IMG/VR virus record: IMGVR_UViG_3300020419_001305
Coordinates: 1 to 64,000 of that record
Origin: a virus
DNA length: 64,000 nucleotides
Strand: one strand, 5' to 3'
Of the stretch, positions 1 through 64,000 are shown piece after piece. Positions within the stretch are counted from its first letter, which is position 1, and each line of letters begins with the position of its first letter. The translations under genes and the position numbers were made by a program. Under the pieces are notes generated by a model that was given only the letters and a program-made list of their open reading frames with translations, ran no database searches and had not been told where the DNA came from.

Positions 1-34
1 GAAGTTTCAACTACAAAATAAAAGTTTTAGGTTA

Positions 35-460
35 ATGTTTGAATTAAAATTTGAAGATAAAGTAAAAGTCTGGAAAAGTTTACGTGAAAATTTAGAATCT
101 CACCCAAGACCTTTCGAAGCAGTTCTACAATTTACAAACAAGTTACCAAGATCTTCCAGTAAAACTAATGCATGGGATCCTAAGGCAAAGATAGAACCTT
201 GGCACCTCATAGAAAAGGATGCGTTTTCTGAGTATGAAATTGCACAACTTACGGCATATACTTTACAGTTAACCGATAGGTTTTGTTCATCTCAAATAGA
301 GATACATATCAGTAAGGAAACAAAGAAAAGTAAATTATTATATTTGGTGTATGTGGATAACTTTATTGTAATTGGACACAATAATGGTATCACAACTGTT
401 GAGGAACTTCCTGAGTCTGTAGTTTCACAAAAGATTTATAACATGCCAACGTTACACTAA
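35..460 (+). CDS. hypothetical protein
   Basis: I do not recognise a family. The product is a 141-residue soluble protein without a signal peptide or membrane segment. Residues about 100-115 (LLYLVYVDNFIVIGHN) look like beta strands. It sits 28 nt upstream of nrdA in the same direction, so it probably belongs to the nucleotide-metabolism block. There is no strong Shine-Dalgarno sequence before the ATG. Confidence 0.7.
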   Translation: MFELKFEDKVKVWKSLRENLESHPRPFEAVLQFTNKLPRSSSKTNAWDPKAKIEPWHLIEKDAFSEYEIAQLTAYTLQLTDRFCSSQIEIHISKETKKSKLLYLVYVDNFIVIGHNNGITTVEELPESVVSQKIYNMPTLH

Positions 461-463
461 ATA
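457..463 (+). promoter_or_regulatory. late-promoter-like box (CTAAATA)
   Basis: CTAAATA followed by T-rich DNA overlaps the stop codon of the preceding gene and lies 25 nt before the nrdA start. It is a one-base variant of the ATAAATA box found at many gene starts in this window, which resembles the T4 late promoter TATAAATA. Confidence 0.35.
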
Positions 464-488
464 TTTTTTATTACAAAGGGAAAGAAGT

Positions 489-2828
489 ATGAAGACAGAC
501 CTCAATATTACCAAAAGAACAGGCGAAAGTGTACCACTAGATATACAAAAAATACATAAGGTTGTAGGTTTTGCATGTGAAGGATTAACAGGAGTGTCAA
601 GCAGTTTAGTGCAAATGAATGCAGGGATACAATTTGCACATGGCATAACATCAAGAGAAATACAAGATCTATTAGTAAGATCTGCTAATGATCTAATTAC
701 ATTAGAAAATCCAAACTATCAATATGTTGCGGCAAGATTATTATTGTACGGAATTTATAAAGATGTGTATGGAGGATTTGACAAAACATCTTTATTAGAG
801 ATGGTTAAGAAGAATATAGAAAGAAGAGTATATGATTCAGCTATATTAGAATCATATTCTGAAGAAGAGTTTGAAAAAATGGAGAAGTATCTCAAACACA
901 ATAGAGATGAGAACTTTACCTACGCAGGACTTAGACAGATTGTAGACAAGTATCTTTGCCAAGACAGAAGTTCTGGTGAAGTATACGAATCTCCACAACA
1001 CATGTACATGATGATCGCGGCAACTCTTTTTGCAAACTATCCTAAAGAAGATAGATTACATTACGTCAGGAGATATTATGACGCGACCTCACTTTTTAAA
1101 ATTAATATCCCAACGCCAGTCATGGCCGGTGTCAGAACGCCTATTAGACAGTTTGCTTCGTGTGTCCTTGTTGACAGTGACGATACCCTTGATAGTATCT
1201 TCGCAAGTGATATGTCGATTGGTAGATACACGGCACAAAGAGCAGGTATCGGAATCAACGCAGGACGTATCAGAGGAATCAACTCTAAAATAAGGGGTGG
1301 AGAAGTAGCACATACAGGTGTTGTCCCATTCCTTAAAAAGTTTGAAGCAACTGTAAGATGTTGTACACAAAATGGTGTACGTGGCGGAAGTGCTACAACA
1401 CACTTTCCTTTTTGGCATCAAGAGATAGAAGATATCCTTGTGCTTAAGAACAACAAAGGTACAGAGGACAATAGAGTTCGTAAGCTAGACTATTCAATAC
1501 AACTGAATAAAACTATGTATGAAAGGTTGTTGTCCCAGGGCGATATAACTCTTTTCTCGCCACATGATGTGCCAGGATTGTATGAAGCATACTTTGGAGA
1601 CGCTGACGAATTTAAAATTTTATATGAAAAATATGAGAAAAGCACAAAGATAAAAAAGAAAAAAGTAAGTGCCATGGATTTGTTTTCAGCTTTGGTTAAA
1701 GAACGTGCTGAAACTGGTAGAATTTATATTATGAATGTTGATCATGCGAACGTACATAGTTCCTTTAAGGATACTGTTTATATGAGCAACCTATGCCAGG
1801 AAATTACATTACCAACTAAACCTTTAAACCATATAGATGACGAAGAAGGTGAAATAGCACTTTGTATTTTGTCTGCTATTAACATTGGTATCATTAAAGA
1901 TTTAGAAGACTTAGAAGAACTTTGTGATCTAGCAGTAAGAGCCTTAGACGAAATTATAGATTATCAAAAATATCCTATCAAAGCCGCCGAAATAAGCACT
2001 AAGGCAAGGCGTTCATTAGGCATAGGGTACATAGGGTTAGCACACTACCTAGCAAAGAATGGTTGTAAGTATTCTGATAAGAAAGCACTTACTAAGGTAC
2101 ATGAGTTAACAGAAGCTTTTCAATATTATCTATTGGTAGCAAGTAATAAACTTGCTCAAGAAAAAGGGCAATGTGATTATTATGACCGCACAAAATATAG
2201 TGACGGAATACTCCCAATAGACACTTATAAAAAGGAGTTAGACGAGATATGTTCTATAAAATTAAAATATGATTGGGATACTCTTCGCACAGACATTAAA
2301 CAGCACGGTCTTAGGCACAGCACATTGTCCGCACAGATGCCTTCGGAGAGCAGTTCCGTTGTGTCGAACGCAACAAATGGAATTGAGCCTCCTAGAGGAT
2401 TCTTGTCCGTTAAGAAGTCAAAAAAAGGGCCTCTTAAGCAGATTGTTCCGCAGTATCAAACGTTAAAGAATAACTACACGTTGTTGTGGGATATGCCTAG
2501 CAATGATGGATATATAAATATCGTAGCAGTAATGCAAAAGTTCTTCGATCAAGCAATTAGTGGTAATTGGAGTTATAATCCTACACACTTTGATAATAAT
2601 GAAGTTCCGATGAGTGTAATGCTTAAAGACTTGTTAAATACATACAAGTACGGTTGGAAAACTTCTTATTATCAGAACACTTATGATTATAAAACTGATG
2701 GCGATGTTGAAGAACCTCAACATAACTTAGGCTGGCACGATAACGTAAAAGAGAATCCAGTTGAAAGAACAGAATTTAACGGTACCGATGAGGAGTATGA
2801 AGAATATTGTGACAGTTGTGCTATTTAA
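489..2828 (+). CDS. nrdA: class I ribonucleotide reductase alpha subunit
   Basis: Large catalytic subunit of aerobic ribonucleotide reductase, which converts ribonucleoside diphosphates to deoxyribonucleotides for phage replication in the cytoplasm. At 779 residues it is close to the usual 750-780. An ATP-cone-like segment is at the N-terminus. The active-site cysteine regions are visible as FASCVLVD and SNLCQEITLP, the latter carrying the conserved N, C and E. The PSESSSVVSNATNGIEPPRG stretch matches the conserved radical-transfer and substrate-loop region. The C-terminus CDSCAI carries the shuttle cysteine pair re-reduced by glutaredoxin. nrdB and a glutaredoxin follow directly, giving a complete functional set. 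An AAGGGAAAGAAG stretch precedes the ATG. Confidence 0.98.
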   Translation: MKTDLNITKRTGESVPLDIQKIHKVVGFACEGLTGVSSSLVQMNAGIQFAHGITSREIQDLLVRSANDLITLENPNYQYVAARLLLYGIYKDVYGGFDKTSLLEMVKKNIERRVYDSAILESYSEEEFEKMEKYLKHNRDENFTYAGLRQIVDKYLCQDRSSGEVYESPQHMYMMIAATLFANYPKEDRLHYVRRYYDATSLFKINIPTPVMAGVRTPIRQFASCVLVDSDDTLDSIFASDMSIGRYTAQRAGIGINAGRIRGINSKIRGGEVAHTGVVPFLKKFEATVRCCTQNGVRGGSATTHFPFWHQEIEDILVLKNNKGTEDNRVRKLDYSIQLNKTMYERLLSQGDITLFSPHDVPGLYEAYFGDADEFKILYEKYEKSTKIKKKKVSAMDLFSALVKERAETGRIYIMNVDHANVHSSFKDTVYMSNLCQEITLPTKPLNHIDDEEGEIALCILSAINIGIIKDLEDLEELCDLAVRALDEIIDYQKYPIKAAEISTKARRSLGIGYIGLAHYLAKNGCKYSDKKALTKVHELTEAFQYYLLVASNKLAQEKGQCDYYDRTKYSDGILPIDTYKKELDEICSIKLKYDWDTLRTDIKQHGLRHSTLSAQMPSESSSVVSNATNGIEPPRGFLSVKKSKKGPLKQIVPQYQTLKNNYTLLWDMPSNDGYINIVAVMQKFFDQAISGNWSYNPTHFDNNEVPMSVMLKDLLNTYKYGWKTSYYQNTYDYKTDGDVEEPQHNLGWHDNVKENPVERTEFNGTDEEYEEYCDSCAI

Positions 2829-2831
2829 AGA

Positions 2832-2860
2832 TTGACTTATGAGTCTTATGATAGTATAAT
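2832..2860 (+). promoter_or_regulatory. sigma70-type promoter before nrdB
   Basis: TTGACT at 2832-2837 and TATAAT at 2855-2860 are separated by exactly 17 bp, placing a start about 20 nt before the nrdB ATG. nrdB can therefore be transcribed independently of nrdA. Confidence 0.8.
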
Positions 2861-2886
2861 AGTTACACACAAAGAGGAAAATAAAA

Positions 2887-3990
2887 ATGGCAAAAACAGT
2901 ATTCAATAAAGATAAAGTAGATTTTACAAAGCAGACAATGTTCTTTGGTCCTGACCAGAACACACAGAGATATGACGTATTTAAATTTCCGGAGTTTGAT
3001 AAACTTAACCAAACAATGTTGGGTTACTTTTGGAGACCTGAAGAAGTTAGTTTACAAAAAGACAGAGCAGACTTCGCTAATTTTAGACCAGAGCAACGAC
3101 ACATTTTTACTGCTAATCTAAAATATCAAACACTTTTGGATAGTGTTCAAGGAAGAGGACCTAGCTTGGCTTTCTTACCTTATGTATCTTTGCCTGAACT
3201 AGAAGGTTGTATTGTAACGTGGGACTTTTTTGAAACAATACATTCACGTTCGTATACACACATTATTAAAAATGTTTATCCAGATCCTAGTGAAGTATTT
3301 GATACAATCTTAGATGATAAAGAAATTTTAAGAAGAGCTGAATCTGTAACTAAAAATTATGATGGATTTACTTTAGCCGCAGACGATTGGTTCCATCGTA
3401 AACAGGGAACTATGTATGATGTAAAGAAGAAATTATTTTTAGCAATGATGAATGTAAATATTTTAGAAGGATTGCGTTTTTACGTATCGTTCGCATGTAC
3501 ATTTTCATTTGCTGAATCCAAGAACATGGAAGGTTCTGCTAAGATTGTATCATTAGTAGCAAGAGATGAAGCAACACATTTGAATCTATCAACTCATGTT
3601 CTGAAACATTGGATCAAAGGAAATGATGATCCAGACTTTAAAAAAATTGCTCGCGAATGCGAAGATGAAGTGCTTGATATGTGGCGTACCTGTGTAAATG
3701 AAGAAAAAGCCTGGGCAAATTATCTTTTCAAGGACGGAGCAATAATTGGTTTGAACGAAGAACTTTTACATCACTATGTTGAGTTTATTGCTAACAAGAG
3801 ATTGAAAGCACTTGGTTATAAAACAATTTACGATCGTCCACTTAATAATAACCCATTACCTTGGACACAACATTGGCTTTCAAGCTCAGGACTTCAAGTA
3901 GCACCACAGGAAACAGAAGTAGAAAGTTATATCATTGGTGGTATTAAACAAGACGTAGACAAGGATGTACTTAAAGGCTTCAAATTATGA
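2887..3990 (+). CDS. nrdB: class I ribonucleotide reductase beta subunit
   Basis: Small subunit that houses the diiron-tyrosyl radical cofactor and passes the radical to NrdA. At 367 residues it has family length. The diiron ligand helices are recognisable: DFFETIHSRSYTHI (E..H) and VARDEATHLNLSTHV (DEATH-type E..H). An AAAGAGGAAA ribosome-binding site precedes the start. The stop codon overlaps the ATG of the glutaredoxin gene, which implies translational coupling. Confidence 0.97.
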   Translation: MAKTVFNKDKVDFTKQTMFFGPDQNTQRYDVFKFPEFDKLNQTMLGYFWRPEEVSLQKDRADFANFRPEQRHIFTANLKYQTLLDSVQGRGPSLAFLPYVSLPELEGCIVTWDFFETIHSRSYTHIIKNVYPDPSEVFDTILDDKEILRRAESVTKNYDGFTLAADDWFHRKQGTMYDVKKKLFLAMMNVNILEGLRFYVSFACTFSFAESKNMEGSAKIVSLVARDEATHLNLSTHVLKHWIKGNDDPDFKKIARECEDEVLDMWRTCVNEEKAWANYLFKDGAIIGLNEELLHHYVEFIANKRLKALGYKTIYDRPLNNNPLPWTQHWLSSSGLQVAPQETEVESYIIGGIKQDVDKDVLKGFKL

Positions 3991-4262
3991 TGAAAGCAAC
4001 AATCTATAGTAAAACACATTGCCCTAGCTGTTTAAAAGCAAAGGCAGAGTTTAAGAAATTGGGCGTCCAATATGAAGAAAAGTTAATTGGTTCGGACATT
4101 GCTCCACCAGAACTTTTCGCTCTTTTCGAAGAAAAAGGGTTAGCACAGCCAAGAACTGCTCCGCAAATCTTTATAGGTGATACTTATATAGGAGGATACG
4201 AAGCACTGATGTCGTATATTGAAGACACAGGCTTTAACGGAACAGGAGAGTCAGTAGGCTAA
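3987..4262 (+). CDS. glutaredoxin
   Basis: 91-residue thioredoxin-fold redox protein with the dithiol site CPSC at residues 12-15 and the cis-proline segment RTAPQIFIGD near residues 54-63, followed by GGYEAL, which binds glutathione in this family. It probably re-reduces the C-terminal cysteines of NrdA. The start overlaps the nrdB stop and the stop overlaps the next gene, so it is a coupled three-gene unit. The role matches T4 NrdC, but I make no claim of orthology. Confidence 0.93.
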   Translation: MMKATIYSKTHCPSCLKAKAEFKKLGVQYEEKLIGSDIAPPELFALFEEKGLAQPRTAPQIFIGDTYIGGYEALMSYIEDTGFNGTGESVG

Positions 4263-4555
4263 TGTTAATTGAAAAACCATATGGTATTGGAGATACCGTG
4301 ACGTTCAAAACTGGTGCTGGTGAAGAAGTAGTAGCTAGAATCACAGAAGTGAAAGACGATTCTATAAAGGTTAAGAAACCTATGGTATTGACTATGACGG
4401 AGAAAGGAATCGGTATGGTTCCTTATGCACTTACAGTTAGTATGGATACAGAGATGCTTATAAATTTAAGTAATGTTGTATTCATTGCTAAGACAAGTCC
4501 AACAACCTCAAAGCAATATGTAGAATCAACAACAGGACTAAAAGTAGTCAACTAA
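4262..4555 (+). CDS. hypothetical protein, beta-rich
   Basis: 97-residue protein of unknown function. The pattern of alternating hydrophobic residues with GIGDTVTFKTGAGEEVVARITEV at the start looks like a small beta barrel (SH3 or KOW-like), but I cannot assign a family. Its start overlaps the glutaredoxin stop codon, so it is translationally coupled to the ribonucleotide reductase operon. Confidence 0.8.
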   Translation: MLIEKPYGIGDTVTFKTGAGEEVVARITEVKDDSIKVKKPMVLTMTEKGIGMVPYALTVSMDTEMLINLSNVVFIAKTSPTTSKQYVESTTGLKVVN

Positions 4556-4565
4556 AGGAGATAAT

Positions 4566-4745
4566 ATGTCAGACATACACGAACAAATTAAGGCTCATTA
4601 CGAAGCATACTTGGCAGAAGCAGAGTCTTTTGATACAAAAGGTGTGAAGGCCGCGGCCGCTAGAGCAAGAAAAGCTCTTGGCGAAATGGGCAAATTGGCA
4701 AAAGCTCGAAGAGCTGAGATCCAAGATAAAAAGAACAATATGTAA
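4566..4745 (+). CDS. small basic helical protein, histone-like
   Basis: 59-residue gene preceded by AAAGGAG (ACTAAAGGAGATAATATG). The product begins MSDIHEQIKAHYEAYLAE and continues as a Lys/Ala/Arg-rich helix (AAAARARKAL, AKARRAEIQDKK). I recall similar small proteins, sometimes labelled histone-like, in T4-like cyanophages. Nucleic-acid binding is plausible from charge only. The Ala run is encoded GCC GCG GCC GCT, creating a GCGGCCGC site at 4653-4660. Confidence 0.75.
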   Translation: MSDIHEQIKAHYEAYLAEAESFDTKGVKAAAARARKALGEMGKLAKARRAEIQDKKNNM

Positions 4746-4752
4746 ATAAATA
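4746..4752 (+). promoter_or_regulatory. late-promoter-like box ATAAATA
   Basis: ATAAATA starts right after the stop codon of the histone-like gene and lies 45 nt before the cold-shock gene. It matches the recurrent late-type box of this window. Confidence 0.5.
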
Positions 4753-4755
4753 TAG

Positions 4756-4779
4756 TTAAGGAGGAGAAATCCTCCTTAA
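4756..4779 (+). terminator. 10-bp hairpin with GAAA tetraloop
   Basis: A perfect 10-bp stem, TTAAGGAGGA paired with TCCTCCTTAA, closes a GAAA loop (4766-4769). It lies between the small basic protein gene and the cold-shock gene. Only TCTT follows, so it is a poor intrinsic terminator. It may instead be a processing or stability hairpin, and its 5' arm hides an SD-like AAGGAGGA. An almost identical architecture precedes clpS at 17594-17617. Confidence 0.7.
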
Positions 4780-4796
4780 TCTTAGAAGGGCAAACT

Positions 4797-5015
4797 ATGA
4801 CACAACAAGGTAAGCTGAAATGGTACAATCATGTCAAAGGGTATGGCTTCATTTCAAGAGAAGAAGACCAGAAAGACCTCTTTTGTCACGTGTCTGAATT
4901 TAGAAAGTCAGGCATTAAGAAAGTTAAAGAAGGTATGATTATTGAATACGAACTTTCAGACCACAATGGCAAACCAGTAGCAGTCGATATTAAAGTAGTC
5001 CACATTCCAGAATAG
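4797..5015 (+). CDS. cold-shock domain protein (CspA family)
   Basis: 72-residue OB-fold RNA/ssDNA-binding protein of cold-shock family length. It shows GKLKWYN at the N-terminus, RNP1 as KGYGFI and RNP2 as DLFCHVS, followed by the usual EGMIIEYEL strand. Such proteins melt RNA structure and can act as antiterminators. A role favouring phage mRNA translation is inference. The ribosome-binding site is AGAAGGGC, downstream of a strong hairpin. Confidence 0.92.
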   Translation: MTQQGKLKWYNHVKGYGFISREEDQKDLFCHVSEFRKSGIKKVKEGMIIEYELSDHNGKPVAVDIKVVHIPE

Positions 5016-5024
5016 GAGATCTAT

Positions 5025-5393
5025 ATGGCGGAAGCCATGTTATTATTCATGCTAGTTGTAAAACATGCTCTAGCTGATCTGGTGCTACAAAGTAGACTTA
5101 TTTCTGGAGACAAAAGTAATCTAAAAAGTTCAAAGGGATACATACACGCAGGAGACCACGCGGTTTGTACCTTTATAGTCTTGCTGTTTTTTACATCCTT
5201 CCAAAATTCTGTTCTGATAGCAATGCTAGACTATGTTCTACATTTCATCATTGATTTTACAAAAACAAAACTTATGCGATATTATGATATCGAAACAAAC
5301 TCCAAAAAGTTTTGGATATTCCAAGGCGTTGATCAAATCGCCCATTATACTTGTTACTTTATTTACGTTCTTCTCTTGACAAACCTATTATAG
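5025..5393 (+). CDS. DUF3307-like membrane protein
   Basis: 122-residue integral membrane protein with three or four hydrophobic segments. The pattern of His and Asp residues around them (KHALADLVLQS, HAGDHAVCTF, LHFIIDFTK, GVDQIAHYTCYF) is that of the DUF3307 family, whose function is unknown. An AGGAGATCTATATG start places the RBS well. The end of the gene carries the promoter of the tmRNA. Confidence 0.8.
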   Translation: MAEAMLLFMLVVKHALADLVLQSRLISGDKSNLKSSKGYIHAGDHAVCTFIVLLFFTSFQNSVLIAMLDYVLHFIIDFTKTKLMRYYDIETNSKKFWIFQGVDQIAHYTCYFIYVLLLTNLL

Positions 5394-5404
5394 TATGCTA
5401 TAAA
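5376..5404 (+). promoter_or_regulatory. sigma70-type promoter of the tmRNA
   Basis: TTGACA (5376-5381) and TATAAA (5399-5404) with a 17-bp spacer overlap the end of the preceding gene. The -10 is also part of a full T4-late-like TATAAATA (5399-5406), so both transcription programmes could use it. The predicted start near 5411 coincides with the start of the tmRNA acceptor piece. Confidence 0.8.
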
Positions 5405-5409
5405 TACAC

Positions 5410-5730
5410 TACAACGTTGAAGCAATTCAAACGCTGAACAGGACCTGGGGGCAGTACCCAGCAGGTCCACCATAAACACATTTTTATAACGGGAGTGTGC
5501 TTATGATGGGCCTGAAATAGGATCGACTGGCAGTCAATAGAGTTCGTGGAGTTGTCCGGATCTAAGCTCGGTTAACGCGAAGACACGTTATAGATGCAAA
5601 CGATAATGTATCAAACGTATTTTCTTTCGTAGATTTTTCTAATGCGAGAAAGTACGTGAATGAGGATTTTGCCTTAGCGGCATAATCACTCGGGGTTGGC
5701 AACTTACCTAGCAACAGAAAAGTTGTGTCT
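5410..5730 (+). ncRNA. ssrA: circularly permuted (two-piece) tmRNA
   Basis: Ribosome-rescue RNA. The 3' tRNA-like half comes first: T-arm CTGGGGGCAGTACCCAG, acceptor strand CAGGTCC (5462-5468), discriminator A and encoded CCA (5470-5472). After an intervening segment comes the 5' half beginning GGGCCTG (5508-5514), which pairs with CAGGTCC over seven base pairs and includes the G3:U70 alanine identity pair. The tag frame starts at GCA 5596 and stops at TAA 5683-5685. It encodes 29 residues starting ANDNVSN and ending NEDFALAA, the latter a ClpX/ClpA-type degron. Permuted tmRNAs are known from alphaproteobacteria and some cyanobacteria and betaproteobacteria. The outer ends and excised segment are approximate. 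Confidence 0.93.
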
Positions 5731-5744
5731 TTATGGGAGCTGGT

Positions 5745-6575
5745 ATGAACATTGGCGTAAGAGGAAGTAAACTAGCAATTGATTATGCTAAAAAAGTCGA
5801 AGCACATTGTTTCAAAAGTTTCCAAACCAATCTTGTAAAAATTAAAACAGACGGCGACATATTTGAAAACAAAAGTATCCAAGACATTGGAGGCAAGGGT
5901 GTATTTGTTTCTGCTATAGAACAACAACTATTAGATAAAAAAATAGATGTAGCAGTACATTCATTCAAAGATCTGCCAGCAGTAATGGATGATAGGCTAG
6001 AAATTTCTGCTGTGTTAAAAAGGAACGATCCTAGAGATTGTTATATAGGCACACTCTTTCCGCATGCGAAAGTAGGGACAGGTTCACCTAGACGAATAGC
6101 ACAACTTAAAGAAAACTTTAATGTAGAATTTGAGATATTACCTATACGGGGTAATATTGATACAAGGATTAAAAAACTAGAACAAGGCAAGTATGATGCT
6201 ATTATATTAGCCGTAGCAGGACTAGAGGCCCTAAATTTAGATCATAAGATAAAAAAGATATTTCCTTTCAGTAAAATGTTACCATGCGTAGGACAGGGTG
6301 TGATAGCAATACAAACTAGAAAAGGATCAAGCCATAGCGATGTTGCGAAACTAAATAATCATTGGAATACGTACTATTCTGTAATGGCTGAAAGAGCAAT
6401 GCTCCAAGAGATAGATGGAGACTGCCATACCGCGGTAGGTGCTATTTCTACTCTAGTTGGCGACTGTCTAAATTTAAAAGCGATAAATTATAATACAGGA
6501 AAACAGTTTGAATCAACAAGCAAACTTTTAGAGTATAAACTATTAGGTGAGGAAGTAGGTAAAAATATAAAGTGA
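5745..6575 (+). CDS. hemC: hydroxymethylbilane synthase (porphobilinogen deaminase)
   Basis: Condenses four porphobilinogens into hydroxymethylbilane in heme synthesis. Conserved blocks are present in order: NIGVRGSKLA, DIGGKGVF, AVHSFKDLPA, VGTGSPRR, PIRGNIDTR, LPCVGQG and IDGDCHTAVGA. Cys227 in the last block is the attachment site of the dipyrromethane cofactor. The frame is open from 5733, but ATG 5745 is better: it follows GGGAG and gives the usual N-terminus. At 276 residues it is shorter than the typical 300-320, mostly in the C-terminal domain. It lies just after the tmRNA and its stop overlaps the hemE start, so the two are coupled. This is a host-type metabolic gene carried by a phage. 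Confidence 0.95.
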   Translation: MNIGVRGSKLAIDYAKKVEAHCFKSFQTNLVKIKTDGDIFENKSIQDIGGKGVFVSAIEQQLLDKKIDVAVHSFKDLPAVMDDRLEISAVLKRNDPRDCYIGTLFPHAKVGTGSPRRIAQLKENFNVEFEILPIRGNIDTRIKKLEQGKYDAIILAVAGLEALNLDHKIKKIFPFSKMLPCVGQGVIAIQTRKGSSHSDVAKLNNHWNTYYSVMAERAMLQEIDGDCHTAVGAISTLVGDCLNLKAINYNTGKQFESTSKLLEYKLLGEEVGKNIK

Positions 6576-7552
6576 ATAAAAAATTTATTAATGCTTGTAA
6601 CCGGAAAAAGCAGAAGGTCCCTCCTATATGGTTTATGAGACAAGCAGGTAGATACCACTCACACTATAGAGATCTTAAAACCCGTAGCACATTTGAATTG
6701 TTATGTAAGACTCCTGAACTTGCTGGAGAAGTAGCATTAGGACCTATTCTTGAATTTGATTATGATGTTGCTATTTTGTTCTCTGATATCTTGTTTCCTC
6801 TTGAAGGATTAGGCTTACCGTTAAGATTTGATCCAGGACCAAAGTTTCAATTTAATTTAAGCAAGGACAATCTTAAGGACTTACAAGACATAGAAAAAGC
6901 ATATCATTTTATGTCCTTTCAAAAAGATGCTTTACTTACAACTAGAGCTATGTTACCCAAAGATAAAAGTTTAATAGGTTTTGTAGGCGGACCTTGGACA
7001 TTAATGAATTATGCTTGTGGTAATTCCCGTGTATCTGATAAATTTAAATTAGACTACATGACAAATACGTTAATACCTTTACTCAAAATGAATATAGAAT
7101 TACAAATTAATGCTGGTGCTGAAAAAGTTATGATATTTGATAGTGGCTTACAGAACATGTCAACTAAATTTTTTAACCAAAAATATTCTCCTTTATTGAT
7201 GTCAATGGCCATGCCACAAACTGCTTACTATAGCAGACACCTGCCCAGAAAATGTATCAATAAAGTGTTAGAGGGAGACTGGGGTGGCATTGGCATAGAT
7301 AGTAAAGTTAATATAATAGACTGTTTAGAAATTGTTGATAACGGTTTTGTACAGGGTAACTTTGATGAACGTAAAATGTTATTACCAAAATATAAGTTTA
7401 TGTACGAGATAGAAAAGTATTGTGACGATATACGTAAATCAGAAGTAGATACTAGCGGATGGGTTTGTGGATTGGGACATGGAATAGATAAGGAAACTCC
7501 AGAAGAACATGTTCATTTGTTTATTGAAACTGTACGAAACAGATTTTCATAG
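6572..7552 (+). CDS. hemE: uroporphyrinogen decarboxylase
   Basis: Decarboxylates uroporphyrinogen III to coproporphyrinogen III, two steps after HemC. The substrate-binding N-terminal signature PPIWFMRQAGRYHSHYR is clear, followed by ILFSDILFPLEGLGLPLRF, GFVGGPWTLMNY and the C-terminal GLGHGIDKETPEEHV. At 326 residues it is slightly shorter than the usual 340-360. It overlaps the hemC stop by 4 nt. hemD, which would make uroporphyrinogen III, is not in the window and may be supplied by the host. Confidence 0.95.
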   Translation: MNKKFINACNRKKQKVPPIWFMRQAGRYHSHYRDLKTRSTFELLCKTPELAGEVALGPILEFDYDVAILFSDILFPLEGLGLPLRFDPGPKFQFNLSKDNLKDLQDIEKAYHFMSFQKDALLTTRAMLPKDKSLIGFVGGPWTLMNYACGNSRVSDKFKLDYMTNTLIPLLKMNIELQINAGAEKVMIFDSGLQNMSTKFFNQKYSPLLMSMAMPQTAYYSRHLPRKCINKVLEGDWGGIGIDSKVNIIDCLEIVDNGFVQGNFDERKMLLPKYKFMYEIEKYCDDIRKSEVDTSGWVCGLGHGIDKETPEEHVHLFIETVRNRFS

Positions 7553-7684
7553 TTTATTTTTTTTCTTCTTCATGCCCATGTAATGCTCAGATGGTTCGTA
7601 ATCCCATCTCTTACCGTGATGCCCACGTATATCAGCATACCACATTCTCATTCGGACAATGAATTTTCTTATTCCAAGACTCAC
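7547..7684 (-). CDS. small hypothetical protein, GTG start
   Basis: 45-residue leftward gene with a GTG start placed 7 nt after AGGAG and directly abutting the stop codon of the gene upstream, which supports real translation. The product is basic (RKFIVRMRMWYADIRGHHGK) and ends MKKKKNKL. The stop overlaps the last bases of hemE on the other strand. Function unknown. Confidence 0.6.
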   Translation of the reverse strand: MSLGIRKFIVRMRMWYADIRGHHGKRWDYEPSEHYMGMKKKKNKL

Positions 7685-7882
7685 TTAGATGCTCCTATAT
7701 GGTTTAGGAATACCGTCCTCGCCTAGTATCATTTCACCTGTATCAGAATATGAACCGCACATACGTCCGTTTGATCCAGGACCATAATAACGTGTAGGTT
7801 TTACTTCAATTTCCTCACCGTTTCGCATAGCAGTTTTTTTATGGTTAATAGATATTATACCTCTTTGTTTTATTCCTGCCAT
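7685..7882 (-). CDS. hypothetical protein
   Basis: 65-residue protein in a leftward three-gene operon. The N-terminal half is basic (IKQRGIISINHKKTAMRNGE) and the C-terminal half is Gly/Tyr-rich (YYGPGSNGRMCGSYSDTGE). No family recognised. It starts one base after the preceding leftward gene ends, with AGGAAAAT upstream. Confidence 0.65.
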   Translation of the reverse strand: MAGIKQRGIISINHKKTAMRNGEEIEVKPTRYYGPGSNGRMCGSYSDTGEMILGEDGIPKPYRSI

Positions 7883-7883
7883 C

Positions 7884-8087
7884 TTATTTTCCTATCTTTT
7901 TGAATCTACCTATAGGCAACTTAATTTTCTTTGTCATATCTTTGCCTTTTTTGCCGATCCAACTTACAACAGTTTCCGTAGCTTTAGCTCCGCTTTGAAA
8001 AGATTTTACAGCCTTCTTCCAACCAAGAGCTGTAACTTCTTTTGTTTCTTCCCCATCAGTGAATTTAAATACACGTTTTTTGGACAT
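7884..8087 (-). CDS. hypothetical basic protein
   Basis: First gene of a leftward operon. The product is a 67-residue Lys-rich protein (MSKKRVFKFTDGEE..., IGKKGKDMTKKIK) with no recognised family. An AAGGAAAT ribosome-binding site precedes the start, and a late-type ATAAATA box lies 19 nt upstream on the same strand. Confidence 0.65.
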   Translation of the reverse strand: MSKKRVFKFTDGEETKEVTALGWKKAVKSFQSGAKATETVVSWIGKKGKDMTKKIKLPIGRFKKIGK

Positions 8088-8105
8088 AGTATTTCCTTTT
8101 GGGTT

Positions 8106-8112
8106 TATTTAT
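8106..8112 (-). promoter_or_regulatory. late-promoter-like box ATAAATA (leftward)
   Basis: Read on the minus strand this is ATAAATA, 19 nt upstream of the first leftward small gene. A second ATAAATA faces the other way at 8122-8128, so the intergenic region has a divergent pair. Confidence 0.5.
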
Positions 8113-8121
8113 ATGTATTTA

Positions 8122-8128
8122 ATAAATA
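8122..8128 (+). promoter_or_regulatory. late-promoter-like box ATAAATA
   Basis: ATAAATA 32 nt before the thermonuclease start. A TATAAT at 8135-8140 lies just downstream but lacks a good -35 partner. Confidence 0.4.
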
Positions 8129-8159
8129 TACGTATATAATATGGTTGAGGGAGAATAAA

Positions 8160-8591
8160 ATGTACGAGTATAAATGCAAAATACTTAGAGTGGTAGATGG
8201 AGATACAGTTGATATTGATATTGACTTAGGGTTTGGAATGTGGATGCATAAGGAACGTGTTCGTATGATGGGCATAGATACTCCGGAATCAAGAACAAGA
8301 GATAAAATTGAAAAGAAATTTGGCTTAGCATCAAAGGCAAGACTAAAGGAATTACTACCGATTGGATCAATACAACATTTAAAAACAGAAATTGATAGGA
8401 GCGGAGAAGATGCTAGAGGTAAGTTCGGACGTATACTTGGAGACTTTCTTATTGAAGGAAATGCTGTAACCGAGCAAATGATTACAGAAGGTTATGCTGT
8501 TGCCTATCACGGCCAGAACAAAGACGAAGTAGAACAAGCTCACTTAAATAATAGAGAGAAACTTATTAAAGAAGGAAAAGTGATCCTATGA
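8160..8591 (+). CDS. thermonuclease-like nuclease (SNase family)
   Basis: 143-residue secretion-signal-free nuclease of the staphylococcal nuclease fold, which cleaves DNA or RNA with Ca2+. Motifs: VVDGDTVD near residue 10, VRMMGIDTPES (the catalytic Arg and Glu region) and GKFGRILGDF (second catalytic Arg region). The frame is open from 7995, but ATG 8160 follows GAGGGAG and gives the usual N-terminus, so I reject the extension. The stop overlaps the following start. A role in host DNA degradation is inference. Confidence 0.88.
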   Translation: MYEYKCKILRVVDGDTVDIDIDLGFGMWMHKERVRMMGIDTPESRTRDKIEKKFGLASKARLKELLPIGSIQHLKTEIDRSGEDARGKFGRILGDFLIEGNAVTEQMITEGYAVAYHGQNKDEVEQAHLNNREKLIKEGKVIL

Positions 8592-8890
8592 TAAACGGAA
8601 TAACATATATTTTATTAGCAACATTATTTTATACCGCCACACCAGACATTAAAGAAAATCTATACAGTTGGCAACTGAACTTCAGTAGTTACGAAAAATG
8701 TACAACATTTTTTGATCAATTTGGAGATAAACTTTTGAACGGTGTAATGGACCATGGTAAAAAGAAATATGGCAAAGATGTTGGAGTAGAATATATGTCA
8801 TGTGCTATGGTAAGGGTTGATCCACAAGCATTAATCAATGGATTCACAGAGCCTGAAATTTTAGGGCAGAAAGTGGTTTACCAACAATGA
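8588..8890 (+). CDS. hypothetical secreted-like protein
   Basis: 100 residues. The start overlaps the nuclease stop. The N-terminus (INGITYILLATLFYTATP) is a short hydrophobic stretch that could be a signal peptide or anchor. Two cysteines in the mature part (KCTTFF, MSCAMV) could form a disulphide. It resembles the next gene in size, hydrophobic start and Cys spacing, suggesting a tandem pair. Function unknown. Confidence 0.7.
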   Translation: MINGITYILLATLFYTATPDIKENLYSWQLNFSSYEKCTTFFDQFGDKLLNGVMDHGKKKYGKDVGVEYMSCAMVRVDPQALINGFTEPEILGQKVVYQQ

Positions 8891-9147
8891 AATTTTTAAT
8901 AGTAGCAATAATGGCTTTGACTTATACAAACGGTGATAGAAATATCTTTGTGTTTACTCATACAGACTTTGATACATCACAAAAATGTGTCCAATATGTA
9001 CAACAAAATTCACAAGGTTTGATGTATAAATTAAGAGCCGAATTTCCAAATGACAAATTGGATAGGATTATGTGTGTTCCAGAAGAAAACGTTGAGAAGA
9101 TTTTGGAACAATCTAAACCAATAATTGACGAAGGTCAAAAAATCTAA
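8887..9147 (+). CDS. hypothetical secreted-like protein
   Basis: 86 residues, starting inside the stop of the previous gene. A short hydrophobic N-terminus (KFLIVAIMALTYT) is followed by a soluble part with two cysteines (QKCVQYV, IMCVPEE). It has the same layout as its upstream neighbour and as small proteins at 29134 and 31709. Function unknown. Confidence 0.7.
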   Translation: MKFLIVAIMALTYTNGDRNIFVFTHTDFDTSQKCVQYVQQNSQGLMYKLRAEFPNDKLDRIMCVPEENVEKILEQSKPIIDEGQKI

Positions 9148-9156
9148 CCAAAACAG

Positions 9157-9185
9157 TTGACAGATGTTGCACTTTATTATATAGT
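9157..9185 (+). promoter_or_regulatory. sigma70-type promoter
   Basis: TTGACA (9157-9162), 17-bp spacer, TATAGT (9180-9185), upstream of the small HTH gene. Confidence 0.75.
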
Positions 9186-9221
9186 GTAACTATGTTTATA
9201 AAAGATAAACTTAAAACAACT

Positions 9222-9239
9222 AGAGCTCTTCTGAGCTCT
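9222..9239 (+). terminator. leader hairpin followed by T-run
   Basis: AGAGCTC and GAGCTCT form a perfect 7-bp stem around TTCT and are followed by ATTTTT. It lies about 30 nt into the predicted transcript and just before the ribosome-binding site of the HTH gene. It could be an attenuator or a weak intrinsic terminator. Confidence 0.5.
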
Positions 9240-9263
9240 ATTTTTAATAAAGGAGGCCCAATG

Positions 9264-9527
9264 ATGGCAACTAAATCAATAAACAAAGGTTCAACTTACT
9301 ACAGAGTAGGTTCACAAAACCAACAAATCCTAGCAAACTACTGGGGTACTGGAAAAACTTTCACACTAGAAGGTTTGAAAGATAAATTAGACATAGCATC
9401 TCCAGGTGCTAGAATCTCTGAATTAAGAGATAATGGTTTCAACGTAAAAGCTAAACCACAAAACGGTGGAGCGGTTGGAAGACCAGTTCTTGAATACCAA
9501 ATTTCAAGAAGAAGAACTTTTGCGTAA
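9264..9527 (+). CDS. small winged-helix DNA-binding protein (HTH_39-like)
   Basis: 87-residue protein. The segment TLEGLKDKLDIASPGARISELRDNGFNVK has the helix-turn-helix layout of phage HTH_39-type domains, ending in a basic tail (SRRRTFA). A DNA-binding or regulatory role is likely; the target is unknown. AAAGGAGG at about 9249-9256 sets the start at ATG 9264 (7 nt) or ATG 9261. The longer open frame from 9192 would begin at the transcription start and is not favoured. It has its own promoter and leader hairpin, so expression is probably regulated. Confidence 0.75.
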   Translation: MATKSINKGSTYYRVGSQNQQILANYWGTGKTFTLEGLKDKLDIASPGARISELRDNGFNVKAKPQNGGAVGRPVLEYQISRRRTFA

Positions 9528-9541
9528 TTAACCAAAAGAAC

Positions 9542-9570
9542 TTGACATCTGCGCCTGTTAATGTTATTAT
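9542..9570 (+). promoter_or_regulatory. sigma70-type promoter
   Basis: TTGACA (9542-9547), 17-bp spacer, TATTAT (9565-9570). A second TATAAT lies at 9573-9578. It serves the gene at 9602. Confidence 0.75.
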
Positions 9571-9601
9571 TATATAATATTAATAGGCAGGAGCAGGCGC
9601 G

Positions 9602-10051
9602 ATGACAATGCATTTACAAAGAGGACTTACGACTCTTAATACAAAAAAACGTAAGGCATCTAAAAGAAAGCCAGACAGTTATTATATGGATGGCTGGCGT
9701 AAACAAAATAAATTTTACAAACAAAAAAATCTTCCTACAATGTCATTAGAAGAATATATTGATTATATTCATGGGGTGTACAAGCCTAAGGTAGAACCAC
9801 GTGCGGTTTCAGTTCCTTGGCATCATACAGATTCTAATTACAGAAGAGATACATCAGACGTTCCTAGCCATAGTTCAGGACACGGAATAGGTACTGCTAC
9901 TAAAAAGCCAGCAATGGAATATACTGGTGAACGAAGACTAGTTGGCATTGCTATGATGCACAAAAGTAATTTGGTTCCAGTATTTGCTGATGACGATGAT
10001 AAAAATGGATCAAAACAAGCAACAGAGATAGCACAGATGAGGAGAAACTAA
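9602..10051 (+). CDS. hypothetical protein
   Basis: 149 residues, preceded by GGCAGGAGCAGGCGC. The N-terminal 40 residues are very basic (TKKRKASKRKPDS). The C-terminal half has low-complexity Ser/His/Gly-rich stretches and an acidic DDDDK segment. No catalytic motif recognised. The stop overlaps the start of the cell-wall hydrolase gene. Confidence 0.7.
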   Translation: MTMHLQRGLTTLNTKKRKASKRKPDSYYMDGWRKQNKFYKQKNLPTMSLEEYIDYIHGVYKPKVEPRAVSVPWHHTDSNYRRDTSDVPSHSSGHGIGTATKKPAMEYTGERRLVGIAMMHKSNLVPVFADDDDKNGSKQATEIAQMRRN

Positions 10052-10671
10052 TGTTGGAGTATTGCAATTCTATTAGAGTATTTAAATATTATATGAAACT
10101 AATATCTAAATTCTTACTTACATTAAGTTTAATCTTTGTAACCATTCCTATGTCATTTGCTTCTGCTATTACATTACAGAACGCAGTTGAGGGAGAGCTT
10201 TATTCTAACTCATCTCATCCTGAATTATACTGTATGGCTATGAATATTTACTTTGAAGCTAAATCAGAACCAAAGGCAGGCCAATATGCCGTTGCTGATG
10301 TTACTTTAAATCGTGTAAATGACAGTAGATATCCTAATTCTATCTGTGAAGTGGTATTACAAGGACCTACTCGTGAAAGTTGGAAAACACGAAAAGACGA
10401 AACACTGACTAACGAAGAAAGGAAGTTTTACCCTGTGAAACATAGATGCCAATTTTCTTGGTACTGTGACGGTAAAGCTGATACTGTAAAGGACGGTGAT
10501 GCTTGGCGTAAAGCCCAAGAGTATGCTTATCGGATTGTAGTAGAAGGAAAATACAGAGGTATTACTGAAGGTTCAACTCACTACCACGCCACTTATGTAA
10601 GTCCTAAGTGGGCACCGCAACTGGATTTGGTAGGAAGAGTAGGAAGGCATATATTTTATAGATGGCCATAA
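10051..10671 (+). CDS. cell wall hydrolase, SleB/CwlJ type
   Basis: 206 residues. A hydrophobic segment (ISKFLLTLSLIFVTIPMSFASA, residues about 18-39) is a signal peptide or anchor. The following domain carries YCMAMNIYFEAKSEP and AVADVTLNRV, the signature of the Hydrolase_2 family, with the likely catalytic Glu in YFEA. This family cuts peptidoglycan. GAGGAG precedes ATG 10051; an alternative start is ATG 10093, which would give a conventional signal peptide. It is followed by a second peptidoglycan hydrolase, so both probably act in lysis or wall access. Confidence 0.87.
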   Translation: MLEYCNSIRVFKYYMKLISKFLLTLSLIFVTIPMSFASAITLQNAVEGELYSNSSHPELYCMAMNIYFEAKSEPKAGQYAVADVTLNRVNDSRYPNSICEVVLQGPTRESWKTRKDETLTNEERKFYPVKHRCQFSWYCDGKADTVKDGDAWRKAQEYAYRIVVEGKYRGITEGSTHYHATYVSPKWAPQLDLVGRVGRHIFYRWP

Positions 10672-11345
10672 AACTTTGGAAAAAGATTCCTCAACGAATT
10701 AGATCAATATTTTTATTAACCTGCTTTTGGTTTTTTAGTGTCACCGTGGCTTACATGGTTGGCACTTCACAGCCTAATAAATGGGTTGTTGCTGAAATCA
10801 CAAAAACAGTACAAAACAAAGTTCAATCAGAATGGAAAGAATACGGATTCTTTGAACCTGAGATGAGTTATAATAGCAACATAACTTTTATTAAAGCAGT
10901 AACAAAATGTATCGACTACGTAAACTTAACTACGCCGGTTGAACAACGTGTACCAAGAGAAATAATTGTCGCTATGGCTGTGATTGAAACAGGATATGGT
11001 ACAAGTAGATTTGCTATCAAAGGTAACAATCTATTTGGTATAAGAACGTGGAGCAAAGATGTTGCCCAACTGAAACCAAAAGACAATCCCGACGTGGAAT
11101 GGGGAGTGAAACAATACATAACCAAATGCCAATCTGTAAAAGATATGGTTTCTATTATAAACAGATTACCTGTATATGCGGATTTTAGGGATCTAAGAGA
11201 GCAACAATTAAACACAGGTGACAAAGATATCATTGCTCTAGTGCCTCTTTTAAGTGAATGGAGCACCAATCCAAACTACACAAATCTAATAATTTCAAAG
11301 ATTAACAAGGTTCAAAACATTTTGGCAAAAAAAGTTTCCAAATAG
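10662..11345 (+). CDS. glucosaminidase-domain peptidoglycan hydrolase (Bax/FlgJ-like)
   Basis: 227 residues. A single transmembrane segment near residues 15-32 (IFLLTCFWFFSVTVAYMVG) anchors a periplasmic domain. PREIIVAMAVIETGYGTSRFA with the catalytic Glu, then KGNNLFGI, are typical of the glucosaminidase fold that cleaves the glycan strand. It overlaps the preceding hydrolase gene by 10 nt. No holin candidate is obvious directly beside it, although several small membrane proteins occur elsewhere in the window. Confidence 0.88.
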   Translation: MAIKLWKKIPQRIRSIFLLTCFWFFSVTVAYMVGTSQPNKWVVAEITKTVQNKVQSEWKEYGFFEPEMSYNSNITFIKAVTKCIDYVNLTTPVEQRVPREIIVAMAVIETGYGTSRFAIKGNNLFGIRTWSKDVAQLKPKDNPDVEWGVKQYITKCQSVKDMVSIINRLPVYADFRDLREQQLNTGDKDIIALVPLLSEWSTNPNYTNLIISKINKVQNILAKKVSK

Positions 11346-11347
11346 TC

Positions 11348-11376
11348 TTGACTTTTGCACTTTATTATCGTATAAT
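11348..11376 (+). promoter_or_regulatory. sigma70-type promoter
   Basis: TTGACT (11348-11353), 17-bp spacer, TATAAT (11371-11376), upstream of three lipoprotein genes. Confidence 0.8.
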
Positions 11377-11428
11377 GTAATTAATAATGTAACTCGTTCA
11401 CAACGAACGTAATGAAATGGAGGCTTTT

Positions 11429-11941
11429 ATGAAAGGCATTTTAAAATTAGGCGCATTAGTAACAGTAGTAGGTATGCTTCAAGCATGTTCAGGTATGGTT
11501 ACAATCGCTGAACGTGAAGACTATGCTCAACCGAAATGGTACGCCAACTGTGTTGAGAGTGGAACCACTGGCTGGTTCTGGTGGAAAGAAGAATATGCTT
11601 ATGCCTGTGGAGCAGGTGTTAGTGTTTTCGCACAAGCGGCTGAAGAGCAAATGTATGCTATCGCAATGAATAACTTTGCTAAAAGAATTAACAGTGAAGT
11701 AAACTCTAATACAAATCTAAAATTTATCGATAACAACGGAAAAGAATCTAGAGCAACAAGCACTACGATTTCTTATGTAGTTAAAGATACAACTATTAGA
11801 GAGCATATCGCTAAAGAAACAGGTACTTTTAAATACCAAGGTAAGATGTTTACCTTTGTAAAACTGAGGATGCCAAAGAACGTTTTTGACGAACTCATCC
11901 AGGAGGCAAAAAGTGCGAAAGTTTCCGTGGCAACTAATTAA
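11429..11941 (+). CDS. lipoprotein, LPP20-like
   Basis: 170 residues. The signal peptide ends in the lipobox MLQAC, so the mature protein is probably lipid-anchored. The rest, with AQAAEEQMYAIAMNNFAKRINSEV and a strand-rich C-terminus, resembles LPP20-type lipoproteins. ATG 11429 is chosen because GGAGG lies 5 nt upstream; ATG 11417 is in frame but has no RBS. It is the first of three consecutive lipoprotein genes. Confidence 0.8.
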   Translation: MKGILKLGALVTVVGMLQACSGMVTIAEREDYAQPKWYANCVESGTTGWFWWKEEYAYACGAGVSVFAQAAEEQMYAIAMNNFAKRINSEVNSNTNLKFIDNNGKESRATSTTISYVVKDTTIREHIAKETGTFKYQGKMFTFVKLRMPKNVFDELIQEAKSAKVSVATN

Positions 11942-12266
11942 TCCGGTAATTATCGCGGGAGCAGTCATGGCTTTGAGTGCCTGCTCTTCGCACAATAAAC
12001 CTGTCATGTCACAGTTTCAGCCACAGTACTGTCATCAGACTACAACCATTAACACAAATAATGGACAGACTGTAAACAGTAAAGGCTTAACAGAATGTAC
12101 AGACAATCCAAAGAATAAACACTTCTTAGCTTACAGTGGTATTGCTAAGACATGTAGGGAGCATTTTTATGAAATTTGGCTTAACGGAAAGGCAGTTAAA
12201 CAACGTGGCTTTGTGTGTCAAAAACTCGACGGTAGTTGGGAAATCGTTAATCATCCTTATAACTAG
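11913..12266 (+). CDS. lipoprotein with 17-kDa-antigen-like domain
   Basis: 117 residues from a GTG start placed 6 nt after AGGAGG (11901-11906). The frame also opens at ATG 11886 without an RBS. The signal peptide ends with lipobox ALSAC. The C-terminal CREHFYEIWLNG plus GFVCQKLDGSWEIV resembles the C-terminal domain of alphaproteobacterial 17-kDa-type surface antigens (CRE...AC...DGSW.IV). It overlaps the genes on both sides. A cell-envelope role is likely; function unknown. Confidence 0.75.
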   Translation: MRKFPWQLINPVIIAGAVMALSACSSHNKPVMSQFQPQYCHQTTTINTNNGQTVNSKGLTECTDNPKNKHFLAYSGIAKTCREHFYEIWLNGKAVKQRGFVCQKLDGSWEIVNHPYN

Positions 12267-12669
12267 TTTGTTTTTAACGGCTTGTGGTGCTACATCGCAA
12301 CAGTTTAGTACAACTAGTGTAAGCACAGGAGCAAGTACGGCTCAATACTATCATTCTAAAAATAGTATGTTGGGTCTTGGATTAAATTACTTTAAATGGA
12401 CCTATCATATGATGGAACCGTATGATAGGGAACAACAACAACATGCGATATTTTTCGCACTTAATAATCTACAAAACGGACAAACGACACGTTGGTACAA
12501 TGGAAATACTGGGGCTAAAGGCGCCGTACAGGTAGCTATGACATATCCACAAGGAAGTGGTTACTGTAGGGTCCTAATGAGTCAAATCTATTACAAGAAC
12601 AAGCAAAGAGACTTCAAAGAGACTGCTTGTATTAACAGTATTGATAACACCTGGCGTTTCGTCCGATAA
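12169..12669 (+). CDS. lipoprotein with 17-kDa-antigen-like domain
   Basis: 166 residues if started at ATG 12169, which follows AGGGAGC; the frame is open from 12136. A hydrophobic segment ends in lipobox FLTAC, giving a long n-region. The C-terminal YCRVLMSQIYYKN...ETACINSIDNTWRFV repeats the CR...AC...W pattern of the gene before it, so the two are probably paralogues. The first 98 bases overlap the previous gene in another frame, a spanin-like nesting, although the sequence does not look like a spanin pair. Confidence 0.72.
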   Translation: MKFGLTERQLNNVALCVKNSTVVGKSLIILITSLFLTACGATSQQFSTTSVSTGASTAQYYHSKNSMLGLGLNYFKWTYHMMEPYDREQQQHAIFFALNNLQNGQTTRWYNGNTGAKGAVQVAMTYPQGSGYCRVLMSQIYYKNKQRDFKETACINSIDNTWRFVR

Positions 12670-12672
12670 ATA
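12666..12672 (+). promoter_or_regulatory. late-promoter-like box ATAAATA
   Basis: ATAAATA overlaps the stop of the third lipoprotein gene, 22 nt before the start of the 674-residue membrane protein. Confidence 0.5.
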
Positions 12673-12693
12673 TTTAATTAGTAAAGGACGATT

Positions 12694-14718
12694 ATGGCAT
12701 TAGGTATATTAGTATTATTATCTGCTTTAAGTATTTCAGCAGTAGCAATTTATTATAGTATAGCAGGTCTCGTAGCAATATTTGCCGCGGCCGCGATTCC
12801 CATTATGGTAATGGGAACTGTACTAGAAGTAGGAAAACTTGTAACCGCAGTTTGGTTACACAAATATTGGGGTAAGGCCGTATGGTGGCTGAAAACTTAT
12901 TTAAGTGTGGCCGTGGTCGTCCTTATGTTTATCACAAGTATGGGTATCTTCGGATATCTTTCCAAAGCACACATTGAACAAACATCTGCTAGTATAGAAT
13001 CTACAGAAAAGATTAATCAGATCGACACAGAGATTGCCCGTTACACAAACATTGTAACAAGATCTGAAACTAAAATAGATAAGGCAGAAAATGCTGGTGC
13101 TAATAAAAATGACACTATCCAAGATCAGATAGATAGAGAACAAAAACGTATTGATACAGCCTATACAAGAATACAGCCTCTTGTAGATAAGCAAGAGCTG
13201 ATAATAGAAAAGGAAATGGATAGGAAAGATAATAAAATTAAGCCTTATCTTGCCCAGGTATCTAGCATAGATGCTGACTTAGAAACACTTACAAACTTAT
13301 TAAACAGACGTGACAATGAAAGTATTAGACGTTTACAAAGTATAGTAGGAACACGTATTGACGGTACCTACGGTAGTAGAACTGCTAAACAAGTAGAAAA
13401 CTATAGAGATGGACTATTAGCAAAACGTGAAAGTATATTAGAAACTATATTACAAATAGAAGATAAAGAATCATCCTTAGTAATTGCGGCTAATGAAGAG
13501 ATAAAACGACTTAGAGCAATAGCAGAACAGGAAATAGCAGATTCAAATAAAGTAATTAATAAACTCAGATCAGAAATCGGCACAGTTGTAACTGATAACA
13601 GTACTGAATTAGTCCAAGGCGAATTGTTAAAGATCAAAAATGCTAATAATGAAATAGAATTACTAACTGAAGAGAAGTACAAGCTAGAAGCAGAGTATAG
13701 AAAATTAGAAGCTGAAGTAGGTCCTATCAAATACATTGCTGAATTCGTTTACGGTGAAGAAGCAGATAGAGACTTGCTTGAAGAAGCAGTACGATGGGTA
13801 ATTATTTTAATTATATTTGTATTTGACCCATTGGCTGTCTTACTATTAATAGCTAGTCAGTATACCTTTGACTTTGCTAACCCTAAACGCAGGGGGTTGG
13901 CCTGGCGTGAATATGAACAAGCTAGGGCTAAAAAAATTATGGAGAACATAGATGATAAATCAGATACTGACAATACAATTACAGAACCTGAAGATGATGG
14001 ACAAGATCCTAGGGACGAAAAGCGAGACGACCTACAAGAAATTAATGTGGGAAGTGATGAACGAGATAGAGAGACCACTGATGAGCCAAGTGTTCAGCCA
14101 GGGGAGACAGTGGAGGAAACTAAAGAACAGGTTTCTGACAATAAATTAGATAACACTGAAGAGTGGCAAGAGCTTTACGATGATGTCGAAAAAAAAGATT
14201 CCGAGTCATCGGAAGAGTCAAAAACCGATTTAGATAGTTGGAACGAATGGGTAGAGGCCGCAAATAAAGAAGCAGAAAAAGAAGTAGAAAAAGAACCAGA
14301 AGTTATAACAGGTATCGGGGCAGTTAAAGGTACTTTCAAACAAGCAGAAGTAGAAAAACAAAAACAAGAAGAAGTAAAAGATTTAGGTGAAGATATTACT
14401 CCCGAACAGATATCTGAAAGATCTTCTCTTGTACAAAAGTATGATCAAGATAGTGTATGGTCTGAAGCGAAAAGAGTATGGAAATCTAAGCATCCAGATC
14501 AAAATATAAAAGATTGGAAACATGCTTATATTTCAGGCAGGATACATGAACTACCATGGCAACAATACTTAGACTATAAAGATCAAGAAGTACAAAAAGC
14601 ACTTGAAAGTCGTATTAAACCAGATCTCACAGAAGTTATTAATCCAGATGGGTACGAACAAAATGCTGAACAAAGTGAAAAGTCAGTATGGAACAAGATA
14701 CGTGACAAGGACAAATAA
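12694..14718 (+). CDS. large membrane-anchored coiled-coil protein
   Basis: 674 residues. The N-terminus has three hydrophobic segments (about 1-40 and 65-90). A long coiled coil covers about 95-350 and contains, at about 207-238, the motif RRLQSIVGTRIDGTYGSRTA, which resembles a peptidoglycan-binding domain 1 repeat. Another transmembrane segment is at about 367-390 (VIILIIFVFDPLAVLLLIAS). The C-terminal 270 residues are highly acidic and soluble. I recall homologous large proteins in T4-like cyanophages; the function is unknown. An AAAGGACG RBS precedes the start. Confidence 0.85.
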   Translation: MALGILVLLSALSISAVAIYYSIAGLVAIFAAAAIPIMVMGTVLEVGKLVTAVWLHKYWGKAVWWLKTYLSVAVVVLMFITSMGIFGYLSKAHIEQTSASIESTEKINQIDTEIARYTNIVTRSETKIDKAENAGANKNDTIQDQIDREQKRIDTAYTRIQPLVDKQELIIEKEMDRKDNKIKPYLAQVSSIDADLETLTNLLNRRDNESIRRLQSIVGTRIDGTYGSRTAKQVENYRDGLLAKRESILETILQIEDKESSLVIAANEEIKRLRAIAEQEIADSNKVINKLRSEIGTVVTDNSTELVQGELLKIKNANNEIELLTEEKYKLEAEYRKLEAEVGPIKYIAEFVYGEEADRDLLEEAVRWVIILIIFVFDPLAVLLLIASQYTFDFANPKRRGLAWREYEQARAKKIMENIDDKSDTDNTITEPEDDGQDPRDEKRDDLQEINVGSDERDRETTDEPSVQPGETVEETKEQVSDNKLDNTEEWQELYDDVEKKDSESSEESKTDLDSWNEWVEAANKEAEKEVEKEPEVITGIGAVKGTFKQAEVEKQKQEEVKDLGEDITPEQISERSSLVQKYDQDSVWSEAKRVWKSKHPDQNIKDWKHAYISGRIHELPWQQYLDYKDQEVQKALESRIKPDLTEVINPDGYEQNAEQSEKSVWNKIRDKDK

Positions 14719-14726
14719 GTATTAGG

Positions 14727-15116
14727 ATGACTGATACTCTTATTAATTTAATTACATACCCTGACAAACTTTTTAATGATAACAAAAGTATAATTTTGGT
14801 TAATCCAAGTGATATGCTAAAAGAGCATTTCAATTTATTAGCCAAAGATTTAAAAAGTCCAATTAACGTATATCTTTATGAAAACAACGAAACTGAGATA
14901 GAATGGCTTCTAGATGTTTGCCAAAATGTAGATAATATTATACTAGATATTGATAATACCAAAATACAACAGTGGGTAATTGGTTACATACTTAATTTTA
15001 GCAAAACTTTTTACTTGACAAACCAGGTGGGTATGCCTTATAATATAATTAATTCAAATAGAATATATGAGTTCAAACAATTTATGGAAGGAGTAAATTA
15101 TTTTGAGGTACAATAA
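14727..15116 (+). CDS. hypothetical protein
   Basis: 129 residues, soluble, with alternating strands and helices (SIILVNPSDML, NIILDIDNTK) like a Rossmann-type fold, but no motif I can name. Conserved small proteins at this position occur in related phages as far as I recall. Its 3' part contains a strong promoter for the downstream bS21 gene. Confidence 0.75.
   Translation: MTDTLINLITYPDKLFNDNKSIILVNPSDMLKEHFNLLAKDLKSPINVYLYENNETEIEWLLDVCQNVDNIILDIDNTKIQQWVIGYILNFSKTFYLTNQVGMPYNIINSNRIYEFKQFMEGVNYFEVQ
15015..15044 (+). promoter_or_regulatory. intragenic sigma70-type promoter for bS21
   Basis: TTGACA (15015-15020), 18-bp spacer, TATAAT (15039-15044), inside the 3' end of the upstream gene. 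It would start transcription about 50 nt before the TTG start of the ribosomal protein gene. Confidence 0.65.
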
Positions 15117-15369
15117 ATTTAATCGAAGGCACGACAAGAATAAAGAAAAAGAAATTGGAAGTGGCATCTACGTAGAAGTTAGAGGTGGCGATGCTACAAA
15201 AGCAATTAGGATTTTCAAGAAGAAAGTTCAAGACGCAGGGATTATACAAGAGTATAGAGAAAGACAATACTATGTCAAGCCAAGCGAAAAGAAAAGAAAA
15301 GCCAAACAAGCAGGTAGAAAACGTTGGCTTAAGAAACAAGAAAAAAATTTAGTAGATAGAGGTTTCTAA
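15103..15369 (+). CDS. rpsU: ribosomal protein bS21 homologue
   Basis: 88 residues. IYVEVRGGDATKAIRIFKKK, QDAGIIQEYRERQYYVKPSEK and the very basic KKRKAKQAGRKRWLKKQEK tail match bS21, the small-subunit protein near the mRNA exit site that helps initiation. Typical bS21 is about 70 residues; this has a 16-residue N-terminal extension. It uses a TTG start 9 nt after AAGGAG. bS21 genes have been reported in marine phages. Incorporation into host ribosomes to favour phage mRNAs is the usual proposal and is inference here. Confidence 0.9.
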   Translation: MRYNKFNRRHDKNKEKEIGSGIYVEVRGGDATKAIRIFKKKVQDAGIIQEYRERQYYVKPSEKKRKAKQAGRKRWLKKQEKNLVDRGF

Positions 15370-15945
15370 ATGCCCCTAAAGGCTGAAGCATGGTTTCCTA
15401 GTCTAATCTGGTCTGGGTTGCTAGACAACACACACAACGATAAAATTAAAGATTTTGCTTATGAAAGAAAAAAGCAAGATAAAGGTGTAGAACTATCTAA
15501 TTATATAGGGTGGCAAAGCACGTCAATTAGACAAGGTGACGATGACACATTTGATAGACTTGTTGAATCTATAACTTCTAACATAGAAGATTGTAGAAAT
15601 TTAGTTGAACTTCCTGAATTACAACTTTACAATATTTGGATTAATATTAATACTCCTGGAGCATATAACGCCTTACATAATCATCCAGGAAGTGTTTTAA
15701 GCGGTGTTTACTATGTAGAAAGCACAGAAGAGCAGGGTAACATATTCTTTGAAAGAGGCGATAATGCTGAATATTTTTTACCACCTGTACAACAAACTAA
15801 TTATTTTAACGGAACTGCTACATCCTATAAAGCTATATCAGGTGCTATGTATGTATTTCCTAGTTGGTTAAAACATAGTGTACAACCTAATAAAACAGAT
15901 AAAGATAGAATATCAATATCATTTAACTACGGAGTGAAGAAATGA
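15370..15945 (+). CDS. 2OG-Fe(II) oxygenase family protein
   Basis: 191 residues of the phage-common 2OG-FeII_Oxy_5 type. Iron-binding and cosubstrate regions: NALHNHPGSVLSGVYYV (first His motif), FPSWLKHSVQPN (distal His) and DRISISFNYG (Arg for 2-oxoglutarate). It hydroxylates an unknown target, protein or small molecule. It begins immediately after the bS21 stop and overlaps the GMP reductase start. A paralogue lies at 28523. Confidence 0.85.
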   Translation: MPLKAEAWFPSLIWSGLLDNTHNDKIKDFAYERKKQDKGVELSNYIGWQSTSIRQGDDDTFDRLVESITSNIEDCRNLVELPELQLYNIWININTPGAYNALHNHPGSVLSGVYYVESTEEQGNIFFERGDNAEYFLPPVQQTNYFNGTATSYKAISGAMYVFPSWLKHSVQPNKTDKDRISISFNYGVKK

Positions 15946-16991
15946 GAATCGAACAGGATATTAAACTAGACTACCAAGATGTGCTTTTTAAGCCTAAAAG
16001 ATCTACTTTAACATCTAGGAAAGATGTAGACCTAACAAGAACATTCAAATTTTATAATAGTGGCAAAGAATGGACTGGTGTTCCTATCATGTCAAGTAAC
16101 ATGGATGGTGTAGGAACATTTTCTATGGCAAAGATTTTACAAGAAAAGAAAATGATCACTGTGTTAAGAAAACATTATACATTAGATGATTGGAAAACTG
16201 CTATAGGTGATGGAGTGAAAATGAAGTACCTAGCTGTCTGTACAGGTACAGGAGTAATATGGGATAAAGATGCTTTGGATTATAACACTATGAAACAAGT
16301 GTTGGAAAAATATCCAGACATCCCTTTTATTTGTGTAGATGTAGCAAACGGTTATCACGAGAACTACGGTGACTTCATTGAAAAACTAAGGTACGAATAT
16401 CAGGATAAAACTATCATAGCAGGTAATGTTATTACTGGGGAAATGACTGAAGAATTAATCTTAAGAGGAGCCGACGTAGTTAAGTGTGGAATTGGTCCTG
16501 GATCAGTATGTACTACACGATTAATGACAGGTGTTGGAGTTCCGCAACTATCAGGCATCATTGAATGTGCTGATGCGGCCAATGGCGTTGGAGGACACAT
16601 TATTGCTGACGGAGGTTGTGTACATCCAGGAGATGTTGCTAAAGCCTTTGGAGCAGGTGCTCACTTTGTAATGCTTGGCGGTATGTTAGCAGGACACGAT
16701 GAGAGCGAAGGTGAAGTAATTAATGGCAAAGTACAATTTTACGGAATGAGTTCAAATGCGGCTATGACGAAGCATGGTTCACGTAAAGATGGTTACCGTG
16801 GAGCAGAAGGCAAGGTGGTTGAACTTCCTTATAAAGGTGCGGTAAACGACACAGTAACAGAAATATTAGGCGGTGTACGTTCCGCGGCTACATATATTGG
16901 TGCTAAACGTATTAAAGACATGCCAAAATGTACTACCTTTGTACGTGTCAATAATGTAGTAAACAAGGTTTATACTCCGTTTGAAGCATAA
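15942..16991 (+). CDS. guaC: GMP reductase
   Basis: 349 residues, the length of bacterial GuaC. It converts GMP to IMP with NADPH, which lets the cell rebalance purines, here plausibly from host RNA toward dATP. DYQDVLFKPKRST at the start, IMSSNMDGVGTFSMA, and the catalytic loop GIGPGSVCTTRLMTGVGVPQ with the active Cys are clear, followed by IADGGCVHPGDVAKA and MLGGMLAGHDES. The absence of CBS domains supports GuaC over IMP dehydrogenase. Confidence 0.94.
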   Translation: MRIEQDIKLDYQDVLFKPKRSTLTSRKDVDLTRTFKFYNSGKEWTGVPIMSSNMDGVGTFSMAKILQEKKMITVLRKHYTLDDWKTAIGDGVKMKYLAVCTGTGVIWDKDALDYNTMKQVLEKYPDIPFICVDVANGYHENYGDFIEKLRYEYQDKTIIAGNVITGEMTEELILRGADVVKCGIGPGSVCTTRLMTGVGVPQLSGIIECADAANGVGGHIIADGGCVHPGDVAKAFGAGAHFVMLGGMLAGHDESEGEVINGKVQFYGMSSNAAMTKHGSRKDGYRGAEGKVVELPYKGAVNDTVTEILGGVRSAATYIGAKRIKDMPKCTTFVRVNNVVNKVYTPFEA

Positions 16992-17008
16992 AATGGTAAA
17001 AAAATCAC

Positions 17009-17037
17009 TTGACTTTTAGCCGTATTATGCTTATATT
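17009..17037 (+). promoter_or_regulatory. sigma70-type promoter before hsp20
   Basis: TTGACT (17009-17014), 17-bp spacer, TATATT (17032-17037). A late-type ATAAATA follows at 17050-17056, giving a double promoter region and a leader of roughly 85-100 nt. Confidence 0.75.
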
Positions 17038-17049
17038 AATACTAGTATG

Positions 17050-17056
17050 ATAAATA
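17050..17056 (+). promoter_or_regulatory. late-promoter-like box ATAAATA
   Basis: ATAAATACTATTG, upstream of the hsp20 leader. It gives the best match in the window to the extended T4 late sequence TATAAATACTATT. Confidence 0.55.
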
Positions 17057-17143
17057 CTATTGTTGAAGATATGCCAGGGTTGGGTATTTTTAACAAGGGC
17101 ACGAGCCCAAATAACGTTAACTTGCTTATATAAGGAGAAAACA

Positions 17144-17584
17144 ATGACAAGAGTAACTACACTAAACCTACCCACTTTTCACAGATCAATGATTGGATTC
17201 GATAGTTTGTTCGATGAAATGGACAGAATGTTCGAAAACAGTACAACTTCATCTGGTGGATATCCCCCATACAATATAGCTAAGATCAACGAAGATGAGT
17301 TTATGATCTCAATCGCAGTTGCTGGCTTTGGTATGGATAACCTTAAGATTGAAAAGGACAAAAATGTGCTTACAATCGAAGGTACACAGCCGAAAGGTAC
17401 TGAAGAAGTGAACTACGTTCACAGAGGTATTGCTGGACGTAATTTCAGCAGACAGTTTACATTAGCAGAACATGTTGATGTAACATCAGCAAAACTAGAA
17501 AAAGGTATGCTAAACATACATTTGACTAGAGAAGTACCAGAAGCACTGAAACCTAAAACAATTGATATTGTAGAGGCAGAGTAA
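17144..17584 (+). CDS. small heat-shock protein (Hsp20/IbpA family)
   Basis: 146 residues, alpha-crystallin domain from about 40 to 130. YNIAKINEDEFMISIAVAGF, LTIEGTQ and HRGIAGRNFSRQFTLAEHV are typical of IbpA-like proteins, which hold unfolding proteins. Hsp20 genes are common in T4-like marine phages. ATG 17144 follows AAGGAG; the open frame from 17060 lies in the leader and is rejected. The long leader contains short inverted repeats (GGGC/GCCC) but no clear RNA thermometer. Confidence 0.92.
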   Translation: MTRVTTLNLPTFHRSMIGFDSLFDEMDRMFENSTTSSGGYPPYNIAKINEDEFMISIAVAGFGMDNLKIEKDKNVLTIEGTQPKGTEEVNYVHRGIAGRNFSRQFTLAEHVDVTSAKLEKGMLNIHLTREVPEALKPKTIDIVEAE

Positions 17585-17593
17585 CTGAGGTAA

Positions 17594-17617
17594 GTTTAGG
17601 GGGGAAACCCCCTAAAC
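17594..17617 (+). terminator. 10-bp hairpin with GAAA tetraloop
   Basis: Perfect stem GTTTAGGGGG / CCCCCTAAAC around a GAAA loop (17604-17607), between hsp20 and clpS. No T-run follows (AGACAGG), so it is not a classical intrinsic terminator. Same stem length, same loop and same inter-gene position as 4756-4779. Confidence 0.75.
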
Positions 17618-17631
17618 AGACAGGATTTATT

Positions 17632-17946
17632 ATGACTGAGATTATTTTAGAAAAAGAAATAAACGTAAAAGAGCAGATTGAAGAAGTTACTAAAGAACCT
17701 TCAAAATACAAGGTTATATTTATGAACGACAACGAAACTCCTATGGACTTTGTTGTTGCTCTATTGACAGAAGTATTCAAGCATTCAGAAAAGACAGCCC
17801 AAGAACTTACCATGAAAATACATGCTGAAGGACAGGCAATAGTTGGTATATATTCATTTGAAATAGCAGAGCAAAAGGCAGTTGAAGCCACTAAATTATC
17901 ACGTGAAAATGGGTACCCACTACAGATAGCAATAGACAAAGAATAG
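17632..17946 (+). CDS. clpS: ClpS, adaptor for the Clp protease
   Basis: 104 residues with a disordered N-terminus and the ClpS core from about residue 24. KYKVIFMNDNETPMDFVVALL contains the N-degron pocket region (NDNETPM), KIHAEGQAIVGIYSFEIAEQK the second half, and ENGYPLQIAID the final strand. ClpS hands N-degron substrates to ClpA-ClpP. The phage also carries clpP (26886) and a tmRNA. It follows hsp20 across a hairpin. Confidence 0.92.
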   Translation: MTEIILEKEINVKEQIEEVTKEPSKYKVIFMNDNETPMDFVVALLTEVFKHSEKTAQELTMKIHAEGQAIVGIYSFEIAEQKAVEATKLSRENGYPLQIAIDKE

Positions 17947-17947
17947 C

Positions 17948-17954
17948 ATAAATA
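17948..17954 (+). promoter_or_regulatory. late-promoter-like box ATAAATA
   Basis: ATAAATACTTTG begins 2 nt after the clpS stop and 37 nt before the heme oxygenase start, which could make the bilin pair a late-expressed unit. Confidence 0.5.
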
Positions 17955-17990
17955 CTTTGTTGAATGATAATTTATTACAAGGAGTAAAGC

Positions 17991-18572
17991 ATGAGTTTAG
18001 AATCTTTAACACAAGCGTCACATCAGAACGCTGACAGAACGGAATTTGCTCGAGAGAAGATGGCCGGTAATTTGACTGAAGAAAAGTATAAAACTTTTTT
18101 ATGGAATACTTACTTGGTATATGATATCTTAGAAGATGTAGCATCTAGCATGGGAGCATTTGCGCCTATGGATCCTTCTATGCCAGCTGATGATTTACCG
18201 CTTGATGGATTAAAACAAGCAGATGATATCCTAGCTGATTTTGTTGAGCTAGGTGGTAACCCAGATAGTCCTCCTACAGAAGTACAAGCAACTGAGGATT
18301 ATAGAAATCATATCGTGAAGAACATACAACATGATAAGCAAAAGTTAATTGCTCATCTGTATGTGAATCATATGGCAGATTTAACTGACGGACCAACATT
18401 AGTAAAAAAAGTACCAGGTTCAGGAAAAATGTACAAGTTTGAAGAAATGAATCACTCTATAGAAGAGATGAAGGAACTTCTTTCAAGACGTGTTTCTGAA
18501 GGTGATGCTATAGAAGCTAACATTGGTTTCGGATTCAGAACACAACAGTACGAACAGTTAAACGCACTATAA
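17991..18572 (+). CDS. heme oxygenase
   Basis: 193 residues. Opens heme to biliverdin IX-alpha, CO and Fe2+ using ferredoxin-type reductant. The proximal His lies in SLTQASHQNAD (His11). The segment LIAHLYVNHMADLTDGPTLVKK aligns with the distal-helix region of bacterial and cyanophage heme oxygenases (LVAHSYTRYLGDLSGGQ). Here the usual GDLSGGQ is ADLTDGP (129-135), keeping the functional Asp130 but altering the glycines. AAGGAG precedes the start. The bilin reductase follows by one base, the same pairing as in marine phage HemO-PcyX cassettes. Confidence 0.88.
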   Translation: MSLESLTQASHQNADRTEFAREKMAGNLTEEKYKTFLWNTYLVYDILEDVASSMGAFAPMDPSMPADDLPLDGLKQADDILADFVELGGNPDSPPTEVQATEDYRNHIVKNIQHDKQKLIAHLYVNHMADLTDGPTLVKKVPGSGKMYKFEEMNHSIEEMKELLSRRVSEGDAIEANIGFGFRTQQYEQLNAL

Positions 18573-18573
18573 A

Positions 18574-19257
18574 ATGATTTGGGATAGGCTGGTTGAATGC
18601 CAGGACCAAATCATTAAACTGTTCGATCATCACGGAACTGAGATAAATGAACCAGGAATGGATCATTTTAATCAACCAGATAGCGGATGGATTAACAGAG
18701 TCTGGGCGAACGACGATATCAGAAGAGCTCATATAGACGTAGTAGATGCTAGAGGTTCAAAAGGCCTTTGGATGATGCACGTCTGTGTATTTCCTCAACT
18801 TAACAACAATGGACCAATTTATGGCTTTGATGTTATATCAGGAAAAAGTAAAATGACAGGAGCCTTTCATGATTTTTCAGCAAGTTCAGGTGGCGAAGAT
18901 CATCCAATGGTTCAGTGGTATCAAGATGAAGTAAAAGACTTTATTCCAGAAAAACAAAGAGAACTTCCGGAATGGGCAACAAACATTTTTACTCCTAGCA
19001 TGATTGCGGCAAGTAATGTTAGAGAAGAAGAAGCATCAGTTATCATTCAAATTGCTTTAGACAATCTTTTCACATATCTTGATACCATTGGTGAACACAC
19101 TGGTGAAGGTGACAGAGATTTAACCTTAGCTAGTCAAAATTATTATTGCCATAATCAGCAACAGAATCCACATACGCCTAGAGTAATGAAATCCTTAGGA
19201 TTAAATGAAACTGACGTAGAAAAATTCTGTACTGATATGTTATTTCCAAAAAGTTAA
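18574..19257 (+). CDS. pcyX: ferredoxin-dependent bilin reductase, PcyX-like
   Basis: 227 residues. Reduces biliverdin to a linear tetrapyrrole such as phycoerythrobilin using ferredoxin. The core WMMHVCVFPQ ... PIYGFDVISGKSKMTGAFHDFS matches the FDBR family, with His69 and Asp86 at the places of the PcyA catalytic His88/Asp105 pair. The C-terminus YYCHNQQQNPHTPRVMKSLG matches the family end (YCQ.QL.N..T.R.L). Retention of His points to PcyX or PcyA rather than PebS. It directly follows heme oxygenase. PcyX enzymes have been described from uncultured oceanic phages. The exact product needs biochemistry. Confidence 0.88.
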   Translation: MIWDRLVECQDQIIKLFDHHGTEINEPGMDHFNQPDSGWINRVWANDDIRRAHIDVVDARGSKGLWMMHVCVFPQLNNNGPIYGFDVISGKSKMTGAFHDFSASSGGEDHPMVQWYQDEVKDFIPEKQRELPEWATNIFTPSMIAASNVREEEASVIIQIALDNLFTYLDTIGEHTGEGDRDLTLASQNYYCHNQQQNPHTPRVMKSLGLNETDVEKFCTDMLFPKS

Positions 19258-19770
19258 TTATTTAGATATCACAGGATTATTAAGAGGATTGTCCAAAGCC
19301 TTTTGAATCTTGTTGTCTAATTGAGTTTCAAGTTCATCTATCTTCTTATCTATTCTATCAAGTTTACTATCCATTCTTAATTCGAATGTATTGATAACGC
19401 CTCTGACTGTATCAGTGTTAGCCCTGTTTCTTTCGTCTTGTTTGTCCATACTATCGTGTAAGTCACCTACATCGTCTTTCATTTCTATCTTCATATCGTG
19501 TACGTCACTTTTCACATCTCCTAACATTTCCTTAAAGATACCGATTTCTTCTTTCATTAAGATATAATCTTCTTTTAGTATTGCTAGGTTTTTATCGAAT
19601 CCACTCATATCAGGAGCCACATAGGCATCTATCTTTTGTTCCATCATAAGATATCTGTTATAAAGTTCAAAGCCTCCCCAAAGTCCACCGATAATGGTAC
19701 CTATTAAAGGCAGTATGAGTAACATCTTACTACCGCCTACTTTGATACCTTTGTATTCTATTTCTGCCAT
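19258..19770 (-). CDS. membrane-anchored coiled-coil protein
   Basis: 170 residues. One transmembrane segment at about 16-35 (MLLILPLIGTIIGGLWGGFE), then a long Asp/Lys-rich coiled coil with heptad pattern to the end (KSDVHDMKIEMKDDVGDLHD). It reads leftward, converging on the bilin reductase, with no gap. A GGAGAAACA RBS precedes the ATG. Similar anchored coiled coils are present in T4-like cyanophages as far as I recall; function unknown. Confidence 0.8.
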   Translation of the reverse strand: MAEIEYKGIKVGGSKMLLILPLIGTIIGGLWGGFELYNRYLMMEQKIDAYVAPDMSGFDKNLAILKEDYILMKEEIGIFKEMLGDVKSDVHDMKIEMKDDVGDLHDSMDKQDERNRANTDTVRGVINTFELRMDSKLDRIDKKIDELETQLDNKIQKALDNPLNNPVISK

Positions 19771-19793
19771 TTGTTTCTCCTATTAAATGTAGT

Positions 19794-19800
19794 TATTTAT
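19794..19800 (-). promoter_or_regulatory. late-promoter-like box ATAAATA (leftward)
   Basis: On the minus strand ATAAATA overlaps the stop of the large secreted protein gene and lies 24 nt before the coiled-coil gene start. Confidence 0.5.
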
Positions 19801-21968
19801 TGTAAACCAAGTCCATATCCTGGTTTGTATTGCTCATTAATCATATCGTTCATCAAGTTATCCTGTGCTGAACCAAATAGGGCACCGTATGGATCGCCCA
19901 TCATTACCTGATCTCTATAAACCTGTGTATCAGAGTACCAATCTATTGCGTCTTCATTCTGTTTTTGTACGTATTTCTTAAAATTTTCTGTATCTGCTAA
20001 TGATTGCATCAAAGCAATTTTGGTTGTTTCGTTTATAGCACTATAAGTATCAGCCATAGCACTTAGGATTCTATTAGCAATCTTCTGTTTAGCCTTAGCT
20101 ATTTCAGTCTTGATTTTTTCCTTAGTCTGTTTTGTTGTTCCCTTGGACTTAGATTTCTTATCTCCTTTGCTTCCTTTTCCATCTGTCTTTTGTCCGCCAG
20201 TGTCTTCTCTCCCGGCATCATCTCCATCTGCTTCACTAGCAGACTCTGACTCTGTGCTATCTCCGGCTTCTGACTCGCTTTCTGATTCACTGGTATCTCC
20301 TCTAGAATCAGAATCTCCGTCGGCTTCTGATGAACTGTCGCTGTTATTTTCTTCCACTGACTGTTCAGCATCACTACCGGACTCTTGTATATCTTCTGAA
20401 GCCGATTCATTGCTGTTCGTATCATTTGAACTTTCGGCTTCGGAAACTTCCGCTTCCACACTGGCATTTTCTGTTGCTCCCTCTTCTACAGTATTTACTT
20501 CTACTTCAACTGTAGCTTCTGTAGTAGCTTCAACATTTACATCCATCTCAACGTTTGTTGATCCTGCGTCAGCCATTTCTATATTAGTGTCTGGCATATC
20601 AATTTCTATTTCTATTTCTCCGACTGCGTCTGCTACTGCTGAATCTATCTGCGAACCAATGTCTGCTTCTATTTCTGCTACCGCAATTTCTGGTAGTTCT
20701 GTTGGGCCTACATCTAAATCAAAGTTTAGATCTATCTCAGCAATGGTTTCTACTTGTACTATACCTGTGTCTAAGTTTGTAGAATTCATTTCAACTGTGG
20801 CTACATTAGTTGTTTCGTCTACTTCTACACTAAACTCCATTTCTATTCCACCACCTGTGTCGTCATTTACTATAGCTATTTCAAATGAATCAACGTCTGT
20901 ATAATCTATATCAATTACTCCTGTGCTTCCGTCATCTATTGTAGGATCACCTATGAACACACTTGTCAATGTATCTTCGCTTGTATTATAAACTGTTTGT
21001 TGTGTGCTTAATATTATGTTTGTTATTGTTTCTGTGATAGTTGTTATAGCATCGTATGTAAGTGTCATAAAAGGATCGCTAAACACAGGACCATAATAAC
21101 CTGAGTGGTATCCCGCATCAACTCCCCACAGTTCCATTTGTCCCCATACCTCAGTGTAACTGTTTGAAGCAATGTCTTGCGTGAATGAATGTGTTTGTGT
21201 GCCGTTGTAAGTAAGTGTTACAAATTGACTATACTCTCCTATTAGGTTAGTAGCATTTGCTCCTGCCGCCTTGTAAAGTTTTGCTGTAATTCTAAATACG
21301 TCTTTACAGTCGCCGCCGGTTGCTGAACACAAAGGCACAGTAGTATTTGATTTGTGTGATTGTACATCAACACCATAGTTTAATTGGAAGCCTGATTGTA
21401 TTTCTGCAACAGTTAAGTCTAACCCCATTTCAAATTGTTCTGACTGTATTTCGCCGCCACCTAATGCAAGGAAGTTTGAATTTTGTTCCGTTACAAGATT
21501 GTTATTATTATTAGCTTGATAACCTGTACAGGCTTCACCTGCGCCAACAGTTGAACTTGATCCACCTGTTCTACATTGGGTTTGACCTTGTAACTTTACT
21601 CTACCAGTTGAAGACCAATCCGAATCATTTATTGTAGGCAAACTATTTGTAGTTGTTGTAGACGTTAGTACAGTTGTCTGTTGTGTTGTAGTGCTTGTTG
21701 TAGCAATTTGTTCAATAACTGTTTCTGTATATTGTGTCGTGGTTGTTGTATCTTCAAAGCCACCATTGAGAGCAACTTCTGTGTTTGTAATCACAGATGT
21801 AATTGTGCTAGATGTAACAGTACCGCCGTTAGGTCCGGTATCACCTACATTATATTGTTGTGTGTATGATAGTGCTGGACTAGAGTAAGAACAACAACAA
21901 AGCACCAATACCAATACTCCAAGTAGTTGCCTTATTTTGCCATTCTTTTTCGTATGCTTCAAGATCAT
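19797..21968 (-). CDS. large secreted Thr/Ser/Glu-rich protein
   Basis: 723 residues. Residues 1-36 are a signal peptide (VLVLVLCCCSYSSPALS). Residues about 50-110 are Thr-rich. A globular beta-rich part runs to about 420. Acidic repeats of Val/Glu/Ile follow (EIEIEIDMPDTNIEM), then a Ser/Glu/Asp low-complexity region (about 500-585), a Lys-rich coil (590-630) and a helical C-terminus. Probably a virion or envelope-exposed protein. The N-terminal codons overlap the end of the gene upstream by 89 nt. A long rightward open frame across the Ser/Glu region is a shadow. Confidence 0.82.
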   Translation of the reverse strand: MILKHTKKNGKIRQLLGVLVLVLCCCSYSSPALSYTQQYNVGDTGPNGGTVTSSTITSVITNTEVALNGGFEDTTTTTQYTETVIEQIATTSTTTQQTTVLTSTTTTNSLPTINDSDWSSTGRVKLQGQTQCRTGGSSSTVGAGEACTGYQANNNNNLVTEQNSNFLALGGGEIQSEQFEMGLDLTVAEIQSGFQLNYGVDVQSHKSNTTVPLCSATGGDCKDVFRITAKLYKAAGANATNLIGEYSQFVTLTYNGTQTHSFTQDIASNSYTEVWGQMELWGVDAGYHSGYYGPVFSDPFMTLTYDAITTITETITNIILSTQQTVYNTSEDTLTSVFIGDPTIDDGSTGVIDIDYTDVDSFEIAIVNDDTGGGIEMEFSVEVDETTNVATVEMNSTNLDTGIVQVETIAEIDLNFDLDVGPTELPEIAVAEIEADIGSQIDSAVADAVGEIEIEIDMPDTNIEMADAGSTNVEMDVNVEATTEATVEVEVNTVEEGATENASVEAEVSEAESSNDTNSNESASEDIQESGSDAEQSVEENNSDSSSEADGDSDSRGDTSESESESEAGDSTESESASEADGDDAGREDTGGQKTDGKGSKGDKKSKSKGTTKQTKEKIKTEIAKAKQKIANRILSAMADTYSAINETTKIALMQSLADTENFKKYVQKQNEDAIDWYSDTQVYRDQVMMGDPYGALFGSAQDNLMNDMINEQYKPGYGLGLQ

Positions 21969-22422
21969 TTTCTTTCAACCATTTCTCATAATCAGGACGC
22001 CTCTCAGGATTTTCAGCCCAAGCCTTGGCCGCTTCGATACCAATCTTGCCTTTGTAAGGACAAGGTGTACCTGCCATTTCCATAGCTTCAAAAACTCTAG
22101 CATCTTGACATAGTAAACTGACTGCCGCTACCTTCATTCCCATACCATATAACGATCTGGATAGTTTCAGTCTTTCACAATTTAGATCTCTTATTGTTGT
22201 TCCTCCGGCAATACCTAGTACCTGTGTTTGTACTGCGGCACTGGTTCCTGTGGAACACACATCTTGATTGTTTATCATAACGTTTGGTGCCGATGCTGTT
22301 GGAGGAGTTTTATCAACCGTCGTAGTTCCTGTTACAGTTGATGTCACTGTATTAGTTTCTGCGTGTATGGCCATTGGCCAAAAGAATACGATAAATGAAA
22401 TTAGAATAAAATATTTTTTCAC
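21880..22422 (-). CDS. secreted protein with C-terminal membrane segment
   Basis: 180 residues. Signal peptide 1-21 (KYFILISFIVFFWPMAIHA), Thr/Val-rich segment, a helical domain with four cysteines (DVCSTG, NCERLK, LLCQDA, TPCPYK) and a hydrophobic C-terminus (WSIGIGALLLFLL). It reads leftward and overlaps the 723-residue gene that follows. I recall counterparts beside similar large proteins in cyanophages, which suggests the two function together. Function unknown. Confidence 0.8.
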   Translation of the reverse strand: MKKYFILISFIVFFWPMAIHAETNTVTSTVTGTTTVDKTPPTASAPNVMINNQDVCSTGTSAAVQTQVLGIAGGTTIRDLNCERLKLSRSLYGMGMKVAAVSLLCQDARVFEAMEMAGTPCPYKGKIGIEAAKAWAENPERRPDYEKWLKENDLEAYEKEWQNKATTWSIGIGALLLFLL

Positions 22423-22474
22423 GGTTTTTTTGCCCTCTTAACTTTCTTTTTATAAGCTAAATTTACTTCAATGT

Positions 22475-22481
22475 TATTTAT
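22475..22481 (-). promoter_or_regulatory. late-promoter-like box ATAAATA (leftward)
   Basis: Minus-strand ATAAATA 53 nt upstream of the leftward secreted-protein operon and beside the 20-bp palindrome. Confidence 0.45.
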
Positions 22482-22486
22482 CGTTT

Positions 22487-22506
22487 GGTGTAAAAATTTT
22501 TACACC
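22487..22506. promoter_or_regulatory. perfect 20-bp palindrome, candidate operator
   Basis: GGTGTAAAAATTTTTACACC is a perfect inverted repeat with no spacer. Its right half contains the -35 (TTTACA) of the promoter for the Fis-like gene and it lies between divergent genes. Position and symmetry suit a dimeric repressor or activator, perhaps autoregulation. Confidence 0.65.
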
Positions 22507-22528
22507 TAGTATTATACTATCGTATAAT
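22499..22528 (+). promoter_or_regulatory. sigma70-type promoter of the Fis-like gene
   Basis: TTTACA (22499-22504), 18-bp spacer, TATAAT (22523-22528). The -35 lies inside the palindrome, so a protein bound there would cover it. The predicted start is within 10 nt of the ATG, so the leader is very short. Confidence 0.6.
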
Positions 22529-22542
22529 GAATAAATAAAGCT

Positions 22543-22818
22543 ATGGACCATGAAACAGATACAAATAAGCAGATGCATGTAGAAGCAGAAGAGTTCAATA
22601 AGGCGTTTGATGAGTTATGGGGTCCCATAATTATTGATACGTCTCCTGTGACGTTACCCCAAGAAATAGCAGTCCTTGAACAAAAAAGGATAAGTTTAGC
22701 ACTTGATAACAATCAGGGAAATAGGACGAAAGCGGCTGAAGAACTAGGTTTAGGTAGAACAAATTTAATAGCTAAACTGAAAAAGTACAAATTGGATGAG
22801 TACTTAGAAGCCTGTTAG
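22543..22818 (+). CDS. Fis-family helix-turn-helix protein
   Basis: 91 residues. The C-terminal half EQKRISLALDNNQGNRTKAAEELGLGRTNLIAKLKKYKL is the Fis/NtrC C-terminal HTH (HTH_8), with GNRTKAAEELG.GR as the first two helices and the recognition helix. No AAA+ domain is present, so it resembles stand-alone Fis, a dimeric DNA-bending regulator. The N-terminal half is acidic and unrecognised. Its promoter carries a perfect palindrome. It may control the adjacent leftward structural genes, itself or host promoters. Confidence 0.87.
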   Translation: MDHETDTNKQMHVEAEEFNKAFDELWGPIIIDTSPVTLPQEIAVLEQKRISLALDNNQGNRTKAAEELGLGRTNLIAKLKKYKLDEYLEAC

Positions 22819-22843
22819 AGCCCTCACGCTCTGCAATTTTATT

Positions 22844-22868
22844 TAGCTTAGATTTCACTTTTAAGCTA
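22844..22868. repeat. inverted repeat downstream of the Fis-like gene
   Basis: TAGCTTA (22844-22850) and TAAGCTA (22862-22868) are separated by 11 nt. The 10-mer ATTTAGCTTA also occurs inverted at 22453-22462, so copies flank the regulator gene. The DNA is AT-rich and chance is possible. Confidence 0.35.
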
Positions 22869-22935
22869 GACAAATCTTTTGCCCTATTAAATACATAAAA
22901 AGCAGATATTGCTAACCCAAAAAAAGGACTTAAAG

Positions 22936-23472
22936 ATGATAGAAGGATTTAGTATTCCGAAATCCACATTTAGAACACGGGTGTTCGACGAAACTACTAT
23001 GGAATATAAGTGGCAAGATGTCACTACAGATGATTATTTCAAAGGAAAAAGAGTAGTACTCTTTAGCTTACCAGGAGCATTTACGCCTACATGTTCAACT
23101 TACCAATTACCTGGCTTTGAAGAAAATTATGATATGATTCGTAACCAAGAAATAGATGAAATTTATTGTGTATCAGTAAATGACGCATTTGTAATGAATG
23201 CTTGGGGCAAGGATCAAAAAATACAACACGTGAAAATGATACCAGATGGTTCAGGAAATTTTACGAGATTCATGGGAATGTTAATCGGAAAAAATCACTT
23301 AGGATTTGGTATGCGTAGTTGGAGATACATGGCTGTAATAAAAGACGGCATCGTTGAAAAATGGTGGCAAGAGCCAGGTATTAATAATGACGGATCAGAC
23401 GATGATCCTTATATTCAAACCACTCCAGAAAATTGTTTAGAATATCTTAAAACAAAAATTACTGGTTTTTAA
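22936..23472 (+). CDS. peroxiredoxin, Prx5/AhpE-like
   Basis: 178 residues from ATG 22936 (AAGGAC upstream); the frame is open from 22909. PGAFTPTCSTYQLPGFE holds the peroxidatic Cys with the Pro/Thr of the active site, and VKMIPDGSGNFTRFMGM is typical of Prx5-class proteins. It detoxifies peroxides with thiol reductant, possibly glutaredoxin. Together with the Cu/Zn superoxide dismutase at 40124 it provides a superoxide-to-water route. Cytoplasmic. Confidence 0.9.
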   Translation: MIEGFSIPKSTFRTRVFDETTMEYKWQDVTTDDYFKGKRVVLFSLPGAFTPTCSTYQLPGFEENYDMIRNQEIDEIYCVSVNDAFVMNAWGKDQKIQHVKMIPDGSGNFTRFMGMLIGKNHLGFGMRSWRYMAVIKDGIVEKWWQEPGINNDGSDDDPYIQTTPENCLEYLKTKITGF

Positions 23473-23483
23473 CAGGAGATTAA

Positions 23484-23684
23484 ATGTATAAGTTAATACT
23501 GATCGTTTCGGCTGGCCTAATCCTCTCGGCTTGTCAAACAAATTATATAACAAGCGACGGAAAAAGACTATTAGAAAATAGTGCTGTAGGTTGTGTTGCT
23601 GGTGAAATTCTATTTGGAGAATGTGCTAAAGGAGCCGCGGTAGGAGCGGGTGCTACAGTGATTTCAGATCAAAAGAAGAATTAG
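23484..23684 (+). CDS. small lipoprotein with glycine zipper
   Basis: 66 residues. The signal peptide ends in lipobox LSAC. The mature part is Gly/Ala-rich (GCVAGEILFGECAKGAAVGAGATV), like a glycine-zipper membrane segment. AGGAG precedes the ATG. It overlaps the converging leftward gene by 32 nt. Function unknown. Confidence 0.75.
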   Translation: MYKLILIVSAGLILSACQTNYITSDGKRLLENSAVGCVAGEILFGECAKGAAVGAGATVISDQKKN

Positions 23685-24099
23685 GTTTTACCGACAGTTG
23701 TATAAAGTCACCTAGAAAGTCAAAGTGGTTAGCTAATTTGCCAAACAGTTCTGGGTGTAATACTTCTGACACACTTTCGTAACTAGACTTACCTATTTGC
23801 GTATAATAATTTTTGTTTAATCCATAACGACTACCATAGTTGGGAAAAACTCCACGAACGAATAAACAAGTATCGCCTAAAGTCTTAGCATCATACTTGC
23901 TTTGTTCTTGTAGTGTCAAGTAGCAAATAGCAAAAGTTTTTTCAGGAACAAAGTTTGGTTTATCAATGAAAGAAGCCAATAGCATTACGATGTAAGACTC
24001 AATCTCAACAGGGAGATCGTAACCCGACTTACATTGTGTTTCTTTTACTACATTGTAAAAGGCCGAAGAGTAAGCATCTTCCATAAAAATATTTACCAT
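23653..24099 (-). CDS. conserved hypothetical protein
   Basis: 148 residues if started at ATG 24099; ATG 24084 is an alternative. The open frame up to 24162 would run antisense through the tRNA-Trp and its promoter and is rejected. ETFCLFVRG-like text here reads LGDTCLFVRGVFPNYGSRYGLNKNYY followed by IGKSSYESV, a pattern I recall from a bacterial family of unknown function. No RBS is strong. It converges with the small lipoprotein gene. Confidence 0.7.
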   Translation of the reverse strand: MVNIFMEDAYSSAFYNVVKETQCKSGYDLPVEIESYIVMLLASFIDKPNFVPEKTFAICYLTLQEQSKYDAKTLGDTCLFVRGVFPNYGSRYGLNKNYYTQIGKSSYESVSEVLHPELFGKLANHFDFLGDFIQLSVKPNSSFDLKSL

Positions 24100-24105
24100 T
24101 TTTTC

Positions 24106-24134
24106 TTGACAAGTAATAAAAAGTTTGTTAGTAT
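24106..24134 (+). promoter_or_regulatory. sigma70-type promoter of tRNA-Trp
   Basis: TTGACA (24106-24111), 17-bp spacer, TAGTAT (24129-24134), about 20 nt before the tRNA. Confidence 0.65.
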
Positions 24135-24153
24135 GCAATAAATTAACAAGAAT

Positions 24154-24227
24154 AGGGGACAAGTGTTACGGTAGCACGGCTGGCTCCAACCCAGCAAGAC
24201 AGGGTTCAATTCCTTGGTCCTCTGCCA
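24154..24227 (+). tRNA. tRNA-Trp (CCA)
   Basis: 74 nt with encoded CCA. Acceptor AGGGGAC/GTCCTCT, D-arm GTGT/GCAC, anticodon arm GCTGG-CTCCAAC-CCAGC with anticodon CCA, T-arm CAGGG-TTCAATT-CCTTG, discriminator G73 as in bacterial tRNA-Trp. Two oddities: position 8 is A rather than the nearly universal U, and the acceptor has a G3:U70 pair, normally an alanine determinant. Confidence 0.9.
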
Positions 24228-24249
24228 GAGTAAAGAGTAAATAGAAAGT

Positions 24250-24735
24250 ATGAAAATTTTTCAAAAAAAGATAGACGATTTTTTCAAATGGGTAAAAGGC
24301 ACTGAACTTGTAATATTGGAAGATATAGATGTTACAGAAGATCCAGTTAGACCTGAGCTTAGTCTAGAATGGCGAAAGGAATACAACCGACAAATATTTG
24401 GTTTAAAGTACGAAGACAATATTGAGGGTGTAGTCTGTGTTGCTTATACCAAAGGTGTACCACATAGTGTTAGGGAACTTGAACTCATGAGTGAAAATGC
24501 CAGTATGAAAAACGATGCTGATACAGCCGTGGCTTATACAGTTTGGTCTAGAAAACGTGGAGCAGGCAAGGAGATTATTCATAAATTATCCGAACATGCC
24601 CAAAAAAATCCAGAGCTAAAACGTATGGTGACATTATCACCCTTGACTCCTATGGCTACACATTTTCACATCAGAAATGGTGCTAAATTGATCCAACATA
24701 ACCCGGATACTCAAAATTTTGAATACAAACTGTAA
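24250..24735 (+). CDS. GNAT-like acetyltransferase fold protein
   Basis: 161 residues. AVAYTVWSRKRGAGKEIIHKL resembles the acetyl-CoA-binding region (R-x-x-G-x-G) of GNAT proteins, followed by TLSPLTPMATHFHIRNGAKLI, which fits the C-terminal strands of the fold. The substrate is unknown. It begins 22 nt after the tRNA and could share its transcript. Family assignment is moderately sure. Confidence 0.65.
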   Translation: MKIFQKKIDDFFKWVKGTELVILEDIDVTEDPVRPELSLEWRKEYNRQIFGLKYEDNIEGVVCVAYTKGVPHSVRELELMSENASMKNDADTAVAYTVWSRKRGAGKEIIHKLSEHAQKNPELKRMVTLSPLTPMATHFHIRNGAKLIQHNPDTQNFEYKL

Positions 24736-24805
24736 ATTTGGCTGATCGGCTCAAATTATCTACAATTAAGTATAGTTTTAATGGGCAGATCTCCCACCAA
24801 AAAAG

Positions 24806-24834
24806 TTGACAAACTGATTAAATATTGTTATAAT
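24806..24834 (+). promoter_or_regulatory. consensus sigma70 promoter
   Basis: TTGACA (24806-24811), 17-bp spacer, TATAAT (24829-24834). A perfect match to consensus, upstream of the SprT-like gene. Confidence 0.85.
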
Positions 24835-24863
24835 TAATTACATTATTCATAGCGGAGATCAAA

Positions 24864-25349
24864 ATGCTTATTACAACTAGAGGCGGTTCAAAAACACAGA
24901 AAAAATATGTCAAAAGCATGGCAGATTTTTGCGGACAAAAGCTTCTAGGTTCGAGATTGTATCCAAAAATTGAACTTAGAATAGAACTTGTAAAAGACCT
25001 TATGAAAAAAGAAAAAATCTATGGTGATGCTATTTGGGAGGACGATGAACGTTATCCTAAAGAGTTCCATATCAGAGCAGATGCTTCGCAACCCTTAAGA
25101 CGTGTGTTAGAAACTATAGCACATGAAATGGTCCATGTCAAACAGTATGCTAAAGATGAATTACATGAATACACTATGAAAAAAGGACACAGATATAAGG
25201 GAAAATTCTTTTCAGACAAATTGGATTACTGGGACGAACCTTGGGAGATAGAAGCTCATGGTAGAGAAACTGGTTTATTTGTACGTTGGGCTGAAAAAAA
25301 CAAACTTGGTAAAAGAAAATGGACCCAAGATCCTGGAGAAGCACAATAA
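24864..25349 (+). CDS. SprT-like zinc metallopeptidase family protein
   Basis: 161 residues. TIAHEMVHVKQY holds the HExxH zinc site (residues 87-91), within the layout of the SprT-like domain; WEIEAHGRETGLF supplies a downstream Glu/His candidate ligand. Such proteins are common in T4-like marine phages. In SPRTN-type enzymes the domain removes DNA-protein crosslinks; the role here is unknown. The promoter is a perfect consensus. Confidence 0.8.
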   Translation: MLITTRGGSKTQKKYVKSMADFCGQKLLGSRLYPKIELRIELVKDLMKKEKIYGDAIWEDDERYPKEFHIRADASQPLRRVLETIAHEMVHVKQYAKDELHEYTMKKGHRYKGKFFSDKLDYWDEPWEIEAHGRETGLFVRWAEKNKLGKRKWTQDPGEAQ

Positions 25350-25354
25350 CAAGC

Positions 25355-25447
25355 ATGGATATTCTTCTTGCTTTACTTCCTTTAATTGGCATATACGGAT
25401 TTATAATTTGGTTGTTATTAATGTGGAACAACGAAAAAATCTCTTGA
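25355..25447 (+). CDS. putative 30-residue membrane peptide
   Basis: Short frame immediately after the SprT-like gene encoding a single hydrophobic helix (ILLALLPLIGIYGFIIWLLL) with a polar C-terminus (MWNNEKIS). The ribosome-binding site is weak. Its stop overlaps the next promoter. It may be a real micropeptide or chance. Confidence 0.35.
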   Translation: MDILLALLPLIGIYGFIIWLLLMWNNEKIS

Positions 25448-25472
25448 CAAATTAGCTTTTCTTTGTTATATT
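25444..25472 (+). promoter_or_regulatory. sigma70-type promoter
   Basis: TTGACA (25444-25449), 17-bp spacer, TATATT (25467-25472), upstream of the gene at 25506. Confidence 0.75.
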
Positions 25473-25505
25473 AGTAGTATGACATTTTTAACAAAAGAGG
25501 CAACA

Positions 25506-26192
25506 ATGACCAAGGCAATCCAAACCCAAACTGCTCTGGCTGTAGCATTTATGGCTGATAGACTTAATGAAGGCTACATTAGAGAAACAAGAAGATTCTC
25601 TGAAGACGTTCCTACACAGTTTGCTAATAAAGAAATAGTAAAATTTTATTTCACAGAATCAGATAACTTTACACCAGAAGATTTTGTAAAAGCTATTCCC
25701 ACTGATGAGGACTTTGATAACGTTGATTTAGCATTAAAACATTTCAAAAGATATACTTTGGAACTTTTAGGTAACACACTATCTGATTTTCAAAAACAAG
25801 TATTCAATTCTATTCAAGGTCCAACTGTCCATAAAGGTACACTAGGGTTAGTATCATATGTTCCTGAACTTATTCGTAGAGAATTACAAGACGCAAAATT
25901 AAAAAAAATGCTTAGAACAGAATATCGTGAAAGCATCGCATTAGGAAAGTACGGTGAAAAATGTACAGGTAACCTAAAAATTATCGATGCTCGTTGGTCT
26001 AAGAATTGGGAAAGCTATAATTATACCGCAGACTTTGGAGGCAACATAGTAAGTTTCATGAACAAAGAAAAGTTAGATATTGGACAAAGAATTAATTTTA
26101 AAGCTAAAATAAAAGCACACCAAAGAAACAAATTCTTTGACATTCCGGAAACTAGATTAAACTATATGAGAAAAATGAAAGATGCCAGATAA
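25506..26192 (+). CDS. hypothetical protein
   Basis: 228 residues from ATG 25506, which follows AAAAGAGGCAAC; the frame is open from 25479, at the predicted transcription start. Charged and soluble, mostly helical at first, then beta-rich in the last 80 residues (GQRINFKAKIKAHQRNKFFD looks like an OB-type strand pair). No family recognised. Its stop overlaps the start of the kinase-like gene. Confidence 0.7.
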   Translation: MTKAIQTQTALAVAFMADRLNEGYIRETRRFSEDVPTQFANKEIVKFYFTESDNFTPEDFVKAIPTDEDFDNVDLALKHFKRYTLELLGNTLSDFQKQVFNSIQGPTVHKGTLGLVSYVPELIRRELQDAKLKKMLRTEYRESIALGKYGEKCTGNLKIIDARWSKNWESYNYTADFGGNIVSFMNKEKLDIGQRINFKAKIKAHQRNKFFDIPETRLNYMRKMKDAR

Positions 26193-26676
26193 CATCAAGG
26201 TAATAACAAATAATGTTATACAAAAAGATTCATGGAGACACGACTTACAAGGAAAATGGTTTGATACCTATTCTAAATTATCACACCTAGAACCAATGCT
26301 GGTTAATATACATCAACTCCAAAAAAATATTATTATAATGGAAAACTTAAAAATCAGCCACCAATTTACATATCGATCATTCTTAGACAATATGGGATCA
26401 AATGAAACTAACATTAACCAAAATTTTATATCCAATTTATTCTCTTTAATTAAAAACTTGTGTATATTCGCTGAAAAGTATAACTTTTTTCACAATGACT
26501 TAAACAATGCGAATATACTGATAGATAATAAGGGAAACATAAAACTTATAGATCCTGACTCCTTTGTCTTTATTGATAAGTTTGAGAGATATAGATGTCA
26601 ATGGAAATATACACAAATAACAAAAGAATTTTTTGATGCTTTTTTTGAAAGGAAATATCATGAGACCTATGTATGA
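26182..26676 (+). CDS. miniature protein-kinase-like protein
   Basis: 164 residues. FFHNDLNNANILID carries a catalytic-loop pattern (Asp106 and Asn111 of HxDLxxxN), and GNIKLIDPDSFVF an Asp-containing metal-binding motif in place of DFG (Asp124), as in RIO, APH and lipopolysaccharide kinases. Residues 50-58 (IIIMENLKI) resemble a hinge. The Gly-rich loop and most of the N-lobe are missing, and the C-lobe is cut short after the activation region. It may be a very compact kinase or a pseudokinase. The start overlaps the preceding stop. Confidence 0.68.
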   Translation: MPDNIKVITNNVIQKDSWRHDLQGKWFDTYSKLSHLEPMLVNIHQLQKNIIIMENLKISHQFTYRSFLDNMGSNETNINQNFISNLFSLIKNLCIFAEKYNFFHNDLNNANILIDNKGNIKLIDPDSFVFIDKFERYRCQWKYTQITKEFFDAFFERKYHETYV

Positions 26677-26893
26677 TAATAAATGTATGGTAACCTGTAC
26701 AGATAACGACAAAGTGGCAGAAGCTGAAGTAGACCATTTAATTGATAAAGACAGACTTACAATCTTTCTTGCCCAAAATAAGATCCATATGAAATATAAC
26801 GGAAGTGTTTATGTTGGCAATCAGTTTGGTTATGAATTTACAACAAAAGGGCCAGTAGAATTAACAAAGATGAAAGGAAGAGGCGATGCCTAA
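26660..26893 (+). CDS. hypothetical protein
   Basis: 77 residues from ATG 26660, placed after GAAAGGAAAT; the frame is open from 26633. Small, beta-rich ([22 protein letters not shown]). No family recognised. It overlaps the kinase-like gene at its start and clpP at its end, so expression is coupled to clpP. Confidence 0.7.
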
Positions 26894-27470
26894 TTTAGTA
26901 CCAGTAATTATTGAGAAAGAAGCAAGAGGAGAAAGAAGCTACGATATCTATAGTAGGCTTCTTAAGGATAGAATCATTATGTTAGACACAGATGTTAATA
27001 GCACCAGTGCCAGTTTAATTGTAGCCCAGATGTTATTCTTGGAATCAACTAACCCAGGCAAGCCTATTAATTTTTATATTAATTCGCCAGGAGGTAGTGT
27101 TACGGCAGGTATGAGTATATACGACACAATGCAATTTATTAAATCACCTATTCATACAACTGTGATGGGTATAGCGGCGAGCATGGGAAGTTTCCTAGCA
27201 ATGGCCGGTGAAAAAGGTAAAAGAGCAATTCTTCCACATGCTAGACATATGATACATCAACCAAGCGGTGGTGCGTCAGGGCAGGCAAGTGATGTAGAAA
27301 TAAGATATAAAGAATTACAATATTGGAAAGAAACACTTACAGATATCTACGTAACACACACAGGTTTAGATAGAGAAAAAGTTGCCAAAGACATGGATAG
27401 AGATTTCTTTATGAGTGCGAAAGAATCGATAGAATATAATTTAGCTGATTTTATAGCAGAGAAAAAATAA
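26886..27470 (+). CDS. clpP: ClpP-type serine protease subunit
   Basis: 194 residues, the length of mature-plus-short-leader ClpP. The catalytic triad is intact: Ser99 in [14 protein letters not shown], His124 in [18 protein letters not shown] and Asp173 in [32 protein letters not shown] is the family hallmark. It forms a tetradecameric chamber with ClpX or ClpA from the host. It pairs functionally with phage clpS and the tmRNA tag. The N-terminal loops that contact ClpX ([20 protein letters not shown]) are conserved. It overlaps both neighbours. Confidence 0.95.
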
Positions 27471-27901
27471 TGAAGATAATGGTAGATTTAAATAAAATTA
27501 ACAGTGGCTTACATTGGACTACTTTGTATAGTGAAAAAATATTATTAGCTATAATAGGTATGTTAACAATGTTAGCGGCAGGAATGGATATCTATAAGAT
27601 GGTAATAGACTTAAAGGTCACTCTTGCTGATTTATTTTTACTTTTTATCTATGCTGAGATTATCGGCATGGTAGGAGCATTTTATATCAGTAACAGAATA
27701 CCTGTCACGTTACCTATTGTCATTGCCATGACGGCATTGTGTAGGCTAATTGTGTTACACAGTAAAGATGCTGATCCATGGGTGCTTATCGCAGAAGCAG
27801 GTGCTATATTAGTATTAGGCGGAGCCGCTTATATAATGAGTTACAAGGACAAATTAAGTTTAGAAAAAGAACAGTTAAGGAAACAAAATGAATCTAGTTA
27901 A
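27470..27901 (+). CDS. PsiE-like membrane protein
   Basis: 143 residues with four transmembrane helices. The middle (LFLLFIYAEIIGMVGAFYI then RIPVTLPIVIAMTALCRLIVL) matches the PsiE family of phosphate-starvation-inducible inner-membrane proteins of unknown mechanism. It starts in the clpP stop codon and overlaps the next gene. It fits with marine phage interest in phosphate stress, but the function is unknown. Confidence 0.75.
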   Translation: MKIMVDLNKINSGLHWTTLYSEKILLAIIGMLTMLAAGMDIYKMVIDLKVTLADLFLLFIYAEIIGMVGAFYISNRIPVTLPIVIAMTALCRLIVLHSKDADPWVLIAEAGAILVLGGAAYIMSYKDKLSLEKEQLRKQNESS

Positions 27902-28175
27902 AGAAAAAGTTGCTGAAATGAAGGGTATACCTGAAGAAAAGGAACTCGTCGAAGCATTACAAAAAGCAATATTTGAAATTACGTTTAATAAGTTGGACGG
28001 CGAAGAAAGAATTATGACATGTACGAAACTTACAGATATGATTCCAGAAGATAAAAGACCAAAGACAGATAAACCTGCTAAAGAAGGCACTATTACTGTT
28101 TGGGATATTAAAGCTGACGGATGGCGAAGTTTTCGATACGATCGTGTTACAAAGGCAGTAGCATGTGTGTTCTAA
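27888..28175 (+). CDS. small SH3-barrel-like protein (DUF2693-like)
   Basis: 95 residues. FEITFNKLDGEERIMTCTKL and TITVWDIKADGWRSFRYDRV resemble the small beta-barrel protein family DUF2693 of phages, in which the phrase WRSFR is common. Function unknown. It overlaps the PsiE-like gene by 14 nt and ends just before tRNA-Arg. Confidence 0.7.
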   Translation: MNLVKEKVAEMKGIPEEKELVEALQKAIFEITFNKLDGEERIMTCTKLTDMIPEDKRPKTDKPAKEGTITVWDIKADGWRSFRYDRVTKAVACVF

Positions 28176-28178
28176 AGA

Positions 28179-28255
28179 CTTCTCGTAGCTCAGCTGGATA
28201 GAGCGTCGGTTTGCGGAACCGAAGGCCACAGGTTCGAATCCTGTCGAGAAGGCCA
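28179..28255 (+). tRNA. tRNA-Arg (GCG)
   Basis: 77 nt with encoded CCA. Acceptor CTTCTCG/CGAGAAG is perfect, D-arm GCTC/GAGC with A20 (an arginine determinant), anticodon arm TCGGT-TTGCGGA-ACCGA giving anticodon GCG, T-arm ACAGG-TTCGAAT-CCTGT, discriminator G. It would read CGC and CGU. Bacteria normally use ACG for these codons, so the anticodon is unusual. Confidence 0.95.
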
Positions 28256-28271
28256 AAAAGAAGGAGGTAAA

Positions 28272-28523
28272 ATGAGCGATAAAGACTTTTCAGGAAACTT
28301 AATTAGAATATCTATGCTGGAAAAAGAAATAGAATATGCTAAGAGTCAATTACAACCACATGACACGGGACATATTTACACCGCGATTAGTTGGTTGGAA
28401 CATAGAATAAATGAGCTCAAAGGTATAGATGAAGATAACGAAGACTATTCATATACTGAGCAACATATTCAACAACAAAAAGATCCTAGACATAATCAGT
28501 CGGCTTTCAAAGGAAATAGATAA
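28272..28523 (+). CDS. hypothetical protein
   Basis: 83 residues, preceded by AAGGAGG. Mostly helical, HDTGHIYTAISWLEHRINELK in the centre. I recall small cyanophage proteins with the same DTGHIYTAI-type core. Function unknown. It abuts the downstream oxygenase gene (overlapping TAATG). Confidence 0.72.
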   Translation: MSDKDFSGNLIRISMLEKEIEYAKSQLQPHDTGHIYTAISWLEHRINELKGIDEDNEDYSYTEQHIQQQKDPRHNQSAFKGNR

Positions 28524-29107
28524 TGGAATATCTTAGTCTCTTTCCTACCCTTATAGGGACTTTTAATCTTAAAGAAGTTGATAACGATATCTTAATTAAA
28601 AAGATGGAGATGTCAGGCAATGTTCAACACGGACTTATAGAAAACGGAGTCAGTAGTTATGTAGGCGGAGAAGATTGTTTTCTTACTAGACTAGGAGTAT
28701 CAGATTTAAAAAATAGTATTAAAACAAAAATTAATGAATATTGTTTCCAATCAGGCATAGCACCTAATTTTATTATAAACAGTTGGGCTAATGTCATTGG
28801 ACAATCAGGATATGTAAAAAGACATAGACATGAAAAATCTATTCTCAGCGGAGCATACTATCCAACGAATAGTAATGCTAATTTAATACTTGAGAATCCT
28901 AATACAAACTTTCAAATGACACAAACGAACGTTAACGAAACAATATTTAATTGTGACAAAGTTACAATAAAACCAGAGGCAGGCAAATTAGTAATTTGGC
29001 CTAGCTACATATATCATTCAACCGAGAATAACAGTGATGAAAAAAGATATACAGTAAGTTTCAATACTTTAGATGAATCTTACAAAATTGCAATAAATAG
29101 ACAGTAA
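28523..29107 (+). CDS. 2OG-Fe(II) oxygenase family protein
   Basis: 194 residues. FPTLIGTFNL at the start, KRHRHEKSILSGAYYP (iron ligands), WPSYIYHSTENN (distal His) and KRYTVSFNTL (2-oxoglutarate Arg) match the 2OG-FeII_Oxy_5 type and parallel the protein at 15370. Target unknown; proteins of this type are numerous in T4-like marine phages. Confidence 0.83.
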   Translation: MEYLSLFPTLIGTFNLKEVDNDILIKKMEMSGNVQHGLIENGVSSYVGGEDCFLTRLGVSDLKNSIKTKINEYCFQSGIAPNFIINSWANVIGQSGYVKRHRHEKSILSGAYYPTNSNANLILENPNTNFQMTQTNVNETIFNCDKVTIKPEAGKLVIWPSYIYHSTENNSDEKRYTVSFNTLDESYKIAINRQ

Positions 29108-29133
29108 AATTTTTTTCAGTAAAGGAGTAAATT

Positions 29134-29334
29134 ATGATAACAGGATTTATAGTCTTGGTCACGGCTTTGTGGTCAATGGATAACGCAGAATATATAGACA
29201 CAATGAACAACCAACTTGCTAAAGGTTTCAGTTGGGAACAAATAGAGTGTAGAGCTCCTACGCCAGGAGTACCACATATTGCTTTAGAGAGTCCTCTAGG
29301 CAATAAGTACGTCTGTAATAAACTTACAAAGTAA
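29134..29334 (+). CDS. small secreted-like hypothetical protein
   Basis: 66 residues, AAAGGAG RBS. A short hydrophobic start (ITGFIVLVTALWSM) precedes a soluble part with two cysteines (IECRAPTP, KYVCNKL). Same layout as the proteins at 8588, 8887 and 31709. The stop lies one base before tRNA-Thr. Confidence 0.65.
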   Translation: MITGFIVLVTALWSMDNAEYIDTMNNQLAKGFSWEQIECRAPTPGVPHIALESPLGNKYVCNKLTK

Positions 29335-29335
29335 T

Positions 29336-29411
29336 GCTGGCATAGCTCAGCTGGTAGAGCAACTGATTTGTAATCAGTAGGTCCGCGGTTCGAATCCGTG
29401 TGCCAGCACCA
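29336..29411 (+). tRNA. tRNA-Thr (TGT)
   Basis: 76 nt with encoded CCA. Acceptor GCTGGCA/TGCCAGC, D-arm GCTC/GAGC, anticodon arm ACTGA-TTTGTAA-TCAGT with anticodon TGT (reads ACA, a codon favoured in AT-rich genes), T-arm CGCGG-TTCGAAT-CCGTG, discriminator A. It starts one base after a stop codon, so it is probably processed from an mRNA. Confidence 0.96.
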
Positions 29412-29415
29412 TTAC

Positions 29416-29634
29416 CTAATGATCGTATATATCTGGCCCGTCTTTGACTTTGACAGGTTTACAATAAGCAGTGACTCTGTGCTCAGGTGGTACTAGGCTA
29501 CTGTAACTATAGTTTCCATATTGTCTTGGAATACGTTTGGCATAATATTGGCAAACATCTATACTTCTAAATATCATAGCATTAGGTAGTTGAGCTTCTC
29601 CTATTATCACTACTAACAGGAAAGCATGTATCAT
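29416..29634 (-). CDS. small secreted-like hypothetical protein
   Basis: 72 residues reading leftward toward tRNA-Thr. A short hydrophobic N-terminus (IHAFLLVVIIGEA) and two cysteines (DVCQYY, AYCKPV) put it in the same informal group as 29134 and 31709. Its ATG overlaps the stop of the upstream leftward gene. Function unknown. Confidence 0.65.
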   Translation of the reverse strand: MIHAFLLVVIIGEAQLPNAMIFRSIDVCQYYAKRIPRQYGNYSYSSLVPPEHRVTAYCKPVKVKDGPDIYDH

Positions 29635-30158
29635 TAATATCCTCTATTCATGTAAAGGTAAATTACACCTACAAAAAATCCTGCTATTGCTAAACATAAG
29701 ATTCCTATCATTATTATTTCTATAAATTTTTGCCTGCGTTCTTCTTGAGCATATATTGCGGCTTGACGTTTCTTTCTTATGTCTCCTTCAGTCGCTAATA
29801 ACTCGTCCCAAGCAGATAATCCTCTTGTCATAATAATAATCTGTTTCAGTTGGTCTCGCATATCATCAGCTTTTTTTCTAGCCATAAAAATAGTCATTGC
29901 TTCTTCTTCTACAGATCCAGATTGAAAAAGTTTTTTAAATAATGGAGGTTTCTTGTTATATTCTTCTGCTTTTTTGATATCACTTACAGCACCCATCCAA
30001 CGTCCGAGATCACCTGCCATAGACTCTATGTCTCGGCCGACTGAAAATCCTGCTTTGATTGTGTTGAAAGCGGCGGTGGCCCCTGCCAATGCGGTTATTG
30101 GATCTATCAAGATATTAGCCCTTATTCTGTAACCTGTGGCCCTACTTTGGGTCTTCAT
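29634..30158 (-). CDS. membrane-anchored conserved phage protein
   Basis: 174 residues reading leftward. IDPITALAGATAAFNTIKAGF then GRDIESMAGDLGRWMGAVSDI form a helical N-terminal part, a charged coil follows, and a C-terminal transmembrane segment (IEIIMIGILCLAIAGFFVGVIYLY). I recall close relatives in T4-like cyanophages beginning at the MDPI segment, so the true start could be a TTG 17 codons downstream. A late-type box sits 2 nt before the ATG. Confidence 0.8.
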   Translation of the reverse strand: MKTQSRATGYRIRANILIDPITALAGATAAFNTIKAGFSVGRDIESMAGDLGRWMGAVSDIKKAEEYNKKPPLFKKLFQSGSVEEEAMTIFMARKKADDMRDQLKQIIIMTRGLSAWDELLATEGDIRKKRQAAIYAQEERRQKFIEIIMIGILCLAIAGFFVGVIYLYMNRGY

Positions 30159-30160
30159 TA

Positions 30161-30167
30161 TATTTAT
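30161..30167 (-). promoter_or_regulatory. late-promoter-like box ATAAATA (leftward)
   Basis: Minus-strand ATAAATA only 2 nt before the annotated ATG of the leftward gene. Either the transcript is leaderless or translation starts further in. Confidence 0.45.
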
Positions 30168-30205
30168 ATGATAACCGTTTTGGTAAAGTAAGCATAAAAT
30201 AATGG

Positions 30206-30234
30206 TTGACTAATTAAGTGCAAGGTGTTATTAT
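30206..30234 (+). promoter_or_regulatory. sigma70-type promoter of DNA ligase
   Basis: TTGACT (30206-30211), 17-bp spacer, TATTAT (30229-30234), 30 nt before the ligase start. Confidence 0.75.
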
Positions 30235-30263
30235 AAGTAATAATTAAATATTGAGAGGCACAA

Positions 30264-31601
30264 ATGAGAACACAACCACAAGAAGTAATTTCAAAATTAG
30301 AGGCAGACAACAGTCGTTTAGCAAAAGAAAAAGTTATACTAGAAGCAATGGAAGAAGGGCTAGACGAATTCTTTGAAGGAGTCAAAATGGCACTTGATCC
30401 TTTATATACTTTTGGTGTAAAGAAAGTTCCTGAATCCAAAGTAGATGGACAAGGGCTCAAATGGGAAGTATTTAAAAAACTAGCAGACCAATTACACAAT
30501 AGAGAACTTACAGGGCATGATGCTAGAGATGCAATATTGTTGACTAGAGATATAGCAACAATGGATCAATGGAATAAATTTTATAGAAGAATATTAATAA
30601 AAGATCTACGTTGTGGTGTAAGTGAGAAAACTGTAAACAAGGTAGCAAAAAAGTTTCCACAGTTTTCAATTCCAATTTTTACTTGTCCTCTAGCACATGA
30701 TTCTGCTAACCATGAAAAGAAAATGGTTGGTAAGAAACAAGTAGAGGTAAAACTTGATGGAGTAAGGGTAATTACAATCATCCAAGGAGACACAAGCCAC
30801 GGTAACTTTAGTAGGGTAGAAATGTTTAGTCGTAATGGTAAACAGTTTCATAACTTTGGACATATCATAAGTGAAATTGAAGAAGTCATTAAAGATAATC
30901 CTCCACCATATGATTTGGTTTTGGACGGTGAAGTTATGAGTGCTAACTTTCAGGACCTTATGAAACAGGTACATAGAAAAGATGGTAAGCAATCAGATGA
31001 TGCCGTATTACATTTATTTGATATGTGTCCATTATCTGAATTCCAAAAGGGAGTTTGGGACAAAGATCAAGCATTCAGAAGCCAAGCAGTAAAGGCTTGG
31101 GTAGACCAGCATAAAGGCGTCTTAAAGCACGTACAAACACTTGATTGGGAAGATGTGGACTTAGATACCCAAGAAGGTCAAGAACGCTTTGTAGAGCTTA
31201 ATAAAGCGGCTGTAGACGGTGGTTATGAAGGGGTTATGATCAAAGATCCTGAAGCACCATATGAATGTAAAAGAACACATAGTTGGTTAAAGGCAAAACC
31301 ATTTATAGAAGTAACATTAAAGGTTGTTGCGGTTGAAGAAGGCACAGGCCGTAACGAAGGTAGATTGGGTGCCGTAATAGTAGAAGGAGAAGATGATGGA
31401 TACAATTATAGCCTTAACTGTGGGAGCGGTTTCACTGACGATCAACGTGATAAGTTCTGGGCTGAACGTGCTAGTCTCATTGGTGACTTAATAGAGATTA
31501 GAGCAGATGCTAGAACGCAGTCTCAAGATTCTGAAACGTATAGTCTCAGGTTTCCAAGGTTCAAATGCTTCCGAGGTTTCGAAGCAGGAGAAAAAATTTA
31601 A
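30264..31601 (+). CDS. ATP-dependent DNA ligase (T4 gp30 type)
   Basis: 445 residues, between T4 ligase and smaller viral ligases. Nucleotidyltransferase motifs: adenylated Lys163 in VEVKLDGVRV, motif III region LVLDGEVMSANFQDLM, motif IV YEGVMIKDP, motif V HSWLKAKPF, then an OB-fold C-terminus ending RFKCFRGFEAGEKI. It seals nicks during replication and repair. The N-terminal helical domain resembles the DNA-binding domain of family members. Confidence 0.95.
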   Translation: MRTQPQEVISKLEADNSRLAKEKVILEAMEEGLDEFFEGVKMALDPLYTFGVKKVPESKVDGQGLKWEVFKKLADQLHNRELTGHDARDAILLTRDIATMDQWNKFYRRILIKDLRCGVSEKTVNKVAKKFPQFSIPIFTCPLAHDSANHEKKMVGKKQVEVKLDGVRVITIIQGDTSHGNFSRVEMFSRNGKQFHNFGHIISEIEEVIKDNPPPYDLVLDGEVMSANFQDLMKQVHRKDGKQSDDAVLHLFDMCPLSEFQKGVWDKDQAFRSQAVKAWVDQHKGVLKHVQTLDWEDVDLDTQEGQERFVELNKAAVDGGYEGVMIKDPEAPYECKRTHSWLKAKPFIEVTLKVVAVEEGTGRNEGRLGAVIVEGEDDGYNYSLNCGSGFTDDQRDKFWAERASLIGDLIEIRADARTQSQDSETYSLRFPRFKCFRGFEAGEKI

Positions 31602-31707
31602 TCCCCGTGAACGGATAGACGGGAAAAACCTTACCGATGTTGAGAAGATGGACAAAGGTTACAAAGGTAAAACATTCACAATTAACGGCTTAGATGGAGA
31701 TTTTTGA
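31507..31707 (+). CDS. uncertain small ORF overlapping the ligase end
   Basis: 66 codons in the +1 frame. The first 95 nt lie inside the ligase gene. The part beyond (KKFNPRERIDGKNLTDVEKM...) is charged and hydrophilic. No internal start codon with an RBS suits the second half, so either it starts inside the ligase gene or it is not translated. Confidence 0.35.
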   Translation: MLERSLKILKRIVSGFQGSNASEVSKQEKKFNPRERIDGKNLTDVEKMDKGYKGKTFTINGLDGDF

Positions 31708-31708
31708 T

Positions 31709-31897
31709 ATGTATTGGTTAGTTGTAATTTTAAGTATAGCGAGTTATCCTGAAATGAATTTACAGTTTGAATTTAGTAGGAGTTACTACTGTAATTTGGC
31801 AAAAGACAAATTTATTCAGGCTGATCCGCCAACAATGATAATTGGAGGGAAAGTTGTTTCGTCCAAGATTGAGAAAATTTATTGTGACAAGAGATAG
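31709..31897 (+). CDS. small secreted-like hypothetical protein
   Basis: 62 residues from ATG 31709, 9 nt after GGAG; the frame is open from 31694. Hydrophobic N-terminus (YWLVVILSIASYP), then two cysteines (YYCNLA, KIYCDK). It is the same layout as 8588, 8887, 29134 and 29416, suggesting a scattered family of small exported proteins. Confidence 0.65.
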   Translation: MYWLVVILSIASYPEMNLQFEFSRSYYCNLAKDKFIQADPPTMIIGGKVVSSKIEKIYCDKR

Positions 31898-31907
31898 GTA
31901 TAAGTAA

Positions 31908-32075
31908 ATGAGAAATTTAAAAAGCATGTGGGCAGACTTTAGAAGAGATGACAGACCCGACTGGGAACGTATGTCAGATGACGGTATGAATAAAGTTTTA
32001 AAAACTGTTATACTTTGTATATTTGCTTACGGAACTTATGTTTTATTCATAGAATTAATTGGGAGATTTTTATAA
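31908..32075 (+). CDS. small membrane protein
   Basis: 55 residues. Charged N-terminal half (SMWADFRRDDRPDWERMSDD) and one C-terminal transmembrane helix (TVILCIFAYGTYVLFIELIG). The stop overlaps the ATG of the next gene (TAATG), supporting expression. Function unknown. Confidence 0.6.
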   Translation: MRNLKSMWADFRRDDRPDWERMSDDGMNKVLKTVILCIFAYGTYVLFIELIGRFL

Positions 32076-32458
32076 TGAGAAGATGGGTATACGATTGTTG
32101 GAATCATATAATGGATGCTGAAGTTAATCCATTAAGAAATATTCCGGATTTACAAGTTAGGCATATGGTTATGCAGATACTGGCATTTATGTGGTCGGCA
32201 GTATTTGCTCTGCTTATTGCTGATAGCATTATGGCATTTGGTGTTAGTGCTATAGGTCATGTTATGCTTGTTGCGGCTGTTGTTGTTACTGTAGGAACAT
32301 TTAAGGTAGCAGAACATAAACCTAGTATGTTCGAATTTAGAAAAGACGGTTATCATTCGCATGGTAGAGGTAGAACATATACAATTTACAGGGACAAAAA
32401 AGGCAATGCTCATAAAGTAGAACTGCCTCCAGGTGATCCCGGCGGCGAGCATGAATAA
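32075..32458 (+). CDS. conserved phage membrane protein
   Basis: 127 residues from ATG 32075 (GGGAG 9 nt upstream); the frame is open from 32015. RRWVYDCWNHIMDAEVNPLRNIPDL precedes two transmembrane helices (residues about 32-55 and 60-80) and a Gly-rich C-terminus ending PPGDPGGEHE. I recall near-identical signatures in T4-like cyanophages. Function unknown. Confidence 0.82.
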   Translation: MRRWVYDCWNHIMDAEVNPLRNIPDLQVRHMVMQILAFMWSAVFALLIADSIMAFGVSAIGHVMLVAAVVVTVGTFKVAEHKPSMFEFRKDGYHSHGRGRTYTIYRDKKGNAHKVELPPGDPGGEHE

Positions 32459-33173
32459 CGGTTGGCAATTTCCTTCCGGCTTTAAAACTATGAATGATAT
32501 AAAATTTATAAGCCACGACAAGCATGTACTAAAGCATTTTCCTATTGTACCTGCTAAAGATTGCTTACCTAAATGGTATGCTAAATTAAAAGCCAACGAA
32601 CCTAACATATCAAAATGTATGCCAGTACGTGATATGATCACTGCTGGTTACATTATTCCTAATCCCACTGAACAAGTAGTAGGATTATTAACGGAAGATG
32701 ATATTCAAAACCCTGATGTTGTATATCCTGTGGAAATAGCAGGAAAATTTTTTACATCTTTAAATTATATGACTGCCCCTAATGCTTTTCATACTCATGA
32801 CCAATGTCCTGTAAAAATTGATGGAGCAAAAAAGTCATATTACAAAATTAAATTACCTTGGAAGATTATAACTCCTAAAGGTTATAGCACTTTATTTTTA
32901 CAACCTTTTTACGAGTTCCAAAAAGATTTCGTTATGATGCCTGCTATAATAGATACAGACTTGTATGATCATAGTAATTTAATATTTCCTTGTTACTTTA
33001 ATAAGGATGTCGACCTAGCCCCTGGACAACCGTTAGTTCAGTGTATTCCTTTCAAACGTGATGAATGGAAACATTCGTTATCACACCAAGAAGAAGAAAA
33101 GTCTAGTAAGATGAATTTGTTTCTTCACAACATGTATAAGAGAGCTTTTCATCAGAAAAAGACTTTCAAATAA
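32451..33173 (+). CDS. conserved hypothetical protein (DUF6065-like)
   Basis: 240 residues from ATG 32451; the frame is open from 32433. PIVPAKDCLPKWYAKLKANEP and MPVRDMITAGYIIPNPTE near the start are characteristic of a protein found in many phages and some bacteria, which I associate with DUF6065. The central part is beta-rich with several His residues. Function unknown. It overlaps the preceding gene by 8 nt. Confidence 0.75.
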   Translation: MNNGWQFPSGFKTMNDIKFISHDKHVLKHFPIVPAKDCLPKWYAKLKANEPNISKCMPVRDMITAGYIIPNPTEQVVGLLTEDDIQNPDVVYPVEIAGKFFTSLNYMTAPNAFHTHDQCPVKIDGAKKSYYKIKLPWKIITPKGYSTLFLQPFYEFQKDFVMMPAIIDTDLYDHSNLIFPCYFNKDVDLAPGQPLVQCIPFKRDEWKHSLSHQEEEKSSKMNLFLHNMYKRAFHQKKTFK

Positions 33174-33174
33174 A

Positions 33175-33203
33175 TTGACTTTTATATATAATGACTATAT
33201 ACT
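33175..33203 (+). promoter_or_regulatory. sigma70-type promoter
   Basis: TTGACT (33175-33180), 17-bp spacer, TATACT (33198-33203), 27 nt before the next gene. Confidence 0.75.
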
Positions 33204-33229
33204 AAAAAAAATAGACAGTTGGAGATACC

Positions 33230-34504
33230 ATGGCAAAGAAAAGAAAAGGTAATATTTTCAAAACAAAAGCGACTGAACCTAAATGGGATGATAGTAAAGA
33301 CCTGACAGGTGAACAGTATAGCAGACGTATGCACGCCGCCCAAGAACACTATAGGATGGATTTTAAGTCTGACGCTTATAAGAGATGGATATTAGAATAT
33401 TGTAAAACATCTGAGAAATGGAAGGACCATGTCAAGACAATATCAAAGAATAGAGATGGTGAATTTAGAAGTACACTAGGAGGCTTATGTAGACTTGCTA
33501 ACTTAGGTTGTCCTGACTACCATAAACCTTATGCTGACTACTGGTTGACTTTAGCAGGCACTATGGGCGAAGTAGAACCACGTTCAGTTATTATAGATAA
33601 ATGGATGCAAGAGCTAGTAGACTCTGGAAGTAGAATCGTAGAAACAGAAGACAAGAAAAAAGAAGCAGAAAAGAAAAAGGGTAATGTATACAAACCTAGT
33701 ATACAAGAAAGAATTAAAGAACAAGCGAACACTCAATCTGAAGCAATTGAAGATTGGTTAGATAAATGGACTAATGATCCTAAGAAATTTAAAAAAGATG
33801 ACTTCAAGTTTAGCAAACATTTTATAGCCTATAAGGTTACACAGGCTCATGCTAGGGTAATGCTTACATGGTATGAACCAGTGGCCACTGAATTACATGA
33901 AGTGCTTAATCCACCTACTAAGGCTGAGTTTAATAGAATGACCGAAAAGGAACAAGATTATTCTGAACAGCTGATAGAAGGTTATTCAATATACGATAAA
34001 AAGGATTTACATAACTTATACGAAGGTTATGCTAATCTAATAGGTGCTTTAAATATGCTTATTGATATGGCAAAAGCAAGTAGGAAAACAAGGAAACGTG
34101 TACCCAAAAGTAAAGACAAACTAATACAAAAATTAAAATATAAAGTATCAGACGATAAGTTTAAAGTAGCAAGTATTAATCCAATCGAGATAATAGGATG
34201 TAACGAGCTATGGGTGTTTAATGTAAAAACACGTAAGATAGGAAAATACGTTGCGAGTCAAATAGATCCTTTGAAGCAAGAACGTGAAGGATCAGGTTTA
34301 AGTGTCAAAGGCACAACCATTACAGGATTTAAAGAATCACAAAGTGTTCAAAAAACAATTAGAAAGCCAGACGAAAAGCTGAAAGAATTTCATGACGCAG
34401 GTAAGGTAAAACTTAGAACTTATTTAGAGGATATAAACGCAGTTGAGATCAAGCTCAACGGTAGGGTAAATGCCGAAACTATTCTTCTTAAGGCAGTAAG
34501 ATAA
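33230..34504 (+). CDS. hypothetical protein, conserved in related phages
   Basis: 424 residues, Lys-rich and mostly helical. The N-terminal 90 residues (TGEQYSRRMHAAQEHYRMDF) suggest a DNA-associated or structural role, but I find no catalytic motif. A long helical middle with a charged linker (KKKEAEKKKGNVYKP) is followed by a beta-rich C-terminus (LWVFNVKTRKIGKYVASQI). An early-type promoter precedes it and a late-type box follows. Confidence 0.75.
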   Translation: MAKKRKGNIFKTKATEPKWDDSKDLTGEQYSRRMHAAQEHYRMDFKSDAYKRWILEYCKTSEKWKDHVKTISKNRDGEFRSTLGGLCRLANLGCPDYHKPYADYWLTLAGTMGEVEPRSVIIDKWMQELVDSGSRIVETEDKKKEAEKKKGNVYKPSIQERIKEQANTQSEAIEDWLDKWTNDPKKFKKDDFKFSKHFIAYKVTQAHARVMLTWYEPVATELHEVLNPPTKAEFNRMTEKEQDYSEQLIEGYSIYDKKDLHNLYEGYANLIGALNMLIDMAKASRKTRKRVPKSKDKLIQKLKYKVSDDKFKVASINPIEIIGCNELWVFNVKTRKIGKYVASQIDPLKQEREGSGLSVKGTTITGFKESQSVQKTIRKPDEKLKEFHDAGKVKLRTYLEDINAVEIKLNGRVNAETILLKAVR

Positions 34505-34507
34505 ATA
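34501..34507 (+). promoter_or_regulatory. late-promoter-like box ATAAATA
   Basis: ATAAATACTTGC overlaps the stop of the preceding gene and ends 5 nt before the ATG of the structural gene at 34513, implying a very short or absent leader. Confidence 0.5.
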
Positions 34508-34512
34508 CTTGC

Positions 34513-35577
34513 ATGGATCAGATAACAAACATACGAGAAGGTCTTGCTAAACTTACATCAGCATTAGAGACCATTGTAACAATTGACACACCAGCAACAC
34601 CAGATGCTACAATTAATAGTATCAGCGGTAATGCTATACATGGTGGTAAAATTACGTTACTTAGAAGCACAGGTATTAGAGATCAAGCAAGTAGAACATC
34701 TTTACTAGTTGAAGATGATAAAATTACTGTTGGTAGCGCCGACATTGATAGTGTAGTAGGCGATTTGACTGTAGAAGATAATCTTACTATAGGAGGAGAA
34801 CTTACTGCTAAAACATTGAGAGTAGCAGAAACATTTACTGATCAAAAACATAATAGTTCATTAGATTTCCAAGTAGAAGGAGATACACGTTTAATAGGAT
34901 TACAGTGGCGTAAAAAAGGCGAAGCTACTAAACAAATTGTATGGCGTGATGACAGATTTTATATAAGCAACAACGTAGACTTACACAGAGATGCTTCATA
35001 TAACATAGATAATATTCCAGTAATTAAACTAGATTCATTAGGTCCTACAATTAAAAAAAGTGATCTATCAAGTGTAGGAAGACTACAAAATTTACAAACA
35101 GATGGCGACCTTACAATTGATGATTACATTTTTTATGAAAGTGGTACAAGTAGACTAGGTATAGGAACAGAAGCACCAAATGGTTCTTTAAGTGTTTCTA
35201 GTAACGAAGCAGAATTTATTGTAGATCCAGACTTTGATCATCTTAGAGTAGGTGCTTGGACAACAAGTAAAATGTCTTTGATTACAGATAATAAAGAAAG
35301 AATTGTAATAAAACAACACGGCGGAGTTGAAGTAAAAGACAAATTAGGAGTCAATGTTTCTTATCCGGGTGAAGATGTAGATTTAGAAGTTAAAGGTAAT
35401 ATAAGATTCAACGCCAAGAAGTTTACAGTTGGCGAATTTCCTCCCACAGAAGGCAATTATAATTTGGGAGATATACAGTATGATACAAATCCAAGACAAG
35501 GTGGATTTATTGGATGGGTTTGTATTATTCCAGGTAATCCTGGTACATGGAAGGGCTTTGGAGCGATAGAAAAATAA
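34513..35577 (+). CDS. tail-fibre-like structural protein
   Basis: 354 residues, beta-rich throughout (GDLTVEDNLTIGGELTAKTLRV, DGDLTIDDYIFYESGTSRLGIG), typical of trimeric fibre or baseplate-attached proteins. The C-terminal motif NLGDIQYDTNPRQGGFIGWVC followed by PGTWKGFG recurs in the next gene, so the two share a C-terminal domain. N-terminal helix MDQITNIREGLAKLTSALE. Its stop overlaps the next start. Confidence 0.78.
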   Translation: MDQITNIREGLAKLTSALETIVTIDTPATPDATINSISGNAIHGGKITLLRSTGIRDQASRTSLLVEDDKITVGSADIDSVVGDLTVEDNLTIGGELTAKTLRVAETFTDQKHNSSLDFQVEGDTRLIGLQWRKKGEATKQIVWRDDRFYISNNVDLHRDASYNIDNIPVIKLDSLGPTIKKSDLSSVGRLQNLQTDGDLTIDDYIFYESGTSRLGIGTEAPNGSLSVSSNEAEFIVDPDFDHLRVGAWTTSKMSLITDNKERIVIKQHGGVEVKDKLGVNVSYPGEDVDLEVKGNIRFNAKKFTVGEFPPTEGNYNLGDIQYDTNPRQGGFIGWVCIIPGNPGTWKGFGAIEK

Positions 35578-35993
35578 TGACAAAACTTTTTAATATTGAC
35601 AATCAAGCTATTTCTGAAATAAAGTCAGGATTAAGCGATCTTTCAAATTGGATTTTAACAATGGAAAGATTGGCAGGCACATCTAATTCAAAACTTTCAA
35701 TAGACGCGAAAGGAAGATTAAATGTTGCTGGCAAAGAAGATACTATAATCCACGGTAAGCTCGGAGTTGGAGTTGATACCGTACCAAATGATGTAGCTAT
35801 AGAAACAAGTCTACCAGTTAGATTTCAAGGAAAAAAATTCGAAGTAAATAATGATGTTCCAAAGACTGGACTATACAACAAAGGTGATATGATATGGAAT
35901 GACAACCCTGTGCCAAACGGTACACTTGGTTGGATCTGTATTAGAACAGGCACACCTGGAGAGTGGCGCACATTTGGGATGATTGGTGGATGA
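35577..35993 (+). CDS. short structural protein sharing the C-terminal domain
   Basis: 138 residues from ATG 35577, which overlaps the preceding stop; the frame is open from 35547. It has a short N-terminal helix and the same C-terminal domain as its neighbour: NKGDMIWNDNPVPNGTLGWIC then TGTPGEWRTFG. A compact version of the neighbour, probably from duplication. Confidence 0.75.
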   Translation: MTKLFNIDNQAISEIKSGLSDLSNWILTMERLAGTSNSKLSIDAKGRLNVAGKEDTIIHGKLGVGVDTVPNDVAIETSLPVRFQGKKFEVNNDVPKTGLYNKGDMIWNDNPVPNGTLGWICIRTGTPGEWRTFGMIGG

Positions 35994-36325
35994 CAGATTA
36001 CAAAAAAGTAAATAAACATGTAAACATATGGTACATGTTAGGACGAGTAGCGCCTTTTGGTGCCTTGTTTATAATCTGTGTTATGTTGATGTTTGATCTT
36101 AATACATATCTAGAATACGTTTTATTAGCAGTAGCAATCTTTTTTGCCCTTTTCGCATTTACATGGTGGTGGTGGGTATTGGATACTGTAAAGCAACTTT
36201 TCGCTATGATGGAAATGACACATAAAAAATTCGACGATGTTCTAGGTGAACTAACCAGAGTGAAACGAGACCTGAATGATAGTAATTGGGAACGGTCAAA
36301 GTCGGAAAAAAATAAACCTAAATAA
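35990..36325 (+). CDS. small two-helix membrane protein
   Basis: 111 residues from ATG 35990, overlapping the preceding stop. Two transmembrane helices (about 13-35 and 40-62; the second contains FAFTWWWWVLD) and a charged helical C-terminus (KKFDDVLGELTRVKRDL). Known to me as a conserved small membrane protein of T4-like cyanophages. A holin-like role cannot be excluded or shown. Confidence 0.75.
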   Translation: MTDYKKVNKHVNIWYMLGRVAPFGALFIICVMLMFDLNTYLEYVLLAVAIFFALFAFTWWWWVLDTVKQLFAMMEMTHKKFDDVLGELTRVKRDLNDSNWERSKSEKNKPK

Positions 36326-36845
36326 TTATCACGAAGAAAAAATTGGTTGTAATGCGATCATTAGAGATCTCCATGTCAATCATTTAGTTTGTTGTGATAA
36401 GAAAATGGTTAAGCAGGCTCTTAGTCAAAACTATTCTCCTATATACACAAGACACAGATGGGTATCCGATTTTCCTATGGAACAAGTTATAGCACTTCCC
36501 AACCTACCTTATAAAGGTGACAAACGGCAAGATGATCCGTTTAATTGGGGTAGCGGTCCATATGCTATGTTGTTGGCAACTACTTTGTCTAAATATATAA
36601 AAGTTGTAGGATTTGATCTTTATGGTACTAAAGATGGAAATATCAACAATGTATATGCTAGTACAGATGGATATAAAAATTTACTTGACGAAGCAGTTGA
36701 TTGGTCATATTGGGTTTATCAAATAGCAAAAATTATTGAATATAATCCAGACATAACATTTCATTTTTACAATTTGGAGGACTGGAAATGTCCAAAACAA
36801 TGGAATTTTAAAAATATAAAGGTTGACAATATTACAAAATTATAA
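36276..36845 (+). CDS. DUF115/sialyltransferase-like protein
   Basis: 189 residues, overlapping the membrane protein gene by 50 nt. VIGNGQSRKKINLN at the start and KIGCNAIIRDLHVNHLVCCDKK, then NWGSGPYAMLLATTL and KVVGFDLYG, resemble nucleotide-sugar-dependent glycosyltransferases of the DUF115/sialyltransferase-like group. Substrate unknown. It may work with the glycosyltransferase at 37340 and the phosphomannomutase-like protein at 38382. Confidence 0.65.
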   Translation: MIVIGNGQSRKKINLNNYHEEKIGCNAIIRDLHVNHLVCCDKKMVKQALSQNYSPIYTRHRWVSDFPMEQVIALPNLPYKGDKRQDDPFNWGSGPYAMLLATTLSKYIKVVGFDLYGTKDGNINNVYASTDGYKNLLDEAVDWSYWVYQIAKIIEYNPDITFHFYNLEDWKCPKQWNFKNIKVDNITKL

Positions 36846-36851
36846 TATAAT
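36823..36851 (+). promoter_or_regulatory. consensus sigma70 promoter
   Basis: TTGACA (36823-36828), 17-bp spacer, TATAAT (36846-36851), overlapping the end of the previous gene and serving the QueD-like gene. Confidence 0.85.
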
Positions 36852-36875
36852 GTAATAAACTTGGAAAGGTAAACT

Positions 36876-37325
36876 ATGGGAAAATACTATTCTACTAAAA
36901 CTTATGGACACAACATTGGATTGAGTGCTGTATTTAGACAGCCAAATGCTGATCATAGTCATTGTCATTTGTTACATGGATATAGCTTACAATTTAAATT
37001 TACATTTGGTTGTGATAAACTAGATAACAAGAACTGGGCTGTTGACTTTGGTGGCCTAAAGCCTTTGAAGGCTTGGCTAGAAGATAACTTCGATCATAAA
37101 TTATGTTTAGATAATAACGATCCGCACATAGGAAAATTTAAAGAACTTGAAGCATTGGATTTAGCTGAGCTTAGAATGTTTGATGGTGTAGGCGCTGAAA
37201 AATTTGCCGAACACGCATTTAACTTCGCAGATGAATTAATTAGAAAACATACAAATAATAGATGTTACGTGGTAAAAGTCGAGTGTGCCGAGCATGGTGC
37301 TAATTCTGCTATATATGAGAAATAA
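36876..37325 (+). CDS. 6-pyruvoyl-tetrahydropterin synthase / QueD family protein
   Basis: 149 residues. The T-fold enzyme site is seen as DHSHCHLLHGYS, with the catalytic Cys30 and zinc His34, then VVDFGG-type NWAVDFGGLKPLK, DNFDHKLCLD and the C-terminal VECAEHGANSAIY. The second zinc His of the usual HGH is Tyr here, as I recall for the cyanophage relatives. It may make 7-deazaguanine precursors or a pterin. No other queuosine gene is in the window. It has a consensus early promoter. Confidence 0.87.
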   Translation: MGKYYSTKTYGHNIGLSAVFRQPNADHSHCHLLHGYSLQFKFTFGCDKLDNKNWAVDFGGLKPLKAWLEDNFDHKLCLDNNDPHIGKFKELEALDLAELRMFDGVGAEKFAEHAFNFADELIRKHTNNRCYVVKVECAEHGANSAIYEK

Positions 37326-37339
37326 GGCATCCATGTACA

Positions 37340-38221
37340 ATGGCAAAAGTAGATAAATCTAAATATACAAAAGAACAATGGAAGATCGTTAGAGAGCAGA
37401 GGCGAAGGCAAAAAGCACTTGATCGATCTAAAAAGGCACAAAAGGTTTCTGTAGACGCAAAAGATACAGAAAGAACAATTAAAGTAGCAGTTAATGAGCC
37501 GGCCACAGATAACCGTTCAAATTATATCGTTTGTTTAAAACACGGCACAAAGTATGGTCCGGAGTATGTTAATAACCTATACAACATGGTTAAAAGGCAT
37601 TGTACTGTTCCTTTCGAATTTGTTTGCTTTACAGACGACATTAGAAACATTAACCAAGATATAAAAACAATAACACTAAAAGAAATAGGTGTAAGTGGAT
37701 GGTGGTATAAGCCTATCTTCTTTGATAAAAATTTTCCTTTGAATGGCAACATATTATATTTTGATTTAGATGTTGTAGTTCACAAAAACATAGATAACCT
37801 TTTTACATACAATCCAGGAAAGTTTTTAATTTGTAGAGATTTTAATAGAAGTATAAGACATGACTGGAATAGAATGAACAGTAGTGTATTTAGATTAGTA
37901 TCCGGTTCATTGCCTCATGTATATGATGACTTTATGGAAAATGCTCCTATGAACATGCGTAGATTTCATGGAGACCAAGATTGGATTTATGAAATGTTAA
38001 AGGATAGAAAAAGTTTATGGTTGTTTTGGCCTGATGAATGGATCAGAAGTTATAAATGGGAAATGAGAGATCGATCCCATTTAGATAGAATTGGCGGCAT
38101 AAGAAATTTCAAAGTGAAAGCAGAACCATTGGTACACAACTTATGTAATGTAGCAGTCTTTCACGGAGAACCTCACCCTCATCAGGTTGAAGATGATTGG
38201 GTAAAGGAGAATTGGAGATGA
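37340..38221 (+). CDS. glycosyltransferase, DxD type
   Basis: 293 residues. After a Lys/Arg-rich, coiled N-terminus (1-60), NYIVCLKHGTKYGPEYVNNLY starts a GT-A fold. ILYFDLDVVVHKNIDNLF contains the DxD metal motif, and GDQDWIYEMLKD with PHPHQVEDDWV match the later parts of the fold. It probably transfers a sugar to a phage or host target. Common in T4-like marine phages. Confidence 0.83.
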   Translation: MAKVDKSKYTKEQWKIVREQRRRQKALDRSKKAQKVSVDAKDTERTIKVAVNEPATDNRSNYIVCLKHGTKYGPEYVNNLYNMVKRHCTVPFEFVCFTDDIRNINQDIKTITLKEIGVSGWWYKPIFFDKNFPLNGNILYFDLDVVVHKNIDNLFTYNPGKFLICRDFNRSIRHDWNRMNSSVFRLVSGSLPHVYDDFMENAPMNMRRFHGDQDWIYEMLKDRKSLWLFWPDEWIRSYKWEMRDRSHLDRIGGIRNFKVKAEPLVHNLCNVAVFHGEPHPHQVEDDWVKENWR

Positions 38222-38388
38222 TTAGGATATGGCATTATTGGTGTAAAGCAATGGGTAGTAGAGCTTATGATAATGACCGAAAAGACGATCATGTACATAA
38301 TATAATTAGAACATTTTGGTTCTTATTACACATAGTTACTTGTTGTATGATTATAGCTGGTAACGGAAGGATGTTGAATATATGGTAG
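38218..38388 (+). CDS. small membrane protein
   Basis: 56 residues from ATG 38218, overlapping the glycosyltransferase stop; AAAGGAG lies upstream. IRIWHYWCKAMGSRAYDNDRK then one transmembrane helix (IIRTFWFLLHIVTCCMIIAG). I recall the same layout in T4-like cyanophages. Function unknown. Confidence 0.75.
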   Translation: MIRIWHYWCKAMGSRAYDNDRKDDHVHNIIRTFWFLLHIVTCCMIIAGNGRMLNIW

Positions 38389-39092
38389 ATAAATTTATTT
38401 TTGATGTGGACGGAACACTCACACCTAGTAGACGGCAAATAGATGATGACTTTGCCGTTTTCTTTTCAGACTTCTGTGCTGAAAATGATGTATATCTTGT
38501 TACTGGAAGTGATAGAGAAAAAACAATCGAACAGGTTGGAGAAGAAATATACAGTCTTGCTGATAGAGTTTACAACTGTTCTGGAAGTGATGTCTGGGAA
38601 GGAAATGTAAATGTTTATACAAGCGACTGGCAAATACCAGAAGAAGCAGAAAAATGGCTCAAGGGAGAATGTAGGTGTAGTGAATTTCCTCTAAGGACAG
38701 GATTACATATTGAGAAAAGACCAGGTATGGTAAATTTCAGTGTTGTTGGTAGGAATGCTACAATGGGAGAACGTCAACTTTATGTTGAATGGGATACTAA
38801 AGAAAATGAACGAATTAAAATAGCTAAAGAATTCCAAAAGTTTTTTCCTGCTATCCAGGCAGTGGTAGGTGGTGATACTGGAATTGATATTTTTCCGTAT
38901 GGAAAAGATAAGGCCCAAATTATAAATGACTTTAATGAATTAGATGATACTTTACACTTTTTTGGAGATAGAATGGATCCTGCTGGAAATGATTATCCAC
39001 TTAAGAAAGTAATACTTGACAACGATCTTGGTGTATGCTACAATGTAGAAGGTTGGAAACACACATGGAAGTTATTAAAAAAACATGACTAA
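38382..39092 (+). CDS. HAD phosphatase, phosphomannomutase-like
   Basis: 236 residues. FDVDGTLTPSRRQID with the nucleophile Asp8, VTGSDREKTIEQVG (motif II), KRPGMVNFSVVGRNA and FFGDRMDPAGNDYPL follow the eukaryote-type phosphomannomutase (PMM) family rather than the large bacterial enzyme. It interconverts or dephosphorylates sugar phosphates. It lies beside two glycosyltransferase-like genes, which suggests nucleotide-sugar supply. Exact activity not determinable from sequence alone. Confidence 0.82.
   Translation: MVDKFIFDVDGTLTPSRRQIDDDFAVFFSDFCAENDVYLVTGSDREKTIEQVGEEIYSLADRVYNCSGSDVWEGNVNVYTSDWQIPEEAEKWLKGECRCSEFPLRTGLHIEKRPGMVNFSVVGRNATMGERQLYVEWDTKENERIKIAKEFQKFFPAIQAVVGGDTGIDIFPYGKDKAQIINDFNELDDTLHFFGDRMDPAGNDYPLKKVILDNDLGVCYNVEGWKHTWKLLKKHD
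39016..39044 (+). promoter_or_regulatory. intragenic sigma70-type promoter before uvdE
   Basis: TTGACA (39016-39021), 17-bp spacer, TACAAT (39039-39044), inside the end of the phosphomannomutase-like gene. Confidence 0.6.
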
Positions 39093-40116
39093 ACGTATAG
39101 GATTCGCATGTAAATACATGCACGAGAATCAAAACCAAAAAAAGAAAATATTAGAAGAAATACAAAGACCTTTGAATACAAGGTCAACAACTGTTGCTTG
39201 GTTAAATAGACAAACAAAAGAAGTAGCAGAAGAAAGATTATGGGATATTTGTAAACATAATATCCAATCATATTATAACTTGATAAAGTATGTAGGAGGA
39301 TTGCCACATGAGTTACGAATGGTTAGACTTGGTTCCGATGTATTGCCTGTTTATACTGAGCCTACTTGGGGCTATTTCTGGAAGTTACCTGATGTACGTA
39401 AATATTGCGAACAGGCTTTGGCACCAGTCGGTAAGTTGGCTCGCGATCTTGATGTACGCCTTAGTATGCACCCTGGTCAGTTTACTGTCCTTGCTAGTGC
39501 TAGTGACGATATAGTTGAAAGAAGTATAGAGGAGTTTGAATATCATGTTGATGTCGCCAGATGGATGGGCTTCGGCCAGCAATTCCAAGATTTTAAGATC
39601 AATGTCCACATCTCCGGCCGTAAGGGTCCAGCCGGTATCCTCGACATCCACCCAAGATTATCTCCGGAGGCGAGAAACACAATTACAATCGAGAACGACG
39701 AAAACTCGTGGGGGCTTGACGCAAGTCTTGAACTTGGACACAAACTCGCTTTGGTCCTCGACATACACCATCACTGGGTCAAAACAGGTGAGTATATTAA
39801 CCCCTCCGACGATAGATTTTCTCGCGTGATAGATAGCTGGCGTGGTGTACGTCCTGTTATACACTATTCTGTTTCTAGAGAAGATTATCTTGTAGATTTT
39901 GATCCTAATACAAAACCCGTAATGGATACACTATTGCTTGAAGGTTACAAAAAACAAAAACTAAGAGCCCATAGTGATTTTATGTGGAACAACTCAGTCA
40001 ATGATTGGGCATTAAGTTTTTGGGAACACGCAGATATTATGGTAGAGAGCAAGGCTAAAAACCTAGCTAGTGAGAAGTTATTTCAACACTGGATGTCAAC
40101 CACGCAACACTACTAA
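39085..40116 (+). CDS. UV-damage endonuclease (UVDE/UvsE)
   Basis: 343 residues, TIM-barrel endonuclease that nicks 5' of UV photoproducts. Signature stretches: MVRLGSDVLPVYTEP, RLSMHPGQFTVLAS, TIENDENSWGLD, DIHHHWV and RAHSDFMWN, which supply the metal-binding His, Glu and Asp. Repair of the phage genome in sunlit water is the likely use. Its start overlaps the stop of the preceding gene and it has its own internal promoter. Three short antisense frames over it are shadows. Confidence 0.93.
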   Translation: MTKRIGFACKYMHENQNQKKKILEEIQRPLNTRSTTVAWLNRQTKEVAEERLWDICKHNIQSYYNLIKYVGGLPHELRMVRLGSDVLPVYTEPTWGYFWKLPDVRKYCEQALAPVGKLARDLDVRLSMHPGQFTVLASASDDIVERSIEEFEYHVDVARWMGFGQQFQDFKINVHISGRKGPAGILDIHPRLSPEARNTITIENDENSWGLDASLELGHKLALVLDIHHHWVKTGEYINPSDDRFSRVIDSWRGVRPVIHYSVSREDYLVDFDPNTKPVMDTLLLEGYKKQKLRAHSDFMWNNSVNDWALSFWEHADIMVESKAKNLASEKLFQHWMSTTQHY

Positions 40117-40119
40117 ATA
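40113..40119 (+). promoter_or_regulatory. late-promoter-like box (CTAAATA) fused to a start codon
   Basis: CTAAATA followed by CAGT and the ATG of the superoxide dismutase gene. The same TAAATACAGTATG string occurs on the minus strand at the zinc-ribbon gene start (41123-41135). Confidence 0.45.
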
Positions 40120-40123
40120 CAGT

Positions 40124-40684
40124 ATGCGTTTTTTAGAAATACAAGACTGCCAAAGAACCAAGGCTAGGACATGTCAATGTAAAGATATTGAAAAAATATC
40201 TGAAGATGTAGACATTCCGGTGGTAGCAATAAGTGATCTAGAACACTCCGATAAAGTCAAAGGTACTATATTATTCATGCAGAAGAAAGGTTCTCCTACT
40301 CTTATTAAAGGTAAAGTAACAGGATTAGAACCAGGAGCACATGGATTTCATATACACGAGTTCGGAGACCTAAGTCAAGGTTGTGAATCAGCAGGCGCCC
40401 ATTATAATCCAGACGGTGTAGATCATGGCGATCTCGAAGATGGACATGTGGGAGATTTAGGAAACATCGAAGCAAACGAAGACGGCATTGCCGAATTTTC
40501 TTTTCCAGCAAAAAGAGTAGAATTGATTGGTGAAAGAAGTATTGTAGGTAGAGCTGTTGTCGTTCACAGTGATGAAGATGATCTAGGTAAAGGCGGAGAC
40601 GCAGAAAGCCTTAAGACAGGTAACGCAGGCGACAGGTTAGCTTGTGGTGTTATTACCTTAACAAAAGGAGAAAATAATGATTAA
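40124..40684 (+). CDS. sodC: Cu/Zn superoxide dismutase
   Basis: 186 residues from ATG 40124; the frame is open from 40070 inside uvdE. All metal ligands are present: His76 and His78 (GFHIHEFGD), bridging His93 (GAHYNP), His101, His108 and Asp111 (HVGDLGNI) and His148 (VVVHSDEDDLGKGG). Cys87 and Cys174 can form the structural disulphide. Unlike bacterial SodC there is no signal peptide; the N-terminal 40 residues are Cys-containing and charged (QDCQRTKARTCQCKD). It is therefore probably cytoplasmic or virion-associated. Confidence 0.93.
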   Translation: MRFLEIQDCQRTKARTCQCKDIEKISEDVDIPVVAISDLEHSDKVKGTILFMQKKGSPTLIKGKVTGLEPGAHGFHIHEFGDLSQGCESAGAHYNPDGVDHGDLEDGHVGDLGNIEANEDGIAEFSFPAKRVELIGERSIVGRAVVVHSDEDDLGKGGDAESLKTGNAGDRLACGVITLTKGENND

Positions 40685-40841
40685 ATGGTTAAAATCAAGA
40701 ATCGAAGAACGTACTTCATGGGACGGCGCGGCCTTAATCCTAATGGGAGTTGTAGTTCTTATCGCGGGTCCATTCGCGAAGTTGGCGGCTTATGCGGCCA
40801 TTGCCTATGGAATATGGACAATCTGGAAAAAAGAGAACTAA
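40677..40841 (+). CDS. small membrane protein
   Basis: 54 residues starting inside the sod stop codon region with AAAAGGAG upstream. IKWLKSRIEERTSWDGAALIL, then a Gly/Ala-rich hydrophobic region (VVVLIAGPFAKLAAYAAIAYG) and WTIWKKEN. I recall almost the same protein in T4-like cyanophages. A single hydrophobic region makes a holin or antiholin role possible. The alternative frame at 40685 is a shadow. Confidence 0.72.
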   Translation: MIKWLKSRIEERTSWDGAALILMGVVVLIAGPFAKLAAYAAIAYGIWTIWKKEN

Positions 40842-41125
40842 AGTTCGTCTATAGTAACTTTGGAATCAACGGGTAAATTTAATTTATTTCGTTGCTCCAC
40901 TCCTTTACGTTGAGCAAAACGTTTAGGATCACAGGAAGGGCAAACGTGGACATAATAATCGTCAAGGCGTTTAGGATCTACTTTGCCCTTTTCTCTTCTA
41001 AACTCGTTATGGCACTCGTCACACTGAAAAATGGCATAACTACGTAGACGCTTGTAAGGATGGTTTTTTCCAGATTTACTTTTTCTAACGTAAAAACGTA
41101 TTTCTTTTTCTATTCTTATGAACAT
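40838..41125 (-). CDS. zinc-ribbon protein
   Basis: 95 residues reading leftward. Two CxxC pairs (QCDEC and VCPSC, about 30 residues apart) form a zinc ribbon, flanked by basic segments (RKSKSGKNHPYKRLR). Nucleic-acid binding is likely. I recall a counterpart in T4-like cyanophages. It faces the IscA-like gene with divergent late-type boxes between them. Confidence 0.78.
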   Translation of the reverse strand: MFIRIEKEIRFYVRKSKSGKNHPYKRLRSYAIFQCDECHNEFRREKGKVDPKRLDDYYVHVCPSCDPKRFAQRKGVEQRNKLNLPVDSKVTIDEL

Positions 41126-41129
41126 ACTG

Positions 41130-41136
41130 TATTTAT
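41130..41136 (-). promoter_or_regulatory. late-promoter-like box ATAAATA (leftward)
   Basis: Minus-strand ATAAATACAGT directly followed by the ATG of the zinc-ribbon gene, the same arrangement as at the superoxide dismutase start. Confidence 0.5.
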
Positions 41137-41161
41137 TTACGTTCGGATTATAAAAGATTAC

Positions 41162-41168
41162 ATAAATA
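41162..41168 (+). promoter_or_regulatory. late-promoter-like box ATAAATA
   Basis: ATAAATACT immediately before AAGGAG and the IscA-like gene; divergent to the box at 41130-41136. Confidence 0.45.
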
Positions 41169-41182
41169 CTAAGGAGCAGATG

Positions 41183-41509
41183 ATGTCAAACATTGTATTT
41201 TTAACAGATCAAGCTAAAACTCAAATGGTTTCAATGCTTGAAGAACATGCTAAACAGGCAGTAAGACTGTCCTTAAAAGGCGGAGGTTGTGCTGGCTTTA
41301 AATATGATTGGACATTAACTGACGAAGCAGAAAAGGACGATGAGGTTATAGAACTTCCAAAAGGTAAGTTTTTAATTGATCCAGCTAGTATTATGTACTT
41401 GATAGGATCAAAAGTAGATTACAAAAAAGAAGTTTTTGGATCATATTTTTCAATCGAAAATCCAGCTTCAACATCAAGTTGTGGTTGTGGAGAGAGCATA
41501 GGATTTTAA
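41183..41509 (+). CDS. IscA/HesB-type iron-sulfur carrier
   Basis: 108 residues from ATG 41183, 6 nt after AAGGAG; the frame is open from 41060. GGGCAGFKYDW and the C-terminal SSCGCGES carry the three conserved cysteines of A-type Fe-S carriers. It could mature phage Fe-S proteins such as the FdxA ferredoxin. HesB-like genes are frequent in T4-like marine phages. It precedes the giant fibre gene. Confidence 0.92.
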   Translation: MSNIVFLTDQAKTQMVSMLEEHAKQAVRLSLKGGGCAGFKYDWTLTDEAEKDDEVIELPKGKFLIDPASIMYLIGSKVDYKKEVFGSYFSIENPASTSSCGCGESIGF

Positions 41510-41512
41510 TTA

Positions 41513-44500
41513 ATGGCAAGACAAGATATTTACTTAGGGGTTGAGGGTAACGACGGTACTGGTGATAGTATCCGCGAAGCGTTTAAAAAAGCTAACGAGA
41601 ATTTTACAGAACTGTATGCTGTATTCGGGCAAGGCGGTACTATAAGTTTTACAGCTTTAAGTGATTCTCCTTCAGCTATTACACCCAACGGAGTTTTAAT
41701 TGGAAACACAACTGGTACAGAATTAATTGCGAAAACACTTACTGGTGGCACAGGAATATCTATAGATAATACCAGTTTAACAAATATTACAATTACAAAC
41801 ACTGGTGCTAATATTAATGCTGATACAAGTCCTATTTTAGGAGGACCTTTAAGTGGTAATGCTGTATATCCTATAGGAAAGATAAACACATCTGCCGCGG
41901 CTATAGCAGAATTTAATTCAACACACGCATCACAAATTACTATTGATGACATTGTTACAGACAAAAAATACCAAGATAAAAATTATGCACCACACACTAT
42001 TACACAATCTAACAAATCTGTATATGCTAGAACAGAGCCAACTGATGATAATGAATACACACAAACAATTACAGAATATAGTTCAGGTAATGTTGTTATA
42101 TCGGGTCACGGGTTTGATAACAGCTTCAATGGTACTCAGTGGAAATATTCTACTACAAATACAGCACCAAACGGTTTAACAAATAATACAAATTACTTTA
42201 TTAGATTTGTAAGTGAAAATCAAATTAGTTTACATACAAGTAAAGCAGAAGCACAAAACGATAACGATTTAACTAGAGTAAAAGTTAATATAGGTTTAGG
42301 AACTACAACTGCTGTCACAGGCACAGATGTAATTAAAGACCAAAGCTATAATGAAAGTCTATACGGTAATTACAGAGTAGACGAAGTAATGCCAAGAAAC
42401 GCTTCAGTAAGAAGACAAGGCGATGAATTAGCAGGGTCACTTTACCTAGCAGACCATCCAGGATATCTAGCAGGCACTACAGGACCAATAGAAGATAGAC
42501 AAGCGGCAACTAAACTTTATGTTGATAACTCTTCTTATGCTTCTACAGAAGATCTATTTGTTACTAAACAAGGTGACGATACACAGGCAAACACTCCAGT
42601 AGGATTTGAAGGTAGGGGTTTAAGTTATGCCTATGGTAGTTTAAAAGCGGCGGCCTTAAAGGCACAAGAAATTATGGAGTCAGCTCCTATTGAACCTGGT
42701 GCCTATAGACAAACTATTACATACAACGCAGGTGATAATATATCACTTGTTACACTAGCTGAAACAAAAACAACAAATGCTTTGGCAAAAAGTGCTATTA
42801 AATATTTACAAGGCAGTAAAAAGTTTGTACAGAAATCTGTTGTTGATTATGTAAAAGATAATTTCCCACAACATAGTTTCTTTGACACTAATGTTATTAA
42901 TAAAAATACAGAAAGTTTATTATTTAAAAATAAAAAGTTTATACAAGAAGAAGTAACAGCTTGGATCAACTATCAAATTAATACAGGCGCTACAGTAAGT
43001 TATAGTGACGGTACAGCTAACTTTACAGGATTTAAATATAGTTCGGCAAAGTGTAAAAGAGATGTAGGCTATATTGTTGATGCTTGGGAAAATGACTTAG
43101 CTAGAGGCGGCAACATTGAAACAAGAAGAATAGCATCAAGCTATCTAGCTGGTGCTGTAAATGCTGTCAATAAAAATACATCTAACGCAGGCAATACAGT
43201 TAATCAAATAGCACAAACAAATGCCGCACTTGAATTTGCTAGAGATCTTGTTAAAGATTATATTTTAACAGGAACAGCATATCCGACAAAACAAGGTTAC
43301 TTCCAAGTTAACGCATCTAACTTAACAGCAAACGCATTTAGATTCTATATAGGTACATCATCATATGCTAATGTATATGTAAACGGCGGAGTTGTTACTA
43401 AATCAGACGGGACGGCACTTAATGTAAGTAATTTTACCTATGATTATACAACAGGATTTGCTGATGTAACTACTACTACAACACACGGATTGTCCGCAGG
43501 TAACACAGTCCAATTAACAGGTGTAAATGTTAATTGTACTTACGATGGTGCTACTACAGAAAAAATATATCCAGAGCTAAACAGCCAAGCAAATTGTTAT
43601 AAATTTGTAGTTCAAAATGCTGACTTCTTAGGAAATAGTCCTACAACTAACGGTTTCCAAATATATGTAGGACCTAGTAAATATGCTCACACTTATATTA
43701 GTGGCGGTACAGCAAAAGGAAACCTAACAGAATTTTCACCAACAGGAGCAACATATAATCCAACAACTGGAGATATGGTAATTACTATTGGAAGTCACAG
43801 CTTAACAACATCAAACACAATAGAAATAGAACCAAACAGTTTTACATTTACCTGTGCGAAAGATAATAATGCTACTCTTCATTCTTATCCAAGAAAAGAA
43901 TCTGTTACATCATCACCAAGCAGTGATCCAGCATATAATACAGCTTTAGCAATTACGGCAGTTGGCGGAACAACAATTACAGTCAACGTAGGGATATCTT
44001 CAGATACAAGTGCACACACTTTTGTAGGTGCTAGAAGAAATGCTGTAAAATATTACACAGCAAACACAAGTATTTCAGGATTTAATTACAGTAATACAAA
44101 CGGGTATGCTACAGTAACAACGTCAAGTGCTCATGGACTAGTCGCAGGTAATAAAGTTGAATTAGCAGACATATATCTATCTTGTACTGCTCCTACAACA
44201 AGTAACACATATTACCCACAACCTATATATGGTGACTATGGAACAGGTAACAGTGACATTCCTACAAGAGCAACAGCATTAACAGAACTTATAGTTGATG
44301 TTATTGCCAACGGATTAGGTAAAGTTCCTGCTCCAGTACAACCGCAAAAATCTAATAACACCTGTGAAAGAGATTTAGGATTAATAATCGATGGAATGAT
44401 TATTGATATAAGGAACGGAACCAACTCTAACTTCAATGCCTTACAAGCGGCTAAGAGATACTTTAGTACACCAAGTGGAGCTAAAGCTAGAATAAGTCAA

Positions 44501-47500
44501 AAAGCAGAAACACTTGCGGCATTGACAAAAGCAAAATCATATGTTAGAAGTGTAGTTTCAAATACGGATTTAAAAAGACAATCAAGATTGTTTTCAGTTG
44601 AAAGTGCCAACTTAACTACAACACAATTTCAAATTGCTGTAGGAACTTCGAATACAGTACACACTTATGTAAGAGGCGGAACAGTTACTTTTGGAAATAC
44701 TGTCTTTACTATTAACAATTTTTCATATAATAATGTTACAGGAAAAGGATTAATTACTACAACTACAGCACATGGATTAACAACAGGTAATGTTGTACAG
44801 ATTGATGATGTAGTATTTGAATGTAATACTGGTATAAAAGAATATCCTGGAGAGTTTTCAACAGATATTCCACAATACTTAGATAGTACATTAACAACAG
44901 TATCAGATACCATTAAAAATGCTTTAGACAACCAATTTGATATTATTATAGACATTTTAACAAATGGATTTACAGCAGTTGATACTTATACCGTAGTAGA
45001 AGGTAGTACATATAAAATACAATTTAGTAATGGTGGATCAAACTATTATACTGATCAAGGTATAAACAGCAACGTAGATATACTTCCAGGAAAAATTATT
45101 GTAGGTAAAACTACCGGAGCAAGAGGTAGAATTGTAAAATATACAAGTGGTGTAGATTTAGGTAATGTTGCCTACGACGAAGTAGAAGTAGTATTAGTTG
45201 AACCAAAAGAATTTAGAATCGGTGAGGAACTAGAGTATGGTAATGGAACAAAAGAGAAACAAATTTGTATCCATGTAGAATCAGGAATATACTACGAAGA
45301 TTATCCAATCAAAGTTCCGGATAACGTTTCTATTAAAGGTACAGACTTTAGACGTTGTCAAATTAGGCCGGCTCCTAGAATTTCTCAATCACCTTGGGCT
45401 AAAACTTATTTTTATAGAGATAAACTTTTAGACAACTTACAAATTACAGACTTTACCGGAGCCGATATTGCTACGGCACAAGATATTACGCTTACAGGAA
45501 TAAATGAAGCAGGTGGAATTATCACTGTTAGTCCAGCAGATAATATTGCTCCTATCGCTTGGGACGGTGCTTGGTTCTATACAGATAACGGCGCAGTTGG
45601 ATTAATTTCAAATGCTGATGGCGGAAGTGATTTTAATGTTACTTTGACTGTAGACATTTTACCAAACTTAGGTACAATAAGTGCAGGTGCTTGGCACGTT
45701 AAGAAAACTGTAAATTACGGATATCACTATCTAACTGATCCAGGAGACGCAACCAGTGTAGCAAAACGTAACGATCAAATGGACGTATTCTTAATGAATG
45801 ATGCTACAAGGTTAGCAAACATGTCATTCCAAGGACACGGTGGATTTGCTCAGGTACTTGACCCAGCAGGACAGGTTCTAATTAAATCTCCATATACACA
45901 GGTTTGTGGAAGTTTCTCAGGTAGTGCTAACAAACAAGCATTTAGAGGTGGTATGTTTATTGATGGTTTCTCAGGAAACTTAGAAACTGTTATCACAAGT
46001 AAAGATGACAATTATACACTTAATGTTCAATCAGCGGCTGGCACAGGTTTAAGAGTTAGAAGACCACAAACACCAGCACCGTTCTTTATAAACGGAGTAA
46101 GATACCAAGTTGATGCTATTTCAGAATATGATGGCGGAGCAGGTACTGCCAAACTGTTAATTAATAAACTATCAAATGGCGGAAGTGGTTATTCAGATGC
46201 TATACCAGGAGGCGGTACAAACATCTTTATTCAAACTGCTGGTAACAGAAGTATGTTGGCAAACGACTATACTCAGGTTAACGATTTAGGTTATGGATTA
46301 TTTGTTAACAACGCAGGACTTTCAGAACAAGTTTCAACTTTTACATATTATAACCACATTGCTTTCTTTAGTAATAATGGTTCAGAAATTAGAGCCCTTA
46401 ACTGTTCTAACGCAAATGGTAACTTTGGTTTAGTTGCGGCAGGATCAGATCCAAACGAAACTGTTGATGCTATCACATCTATTAGAACTATGCAACAACC
46501 AGCAAAAGTTTATAACGATGCTAGTAACACTTACGGCTTTGGTGCTATTTCACATGCGGCAGGTGTTAACACAATCCATTTATATGATTGTGATTATCAT
46601 CCTTATCCGAACAGTTTAATTGATGTATATGAAAGAGATGGTAGTGGCAATATTACGGCACTAAACACTTACGAAGTTACAGCAGTATCAGTCTTATCAG
46701 TACCTACTTCAAACTCAGGAGGGTACAGTGGTGCTACAGGTCCTACGGGACGTAAAGGTGCTAACTTACCAATTTACAGATTAAATATTTCAGGAGATAC
46801 TGGACTAGCAAGTGCTATAACAGGAAATCATAATCCTTCATTGGCATCAGATGCTTCATCATATGTGATAATGAGAATGAACAAGAATCACTTGTTCTCA
46901 GGTGTATCAGGTGTGACAAGTATACGACCTTCAACAGCATTAATATTTGATGAGAATCCAGGAAGAGTATACAGAACAATTAGTTTTAACAATCAAGATT
47001 CTGATAATAGTGCATTAGCGGCAGATAGATTCCAAATTGTTTTTGATTCAGGATTTAGTCATTTAAATCTTACAGTAAATCAAACAGAGGCAGTAAACAA
47101 TACATACGCTGGTTCTGGAACAACAATGGGTGCGACAGTAGGTGACGTTGTCATTGCTATCGAAAAACTTACTGCTACTGGTATAGCTAGAATTAACAAC
47201 AACGATATGATTATGGCTTGGGGTGGTAAATTACACCAAGTTACAAATTATACAGATAGAACAACATTTGCCACAGTACAACTAGGTGATGTTGCGGCAT
47301 CAAACATTAACAGTGACAGTGGATTATTCAGTGGAGCAGGTATAGCTAAAAAAGTTTACAGCGCCGGTGGAACCACTGCTATAACATTAACATTATCATT
47401 AGCAGGAAACGAAGCCGCTAATATTACAGTTGGTATCTCAACACTTAGAGCAAACGGACACGACTTTGATAAAATAGGTACTGGTGGATTTAATACAACT

Positions 47501-49396
47501 AACTATCCAAGTATTATTTACGGTGAGCCTGTTAATGCGGCTACCCAAGCAAATGAGGTTGTTGAAAGAGGAAAAGGAAGAGTATTCTTTGCCTCAACTG
47601 ACCAAGACGGATTCTTTAGAATTGGTAAGTTCTTTAGTGTAGACCAAGGAACAGGTACAGTTACATTCGCGGCAAGCATAGCAATCAGTAACTTAGACGG
47701 ACTAGGATTTAAACAAGGTGTAAGAATTACAGAATTCAGTAATGACGACACTATGTCAGATGCTGATCCAGCGGCAGTTCCAACTGAATTTGCAACTGAA
47801 TCGTTTACTACAAGAAGGTTACACTTTGACCGCGGCGGCATACTACAAACAGTAGGAACCATAGGTCCAGGTGTTGTTGCTAGAGATGGTACAACGCCAT
47901 TGACAGGAAATTTAAGTGCTGGTAGCTTTAAAATATTTAACCATGCTGATCCAACTAACCAACAAGATGTAACAACTAAATCTTATGTAGATGCTAGAAC
48001 ACCTTTTGGTAGTGAAGCAATAGGAGTTAATATTGCTAACAGAGCAACAAACGATTTCTTAGTTTGGAATGGATCCAGTTATGATAACGCTAGTCCGGCA
48101 GGTGATATTGGTATAAGCGTTGTTGGTAACATTGCTACGTTTTCAATTACCGCAGATAGTATTGTTAACGCAGACGTTAACACTAATGCCGCAATAGCTC
48201 AAAGCAAGTTGGCAATGAATGCCGCAAGTACAAGGGCTAACGCAACAGGTATTACACAAGCCGACTTAGGATTAGCAAGTTTTGATTCAGGTGACTTTAC
48301 TGTTACTAACGGATTTGTTACATTAAAAGAAGGTAGTGTTGATTACTCAGACTTACCTGATATGGCAACTAAAACAGTTTTAGCTAACATCACAGGTGGA
48401 ACAGCAGATACGGTTGCAGTTACAATTGACGACTTAGTTGATAACTACAGTAAATTTACAACCACTGGTGTTGCTTCTAGAATTGTTAAGACTGGAACAG
48501 ATGGTAGTATTGACACACAAAAATTAAAATTAGATAACTATGAAGTTTTAGATCAAACTAACTTAACAATGACACTTAAGACACCTGGTGGTGCTAAAGT
48601 GTTTGATACTGTTGGATCTGTACCAAGTAATACTACAACAACATATCCTGGTTCAATACAAATTGGTGGAACAGATACAACACCATCTTTCTTCCAAAAG
48701 AATAGTAGTTATGGAGATCCAAGTGATGCTACTCTTAATGAACCAAGACTAGCAAGTGATTGGGTGTATACTTCGTTTATTGAAGCACCTGGAGAAAAAG
48801 GAGCTTCGTCAACTGGTATTGCTGTTGGAGCTGGTACAGGATTTACAGCGGCAGGTGAGATAGCAATTATAGCAAACAATAACGTAGCGGCTATCAAGTT
48901 TACACAAACAGCGGCAAGTCCTTCAAGTAATAACGGTTATGCTTTAGGAACATCAGCTTTAAGATACTCAACTGTATATGCCACAGCATTAGATGGGTTG
49001 GCTACATCAGCAAAATATGCTGACTTGGCAGAGAATTATCTAGCAGATGCGGAATACGAAGTAGGAACTGTTTTGATCTTTGGTGGTGAACAGGAACTTA
49101 CAACGACAGATATGAAAGGTGATACCAAAGTAGCAGGAGTTGTTTCGGAAAATCCAGCACACTTGATGAACAGTCAACTAGAAGGCGATCATGTAACACC
49201 GTTAGCATTACAAGGTAGAACTCCTTGTAAGGTAATTGGACAAGTTAAAAAAGGTGACATGATAGTTACAAGTGCTATAGCAGGGTATGGTATGGTAAAC
49301 AACGTACCAGGTATAGGAACAATAATTGGTAAAGCAGTGGGCACAAAAGATGATGACGGACACGGCATTGTTGAAGTTGTGATAGGGAGAGTATAA
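41513..49396 (+). CDS. giant tail-fibre/adhesin-like structural protein
   Basis: 2627 residues. N-terminus: module GNDGTGDSIREAFKKANENFTEL shared with three nearby proteins. Residues about 600-1100 contain four diverged copies of a roughly 75-residue beta unit (VGTSxxxHTYVxGG ... HGLxxGNxVxL ... C). Residues about 1250-1300 (CIHVESGIYYEDYPIKVPDNV) suggest a pectate-lyase-like beta helix. The C-terminal 150 residues (YADLAENYLADAEYEVGTVLIF ... VVSENPAHLMN) resemble phage fibre C-terminal domains of the self-cleaving or chaperone type. Probably host recognition. Translation starts 3 nt after the IscA-like stop without a strong RBS. Confidence 0.88.
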   Translation: MARQDIYLGVEGNDGTGDSIREAFKKANENFTELYAVFGQGGTISFTALSDSPSAITPNGVLIGNTTGTELIAKTLTGGTGISIDNTSLTNITITNTGANINADTSPILGGPLSGNAVYPIGKINTSAAAIAEFNSTHASQITIDDIVTDKKYQDKNYAPHTITQSNKSVYARTEPTDDNEYTQTITEYSSGNVVISGHGFDNSFNGTQWKYSTTNTAPNGLTNNTNYFIRFVSENQISLHTSKAEAQNDNDLTRVKVNIGLGTTTAVTGTDVIKDQSYNESLYGNYRVDEVMPRNASVRRQGDELAGSLYLADHPGYLAGTTGPIEDRQAATKLYVDNSSYASTEDLFVTKQGDDTQANTPVGFEGRGLSYAYGSLKAAALKAQEIMESAPIEPGAYRQTITYNAGDNISLVTLAETKTTNALAKSAIKYLQGSKKFVQKSVVDYVKDNFPQHSFFDTNVINKNTESLLFKNKKFIQEEVTAWINYQINTGATVSYSDGTANFTGFKYSSAKCKRDVGYIVDAWENDLARGGNIETRRIASSYLAGAVNAVNKNTSNAGNTVNQIAQTNAALEFARDLVKDYILTGTAYPTKQGYFQVNASNLTANAFRFYIGTSSYANVYVNGGVVTKSDGTALNVSNFTYDYTTGFADVTTTTTHGLSAGNTVQLTGVNVNCTYDGATTEKIYPELNSQANCYKFVVQNADFLGNSPTTNGFQIYVGPSKYAHTYISGGTAKGNLTEFSPTGATYNPTTGDMVITIGSHSLTTSNTIEIEPNSFTFTCAKDNNATLHSYPRKESVTSSPSSDPAYNTALAITAVGGTTITVNVGISSDTSAHTFVGARRNAVKYYTANTSISGFNYSNTNGYATVTTSSAHGLVAGNKVELADIYLSCTAPTTSNTYYPQPIYGDYGTGNSDIPTRATALTELIVDVIANGLGKVPAPVQPQKSNNTCERDLGLIIDGMIIDIRNGTNSNFNALQAAKRYFSTPSGAKARISQKAETLAALTKAKSYVRSVVSNTDLKRQSRLFSVESANLTTTQFQIAVGTSNTVHTYVRGGTVTFGNTVFTINNFSYNNVTGKGLITTTTAHGLTTGNVVQIDDVVFECNTGIKEYPGEFSTDIPQYLDSTLTTVSDTIKNALDNQFDIIIDILTNGFTAVDTYTVVEGSTYKIQFSNGGSNYYTDQGINSNVDILPGKIIVGKTTGARGRIVKYTSGVDLGNVAYDEVEVVLVEPKEFRIGEELEYGNGTKEKQICIHVESGIYYEDYPIKVPDNVSIKGTDFRRCQIRPAPRISQSPWAKTYFYRDKLLDNLQITDFTGADIATAQDITLTGINEAGGIITVSPADNIAPIAWDGAWFYTDNGAVGLISNADGGSDFNVTLTVDILPNLGTISAGAWHVKKTVNYGYHYLTDPGDATSVAKRNDQMDVFLMNDATRLANMSFQGHGGFAQVLDPAGQVLIKSPYTQVCGSFSGSANKQAFRGGMFIDGFSGNLETVITSKDDNYTLNVQSAAGTGLRVRRPQTPAPFFINGVRYQVDAISEYDGGAGTAKLLINKLSNGGSGYSDAIPGGGTNIFIQTAGNRSMLANDYTQVNDLGYGLFVNNAGLSEQVSTFTYYNHIAFFSNNGSEIRALNCSNANGNFGLVAAGSDPNETVDAITSIRTMQQPAKVYNDASNTYGFGAISHAAGVNTIHLYDCDYHPYPNSLIDVYERDGSGNITALNTYEVTAVSVLSVPTSNSGGYSGATGPTGRKGANLPIYRLNISGDTGLASAITGNHNPSLASDASSYVIMRMNKNHLFSGVSGVTSIRPSTALIFDENPGRVYRTISFNNQDSDNSALAADRFQIVFDSGFSHLNLTVNQTEAVNNTYAGSGTTMGATVGDVVIAIEKLTATGIARINNNDMIMAWGGKLHQVTNYTDRTTFATVQLGDVAASNINSDSGLFSGAGIAKKVYSAGGTTAITLTLSLAGNEAANITVGISTLRANGHDFDKIGTGGFNTTNYPSIIYGEPVNAATQANEVVERGKGRVFFASTDQDGFFRIGKFFSVDQGTGTVTFAASIAISNLDGLGFKQGVRITEFSNDDTMSDADPAAVPTEFATESFTTRRLHFDRGGILQTVGTIGPGVVARDGTTPLTGNLSAGSFKIFNHADPTNQQDVTTKSYVDARTPFGSEAIGVNIANRATNDFLVWNGSSYDNASPAGDIGISVVGNIATFSITADSIVNADVNTNAAIAQSKLAMNAASTRANATGITQADLGLASFDSGDFTVTNGFVTLKEGSVDYSDLPDMATKTVLANITGGTADTVAVTIDDLVDNYSKFTTTGVASRIVKTGTDGSIDTQKLKLDNYEVLDQTNLTMTLKTPGGAKVFDTVGSVPSNTTTTYPGSIQIGGTDTTPSFFQKNSSYGDPSDATLNEPRLASDWVYTSFIEAPGEKGASSTGIAVGAGTGFTAAGEIAIIANNNVAAIKFTQTAASPSSNNGYALGTSALRYSTVYATALDGLATSAKYADLAENYLADAEYEVGTVLIFGGEQELTTTDMKGDTKVAGVVSENPAHLMNSQLEGDHVTPLALQGRTPCKVIGQVKKGDMIVTSAIAGYGMVNNVPGIGTIIGKAVGTKDDDGHGIVEVVIGRV
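43327..44840 (+). repeat. internal ~75-residue protein repeats in the giant fibre gene
   Basis: Repeat copies begin near 43327, 43651, 44079 (partial) and 44618. Shared positions include IGTSSYANVYVNGG / VGPSKYAHTYISGG / VGTSNTVHTYVRGG and HGLSAGNTV / HGLVAGNKV / HGLTTGNVV. DNA identity is low, so the repeats are old at the protein level. Confidence 0.7.
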
Positions 49397-49677
49397 TGGC
49401 TATTCTAACTATAAACATAGGAACAAGTGCAAACAAAGGCGATGGTGATCCGTTAAGAGTAGCATTTGATAAAATTAACAAAAACTTTGCGGAACTTGAT
49501 GTTAGTAATACTAAAAGAGACGTTGTTGGTTCAGTGTTCGCAGACGATTCTACATTATTAGTAGATGCTGTAAATGGAGTAATACCAGGGTACGTTAGTT
49601 TAACAACACTAAAATCAACAGTAGCGGCAAGCACCGACTTCGCAGATTTTAAAAACCGAATAGCGGCGCTGAGTTAG
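49396..49677 (+). CDS. short fibre-cluster protein with DGTGD-type N-module
   Basis: 93 residues, starting inside the stop of the giant gene. It consists mainly of the N-terminal module (INIGTSANKGDGDPLRVAFDK then NKNFAELD) plus a short beta tail. Perhaps a minimal attachment or capping subunit. Confidence 0.75.
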   Translation: MAILTINIGTSANKGDGDPLRVAFDKINKNFAELDVSNTKRDVVGSVFADDSTLLVDAVNGVIPGYVSLTTLKSTVAASTDFADFKNRIAALS

Positions 49678-49692
49678 AGAGGATGATTAAAC

Positions 49693-51732
49693 ATGGCAAA
49701 TAGATTTCCAATTATAGTTGATAGAGATGATCAAAACAAGCTAAAAGAATTACCGGCAGGTGATAATCTCGATCTTACAGGATCAGGTATAGTTGGTGCT
49801 GGAAGCATTGCGGCAACAGGACTAACAATAGGTGGTGTCAGTTATAATCCTTTCAGTGGTAGCTACACAGATCTAACAAATAAACCAACAGTAGCCGCGA
49901 ACACAGGCGAATTACCAGAAGGTACTAATTTATACTTTACCAATGAGCGAGTAGACGATAGGGTTGCGGCAGTACTAAGAGAAGGTACTGGAATAGATAT
50001 CGTGTATGACGATCTTGCTGGAACTATTACAATTACAAATACAGGAACAAGCAGTGGAGGTAGTGGAGGACTTGCTCCAGCGACAAACTTTGACGGATTA
50101 GCAAATAATCAAATTATTAAATATTCAACTACAGGCAATACCGATGGTGGAGCGGCATGGGTAAACGGAAGCATTAACTACAGTGAGATAATCGGAACAC
50201 CTAGTCTTGCTACTGTGGCTACCACTGGTAGTTATACTAATCTTACAAATAAACCTACTTTGGTAGATGACATAAGTGATTTACTAGATGTAGATACTAT
50301 TTCAAATCCTCCTTCTACAGGACAGGTACTTAAATGGGACGGTGCTAAATGGGCACCCGCAGATGATATTACAACAGGAGGCTCGGGACTCAACGCAGAT
50401 ACACTTGATGGATTCGATGGATCATACTATTTAAATTACGCAAACTTAACAAACAAACCAACTTTATTTGACAGTCAGTTTAGTTCGTTGACAGGAACTC
50501 CTACAACTTTATCAGGTTATGGAATTACAGATGCCATTAGTTCTAATCAAAGCTATACACAAAACGGATCTATTACTATTAATGATGACAATGGATTACA
50601 AATCGGCGGCAGTTCTATTAGTAAAGTTTCATTAGGTATAACAGGCGGTAATGTTGTTTTACAAAATTTAGTTAATGAACAAGACTTTGAAATAAAAGTC
50701 AAACCTATTGCTGGTGTAATCACAGCATTAAAAGTTGATACAGGTTCTGGTAGAGTAGGTATATACAAAACAACACCAACAAGAACACTAGACGTTGGAG
50801 GCGACGTTGGTGCTACAAACTTCTTTGGTGGCGGATCAAACTTAACAGATATTACTCTTACACAGGTTACTACAGCTGGATCAGAAACAACCAACAGCGT
50901 AAGTTTTGGAAATGTAAATCCATCGGCTGATAGCACATACAGTTTAGGATCTAACACTATTAGATGGGCAAACACTTATACGGATAACTTGTCCATTGAC
51001 GGAGGTTCAACATTCGCAGATGGAGCATTAAGTATTAAAACAGGCACAGGTAGTGTAGCTAGAATTGATTTATATTGTGAAACAAACAATGTACACTACG
51101 TTAGAATAGAACCACCAGCACATGCTAACTATAGCGGAAACGTAACATTGACATTGCCTAACGCTTCAGGTACTATTGCTCGTACAGCAGATATCCCAAC
51201 TGTTCCTTCTACTATAAGTTCGTTTACTAATGACTCAGGTTATCTTACAGGAATAACAGGCCAGGCTATTAATAATTTGGCTGATGTAAACATCTCAGCT
51301 TTGGCAAACGGCGAAATTTTAAAATGGAATAGTAGTACTAATTATTGGGAAAACGGCACAGGCGGCGGTCAGGTTGGAAACTTTACACTATCTAATAGTG
51401 TAATTGACACAGACGATAGTTCACAGATTGTAATGACTCCAAGTGTTAGAATGAGCAGTGACCTTACTGTTGATGGAAATTTAACAGCACAAAAATTTAC
51501 AGCTGATACATTTGAAAGTTCTGGTGTAGGTACACCACAAATAGATAGTGCTAGTTCTATTGAACTTATAGCACAGGATCAAGTTAAGATTACAAGCAGT
51601 CCTTTACGTCTAGCAAGTTTTACAAGCACACAAAGAGATGCATTAACAGCCGGCAACGGAGATACTATTTACAATACAACAACTAACAAGTTCCAAGGAT
51701 ATGCAAACGGTGCTTGGGTTGATTTACATTAA
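49693..51732 (+). CDS. tail-fibre-like protein
   Basis: 679 residues, beta-rich and Asn/Thr/Ser/Gly-rich. The motif YTDLTNKPT recurs (SYTDLTNKPTV, SYTNLTNKPTL, NYANLTNKPTL), a phrase common in phage fibre shafts. The C-terminus (TQRDALTAGNGDTIYNTTTNK FQGYANGAW) is a typical fibre tip domain. AGAGAGGATG lies upstream. Probably trimeric and involved in adsorption. Confidence 0.82.
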   Translation: MANRFPIIVDRDDQNKLKELPAGDNLDLTGSGIVGAGSIAATGLTIGGVSYNPFSGSYTDLTNKPTVAANTGELPEGTNLYFTNERVDDRVAAVLREGTGIDIVYDDLAGTITITNTGTSSGGSGGLAPATNFDGLANNQIIKYSTTGNTDGGAAWVNGSINYSEIIGTPSLATVATTGSYTNLTNKPTLVDDISDLLDVDTISNPPSTGQVLKWDGAKWAPADDITTGGSGLNADTLDGFDGSYYLNYANLTNKPTLFDSQFSSLTGTPTTLSGYGITDAISSNQSYTQNGSITINDDNGLQIGGSSISKVSLGITGGNVVLQNLVNEQDFEIKVKPIAGVITALKVDTGSGRVGIYKTTPTRTLDVGGDVGATNFFGGGSNLTDITLTQVTTAGSETTNSVSFGNVNPSADSTYSLGSNTIRWANTYTDNLSIDGGSTFADGALSIKTGTGSVARIDLYCETNNVHYVRIEPPAHANYSGNVTLTLPNASGTIARTADIPTVPSTISSFTNDSGYLTGITGQAINNLADVNISALANGEILKWNSSTNYWENGTGGGQVGNFTLSNSVIDTDDSSQIVMTPSVRMSSDLTVDGNLTAQKFTADTFESSGVGTPQIDSASSIELIAQDQVKITSSPLRLASFTSTQRDALTAGNGDTIYNTTTNKFQGYANGAWVDLH

Positions 51733-51741
51733 GGAGCAGAC

Positions 51742-53346
51742 ATGAGTGAAAAAGAATATGTTGTTACCTTAAACAAAGGTGTTGACTATAGTGAATTTAA
51801 TCAAGAAATGATTGCTTCGACTGGAGCAGGAGATATTCCGAATAGAACTGTAGACGTTGCTGACCCTAGAGCTTTATCAACAAGAAACACGCACTATGCT
51901 CTTACAGATGCTGAAGCAGTCGCTTTACGCAGTGATAGTAGAGTTACTGATGTACAGCTACGTCCTGAAGATAGAGATGATATTGAAATTGGATATGATG
52001 CTGTTCAAACAGCTAATTTTAATAAGTCATCTTCTGATTCGGGCGATTACAGAGACTGGGGTAAAATAAGACATAGCTTTGTAGAAAACAAATATGGAAC
52101 ATCAACTTCTTTAAGTTCTAATCCATTTGATAGACCTTATTCAATGGACGGCACTGGTGTTGATATTGTTATACAAGATAGCGGTCTCCAAGTAGACCAT
52201 CCTGAATTTAATGATGCCAGCGGAGTATCAAGAGTACAGCTAATTGATTGGTATTCAGAATCAGGAATATCTGGTTCACAAAGTGTTAACCATTACAGAG
52301 ACTATGATGGACATGGTACACATTGTGGAGGAACAGCAACTGGATTAAACTTTGGTTGGGCTAATAATTCAAAAGTATATAGTGTAAAAGTAAGTGGTTT
52401 AGAAGGTAGTGGAGATAGTGGCGGTATTAGTACAAGTTTATGCTTTGATGTAATCAAAGGTTGGCATCAAAATAAACCAGTAGATCCAAAGACAGGATAT
52501 AAAAGACCTACTATAGTAAATGCTAGTTGGGGTTACAGCGGAAATATAGGACAAAGTTTTTCTAACATAGAAAGCTACGTCTATAGAGGAGTCACTTATA
52601 ATTCAAGCACAGCTGGTTGGGATAGCACATCAACAGCATATCATAGAGACACATATGGATTTTATCCTTATTATAGATTTCCAGCTTACAGATATCCATT
52701 AAGGATTGCTTCTGTTGATGCTGATGTACAAGATTGTATAGATGCTGGCGTACATATTTGTATAGCCGCAGGTAATAATAGTTTCAAAGCAGATACTTCT
52801 GTAGGACCAGGAGTGGATTACAATAATGTAATTTTTTGGAGTGGTGGTTCAAACAACTTCTATCATAGAGGTAGTTCTCCTTTTGATGAAGGAGCCAATA
52901 TGGTAGGTTGTACAGATAGCACTCCTGAAAACGCAACAACAGAAAGAAAGACCAGTTTCAGTACAACAGGACCAGGAGTAAGTATTTTTGCCGCTGGTGA
53001 AAATATAATGAGCTGTTTCAGTACAACAAATAGATATACTGATGGTGCGTACTTTGGGAATAGTAGTTTTAGAGTAGGAAACATAAGCGGAACATCAATG
53101 GCATCACCACAGGTATGCGGAGTGGGTGCTTTATATTTACAAGCTGATCCTAGCTTAACTCCAGCTCAATTAAAAAGTAAATTAGAAAATGATGCCTTGG
53201 CAGTCTTGAAAGACGAATCAAATAACGCTAACTACGGTGACACAACAGATATATGTGGTGCTGAAAACAGAATGTTATTTAATAGATACAATAGAGCTAA
53301 TCCTTATACCAGTAACATATACGGTATGAGAAAAAAGAATAGGTAA
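51742..53346 (+). CDS. subtilisin-like serine protease in the fibre cluster
   Basis: 534 residues. Residues 1-85 look like an inhibitor-type propeptide (KEYVVTLNKGVDYSEFNQEM ... SRVTDVQLRPE). The S8 triad is intact: Asp146 (VIQDSGLQVDHPEF), His191 (DGHGTHCGG) and Ser452 (SGTSMASPQVCG), with the oxyanion Asn in CIAAGNNSF. There is no signal peptide, so it is probably made in the cytoplasm and assembled with, or acts on, the surrounding fibre proteins. AAGGAG precedes the ATG. Confidence 0.93.
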   Translation: MSEKEYVVTLNKGVDYSEFNQEMIASTGAGDIPNRTVDVADPRALSTRNTHYALTDAEAVALRSDSRVTDVQLRPEDRDDIEIGYDAVQTANFNKSSSDSGDYRDWGKIRHSFVENKYGTSTSLSSNPFDRPYSMDGTGVDIVIQDSGLQVDHPEFNDASGVSRVQLIDWYSESGISGSQSVNHYRDYDGHGTHCGGTATGLNFGWANNSKVYSVKVSGLEGSGDSGGISTSLCFDVIKGWHQNKPVDPKTGYKRPTIVNASWGYSGNIGQSFSNIESYVYRGVTYNSSTAGWDSTSTAYHRDTYGFYPYYRFPAYRYPLRIASVDADVQDCIDAGVHICIAAGNNSFKADTSVGPGVDYNNVIFWSGGSNNFYHRGSSPFDEGANMVGCTDSTPENATTERKTSFSTTGPGVSIFAAGENIMSCFSTTNRYTDGAYFGNSSFRVGNISGTSMASPQVCGVGALYLQADPSLTPAQLKSKLENDALAVLKDESNNANYGDTTDICGAENRMLFNRYNRANPYTSNIYGMRKKNR

Positions 53347-53349
53347 ATA
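53343..53349 (+). promoter_or_regulatory. late-promoter-like box (GTAAATA)
   Basis: GTAAATACAGTAGG overlaps the protease stop codon, 16 nt before the next gene. Variant of the ATAAATA box. Confidence 0.35.
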
Positions 53350-53364
53350 CAGTAGGAAACAGAT

Positions 53365-54063
53365 ATGGCAATACAAACAGTAAACATAGGAACAATAGCA
53401 AACGACGGCACAGGTGATGACCTACGTGAAGCGTTTGTAAAAGTTAACAACAACTTCACAGAACTAGATGCTAGAGATCCTGAAAAAACTACAGGTGCTA
53501 ATCTTGGCTCAGCAGGTGAAGGAGTATTTGCTCAAGTCAATGCCGCAGAGATGCAATTTAAAAAATTAGTTGCTGGTACTGCCGTAAGTTTAGCAAGTGA
53601 TAATAACACTATTACAATAAATTCTACAGCAACTGGATTACCTCAATTACAAGTGTTTGCTGACAATACTAATGCTACTTTTGATGCTAACAATACAGCA
53701 TTAACAATAGCAGGTGGAAATTTAGTAACAACTAATTTAGTTGGAAGTACAATTACTATTACATCTGAAACTTCATTATTTACAGATACAACACCTAAAC
53801 TAGCCGCAAACTTAGACGGACAACAAAAAGAGATTATTAATACAAGCGATATTAAAAGTAAGATATACGGAGTAGATATTAGAGATATAAAAGATGTTGC
53901 TCCTTACTTGACATTTGATCAAGGACTTGTTTTTCCAACATCTTTTTCTAGTTCACTAGATTACCTAGTAGACGCTTTAAGTATTGATTTTGATAACGGA
54001 TCATCTACATTTACAGCTTCTGCTTTACCTACCGCAGATATGGGTACACTTCCTACAGCATAA
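53365..54063 (+). CDS. fibre-cluster protein with DGTGD-type N-module
   Basis: 232 residues. N-module IGTIANDGTGDDLREAFVKV then NNNFTELDARDPEK, then a beta-rich body with Asn/Thr repeats (NTNATFDANNTALTIAGGNL). Structural. It lies between the protease and the large Ig-like protein. Confidence 0.77.
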   Translation: MAIQTVNIGTIANDGTGDDLREAFVKVNNNFTELDARDPEKTTGANLGSAGEGVFAQVNAAEMQFKKLVAGTAVSLASDNNTITINSTATGLPQLQVFADNTNATFDANNTALTIAGGNLVTTNLVGSTITITSETSLFTDTTPKLAANLDGQQKEIINTSDIKSKIYGVDIRDIKDVAPYLTFDQGLVFPTSFSSSLDYLVDALSIDFDNGSSTFTASALPTADMGTLPTA

Positions 54064-54066
54064 ATA
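54060..54066 (+). promoter_or_regulatory. late-promoter-like box ATAAATA
   Basis: ATAAATATAG overlaps the preceding stop codon, 17 nt before the next start. Confidence 0.5.
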
Positions 54067-54083
54067 TAGTATAGGAGTACAAA

Positions 54084-57041
54084 ATGTCTGAACTATGGAC
54101 TGTAAACACAGGGCACAACCTCGGAACATACAATGAAAGCGTAACGCAAACTATCGCATTACCTGTGAATGCTGTGGACAGCATTACACTTATAACAGGA
54201 TCTCTTCCAGGAGGTTTACGTTTAGCAAATAATAATAGTTTGATAGGTACTCCCTATGAAGTCAAATCTTTAAAAGAATTTCAATTTGTCTTAAGAGCTA
54301 GAAAAGGCAATACAATAGATGATAGAACATTTAAAATTACAATAGATGGAGCCGATGCTCCGTCCTGGGTAACAACACAAGGTTCATTGCCGTTAGGTCC
54401 TAATCAAAAATTTTATATATTGGACAGTAGTCCTGTAGACTTTCAATTACAAGTAATTGATCCTGATATTCCAGCAGGAGATAACTTAGAATATTTTATA
54501 GCAGACGGTGAGGGAGAATTACCACCTGGAATAGAACTAGGTAGAACTACTGGAAAACTTACAGGAATAGTTGAACCGTTGTTAGCTTTAGAAAAGAGAG
54601 CGGCATCGGGGTTTTACGATTCTAATACGTTCGGCGAATTTCCTTTTGATTTTGGTGTTCAGAGTTTTAATGGTTATAGTAGTTTTTATTATGATACAAA
54701 CTTTTATGATTTTGCTATTCCAACACAAAGTCCAAGAAAATTAAATAGATTTTACGATTTTACTGTATCAGTAAGTGACGGCATAGTCATAGCAAAAAGA
54801 AGCTTTCAAATCTATTTGGTAGGTGACGATTTCCTCAGAACTGATAACACATTAATGCAGTTAGGAACAGGATTATTCTCAGCAGATAACACTTTTCTTA
54901 GAGCACCTGTTTGGTTAACTCCAAGTGATTTAGGTTACAGACGTGCTAACAATTATGTAACATTATTTTTAGATGTTTACGATCCAACAAGTAATCAAGG
55001 TATTATTAGTTTTACAGTTAAAAAAGCAAATCCAGATGGAACAGCAAGTGCGTTACCTCCAGGTTTAAGTATAGATTCAACAACAGGTGAAATAGGAGGA
55101 TTAGTTCCTTATCAACCTGCTGTTACAAAAGAATATAAATTTACTATAGAAGCCTTAAGACAGTTAGGTTCCGCGGCAAGTACATCTTTCCAATCATTTT
55201 TTAATAACATCGGAGTTGGACAAACTTGGTCAGGAGAGCAAAATGTTCCTTTCTTTAATTTTGCTGAGCAAAACTTTATTGGACAAAATAATGAAACTGG
55301 TTGGATAGTTTTTAATAGTGTTCCTGTAACTACAGCAGATGCTAGTGATAATTCAAAATATACATTACAAGGAATAATTGATCAATCTGTATGGGTGGTT
55401 AAAAATGGTAGAGTAGTTGGTACAGCAACAGATAAAACTTTGACAAGAGTAGAGCAAGGTGATAGTGATTTAATTAGATCAAGTTTTAAAGGAAGTATTA
55501 CTGATGTTGGTTTTAGAACATTTGATTCTAGTGGGCAAGTAACTGCCAATAAAGTTGTTACAATGTCCTTTTATGATTATGATGAAAGAATTACATCAGA
55601 AACTAATCAAGTTATAGCAAAAGATAAAACGTTTACTGTAAAACTTCTAGGAGAAGTTGAAAGTGTTATAACTTGGAATACATTAAGTGATCTAGGAAAC
55701 CTAAGAGCAAATTTTATTTCAACGTTATCAGTTAATGCTACAAGCACAGTTCCTAATGCTGTATTAGTGTATTCACTAGACAGTGGAAAGTTGCCTCCAG
55801 GAATTACTTTAGCTATAGACGGACAGCTACAAGGTAAGATAAGACAGTTTGGAGAAACAGGTAAGCCTGGACTTACCACATTAGATAAGTCAACAGGTGT
55901 GTTTACTTTAGATGGTGGCACAACAACTTTAGATAGAAAATATACATTCACAGTAAAAGCTCAAGATCAATTTGGATTCAGTGCTACTACTAGAACGTTT
56001 ACTTTGTCTACTACTGATCCAAACGATTTACTTTATAGTAATATTAGTATGGTGCCATTAATGAAAAATAAAGATAGGTTAAGTTTTAGAAACTTTATAT
56101 CAGATCCTAATATCTTTCCGCCTCAAGCAGTATACAGACCAAATGATCCTGCGTTCGGATTACAAGATCAAATTAAGGCATTAGCCTATGCTGGAATTGA
56201 AACAAAAACAGTAGGAGAATTTGTTGGAGCAGTAGCAAAAAACCATTTAAGTAAAAAATACAAATTTGGTTCAGTCAAAAAAGCTATAGCAAAAGCAACA
56301 GGAACCAACACAACTGTATATGAAGTAATTTATGTAGAACTTGTTGATCCATCTGAACCTACTACAGGAGAAACTAACCAACAATTTATTACTACCACTA
56401 GTAAGAAAGTTACAGTTGACAGTATACAATTTGAAGTTAACGATGATAATACTGGTGTAGGTACTGGACAAGGATTCTTTGATATAGGGTTACGTGGAGG
56501 AGATGGAAAGTCTCCAGCGTCAACAGGAACAATTACTATCTTTACCAGAACAGCGCCGTTGTTATTCAATCCAGGTAATCAAATCACTGTAACAGATCAA
56601 AATGGAAGTGTTATAGTAGTGGCAAACATTGACGATAGTATAAACAGTGATCCTTTAAGATTAAGACCGGTAACGAACACAATCAAAATAGACAGTGATG
56701 CTGTTAAGATAAGCGATAGTGCTGATCAAAGAAAGTATATTAGTAATATAACAAATATGAGAAAACGCATAAGAGCATTAGGAAATAACTTGCGTGAATT
56801 TTATCCGTTATGGATGCGTACATCTCAAACTACAGGACAAGGTGAATTGGGTTTTGTGTTAGCAGTACCTTTAGTTTACTGTAAACCAGGACAAGCAGAT
56901 GCTGTCTTATTGAATATTACAAATAGTACTTTTGATTTCAAAACTTTAAATATAGAGATTGATAGATATAATATCGATTCAACTAAAAATAACAGTAATG
57001 AACAATATATCAAATTCGCTGATTTCCAGTTCAACGTATAA
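54084..57041 (+). CDS. large Ig-like (He_PIG-type) virion protein
   Basis: 985 residues. Several cadherin/Ig-like units show the He_PIG signature: SLPGGLRLANNNSLIGTP, ELPPGIELGRTTGKLTGI, ALPPGLSIDSTTGEIGGL and KLPPGITLAIDGQLQGK. The C-terminal 300 residues lack the signature and are more mixed. Likely an adhesive baseplate or fibre component. A GGAG RBS (TATAGGAGTAC) precedes the ATG. Confidence 0.83.
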   Translation: MSELWTVNTGHNLGTYNESVTQTIALPVNAVDSITLITGSLPGGLRLANNNSLIGTPYEVKSLKEFQFVLRARKGNTIDDRTFKITIDGADAPSWVTTQGSLPLGPNQKFYILDSSPVDFQLQVIDPDIPAGDNLEYFIADGEGELPPGIELGRTTGKLTGIVEPLLALEKRAASGFYDSNTFGEFPFDFGVQSFNGYSSFYYDTNFYDFAIPTQSPRKLNRFYDFTVSVSDGIVIAKRSFQIYLVGDDFLRTDNTLMQLGTGLFSADNTFLRAPVWLTPSDLGYRRANNYVTLFLDVYDPTSNQGIISFTVKKANPDGTASALPPGLSIDSTTGEIGGLVPYQPAVTKEYKFTIEALRQLGSAASTSFQSFFNNIGVGQTWSGEQNVPFFNFAEQNFIGQNNETGWIVFNSVPVTTADASDNSKYTLQGIIDQSVWVVKNGRVVGTATDKTLTRVEQGDSDLIRSSFKGSITDVGFRTFDSSGQVTANKVVTMSFYDYDERITSETNQVIAKDKTFTVKLLGEVESVITWNTLSDLGNLRANFISTLSVNATSTVPNAVLVYSLDSGKLPPGITLAIDGQLQGKIRQFGETGKPGLTTLDKSTGVFTLDGGTTTLDRKYTFTVKAQDQFGFSATTRTFTLSTTDPNDLLYSNISMVPLMKNKDRLSFRNFISDPNIFPPQAVYRPNDPAFGLQDQIKALAYAGIETKTVGEFVGAVAKNHLSKKYKFGSVKKAIAKATGTNTTVYEVIYVELVDPSEPTTGETNQQFITTTSKKVTVDSIQFEVNDDNTGVGTGQGFFDIGLRGGDGKSPASTGTITIFTRTAPLLFNPGNQITVTDQNGSVIVVANIDDSINSDPLRLRPVTNTIKIDSDAVKISDSADQRKYISNITNMRKRIRALGNNLREFYPLWMRTSQTTGQGELGFVLAVPLVYCKPGQADAVLLNITNSTFDFKTLNIEIDRYNIDSTKNNSNEQYIKFADFQFNV

Positions 57042-57047
57042 TAAATA
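57041..57047 (+). promoter_or_regulatory. late-promoter-like box ATAAATA
   Basis: ATAAATATTTTG follows the preceding stop at once, 18 nt before the methyltransferase start. Confidence 0.5.
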
Positions 57048-57064
57048 TTTTGTTGGAGTAACAA

Positions 57065-57814
57065 ATGGCTGGTATTAGCAAATCTCAAAAACTAGAATTA
57101 TCAAATATAGCAGTTGAACTAGATTCAGAGGAAGTTGGATTAATAAGGTATGTATTAGAAAGCTACTTTACTATGACATCTGTAGCTAGATTAGTCAATA
57201 CGCTAAAATCTTGCAAATACGCTGTACAGAATAATATTCCAGGAGATTTTGTTGAATGCGGTGTTTGGCGTGGAGGTCATGGAATACTGGCTAAAAAAAT
57301 ATTTGAACGAATGGGATCAAACAAAAAAGTTTGGATGTTTGATACATTTGAAGGAATGGCAGAACCTACAGAGTTTGATGTAAACGCAAGAACAAAAGAG
57401 TTAGCAACAGTAAAATATAATGAAACAAAAACCAATACGCATGTTGATTGGTGTTACGCATCTTTAGAAGATGTGAAAAAATGTTGTGTATCATCAGGTA
57501 TAGACACAACTAACATAAATTTTATTAAGGGTGATGTTTGCGAAACATTAAAAGACCCAGATAATAGACCAACACAGATATCAGTGCTTAGATTAGACAC
57601 TGATTGGTATAAGTCAACTAAGACTGAATTACATTGGTTGTATCCTATTTTAAGTGCTAATGGTGTGTTAATCATTGATGATTACGGGCATTGGCAGGGA
57701 TCGCGTAAAGCAGTAGACGAATATTTTGCCAAAACACAATACAAACCTTTGTTTAACGTGGTAGATTTTACAGGACGTTCAGCAATTAAGATAAATAATA
57801 TGACAGGAGAATAG
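57065..57814 (+). CDS. TylF-like methyltransferase
   Basis: 249 residues. GDFVECGVWRGGHGILAKKI is the SAM-binding loop of macrocin-O-methyltransferase-like proteins, KVWMFDTFEGMAEP the second strand, and LRLDTDWYKSTKTELHWLYP plus IIDDYGHWQGSRKAVDEY carry the metal-binding Asp residues. Such enzymes methylate sugar hydroxyls, so it may modify a glycan on the virion or host. It sits inside the fibre cluster. TTGGAG precedes the ATG. Confidence 0.87.
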   Translation: MAGISKSQKLELSNIAVELDSEEVGLIRYVLESYFTMTSVARLVNTLKSCKYAVQNNIPGDFVECGVWRGGHGILAKKIFERMGSNKKVWMFDTFEGMAEPTEFDVNARTKELATVKYNETKTNTHVDWCYASLEDVKKCCVSSGIDTTNINFIKGDVCETLKDPDNRPTQISVLRLDTDWYKSTKTELHWLYPILSANGVLIIDDYGHWQGSRKAVDEYFAKTQYKPLFNVVDFTGRSAIKINNMTGE

Positions 57815-57815
57815 C

Positions 57816-58388
57816 ATGGCTAGTAATATAAATGATACGGGTGTAAACAAGGATTACCCAGTAGCAGGTCAAGATAACGATTCACAAGGATTCAGAGATA
57901 ACTTCAACGTTATCAAGGATAACTTTGTTGCCGCAAAAAGCGAAATTGAAACCCTACAAACTAATACAGCAAAGCTGAATGCTTCAAATAACTTCTTAGC
58001 AAATAATATTCAAAACGCAAACTTCATTAACAACAGTTATGGTTATTTTGCTGGTGGAACAGTCAACTCTAGTCAAAACGTAAACTATAGTAACGGAAAC
58101 TATCAGGCATTTACTGTTGGTGCTGATATTACACTTACATTCGCAGAATGGCCAGCAACAACTAAAACTGGTGTAGTCAGAGTTTTTGTAAACAATGACG
58201 GTGTACAAAGAACAATTACTTTCGCTTCGAATGCCGGAGCAGGTACAATCAAAAGAAATAATAATTGGTCAGGAGCAGGAAATACATTTGTTATAGACAC
58301 TCCTAACACAAGGACTTATGTATTCGAGTTTATTAGTTTCGATGCTGGTGCGACTGTATTCGCAGATTACATTGGTTACTATGAATAA
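57816..58388 (+). CDS. short fibre-tip-like protein with N-module
   Basis: 190 residues. The N-terminus (QDNDSQGFRDNFNVIKDNF) is a diverged copy of the module seen in the other fibre genes. The C-terminal 110 residues form a beta-rich domain (VGADITLTFAEWPATTKTGVV ... YVFEFISFDAGA) like small fibre-tip domains. It overlaps the next start. Confidence 0.77.
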   Translation: MASNINDTGVNKDYPVAGQDNDSQGFRDNFNVIKDNFVAAKSEIETLQTNTAKLNASNNFLANNIQNANFINNSYGYFAGGTVNSSQNVNYSNGNYQAFTVGADITLTFAEWPATTKTGVVRVFVNNDGVQRTITFASNAGAGTIKRNNNWSGAGNTFVIDTPNTRTYVFEFISFDAGATVFADYIGYYE

Positions 58389-58618
58389 TGATTCATCCAT
58401 TTAGTGAAGATACTGCTGACCTATCTGTAAACGAGTTACATGACAAAGTAGCAGAGTTATCCAAAAAATATTTTCAAACTCAAAATCCTCAGGTAAAAGA
58501 ACAAATATCTACGTTTATTGAGTTTTACAAACAAGAAGCCCGAATAAAAGAAGAAAAACAACGCCAAGAAGAACAAAATGGCAATTTAGATCTTGACAAT
58601 TTGATCAATGTATCGTAA
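58388..58618 (+). CDS. hypothetical protein, conserved in related phages
   Basis: 76 residues, helical. HPFSEDTADLSVNELHDKVAEL then KKYFQTQNPQVKEQI and a C-terminal LDLDNLINVS. I recall the same short protein at the end of tail-gene clusters in T4-like cyanophages. Function unknown. Confidence 0.75.
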   Translation: MIHPFSEDTADLSVNELHDKVAELSKKYFQTQNPQVKEQISTFIEFYKQEARIKEEKQRQEEQNGNLDLDNLINVS

Positions 58619-58621
58619 AAT
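58593..58621 (+). promoter_or_regulatory. sigma70-type promoter
   Basis: TTGACA (58593-58598), 17-bp spacer, TAAAAT (58616-58621), overlapping the end of the preceding gene; serves the DnaE-like fragment. Confidence 0.7.
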
Positions 58622-58628
58622 ATAATTA

Positions 58629-59150
58629 ATGCTTATGAAGACAGATAATTTCGGAATACCCAAGTTCACGGGCGAAGATCTAGTAGATTTGATTTACGAA
58701 GGTAAAATCAATAAATGCCACACGGTGTTATGTGAACCTACTGAGGAAGTTGATAAGTTCAACACCTTGGCAGAAGAGTTTGGTATTCCTACACTAAAAA
58801 AATACAAAGAAGTAGATGTTTCAAAAGAGCAGTTTGATGAGATTTGTCAAAGCGAATGGTTTATGCCTGATTACTACAAACGCATAGACGTCGAAAAGTA
58901 TCTTAAAGACAAATGTACAAATTCAAAAGAAATTGAAAGAGTTGAACAAGAACTAGTAGAGTATGAACAAAGGCAGATGTATAATTTGTTAAGGTACATG
59001 ATCTATCTAGTAGACTTTATGAGAGAAAATCATATTGTTTGGGGTGTAGGCAGAGGATCTAGTGTAGCCAGTTACATACTATATTTAATTGGTATACATA
59101 AAGTAAATTCAATCCAATATGACCTGGATTACACCGAGTTCTTGAGATAA
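58629..59150 (+). CDS. DNA polymerase III alpha (DnaE)-like fragment
   Basis: 173 residues. The C-terminal part NHIVWGVGRGSSVASYILYLIGIHKVNSI then QYDLDYTEFLR matches the palm segment of bacterial DnaE (GPGRGS..GSLVAY.LGIT..DP..FDL.FERFLN). The protein stops exactly where DnaE would continue to its catalytic Asp pair (PDFDVDF). The N-terminal part is not clearly DnaE-like. It cannot be an active polymerase. A regulatory or structural role is possible, and a degenerate remnant cannot be ruled out, but it has its own promoter. Confidence 0.75.
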   Translation: MLMKTDNFGIPKFTGEDLVDLIYEGKINKCHTVLCEPTEEVDKFNTLAEEFGIPTLKKYKEVDVSKEQFDEICQSEWFMPDYYKRIDVEKYLKDKCTNSKEIERVEQELVEYEQRQMYNLLRYMIYLVDFMRENHIVWGVGRGSSVASYILYLIGIHKVNSIQYDLDYTEFLR

Positions 59151-59178
59151 GTACATATATAATAGAAGGAGGTCAGTT

Positions 59179-59571
59179 ATGGCAGTTAGACAAACAGGTA
59201 GAAAACAATACCGTACAATGCAAGGTAAAAACGTTGATATGGATCTTCTACGTCAAAGAAATGAACTTACACCAGCAGTTGGTAACGTAAGAGTTAACGC
59301 AAGAGGCGACGAGCTAGGCCCAGGTGGTAAGATTGTTAGAAAACGTGAAGAAGTCCTTAGAGACTATTACGAAGACAATGTACCTGCTACCGAGTTCGAA
59401 ACACCAGTTCAGTCAGCAAAAGTAGAAGCGGACGAAGCTCCAGCAGTACAAGTAGAAGAACAAAAAAAATCTTCTAGTGTAAAAGCAAAGTCTGGAAAAA
59501 CTAAAGCGGAAACCGCTGAAGAAGATTGGGTTGAAGACAAAGACGGCAATTTTGTTAAAAGAGGTGCGTAA
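59179..59571 (+). CDS. conserved hypothetical phage protein
   Basis: 130 residues. MAVRQTGRKQYRTMQGKNVDM then LLRQRNELTPAVGNVRVNARGDELGPGGKIVRKRE is a strongly patterned basic N-terminus that I recall from T4-like cyanophages. The C-terminus is acidic low-complexity. A strong AAGGAGG precedes the start, suggesting high expression. Function unknown. The stop overlaps the next start. Confidence 0.8.
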   Translation: MAVRQTGRKQYRTMQGKNVDMDLLRQRNELTPAVGNVRVNARGDELGPGGKIVRKREEVLRDYYEDNVPATEFETPVQSAKVEADEAPAVQVEEQKKSSSVKAKSGKTKAETAEEDWVEDKDGNFVKRGA

Positions 59572-59969
59572 TGGCAACTAATCTACATACAATTCAGGGA
59601 GACCTTACCCCTGTAAAAAATAGAGTATTAGTAAGGGACATGTATTTCGGAGAGCAGAAAACAGCAGGTGGTTTGATTATTTCAAACGACGATGGTACTA
59701 CCCGAGGTATATATCCTAGATGGGGTAAAGTTTATGCTAAAGGACCAACCAACATAGATGATTATGATGTTGGTGATTGGATACTAATACAGCATGGAAG
59801 ATGGACTAGAGGAATTAACATTCATAACGGAGCAGAAGAAGTCGAGCTTAGAATGGTTGAAGCAGAAAGTGTTTTAGCAGTAAGTGAAGAAAGACCAAGT
59901 GATGCTATGATTGGTCAAGAATATTCCGATGGCCCAGTTGACATTCGACCTGAAGAATTTATGGGGTGA
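59571..59969 (+). CDS. GroES-like co-chaperonin
   Basis: 132 residues. LTPVKNRVLVRDMYFGEQKTAGGLIIS is the GroES start with a mobile-loop-like region, and WGKVYAKGPTNIDDYDVGDWILIQHGRW matches the second half of the beta barrel. A Trp-rich insert (RGIYPRWGK) is unlike host GroES. T4 encodes gp31, which replaces GroES for capsid folding; a similar role is likely. It overlaps genes on both sides. Confidence 0.85.
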   Translation: MATNLHTIQGDLTPVKNRVLVRDMYFGEQKTAGGLIISNDDGTTRGIYPRWGKVYAKGPTNIDDYDVGDWILIQHGRWTRGINIHNGAEEVELRMVEAESVLAVSEERPSDAMIGQEYSDGPVDIRPEEFMG

Positions 59970-60427
59970 CCAAATTGATAGATTTAGAAACAGTTAAAAG
60001 AAATACAGTAGATAAGAAACCCACTAGCATAGTAGACCTAAACAAATATAAACAGTTTGTAGAAAAAGTTACATCAGATGAATCCAATGATTGGTCATTT
60101 ACCCAAGCCAGACTTCACGAGCTTAATGACGAAGTTAATATATCATTGTTGTTAACCGGAGCAATTGGTATTGCTTCAGAAGGAGGCGAGTATGCTGAGA
60201 TTGTTAAGAAATGTATATTCCAAGGTAAGCCTTTGGATGATGACACGAAATTTCATATTAAGCGAGAACTTGGTGATATTATTTGGTATTGGATTAATTC
60301 ATGCCGGGCGTTGGATCTAGACCCAAATGAAGTAATATCAGAGAATGTGAATAAATTAAGTTCTAGGTATCCAGATGGAGAGTTTGATGTCCATTATTCA
60401 GAGAATAGAAAAGAAGGCGATTTGTAA
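59966..60427 (+). CDS. MazG-like NTP pyrophosphohydrolase
   Basis: 153 residues. All-alpha NTPase core with IASEGGEYAEIVKKCIFQGK (ExxE metal site) and HIKRELGDIIWYWINSC (ExxD site). Marine phage MazG proteins hydrolyse dNTPs or ppGpp-like nucleotides; the substrate here is not known. The first 55 residues are an extra segment. It overlaps the groES-like stop by 4 nt. Confidence 0.87.
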   Translation: MTKLIDLETVKRNTVDKKPTSIVDLNKYKQFVEKVTSDESNDWSFTQARLHELNDEVNISLLLTGAIGIASEGGEYAEIVKKCIFQGKPLDDDTKFHIKRELGDIIWYWINSCRALDLDPNEVISENVNKLSSRYPDGEFDVHYSENRKEGDL

Positions 60428-60439
60428 TACCAAAAAGTC

Positions 60440-60468
60440 TTGACATTCCGTGTTGTTTATGTTATTAT
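60440..60468 (+). promoter_or_regulatory. sigma70-type promoter
   Basis: TTGACA (60440-60445), 17-bp spacer, TATTAT (60463-60468), 20 nt before the small membrane-protein gene. Confidence 0.75.
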
Positions 60469-60488
60469 ATACAAAATAGGAGTGTAAA

Positions 60489-60653
60489 ATGAAGTTTCCA
60501 AAACCACAATCAAGCGGTATCGGTACAACAGGAGTTGTAGGCGTTGCCCTTATGACATTACATTTACTAGATATTATACAAGGCTGGGGATGGCCAATAC
60601 TGTATGTATTACTTATTTTAATAGCAATGGGTCAAGAAAATAGGAAAGGCTAA
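60489..60653 (+). CDS. small membrane protein
   Basis: 54 residues with AGGAG upstream and its own promoter. Two short hydrophobic segments (GIGTTGVVGVALMTLHLLDII and WPILYVLLILIAM) and a polar tail (GQENRKG). Its size and topology are compatible with a holin, but nothing proves it. The stop overlaps the next ATG. Confidence 0.62.
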   Translation: MKFPKPQSSGIGTTGVVGVALMTLHLLDIIQGWGWPILYVLLILIAMGQENRKG

Positions 60654-60778
60654 TGGCAAAAAGAAACAAACTTGAAAGAAAGCTAGACGAATACAATCAT
60701 ACAATGGAACTTATTAGAACCATTGTACCAATTGCTGTCTTAGTTTTACAAGTTATTATTTTAGTGAAGTTAATGTAA
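60653..60778 (+). CDS. 41-residue membrane peptide
   Basis: Starts in the preceding stop codon (TAATGG). A charged N-terminus (KRNKLERKLDEYNH) precedes one transmembrane helix (IVPIAVLVLQVIILVKL). The stop is followed at once by the nitroreductase ATG. Coupling on both sides supports translation. Confidence 0.55.
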   Translation: MAKRNKLERKLDEYNHTMELIRTIVPIAVLVLQVIILVKLM

Positions 60779-61453
60779 ATGGGTAAAAGTGTTTATGATA
60801 TAATAAAAAGACGTAAACATGTGGTTCATTACGACATGAATCAAATTCCATCAAAAGTAGAGATAGAGAAATGTTTAAGAGCGGCATGGTCAATGACTCC
60901 TTCAAAACAAAACTGCCATCCTTATAGTATTAATATATTAGGTCCAGAACACAAAGAACAAAAAATTAAACTATGGAATTTAGTAAAAGGTAATCATTAT
61001 ACAATGGAAGAAAAAGGTGTACAAGTAGGAATGATAGACTCAGTAAGCGGTAGACCTAATCCTTACTATTATCATATAAAGATAAATCCTTACACACTTA
61101 TCATTACACCAAGACTAATTTTAAAACAAAATGAACATTATACAAGGCAGATTAAAGGGGGACATTACATGGAGCAAATGGACCCTGTTAGAATGGAGAG
61201 CAGAAAAGATATAGATTCAATTTCAGTTGAAGTAGGATTTTTCTGTGCGAATCTATGTGCTTTATTGATGGAAAGAGGATTAGATATAAGTTATACAAAT
61301 TGCTTTCCAAGACGTTTAGAATATTGGAAAGAGTTTCCTTTTTTAAAGTATGCTCCTGTTCTACTAGTTAGTATAGGAAAGGCTGAACATTATAGAGGAC
61401 TTGTTGAAGGAGATACGAAAGCACCCTTTAAAGATATAATAGAATGGAGATAG
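60779..61453 (+). CDS. nitroreductase-like flavoprotein
   Basis: 224 residues. IKRRKHVVHYDMNQIPSKVEIEKCLRAA then SMTPSKQNCHPYSINIL match the FMN-binding N-terminal part of nitroreductases, and DSISVEVGFFCANLCALLMERGL the dimer helix. The substrate is unknown. I recall similar genes near DexA-like and clamp loader genes in cyanophages. Confidence 0.78.
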   Translation: MGKSVYDIIKRRKHVVHYDMNQIPSKVEIEKCLRAAWSMTPSKQNCHPYSINILGPEHKEQKIKLWNLVKGNHYTMEEKGVQVGMIDSVSGRPNPYYYHIKINPYTLIITPRLILKQNEHYTRQIKGGHYMEQMDPVRMESRKDIDSISVEVGFFCANLCALLMERGLDISYTNCFPRRLEYWKEFPFLKYAPVLLVSIGKAEHYRGLVEGDTKAPFKDIIEWR

Positions 61454-61454
61454 T

Positions 61455-62000
61455 ATGGCAACACATGGAATGATAGATTTAGAAACACTAGGAGTTAATC
61501 CTGATAGTGTTATTATCACACTAGGTGCGATAAAGTTCAACCCTTTCAATAATACAGAGCCACATAACCCTTTGTACTTAAGATGCGACATAGAAGAACA
61601 AAGTGAAAATCTAAATAGAAAAATAGATGAAAATACTATGAAATGGTGGGGTAAACAATCGCAAGAAATACAAGACGAAGCGTTTGGTGATCATGATCGA
61701 GTTGACAGTGAAGAACTTACTAAACAACTAAACAAATGGTGTGTTGGACTAGATTATATTTGGTGCCAAGGTCCTGCGTTTGATTTTGTTATGTTACAAG
61801 ATTTATACAAGGATTTAGGAAAACCTGTGCCCTGGAACTTCTGGCAAATAAGAGATAGTAGAACATTATTTAAGATGCTTCCACAAGATCCTAGAAAAAA
61901 GATTCAACAGTCGGCACATAACGCATTAGCAGATTGTTACTATCAAGCAAAATGTGTTCAAGAAACATACGAACATTTTGGAGTTAAAAGTGAAAGCTAG
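61455..62000 (+). CDS. 3'-5' exonuclease, DexA-like
   Basis: 181 residues. DEDDh exonuclease: MIDLETLGVNPDSVIITLGA holds Asp8 and Glu10, CQGPAFDFVMLQDLY the second Asp, and SAHNALADCYYQA the His and final Asp. Closest in layout to T4 exonuclease A (DexA) rather than DnaQ. Likely DNA turnover or proof-reading-like trimming. Confidence 0.85.
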   Translation: MATHGMIDLETLGVNPDSVIITLGAIKFNPFNNTEPHNPLYLRCDIEEQSENLNRKIDENTMKWWGKQSQEIQDEAFGDHDRVDSEELTKQLNKWCVGLDYIWCQGPAFDFVMLQDLYKDLGKPVPWNFWQIRDSRTLFKMLPQDPRKKIQQSAHNALADCYYQAKCVQETYEHFGVKSES

Positions 62001-62301
62001 AAAATTAATTGATGGAAGTATAGTAGAAGAACTAGATAAACCTACAAAATTGGTTATAGAAACAAAATGTCCAGGTAAATGGAAAATAGTCGACATGGAA
62101 ACAGGTCAAGCATATATTGGAACGGACAAAGATAAAAAGTTTCAGTATTGGCAATCTATAGACAATGATAGATTGACAAATATAGAAAAAGAAATTAAAC
62201 TACTTAATGAGAAGTTAGGTAAACATATTGAATTTATTGATCAAACTTATGAAGGACTTAAAAATCCAATTAACGCGGCAAGGAGGTGGTTAGGACGATG
62301 A
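61990..62301 (+). CDS. hypothetical protein, GTG start
   Basis: 103 residues from GTG 61990, placed 6 nt after GGAG; the frame is open from 61954 inside the exonuclease gene without an RBS. First half beta-rich (KLVIETKCPGKWKIVDMETG), second half a coiled coil (RLTNIEKEIKLLNEKLGKHIE). Conserved small proteins at this position precede gp44 in related phages as I recall. Function unknown. Confidence 0.7.
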   Translation: MKARKLIDGSIVEELDKPTKLVIETKCPGKWKIVDMETGQAYIGTDKDKKFQYWQSIDNDRLTNIEKEIKLLNEKLGKHIEFIDQTYEGLKNPINAARRWLGR

Positions 62302-63215
62302 AGGAACTTTGGGTAGAAAAATATAGACCAAAAGATGTCAAAGGCTATGTGTTCCGAGATGAACATCAACGTAAACAAGTTGAACAATGGATCAAAGACG
62401 GAACTATTCCGCACTTGCTATTTTCAGGAAATGCTGGTATTGGTAAAACTACCCTTGCTAAGATATTACTCAATCAACTAGAAGTAAATGATTTAGATGT
62501 ATTAGAAATTAATGCTAGTAGGACTAATAGTGTAGAAGACGTTAGAGATAAGGTTGTAAACTTTGTACAAATGATTCCTTTTGGAGAATTTAAAGTTGTA
62601 CTATTAGATGAAGCAGATTATCTAAGTCCAAACGCACAAGCGGCATTGCGTGGTGTAATGGAAGAATATCATACGACAAGTAGGTTCATACTTACTTGTA
62701 ACTATCCAAATAGGATTATTCCGGCACTCCATAGTAGATGCCAAGGCTTTCATATTGAAAGAATTGATCAAACTGAGTTTACTGCCCGTGTAGCAGAAAT
62801 ACTTATTGCTGAAGAAATTACTCCAGATATTGATACATTAGATACATACGTAAAGGCAACATATCCTGACTTACGTAAGTGTATAAATATGGTACAAATG
62901 AATAGTGTCAGTGGTGAATTAGTTCCACCAGAAAAAAGCGACACTGGAGAAAGCGATTGGAAACTTGAAATGACTGAACTGTTTAAAGCAGGTCAGATTT
63001 CAAAAGCAAGAAAATTAGTTTGTAGTCAGGCCCGCCCTGAGGAGATCGAAGACGTGTACAAGTGGTTATATGACAACATTGATTTGTTTGGTGATGAAGC
63101 AAAGCAGGAAAGTGCTATTCTAATCATTAAACAAGGACTTGTTGATCATACACTTGTATCTGATCCAGAGATAAATCTAGCGGCAACTATGATTAGACTA
63201 GCAAGGATGAAATGA
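62298..63215 (+). CDS. sliding-clamp loader subunit (T4 gp44 / RFC small)
   Basis: 305 residues from ATG 62298, giving the usual start [11 protein letters not shown]; the frame is open from 62286. AAA+ ATPase with Walker [13 protein letters not shown] (44-55), Walker [12 protein letters not shown], sensor 1 [10 protein letters not shown] and the SRC box (HSRCQGF) with the arginine finger. It loads the clamp for replication and, in T4, for late transcription, which fits the late boxes in this window. gp62 and gp45 are outside the window. Confidence 0.95.
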
Positions 63216-63562
63216 CATACCTAGTTACTGAGGATTGTATTAAATGTAAACATATGGATTGCGTAGAAGTATGTCCTGTGGACTGTTTTTACGAGGGTGA
63301 AAACATGCTAGTAATACATCCAGACGAATGTATTGATTGCGGAGTATGTGAACCAGAATGTCCTGTTGATGCTATTGTTCCAGATGCGAATTTAGAAGGT
63401 ACTGAATTAGATTATTGGATGAAAATTAATACAGACATGTCTAACAAGTGGCCAAACATCACAGAAGTAAGGTCCGATGATGTACCTGCTGATGCTAAAG
63501 AATGGGCAGGCAAACCTAATAAGAGAGAACTTTTATCCTTTGAGCCTGGTAAAGGTGATTAA
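63212..63562 (+). CDS. fdxA: FdxA-type 7Fe ferredoxin
   Basis: 116 residues. [21 protein letters not shown], then DCFYEG and [20 protein letters not shown], carry all nine cysteines of FdxA (9, 12, 17, 21, 25, 40, 43, 46, 50), so one [3Fe-4S] and one [4Fe-4S] cluster are expected. Unlike the plant-type ferredoxins of cyanophages, this is a proteobacterial type. It is a candidate reductant for heme oxygenase and the bilin reductase. It overlaps gp44 and the parvulin gene. Confidence 0.93.
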
Positions 63563-63882
63563 TGAAACTTAGATGTAAACACATTCTTTTAAGTCACAAA
63601 GACGCAGAAAATACTTCACATCAACGACCCTTAGGTACAGCCGTAACAGATGCTGAAAACATAATTAAAGATTTGAAAACAGGTAAAATTAAATTTGAAG
63701 ATGCGGCCGCAGAACATAGTGCCTGTGCTAGTGGACCTAGACATGGCGGAGATCTTGGCTGGTTTGAAGAACATAAAATGCACCCTGACTTTACAAATGC
63801 TGTAAAAGTCATAGGAATAGATACTATAGGTCCACCTGTAATATCACCTTGGGGTGTTCATATTGTATTGAGGACAGGATGA
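63562..63882 (+). CDS. parvulin-type peptidyl-prolyl isomerase
   Basis: 106 residues, single PpiC domain without signal peptide: LRCKHILLSHKDAEN, DLKTGKIKFEDAAAEHSACAS, RHGGDLGWFEEHKM and PPVISPWGVHIVLRTG. The usual PV.T.FG.HII is PVISPWGVHIV. Cytoplasmic foldase, possibly for virion proteins. Encodes an Ala-Ala-Ala run as GCG GCC GCA. Confidence 0.9.
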   Translation: MKLRCKHILLSHKDAENTSHQRPLGTAVTDAENIIKDLKTGKIKFEDAAAEHSACASGPRHGGDLGWFEEHKMHPDFTNAVKVIGIDTIGPPVISPWGVHIVLRTG

Positions 63883-64000
63883 ATATAAAAAGATATGATT
63901 GGAATCATCTAATCACTCAACGAGATAGAGATGCGGTTTGTGACGATGTAGTACAAGCTGTAAAAGATGGAAAATTTTGGACCAATAGTCCCAAGTTTCA
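63879..64000 (+). CDS. partial gene running off the window
   Basis: Starts at ATG 63879, overlapping the parvulin stop (GATGA), and stays open to the window end (40 codons). The visible product (NIKRYDWNHLITQRDRDAVCD) is not recognised. Confidence 0.6.
   Translation, partial: MNIKRYDWNHLITQRDRDAVCDDVVQAVKDGKFWTNSPKF

Follow-up and report, generated by a model that had tools for sequence, protein, structure and literature searches.

A phage-borne, two-piece tmRNA gene with a conserved long tag, and small genes in the spacers of related tmRNAs

The tmRNA locus and its neighbourhood

The window analysed in this study, a 64,000-nt stretch of viral DNA, lies in a linear virus record of 78,284 bp (IMGVR_UViG_3300020419_001305) that is probably a fragment. 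Positions 5376-5730, on the plus strand like the other features of this locus, represent a circularly permuted (two-piece) tmRNA gene of the alphaproteobacterial type, as identified with Rfam and ARAGORN. The Rfam model alpha_tmRNA (RF01849) matched positions 5354-5730 with a score of 101 bits (cut-off 50), and tmRNA_permuted (RF04321) matched the locus with 89.4 bits (cut-off 47); the model ends were reached in both cases. Since these scores far exceed the cut-offs, a chance match is excluded. ARAGORN reported a permuted tmRNA at 5379-5776 and read from it a tag of 29 residues, ANDNVSNVFSFVDFSNARKYVNEDFALAA. The original prediction, made from the sequence alone, had proposed a permuted tmRNA of this type in a phage; it was borne out by both covariance models, a comparison that it had itself suggested, and by ARAGORN.

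As is apparent from the ARAGORN, Rfam and folding results, the acceptor piece comes first (5411-5472). It consists of the P2-side strand, the T arm (5445-5461), the acceptor 3′-strand CAGGTCC (5462-5468) and an A followed by the encoded CCA (5469-5472, with the CCA at 5470-5472). The intervening segment of 35 nt (5473-5507) folds as a hairpin, with the stem UAAACACA/UGUGCUUA and one mismatch. The coding piece begins at G5508, and its 5′-part (5508-5595) starts with the acceptor 5′-strand GGGCCTG (5508-5514) and includes, according to the RF01849 and RF04321 alignments, a D-arm-like region and the strand that pairs with the acceptor piece. The tag frame, assigned by ARAGORN and by the tag family described below, occupies 5596-5685 (29 codons and a TAA stop at 5683-5685). 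It begins with the resume codon GCA, ends in GCA TAA and has the form ANDN...ALAA, with a ClpX-type tail. The 3′-part of the coding piece (5686-5730) contains the hairpin GCAACTTACCTAGCAACAGAAAAGTTG, aligns with RF01849 to the model end and is kept in relatives.

The acceptor stem, formed between the two halves, comprises seven pairs including G3:U70. A pseudoknot-free RNA fold of 5440-5530 yielded the T stem and one long helix, composed of the acceptor stem and the spacer hairpin, at -34.8 kcal/mol (z -3.4; 0/200 shuffles equally good). Related loci were gathered with a T-arm pattern and a tag-end pattern; the totals obtained in this way are lower bounds, several loci share one contig, and some of the contigs counted may come from near-identical viruses. 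Of the 16 distinct acceptor pairs found in relatives, 14 form all seven base pairs and 15 have G:U at pair 3. Mean pairing in this set was 6.62, as compared with 5.33 (maximum 6.06) after partners were swapped, and the stem is thus conserved with covariation. The arrangement originally described, i.e. a CCA-bearing acceptor half ahead of the coding half and a seven-pair stem with G3:U70, is therefore seen in both sequence and fold, and the tag that had been singled out as unusually long, at 29 residues, is the one read by ARAGORN at 5596-5682.

A σ70-type promoter (5376-5404) consists of TTGACA (5376-5381) and TATAAA (5399-5404), separated by 17 nt. A consensus promoter had also been predicted, and the pattern is kept in relatives: TTGACN-N15-19-TATAAN precedes the tmRNA in 51/51 distinct upstream sequences from the relatives listed, with a spacing of 17 in 49 cases and 18 in 2, against a background of 68/16,588 70-mers. 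The promoter is overlapped by the 3′-end of a gene for a DUF3307 membrane protein (5025-5393; Pfam PF11750, phrog_2470). Downstream lies hemC (porphobilinogen deaminase/hydroxymethylbilane synthase; 5745-6575; PF01379, 211 bits), which overlaps hemE (uroporphyrinogen decarboxylase; 6572-7552; PF01208, 192 bits). The most likely start of hemC is 5745 rather than 5733, with the Shine-Dalgarno sequence GGGAG at 5735-5739, and in an alignment of the window HemC with E. coli HemC structures the cofactor Cys is in place. No terminator-like site was found between the tmRNA and hemC. Because hemC starts only 15 nt past the tmRNA end, the tmRNA, hemC and hemE are probably carried on one transcript.

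The tmRNA is preceded by nrdA, nrdB, a glutaredoxin gene, a small gene, cspA and the DUF3307 gene, and it is followed by hemC, hemE and then a nuclease gene. The order nrdA-nrdB-glutaredoxin-cspA-DUF3307-tmRNA was observed, as far as the contigs reach, in all 51 loci listed with an F-x-FV[DN]F tag, and hemC-hemE lies downstream in only some of them. Heme genes were reported in some pelagimyophages, but not a hemC-hemE pair with a tmRNA (PMC7029224). Elsewhere in the window, a 723-codon frame (19797-21968) lies on the minus strand amid a plus-strand region; it had no PHROG match.

A conserved family of long tags

When the uncoded Ala of Ala-tmRNA is counted, the mature tag of the window tmRNA would have 30 residues, 29 of them coded. 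Among known tags, a length of 10 residues is the commonest (PMC11915505). ARAGORN read 86 distinct tags at the loci listed, of which 48 are 13-14 and 16 are 29-31 residues long; this set had been enriched by the tag-end search. A frame search recovered at least 25 variants of 29-31 residues on at least 43 distinct DNA sequences. All of the long variants listed share an F-V-[DN]-F-[SG] core and a (N/S/T)ED(F/Y)A(L/I)AA end, a pattern that the window tag fits. Long tags with the FV[DN]F core were seen on viral contigs only, the tmRNAs read being viral.

In 17 aligned variants the F, V and F of the core and the E and D of the end are invariant, and the F/V/F codons vary synonymously. The last eight residues gave a pN of 0.03 and a pS of 0.33. 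For the core columns the values were 0.19 and 0.30, a moderate constraint at the protein level, so the core may be conserved in part for the sake of RNA structure or through shared ancestry. Between core and end, the residues vary freely (pN 0.33); pN/pS for the whole tag was 0.50. Lengths of the aligned variants differ by whole codons only.

A 14-residue tag, ANDNFASEDFALAA, is found on RNA bodies very similar to the long-tag ones, and the long tag is therefore an in-frame insertion relative to the short form, with 15-17 residues that include the conserved FVDF core placed between the ANDN start and the LAA end. As judged from these sequence comparisons, the long tag is a conserved phage family, about twice the usual length, rather than a one-off. 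Other, unrelated long tags also occur in viral permuted tmRNAs: L097 and L100 carry AKKSTTFASILPVKVERVSLVQEALAASA, and L029, L049 and L090 have tags of 22 residues.

Proposed function of the tmRNA and its tag

The locus very probably represents a functional two-piece tmRNA gene of the alpha type, carried by a phage; this judgement covers jointly the proposed processing, charging and tagging and the proposed influence of the long tag. Transcription by host RNA polymerase would start at the conserved promoter and probably run on through hemC and hemE. RNase P would cleave before G5508 and 3′-processing would trim to the CCA at 5472, with removal of the 35-nt hairpin; the two RNA pieces would remain paired and be charged with alanine via G3:U70. 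With host SmpB (an SmpB gene was not found in the 78,284-bp virus record, which may be a fragment), the tmRNA would free stalled ribosomes and append the 30-residue tag. The ANDN start of that tag would be the site expected for host adaptors, and its LAA end would be of the ClpX type.

In E. coli, a four-residue insert between the SspB- and ClpX-binding parts of the tag, combined with a weakened end, leads to SspB-dependent degradation (PMC9382460). The 15-17-residue insert in the phage tag is situated at the place equivalent to this SspB/ClpX junction, and the strong end is kept. For these reasons, the preferred reading, by analogy, is that the insertion most likely alters the hand-over of tagged proteins to the host protease.

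The insertion might instead be neutral padding, fixed in one phage lineage, with function depending on the two ends of the tag alone. Such padding would accord with the free variation between core and end and with the occurrence of 13-14- and 29-31-residue tags on similar RNA bodies, but F-V-[DN]-F is retained in 17/17 aligned variants despite synonymous codon changes, and every change in length is a multiple of three; this account is possible but doubtful. Another reading is suggested by the Mollicutes, in which the ssrA tags exceed the E. coli tag in length and Lon is the main reader (PMC9382460). Lon favours hydrophobic motifs (PMC11986505), and the core of the long tag is both hydrophobic and conserved, so the aromatic core NVFSFVDFS could serve as an extra degron (e.g. 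for Lon) and the long tag as a protease switch. That the phage tags keep a strongly constrained, ClpX-type ALAA end, unlike the Mollicute end NYAFA, makes such a switch unlikely. Altered delivery to the protease is thus retained as the preferred reading. Phage tmRNAs are known, yet little understood; with the long-tag family, it can be asked directly whether phages change what becomes of rescued proteins.

Small genes within the tmRNA spacer

The 9-bp stem at the base of the spacer was compared across 99 distinct segments ending in WTGAN. On average, 8.67 of the nine positions pair, as compared with 7.15 (maximum 7.40 in 500 trials) after the 5′- and 3′-ends were swapped between segments, and at several positions A-T/T-A as well as G-C/C-G pairs occur. 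This covariation argues for a conserved maturation hairpin.

The window spacer, at 35 nt and without a reading frame, represents an empty allele. A complete small gene was observed in the tmRNA spacer of the close relatives L004, L005, L300, L257 and L228, as well as in dozens of other phage tmRNAs (gene-bearing loci include L004:5471-6037, L005:4315-4881 and L300:3980-4517, and also L330-L366). In L004 and L005, the hemC genes of which are 88-90% identical to that of the window, the spacer is 203 nt long and holds a complete 62-codon gene, ORF A; L300 and L257 carry a diverged ORF A. Other spacers contain ORF B (55 residues, basic and Cys-containing; L228, L241, L260 and L299), ORF C (63 residues, DUF6356; L012 and L081), ORF D (114 residues; L292) or ORF E (39-41 residues; L341, L349, L358 and others). 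The ORF A-E families are mutually unrelated, and none is a homing nuclease. Nine filled loci were scanned with Rfam, and all scored above a permuted-tmRNA cut-off.

In the commonest design, the 5′-strand of the hairpin includes a Shine-Dalgarno sequence (AAGGA), and the gene ends in the 3′-strand, where its final codons are followed by a UGA stop one base ahead of the predicted RNase P site. The junction TCCACCATAAGGACAYTGA was found on 37 contigs, and in 37/37 there is a gene whose stop falls in the 3′-strand of the stem. An assembly artefact was rejected as the source of the spacer genes, since these contigs come from many metagenomes and share the junction, each with a gene ending on the stem. 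Gene-filled spacers number 39 among at least 141 distinct ones, spacer frames that did not beat shuffles being left out of the counts; the filled ones are all at least 122 nt long, and every spacer of at least 200 nt is filled. The least biased frequency, 4/100, is that in the sample gathered with the T-arm pattern only. A gene is present in 32/33 spacers with a TAAGGA stem start and in 7/108 otherwise, an association that is partly built in by the search design.

A search with ORF A yielded 90 viral relatives, of which 80 were kept; 23 of the 80 lie inside a tmRNA spacer. Other copies precede a tmRNA by 9-10 or about 430 nt. The gene of phage Melnitz, the sole match among phage records, likewise lies ahead of the tmRNA; nested ORF B and ORF C had no match in those records, and ORF A was not found in the window's virus record. 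Twenty residues are invariant in 46 ORF A sequences, and a beta-beta-alpha-beta structure is predicted with confidence (pLDDT 91.5). No Pfam family and no clear PHROG family was found for ORF A, and its model gave no significant fold match in the PDB or BFVD. A chance frame was rejected on the basis of a pN/pS of 0.26 among 16 nested copies, the distribution of variable sites over codon positions (25/13/43) and the free-standing homologues. By these measures of sequence conservation, ORF A is a real protein family.

In L157, L159, L161, L176, L178, L179 and L185, ORF A lies between tRNA-Thr and tRNA-Leu genes, at a distance of 14-21 nt from the preceding tRNA and 3-19 nt from the following one, and so again between RNA processing sites. 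At L148:2889-3351, the same ORF A occupies the same place in a permuted tmRNA that scored far higher with RF04321 (99 bits) than with alpha_tmRNA (58 bits).

A tree was built by a quick method from a short alignment of 44 tmRNA bodies, from which spacer and tag had been left out, and slot content was mapped onto it. Eight changes were needed, and the well-supported branches alone require the empty state to have changed at least six times. L003 and L311, whose slots are also empty (35 nt), fall into one group with the window, as do L300 and L257. Within its lineage the slot is empty (window, L003 and L311) or holds ORF A (L004 and L005), diverged ORF A (L300 and L257) or ORF B (L228, L241, L260 and L299). 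In L300 (3960-4560) the acceptor half resembles that of L004 and L005 and the coding half that of L003 and the window, an apparent recombination within the slot.

Taken together, these data make it fairly probable that small genes are swapped in and out of the spacer of phage permuted tmRNAs, which would thus act as a slot; the window carries the empty allele and so displays the hairpin in its gene-free form. In the filled-slot design, one transcript could serve as both mRNA and tmRNA precursor. A ribosome ending at the 3′-strand stop would cover the acceptor stem, and translation could thus be coupled to tmRNA maturation, a link for which the slot would offer a simple test. If correct, this would represent a new form of gene packing, with coding sequence within the discarded loop of an RNA precursor and a ribosome-binding site and final codons that double as a processing stem. 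No papers on genes in tmRNA spacers were found in the open literature, the coverage of which was incomplete.

Origin and host

In four other viral contigs with a close hemC, the same tmRNA precedes hemC in all four. Among cultured phages, Pelagibacter phage Mosig has the most similar NrdA (70%), with T4-like cyanophages next, and other proteins of the window phage match cyanophages weakly. The type of the tmRNA had been taken to point to an alphaproteobacterial host. It does not prove one, because phage Melnitz, which has a two-piece tmRNA of the alpha type, infects OM43 (Methylophilales; PMC9004378). An alignment with the SAR11 tag had also been proposed; it covered a single SAR11 phage, Mosig, which has a short tag.

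Acquisition of the tmRNA from the present host had likewise been suggested, and the data do not favour it. Were the gene recently taken from an alphaproteobacterial host, with the tag being that of the host, the best fit of the alpha-type model would be explained, and marine phage two-piece tmRNAs do generally group with host lineages (PMC9004378). Against this stand the case of Melnitz, in which type and host disagree, and the restriction of such long tags to viral contigs among the (viral) tmRNAs read. Weak further evidence comes from pattern scans: a degenerate 43-nt pattern that covers the T-arm region of the acceptor piece and the sequence ahead of it was found in 0/84,980 bacterial and archaeal species genomes, and a T-arm/acceptor pattern gave no match in a scan for bacterial donors, both searches being run without a positive control. 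A recent acquisition is therefore improbable. The long-tag family recurs across many viral contigs in a gene order that is conserved, which fits a long circulation among phages, although the gene may have come from bacteria in the distant past.

For mycobacteriophage DS6A, whose tmRNA is tag-less, interference with the host system has been proposed, and a tag-less phage tmRNA does inhibit the endogenous one upon expression in E. coli (PMC11915505). That the window tmRNA is likewise an interfering decoy or dead form is highly improbable, since the tag frame, stop, acceptor, G3:U70 and CCA are kept across the long-tag family.

Comparison with known systems

Two-piece tmRNAs have been published from phages, with 53 counted among phage genomes, 50 of them marine or aquatic, and that of Melnitz reported (PMC9004378); the Mosig record has an annotated ssrA. 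The window tmRNA thus belongs to a kind already known, the phage-borne, alpha-type, two-piece tmRNA of marine phages including Mosig and Melnitz. What goes beyond the known systems is the long-tag family and the gene-bearing spacers in close relatives.

The window gene shares with the Caulobacter-type tmRNA (RF01849) the gene order, T arm, acceptor stem with G3:U70, encoded CCA, conserved 3′-part and ALAA end. It differs in its tag of 29 residues (usually 13-14), in its short hairpin spacer and in being phage-borne. Like the tmRNAs of Melnitz (MZ577097) and Mosig (MT647606), marine phages annotated as Kyanoviridae, it is phage-borne, of the alpha type and has a TAAACAC-type spacer stem; unlike the window tmRNA, those of Melnitz (ANDNYVPVDYALAA) and Mosig have short tags and another gene neighbourhood. 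In Mosig (L143:1468-1806), ARAGORN reads a tag of 9 residues, GEDNFALAA, and the frame extends upstream to give AFLNGEDNFALAA, which looks like the true tag. A glutamine riboswitch aptamer (RF01739) directly follows the tmRNA in Melnitz and a relative (L126:2854-2902 and L221:3607-3655), in agreement with the published description; no such aptamer was found next to that of the window.

Mollicute tmRNAs are standard, not permuted, and their tags are without the ALAA end. The phage tag resembles theirs in being longer than that of E. coli (PMC9382460). It differs from them in that it retains ANDN and ALAA. Phage group I introns hold small genes (intron ORFs), and the gene-filled spacers of the relatives likewise place a protein gene within an RNA segment that is removed at maturation. 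Unlike intron ORFs, the spacer genes are not homing nucleases, and the segment that holds them is situated between permuted tmRNA halves and presumably cut by tRNA-processing enzymes.

Follow-up and report, generated by a model that had tools for sequence, protein, structure and literature searches.

A marine phage lineage carrying hemC, hemE and pcyX beside a heme oxygenase homologue with a degenerate active site

Results and Discussion

Four tetrapyrrole genes in a marine phage

What the hemO-pcyX cassette does in phages of non-photosynthetic hosts is the question addressed here, using a 64,000-nucleotide stretch (called here the window) of the viral record IMGVR_UViG_3300020419_001305. The window carries hemC, hemE, hemO and pcyX. 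The combined reading that we favour, with some reserve, is that HemC, HemE and PcyX are working enzymes, that HemO of the window and its closest relatives (the window clade) is a pseudo-enzyme, and that this large phage of marine Alphaproteobacteria has no self-contained heme-to-bilin route, the gene set of its sister phages being route-like. A second combined reading, which we hold only tentatively, describes one marine phage lineage: HemO would have lost catalysis but would still be maintained by selection as a pseudo-enzyme next to a PcyX that has not changed, in a clade with intact hemC-hemE at a tmRNA locus, and the sister phages would have a near-complete heme-to-bilin pathway (AlaS, HemB, HemC, HemE, HemF, HemO and PcyX).

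All four genes were confirmed on a single viral record of 78.3 kb, where they form two separate tight pairs. The hemC and hemE genes, which overlap by 4 bases, follow an alphaproteobacterial permuted-type tmRNA (positions 5354..5730, + strand; Rfam RF01849, 101 bits; ARAGORN tag ANDNVSNVFSFVDFSNARKYVNEDFALAA) that lies directly 5' of hemC; a tmRNA is likewise found upstream of hemC in loci L083, L085, L089 and L097. The hemO and pcyX genes, separated by 1 base, follow the clpS adaptor gene (17632..17946, +; PF02617, E=1.6e-28), which is directly 5' of hemO in nearly all related hemO-bearing loci. Two further neighbours of the hemO block are conserved by synteny, a GMP reductase/IMPDH-family gene (15942..16991, +; PF00478, E=3e-70) and an Hsp20 small heat-shock protein gene (17144..17584, +; PF00011). 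A peroxiredoxin-like gene also lies, with the Hsp20 gene, near the hemO-pcyX block. The T4 late promoter TATAAATA gave 5 matches against 10 expected and was uninformative.

The preliminary description of this DNA had placed hemC and hemE about 10 kb from the hemO-pcyX pair and had proposed a search for the same genes in other viral genomes. The coordinates and the repeated synteny agree with this layout, since the order nrdA-nrdB-hemC-hemE-nuclease-...-clpS-hemO-pcyX is common to the window record (G000) and to contigs G001, G002 and G015, and is found in part in L089. It had also been considered that the genes might derive from different genomes whose contigs were joined in assembly. Apart from the metagenomic source nothing favours such a joining; the shared order in four contigs and the even base composition across hemC, hemE, hemO and pcyX speak against it, and we regard it as having next to no chance of being right. 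The gene order being repeated in three further contigs, the four-gene layout is therefore not chimeric.

HemC, HemE and PcyX have the residues of working enzymes

The hemC gene (5745..6575, +) encodes a hydroxymethylbilane synthase (porphobilinogen deaminase) of 276 amino acids (Pfam PBGD, E=1.5e-62); its open reading frame spans 5733-6575, with the ATG at 5745 as the likeliest start. The protein passes the NCBIfam hemC equivalog TIGR00212 (264 bits for a cut-off of 164 bits). As the preliminary description had stated, Cys227, which would bind the dipyrromethane cofactor, is intact and aligns with E. coli Cys242; the FKD, GSPRR, IRGN and TR motifs, with catalytic Asp84 and the substrate-binding Arg residues (E. 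coli numbering), are aligned as well and are kept in the relatives. The hemE gene (6572..7552, +; GTG start) encodes a uroporphyrinogen decarboxylase of 326 amino acids (URO-D PF01208, E=2.6e-56). It is divergent, scoring 197 bits against the NCBIfam equivalog TIGR01464, below the cut-off of 303 bits. The motifs RQAGRY, FSD, WTLMNY, FDSG and LGHG are present and the catalytic residues Arg37, Arg41, Asp86, Tyr164, Ser219 and His339 (human numbering) are conserved. Judged from these residues, HemC and HemE are most likely functional enzymes. They would raise the flux from porphobilinogen to coproporphyrinogen III with the assistance of the host HemD, a flux that would be directed to heme and not to siroheme or B12. 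It should be noted that the hemC and hemE matches in a collection of annotated phages (at most 37% identity) were set aside, as these records resemble bacterial sequence filed as phage.

The pcyX gene (18574..19257, +; Fe_bilin_red, E=2.7e-16) encodes a ferredoxin-dependent bilin reductase of the PcyX type, a predicted phycoerythrobilin synthase. It matches the solved phage enzyme PcyX_EBK42635 (5owg) with E=9e-84 and reaches only 79 bits against the PcyA equivalog, under the cut-off of 206 bits. The preliminary description had noted His69 and Asp86; both are in place, together with Asp55, a mark of PcyX (PMC11480375), and the three residues occur in 60 of 60 viral sequences, the window included. 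PcyX is thus most likely a four-electron bilin reductase that would make phycoerythrobilin from supplied biliverdin.

HemO of the window clade has a degenerate active site

By contrast with PcyX, HemO (17991..18572, +; PF01126, E=1e-14, 55 bits for a cut-off of 23) has a degenerate distal motif. The distal glycine-rich motif, HMGDLSGGQ and near-invariant among phage HemO proteins, reads HMADLTDGP in the window. The GDxxGG (Gly139, Gly143) region is accordingly ADLTDG, which departs from the pattern and places an Asp at the Gly143 equivalent; changes at Gly139 or Gly143 reduce heme oxygenase activity according to work cited in PMC8388933. In the three closest relatives the distal motif is partly deleted and the proximal His ligand, His11 in the window, is replaced by Gln (L002 and L003) or by Lys (L018). 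Among 60 distinct viral HemO sequences, the Gly143-equivalent column is kept in 58, the next Gly in 57 and the proximal His in 57, and the exceptions are confined to these four members of the window clade.

The reading frame is nevertheless open in all four. The median dN/dS in the clade is 0.147 for hemO and 0.045 for pcyX, values that are rough as dS is near saturation, and amino-acid change is faster in hemO than in pcyX. AlphaFold (AF2) models of HemO have mean pLDDT values of 94 and 93 and resemble heme oxygenases, including HmuO and HO-1, with a Foldseek TM of about 0.8. With open frames, a dN/dS of about 0.15 and a fold that the models predict to be intact, HemO of the window clade is most likely a pseudo-heme-oxygenase put to a new use and not debris: it keeps the fold under purifying selection, lacks residues required for the reaction, and may have taken another role, for example heme or bilin binding beside PcyX. 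Pseudo-heme-oxygenases without the His ligand are known to persist in other roles (PMC11634067). PfHO of Plasmodium and AtHO2 of Arabidopsis have likewise kept the fold under selection after loss of the His and/or the distal glycines; the window HemO differs in being viral, in adjoining a bilin reductase, in still having the His and in being known from sequence and a model. Since His11, the Asp140 equivalent and the second Gly of the distal pair remain, a weak or altered activity of the window HemO is possible.

The change in the active site is probably one evolutionary event, and its link with hemC-hemE at the locus may therefore be a coincidence; three related contigs (G039, G042 and G024) combine hemC-hemE with a canonical HemO. 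Scanning the collection with the window HemO added no member to the clade, and scanning it with the L002 protein returned the three known relatives and nothing else. Each of the 44 records with any heme oxygenase-family match has exactly one, and no second heme oxygenase was detected within the known 78 kb of the window record, which is a fragment (one relative reaches 262 kb), so that a second heme oxygenase or further heme genes may lie outside.

Weighing a heme-to-bilin route in the window phage

The preliminary description had proposed a working route from hemC to pcyX, in which HemC and HemE feed heme, HemO forms biliverdin despite its altered distal helix and PcyX forms phycoerythrobilin. 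The retained proximal His and Asp140 equivalent, the 1-base spacing of hemO and pcyX and the purifying selection on hemO fit this proposal. However, because active-site residues of HemO are lost, namely a distal glycine, now Asp, in the window, and in its three relatives the His ligand and part of the motif, a working route is not supported in the window phage, and the published loss of activity on such glycine changes points the same way. We judge this route to be unlikely.

Alternatively, HemO might be a decaying relic in phages that no longer need a heme oxygenase, PcyX being fed with biliverdin from elsewhere. The faster change of hemO is in line with decay, as are five pcyX-bearing contigs in whose available flanks hemO was not found. 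On the other hand, the four open frames, the low dN/dS and the confident fold are not those of a relic, and no alternative source of biliverdin was seen, PF01126 being without a match in six related SAG genomes, the only candidate cells examined. A relic is thus a doubtful explanation, to which we give little weight.

A further possibility is that the genes serve iron release or heme removal and no bilin is made. A role in supplying iron was put forward for phages with hemO-pcyX in PMC11480375, and the nearby peroxiredoxin-like and Hsp20 genes suggest stress handling. But boosting heme synthesis and breakdown together merely returns the iron that was inserted, PcyX is more conserved than HemO, which iron release leaves unexplained, and the active site of the window HemO is degenerate. 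This purpose appears improbable. As iron that is inserted and then released is no net gain, phages that also encode much of heme synthesis up to coproporphyrinogen oxidation make a product, heme or a bilin, more plausible than the mere release of iron. The change in HemO provides a natural experiment: PcyX retains its full conservation in phages with a degenerate HemO, and even in contigs for which no hemO was found. Where the biliverdin comes from and what HemO does can thereby be put to a direct test.

Sister phages with fuller tetrapyrrole sets and earlier reports

Fuller sets than that of the window are found in G039, G042 and G024, and hemF occurs together with hemC in G003, G039 and G042. 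One related contig of 107 kb encodes seven proteins, AlaS, HemB, HemC, HemE, HemF, PcyX and a canonical HemO. In sister phages with a canonical HemO, this set resembles a bilin-supplying route, for which the host would provide HemD, protoporphyrinogen oxidase and ferrochelatase. Among the related phages with fuller sets, no HemD, HemJ or ferrochelatase was detected. Within the 78-kb window record, a fragment of the phage genome, none of HemB, HemD, HemF, HemJ, ferrochelatase and AlaS was found.

Upstream porphyrin genes had been described as unfamiliar in such phages. This holds in part. Porphobilinogen deaminase and coproporphyrinogen oxidase are listed, with GMP reductase, in a passage on deep-ecotype pelagimyophages (Zaragoza-Solas 2020, PMC7029224), and alaS is known from the three-gene cassettes valaS-hemO-pcyA/X (Wegner 2024, PMC11480375). 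In the literature searched we found no report of phage hemE, phage hemB, the seven-gene set or the loss of the HemO active site. The pelagimyophages of that passage share hemC and a GMP-reductase-family gene with the window and pair hemF with hemC as G003, G039 and G042 do, but the passage contains neither hemE nor hemO-pcyX, and no hemF was found in the window record. The valaS cassettes combine, like the window, a tetrapyrrole synthesis gene with hemO and a bilin reductase; the window record has hemC and hemE instead of AlaS, which was not found there, and the AlaS, HemB, HemC, HemE and HemF set of its relatives is absent from the main text of PMC11480375. The pelagimyophage cassette (PcyX_EBK42635; Mosig EXVC030M) has the same adjacent pair and the same Asp55, His69 and Asp86, and the window PcyX is 55% identical to that of Mosig. 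Compared to this cassette, the window HemO has a degenerate active site and hemC-hemE lie 10 kb upstream. PF01379, PF01208 and PF00762 are all without a match in Mosig, and the Mosig 'ferrochelatase' was rejected on the PF00762 result.

Phage class and host

The window is probably a fragment of a large T4-superfamily phage, as suggested by a 262-kb relative (G013) that shares the nrd-clpS-hemO-pcyX block and whose capsid protein is 66-72% identical to those of the T4-superfamily jumbo phages PA5oct and Phosso; the likeness to these phages runs through the capsid of this relative, from which the class is taken, no T4-type capsid gene having been found in the window record. When the Mosig core proteins were used to search for T4-type capsid, portal and terminase, they matched the 262-kb relative and had no match in the 78-kb fragment. 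The phages with tetrapyrrole sets probably interfere, in hosts other than cyanobacteria, with the metabolism of pigments and heme. The host of the window phage was expected to be without phycobilisomes, and the HemE tree, the sole indicator used here, fits this expectation: the 14 phage sequences form one clade (support 100/99) that groups with streamlined marine Alphaproteobacteria with genomes of 1.2-1.6 Mb, which are probably the hosts. For hemC we propose no such source, as HemC of the related cells is only about 31% identical to the phage HemC.

Tetrapyrrole genes of the window

The window, bases 1-64000 of a linear IMG/VR viral sequence of 78,284 bp, has a G+C content of 35.9%, and no near-identical record was found among annotated phages. 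The four genes named in the preliminary description, hemC, hemE, hemO and pcyX, are all present, each with Pfam matches and PDB relatives. The last four bases of hemC (5745-6575) are shared with the start of hemE (6572-7552), and the pair directly follows a tmRNA gene of the permuted alphaproteobacterial type (5354-5730). About 10 kb farther, as described, hemO (17991-18572) and pcyX (18574-19257) adjoin at the end of a consecutive series formed by GMP reductase, hsp20, clpS, hemO and pcyX.

Alignment showed that in HemC the catalytic Asp and the set of Arg residues are kept, as is the dipyrromethane Cys227 reported initially (E. coli Cys242), and that HemE retains Arg, Asp, Tyr, Ser and His at its catalytic positions; the catalytic residues of both are also conserved in about 10 more viral contigs. 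The HemE score falls below the NCBI hemE equivalog cut-off and the protein is thus divergent, but its length is complete and it clusters with alphaproteobacterial HemE. The closest relative of the window PcyX is PcyX_EBK42635, the phage PcyX of solved structure 5owg. The window protein carries Asp55, a residue described as PcyX-specific in PMC11480375, and Asp55, His69 and Asp86 are kept in 60/60 distinct viral PcyX sequences compared, window included, bearing out the proposed PcyX-like identity.

The HemO active site is degenerate

The distal motif, HMGDLSGGQ, hardly varies among 60 distinct viral HemO sequences. In the window it reads HMADLTDGP, Gly139 being replaced by Ala and Gly143 by Asp (human HO-1 numbering). 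In its closest relatives the motif is HMGDLEG (contigs L002 and L003) or HMGDLEQ (L018), with two residues deleted after it in all three contigs, and the proximal His position is occupied by Gln in L002 and L003 and by Lys in L018. These four contigs are those pairing the tmRNA-locus hemC-hemE with hemO-pcyX. The literature regards the His and both glycines as required for heme oxygenase catalysis, Gly139/Gly143 changes abolishing or lowering activity in work cited in PMC8388933, and pseudo-heme-oxygenases devoid of these residues exist in Plasmodium and Arabidopsis (PMC11634067). The four hemO reading frames are open, the median dN/dS on these contigs is 0.147 for hemO versus 0.045 for pcyX, with dS near saturation, and AlphaFold predicts the heme oxygenase fold with high confidence. 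Because required residues are lost while frame, low dN/dS and predicted fold persist, we infer from sequence and model that HemO of this clade is a retained protein of changed function rather than a working canonical heme oxygenase. In three other loci (L045, L049, L053), HemO has Ala at the Gly139 position in an otherwise intact distal motif.

Five contigs (L052, L054, L055, L076, L079) carry pcyX with no hemO detectable in the examined flanks, indicating that PcyX need not have an adjoining phage HemO; T4-like core genes lie close to three of these five loci.

Tetrapyrrole genes in related phages

Among 43 viral records, 42 of them found via PcyX similarity and one the record of the window itself, hemC was detected in at least 11, hemE in 7, AlaS in 7, HemF in 3 and HemB in 1, all lower bounds since the records are fragments. 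HemD, HemJ and PF00762 ferrochelatase were found in 0/43 of these fragments. The pairing of hemC-hemE with hemO-pcyX recurs in L002, L003, L018 and three further records. The 107-kb G039 (IMGVR_UViG_3300000101_000007) encodes consecutive HemF-HemC-HemE-HemB, AlaS about 8 kb further and, elsewhere on the contig, canonical HemO and PcyX; its HemB Schiff-base lysines and AlaS PLP lysine are kept. G042 carries HemF-HemC-HemE with AlaS nearby, and G024 carries AlaS, hemC and hemE at separate sites, both with hemO-pcyX. Four other records (G003, G004, G007, G008; L110-L113) have canonical HemO and a shorter hemC (about 250 aa), which hemF adjoins in G003; no hemE was found in them. The pelagimyophage EXVC030M gene Mosig_00059 (MT647606.1 43207-43977), a putative ferrochelatase by annotation, lacks any match to the Pfam ferrochelatase family.

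The initial view that upstream porphyrin genes are not known from phages carrying HemO-PcyX holds in part. hemO-pcyX is already known from pelagiphages, alaS has been reported with it (PMC11480375), and PMC7029224 reports a pelagimyophage group with hemC and coproporphyrinogen oxidase. No report of phage hemE or hemB, of the seven-gene combination of G039 or of HemO active-site loss was found in the open-licence papers searched.

Proposed functioning

On the way from porphobilinogen to coproporphyrinogen III, HemC and HemE would ease two steps, with host HemD acting between the two, and would thereby commit precursors to heme, away from siroheme or B12. In phages with canonical HemO, excess heme could become biliverdin, which PcyX would reduce to phycoerythrobilin. 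As a motive for combining heme synthesis and breakdown, iron release is weaker, because the iron freed would be that just inserted. For the window clade, the proposed hemC-to-bilin route stands as to its four genes and the intact residues of HemC, HemE and PcyX, but not as to HemO: the heme-to-biliverdin step is predicted to be broken, so biliverdin would come from another source, or PcyX and HemO would act on something else.

Origin, host and genome size

The 14 phage HemE form one clade (support 100/99) that groups with alphaproteobacterial-class genomes of 1.2-1.6 Mb, some of them single-cell genomes with a G+C content near 30%; support for the immediate sister relationship is modest (85/75). 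These cells encode alaS, plus hemC, hemE, hemH, hemF and hemJ together, and no PF01126 heme oxygenase was found in the six related single-cell genomes searched. Their HemC is about 500 aa, by eye a HemC-HemD fusion, the match covering the HemC part only; in L121, from marine alphaproteobacterial single cells, a 502-aa HemC protein (2476-3984) lies upstream of hemE-hemH-hemF-hemJ. We infer a host among such marine Alphaproteobacteria.

The T4-type capsid of G013, a 262-kb relative that also carries the nrd-hemO-pcyX block, shares 66-72% identity with those of PA5oct- and Phosso-like jumbo phages, so the window is probably a piece of a much larger genome. The G013 AlaS match (C1:54429-55613) spans one TAA stop.

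ClpP, ClpS, a ClpA-like ATPase and tmRNA occur in one phage record (window 26886-27470, 17632-17946, 5354-5730; L099:8819-11080), a near-complete protein-degradation set in which the tmRNA tag is long (29 aa). The gene for the N-degron adaptor ClpS lies directly 5' of hemO in nearly every hemO-bearing related locus (window 17632-18572 and about 70 loci).
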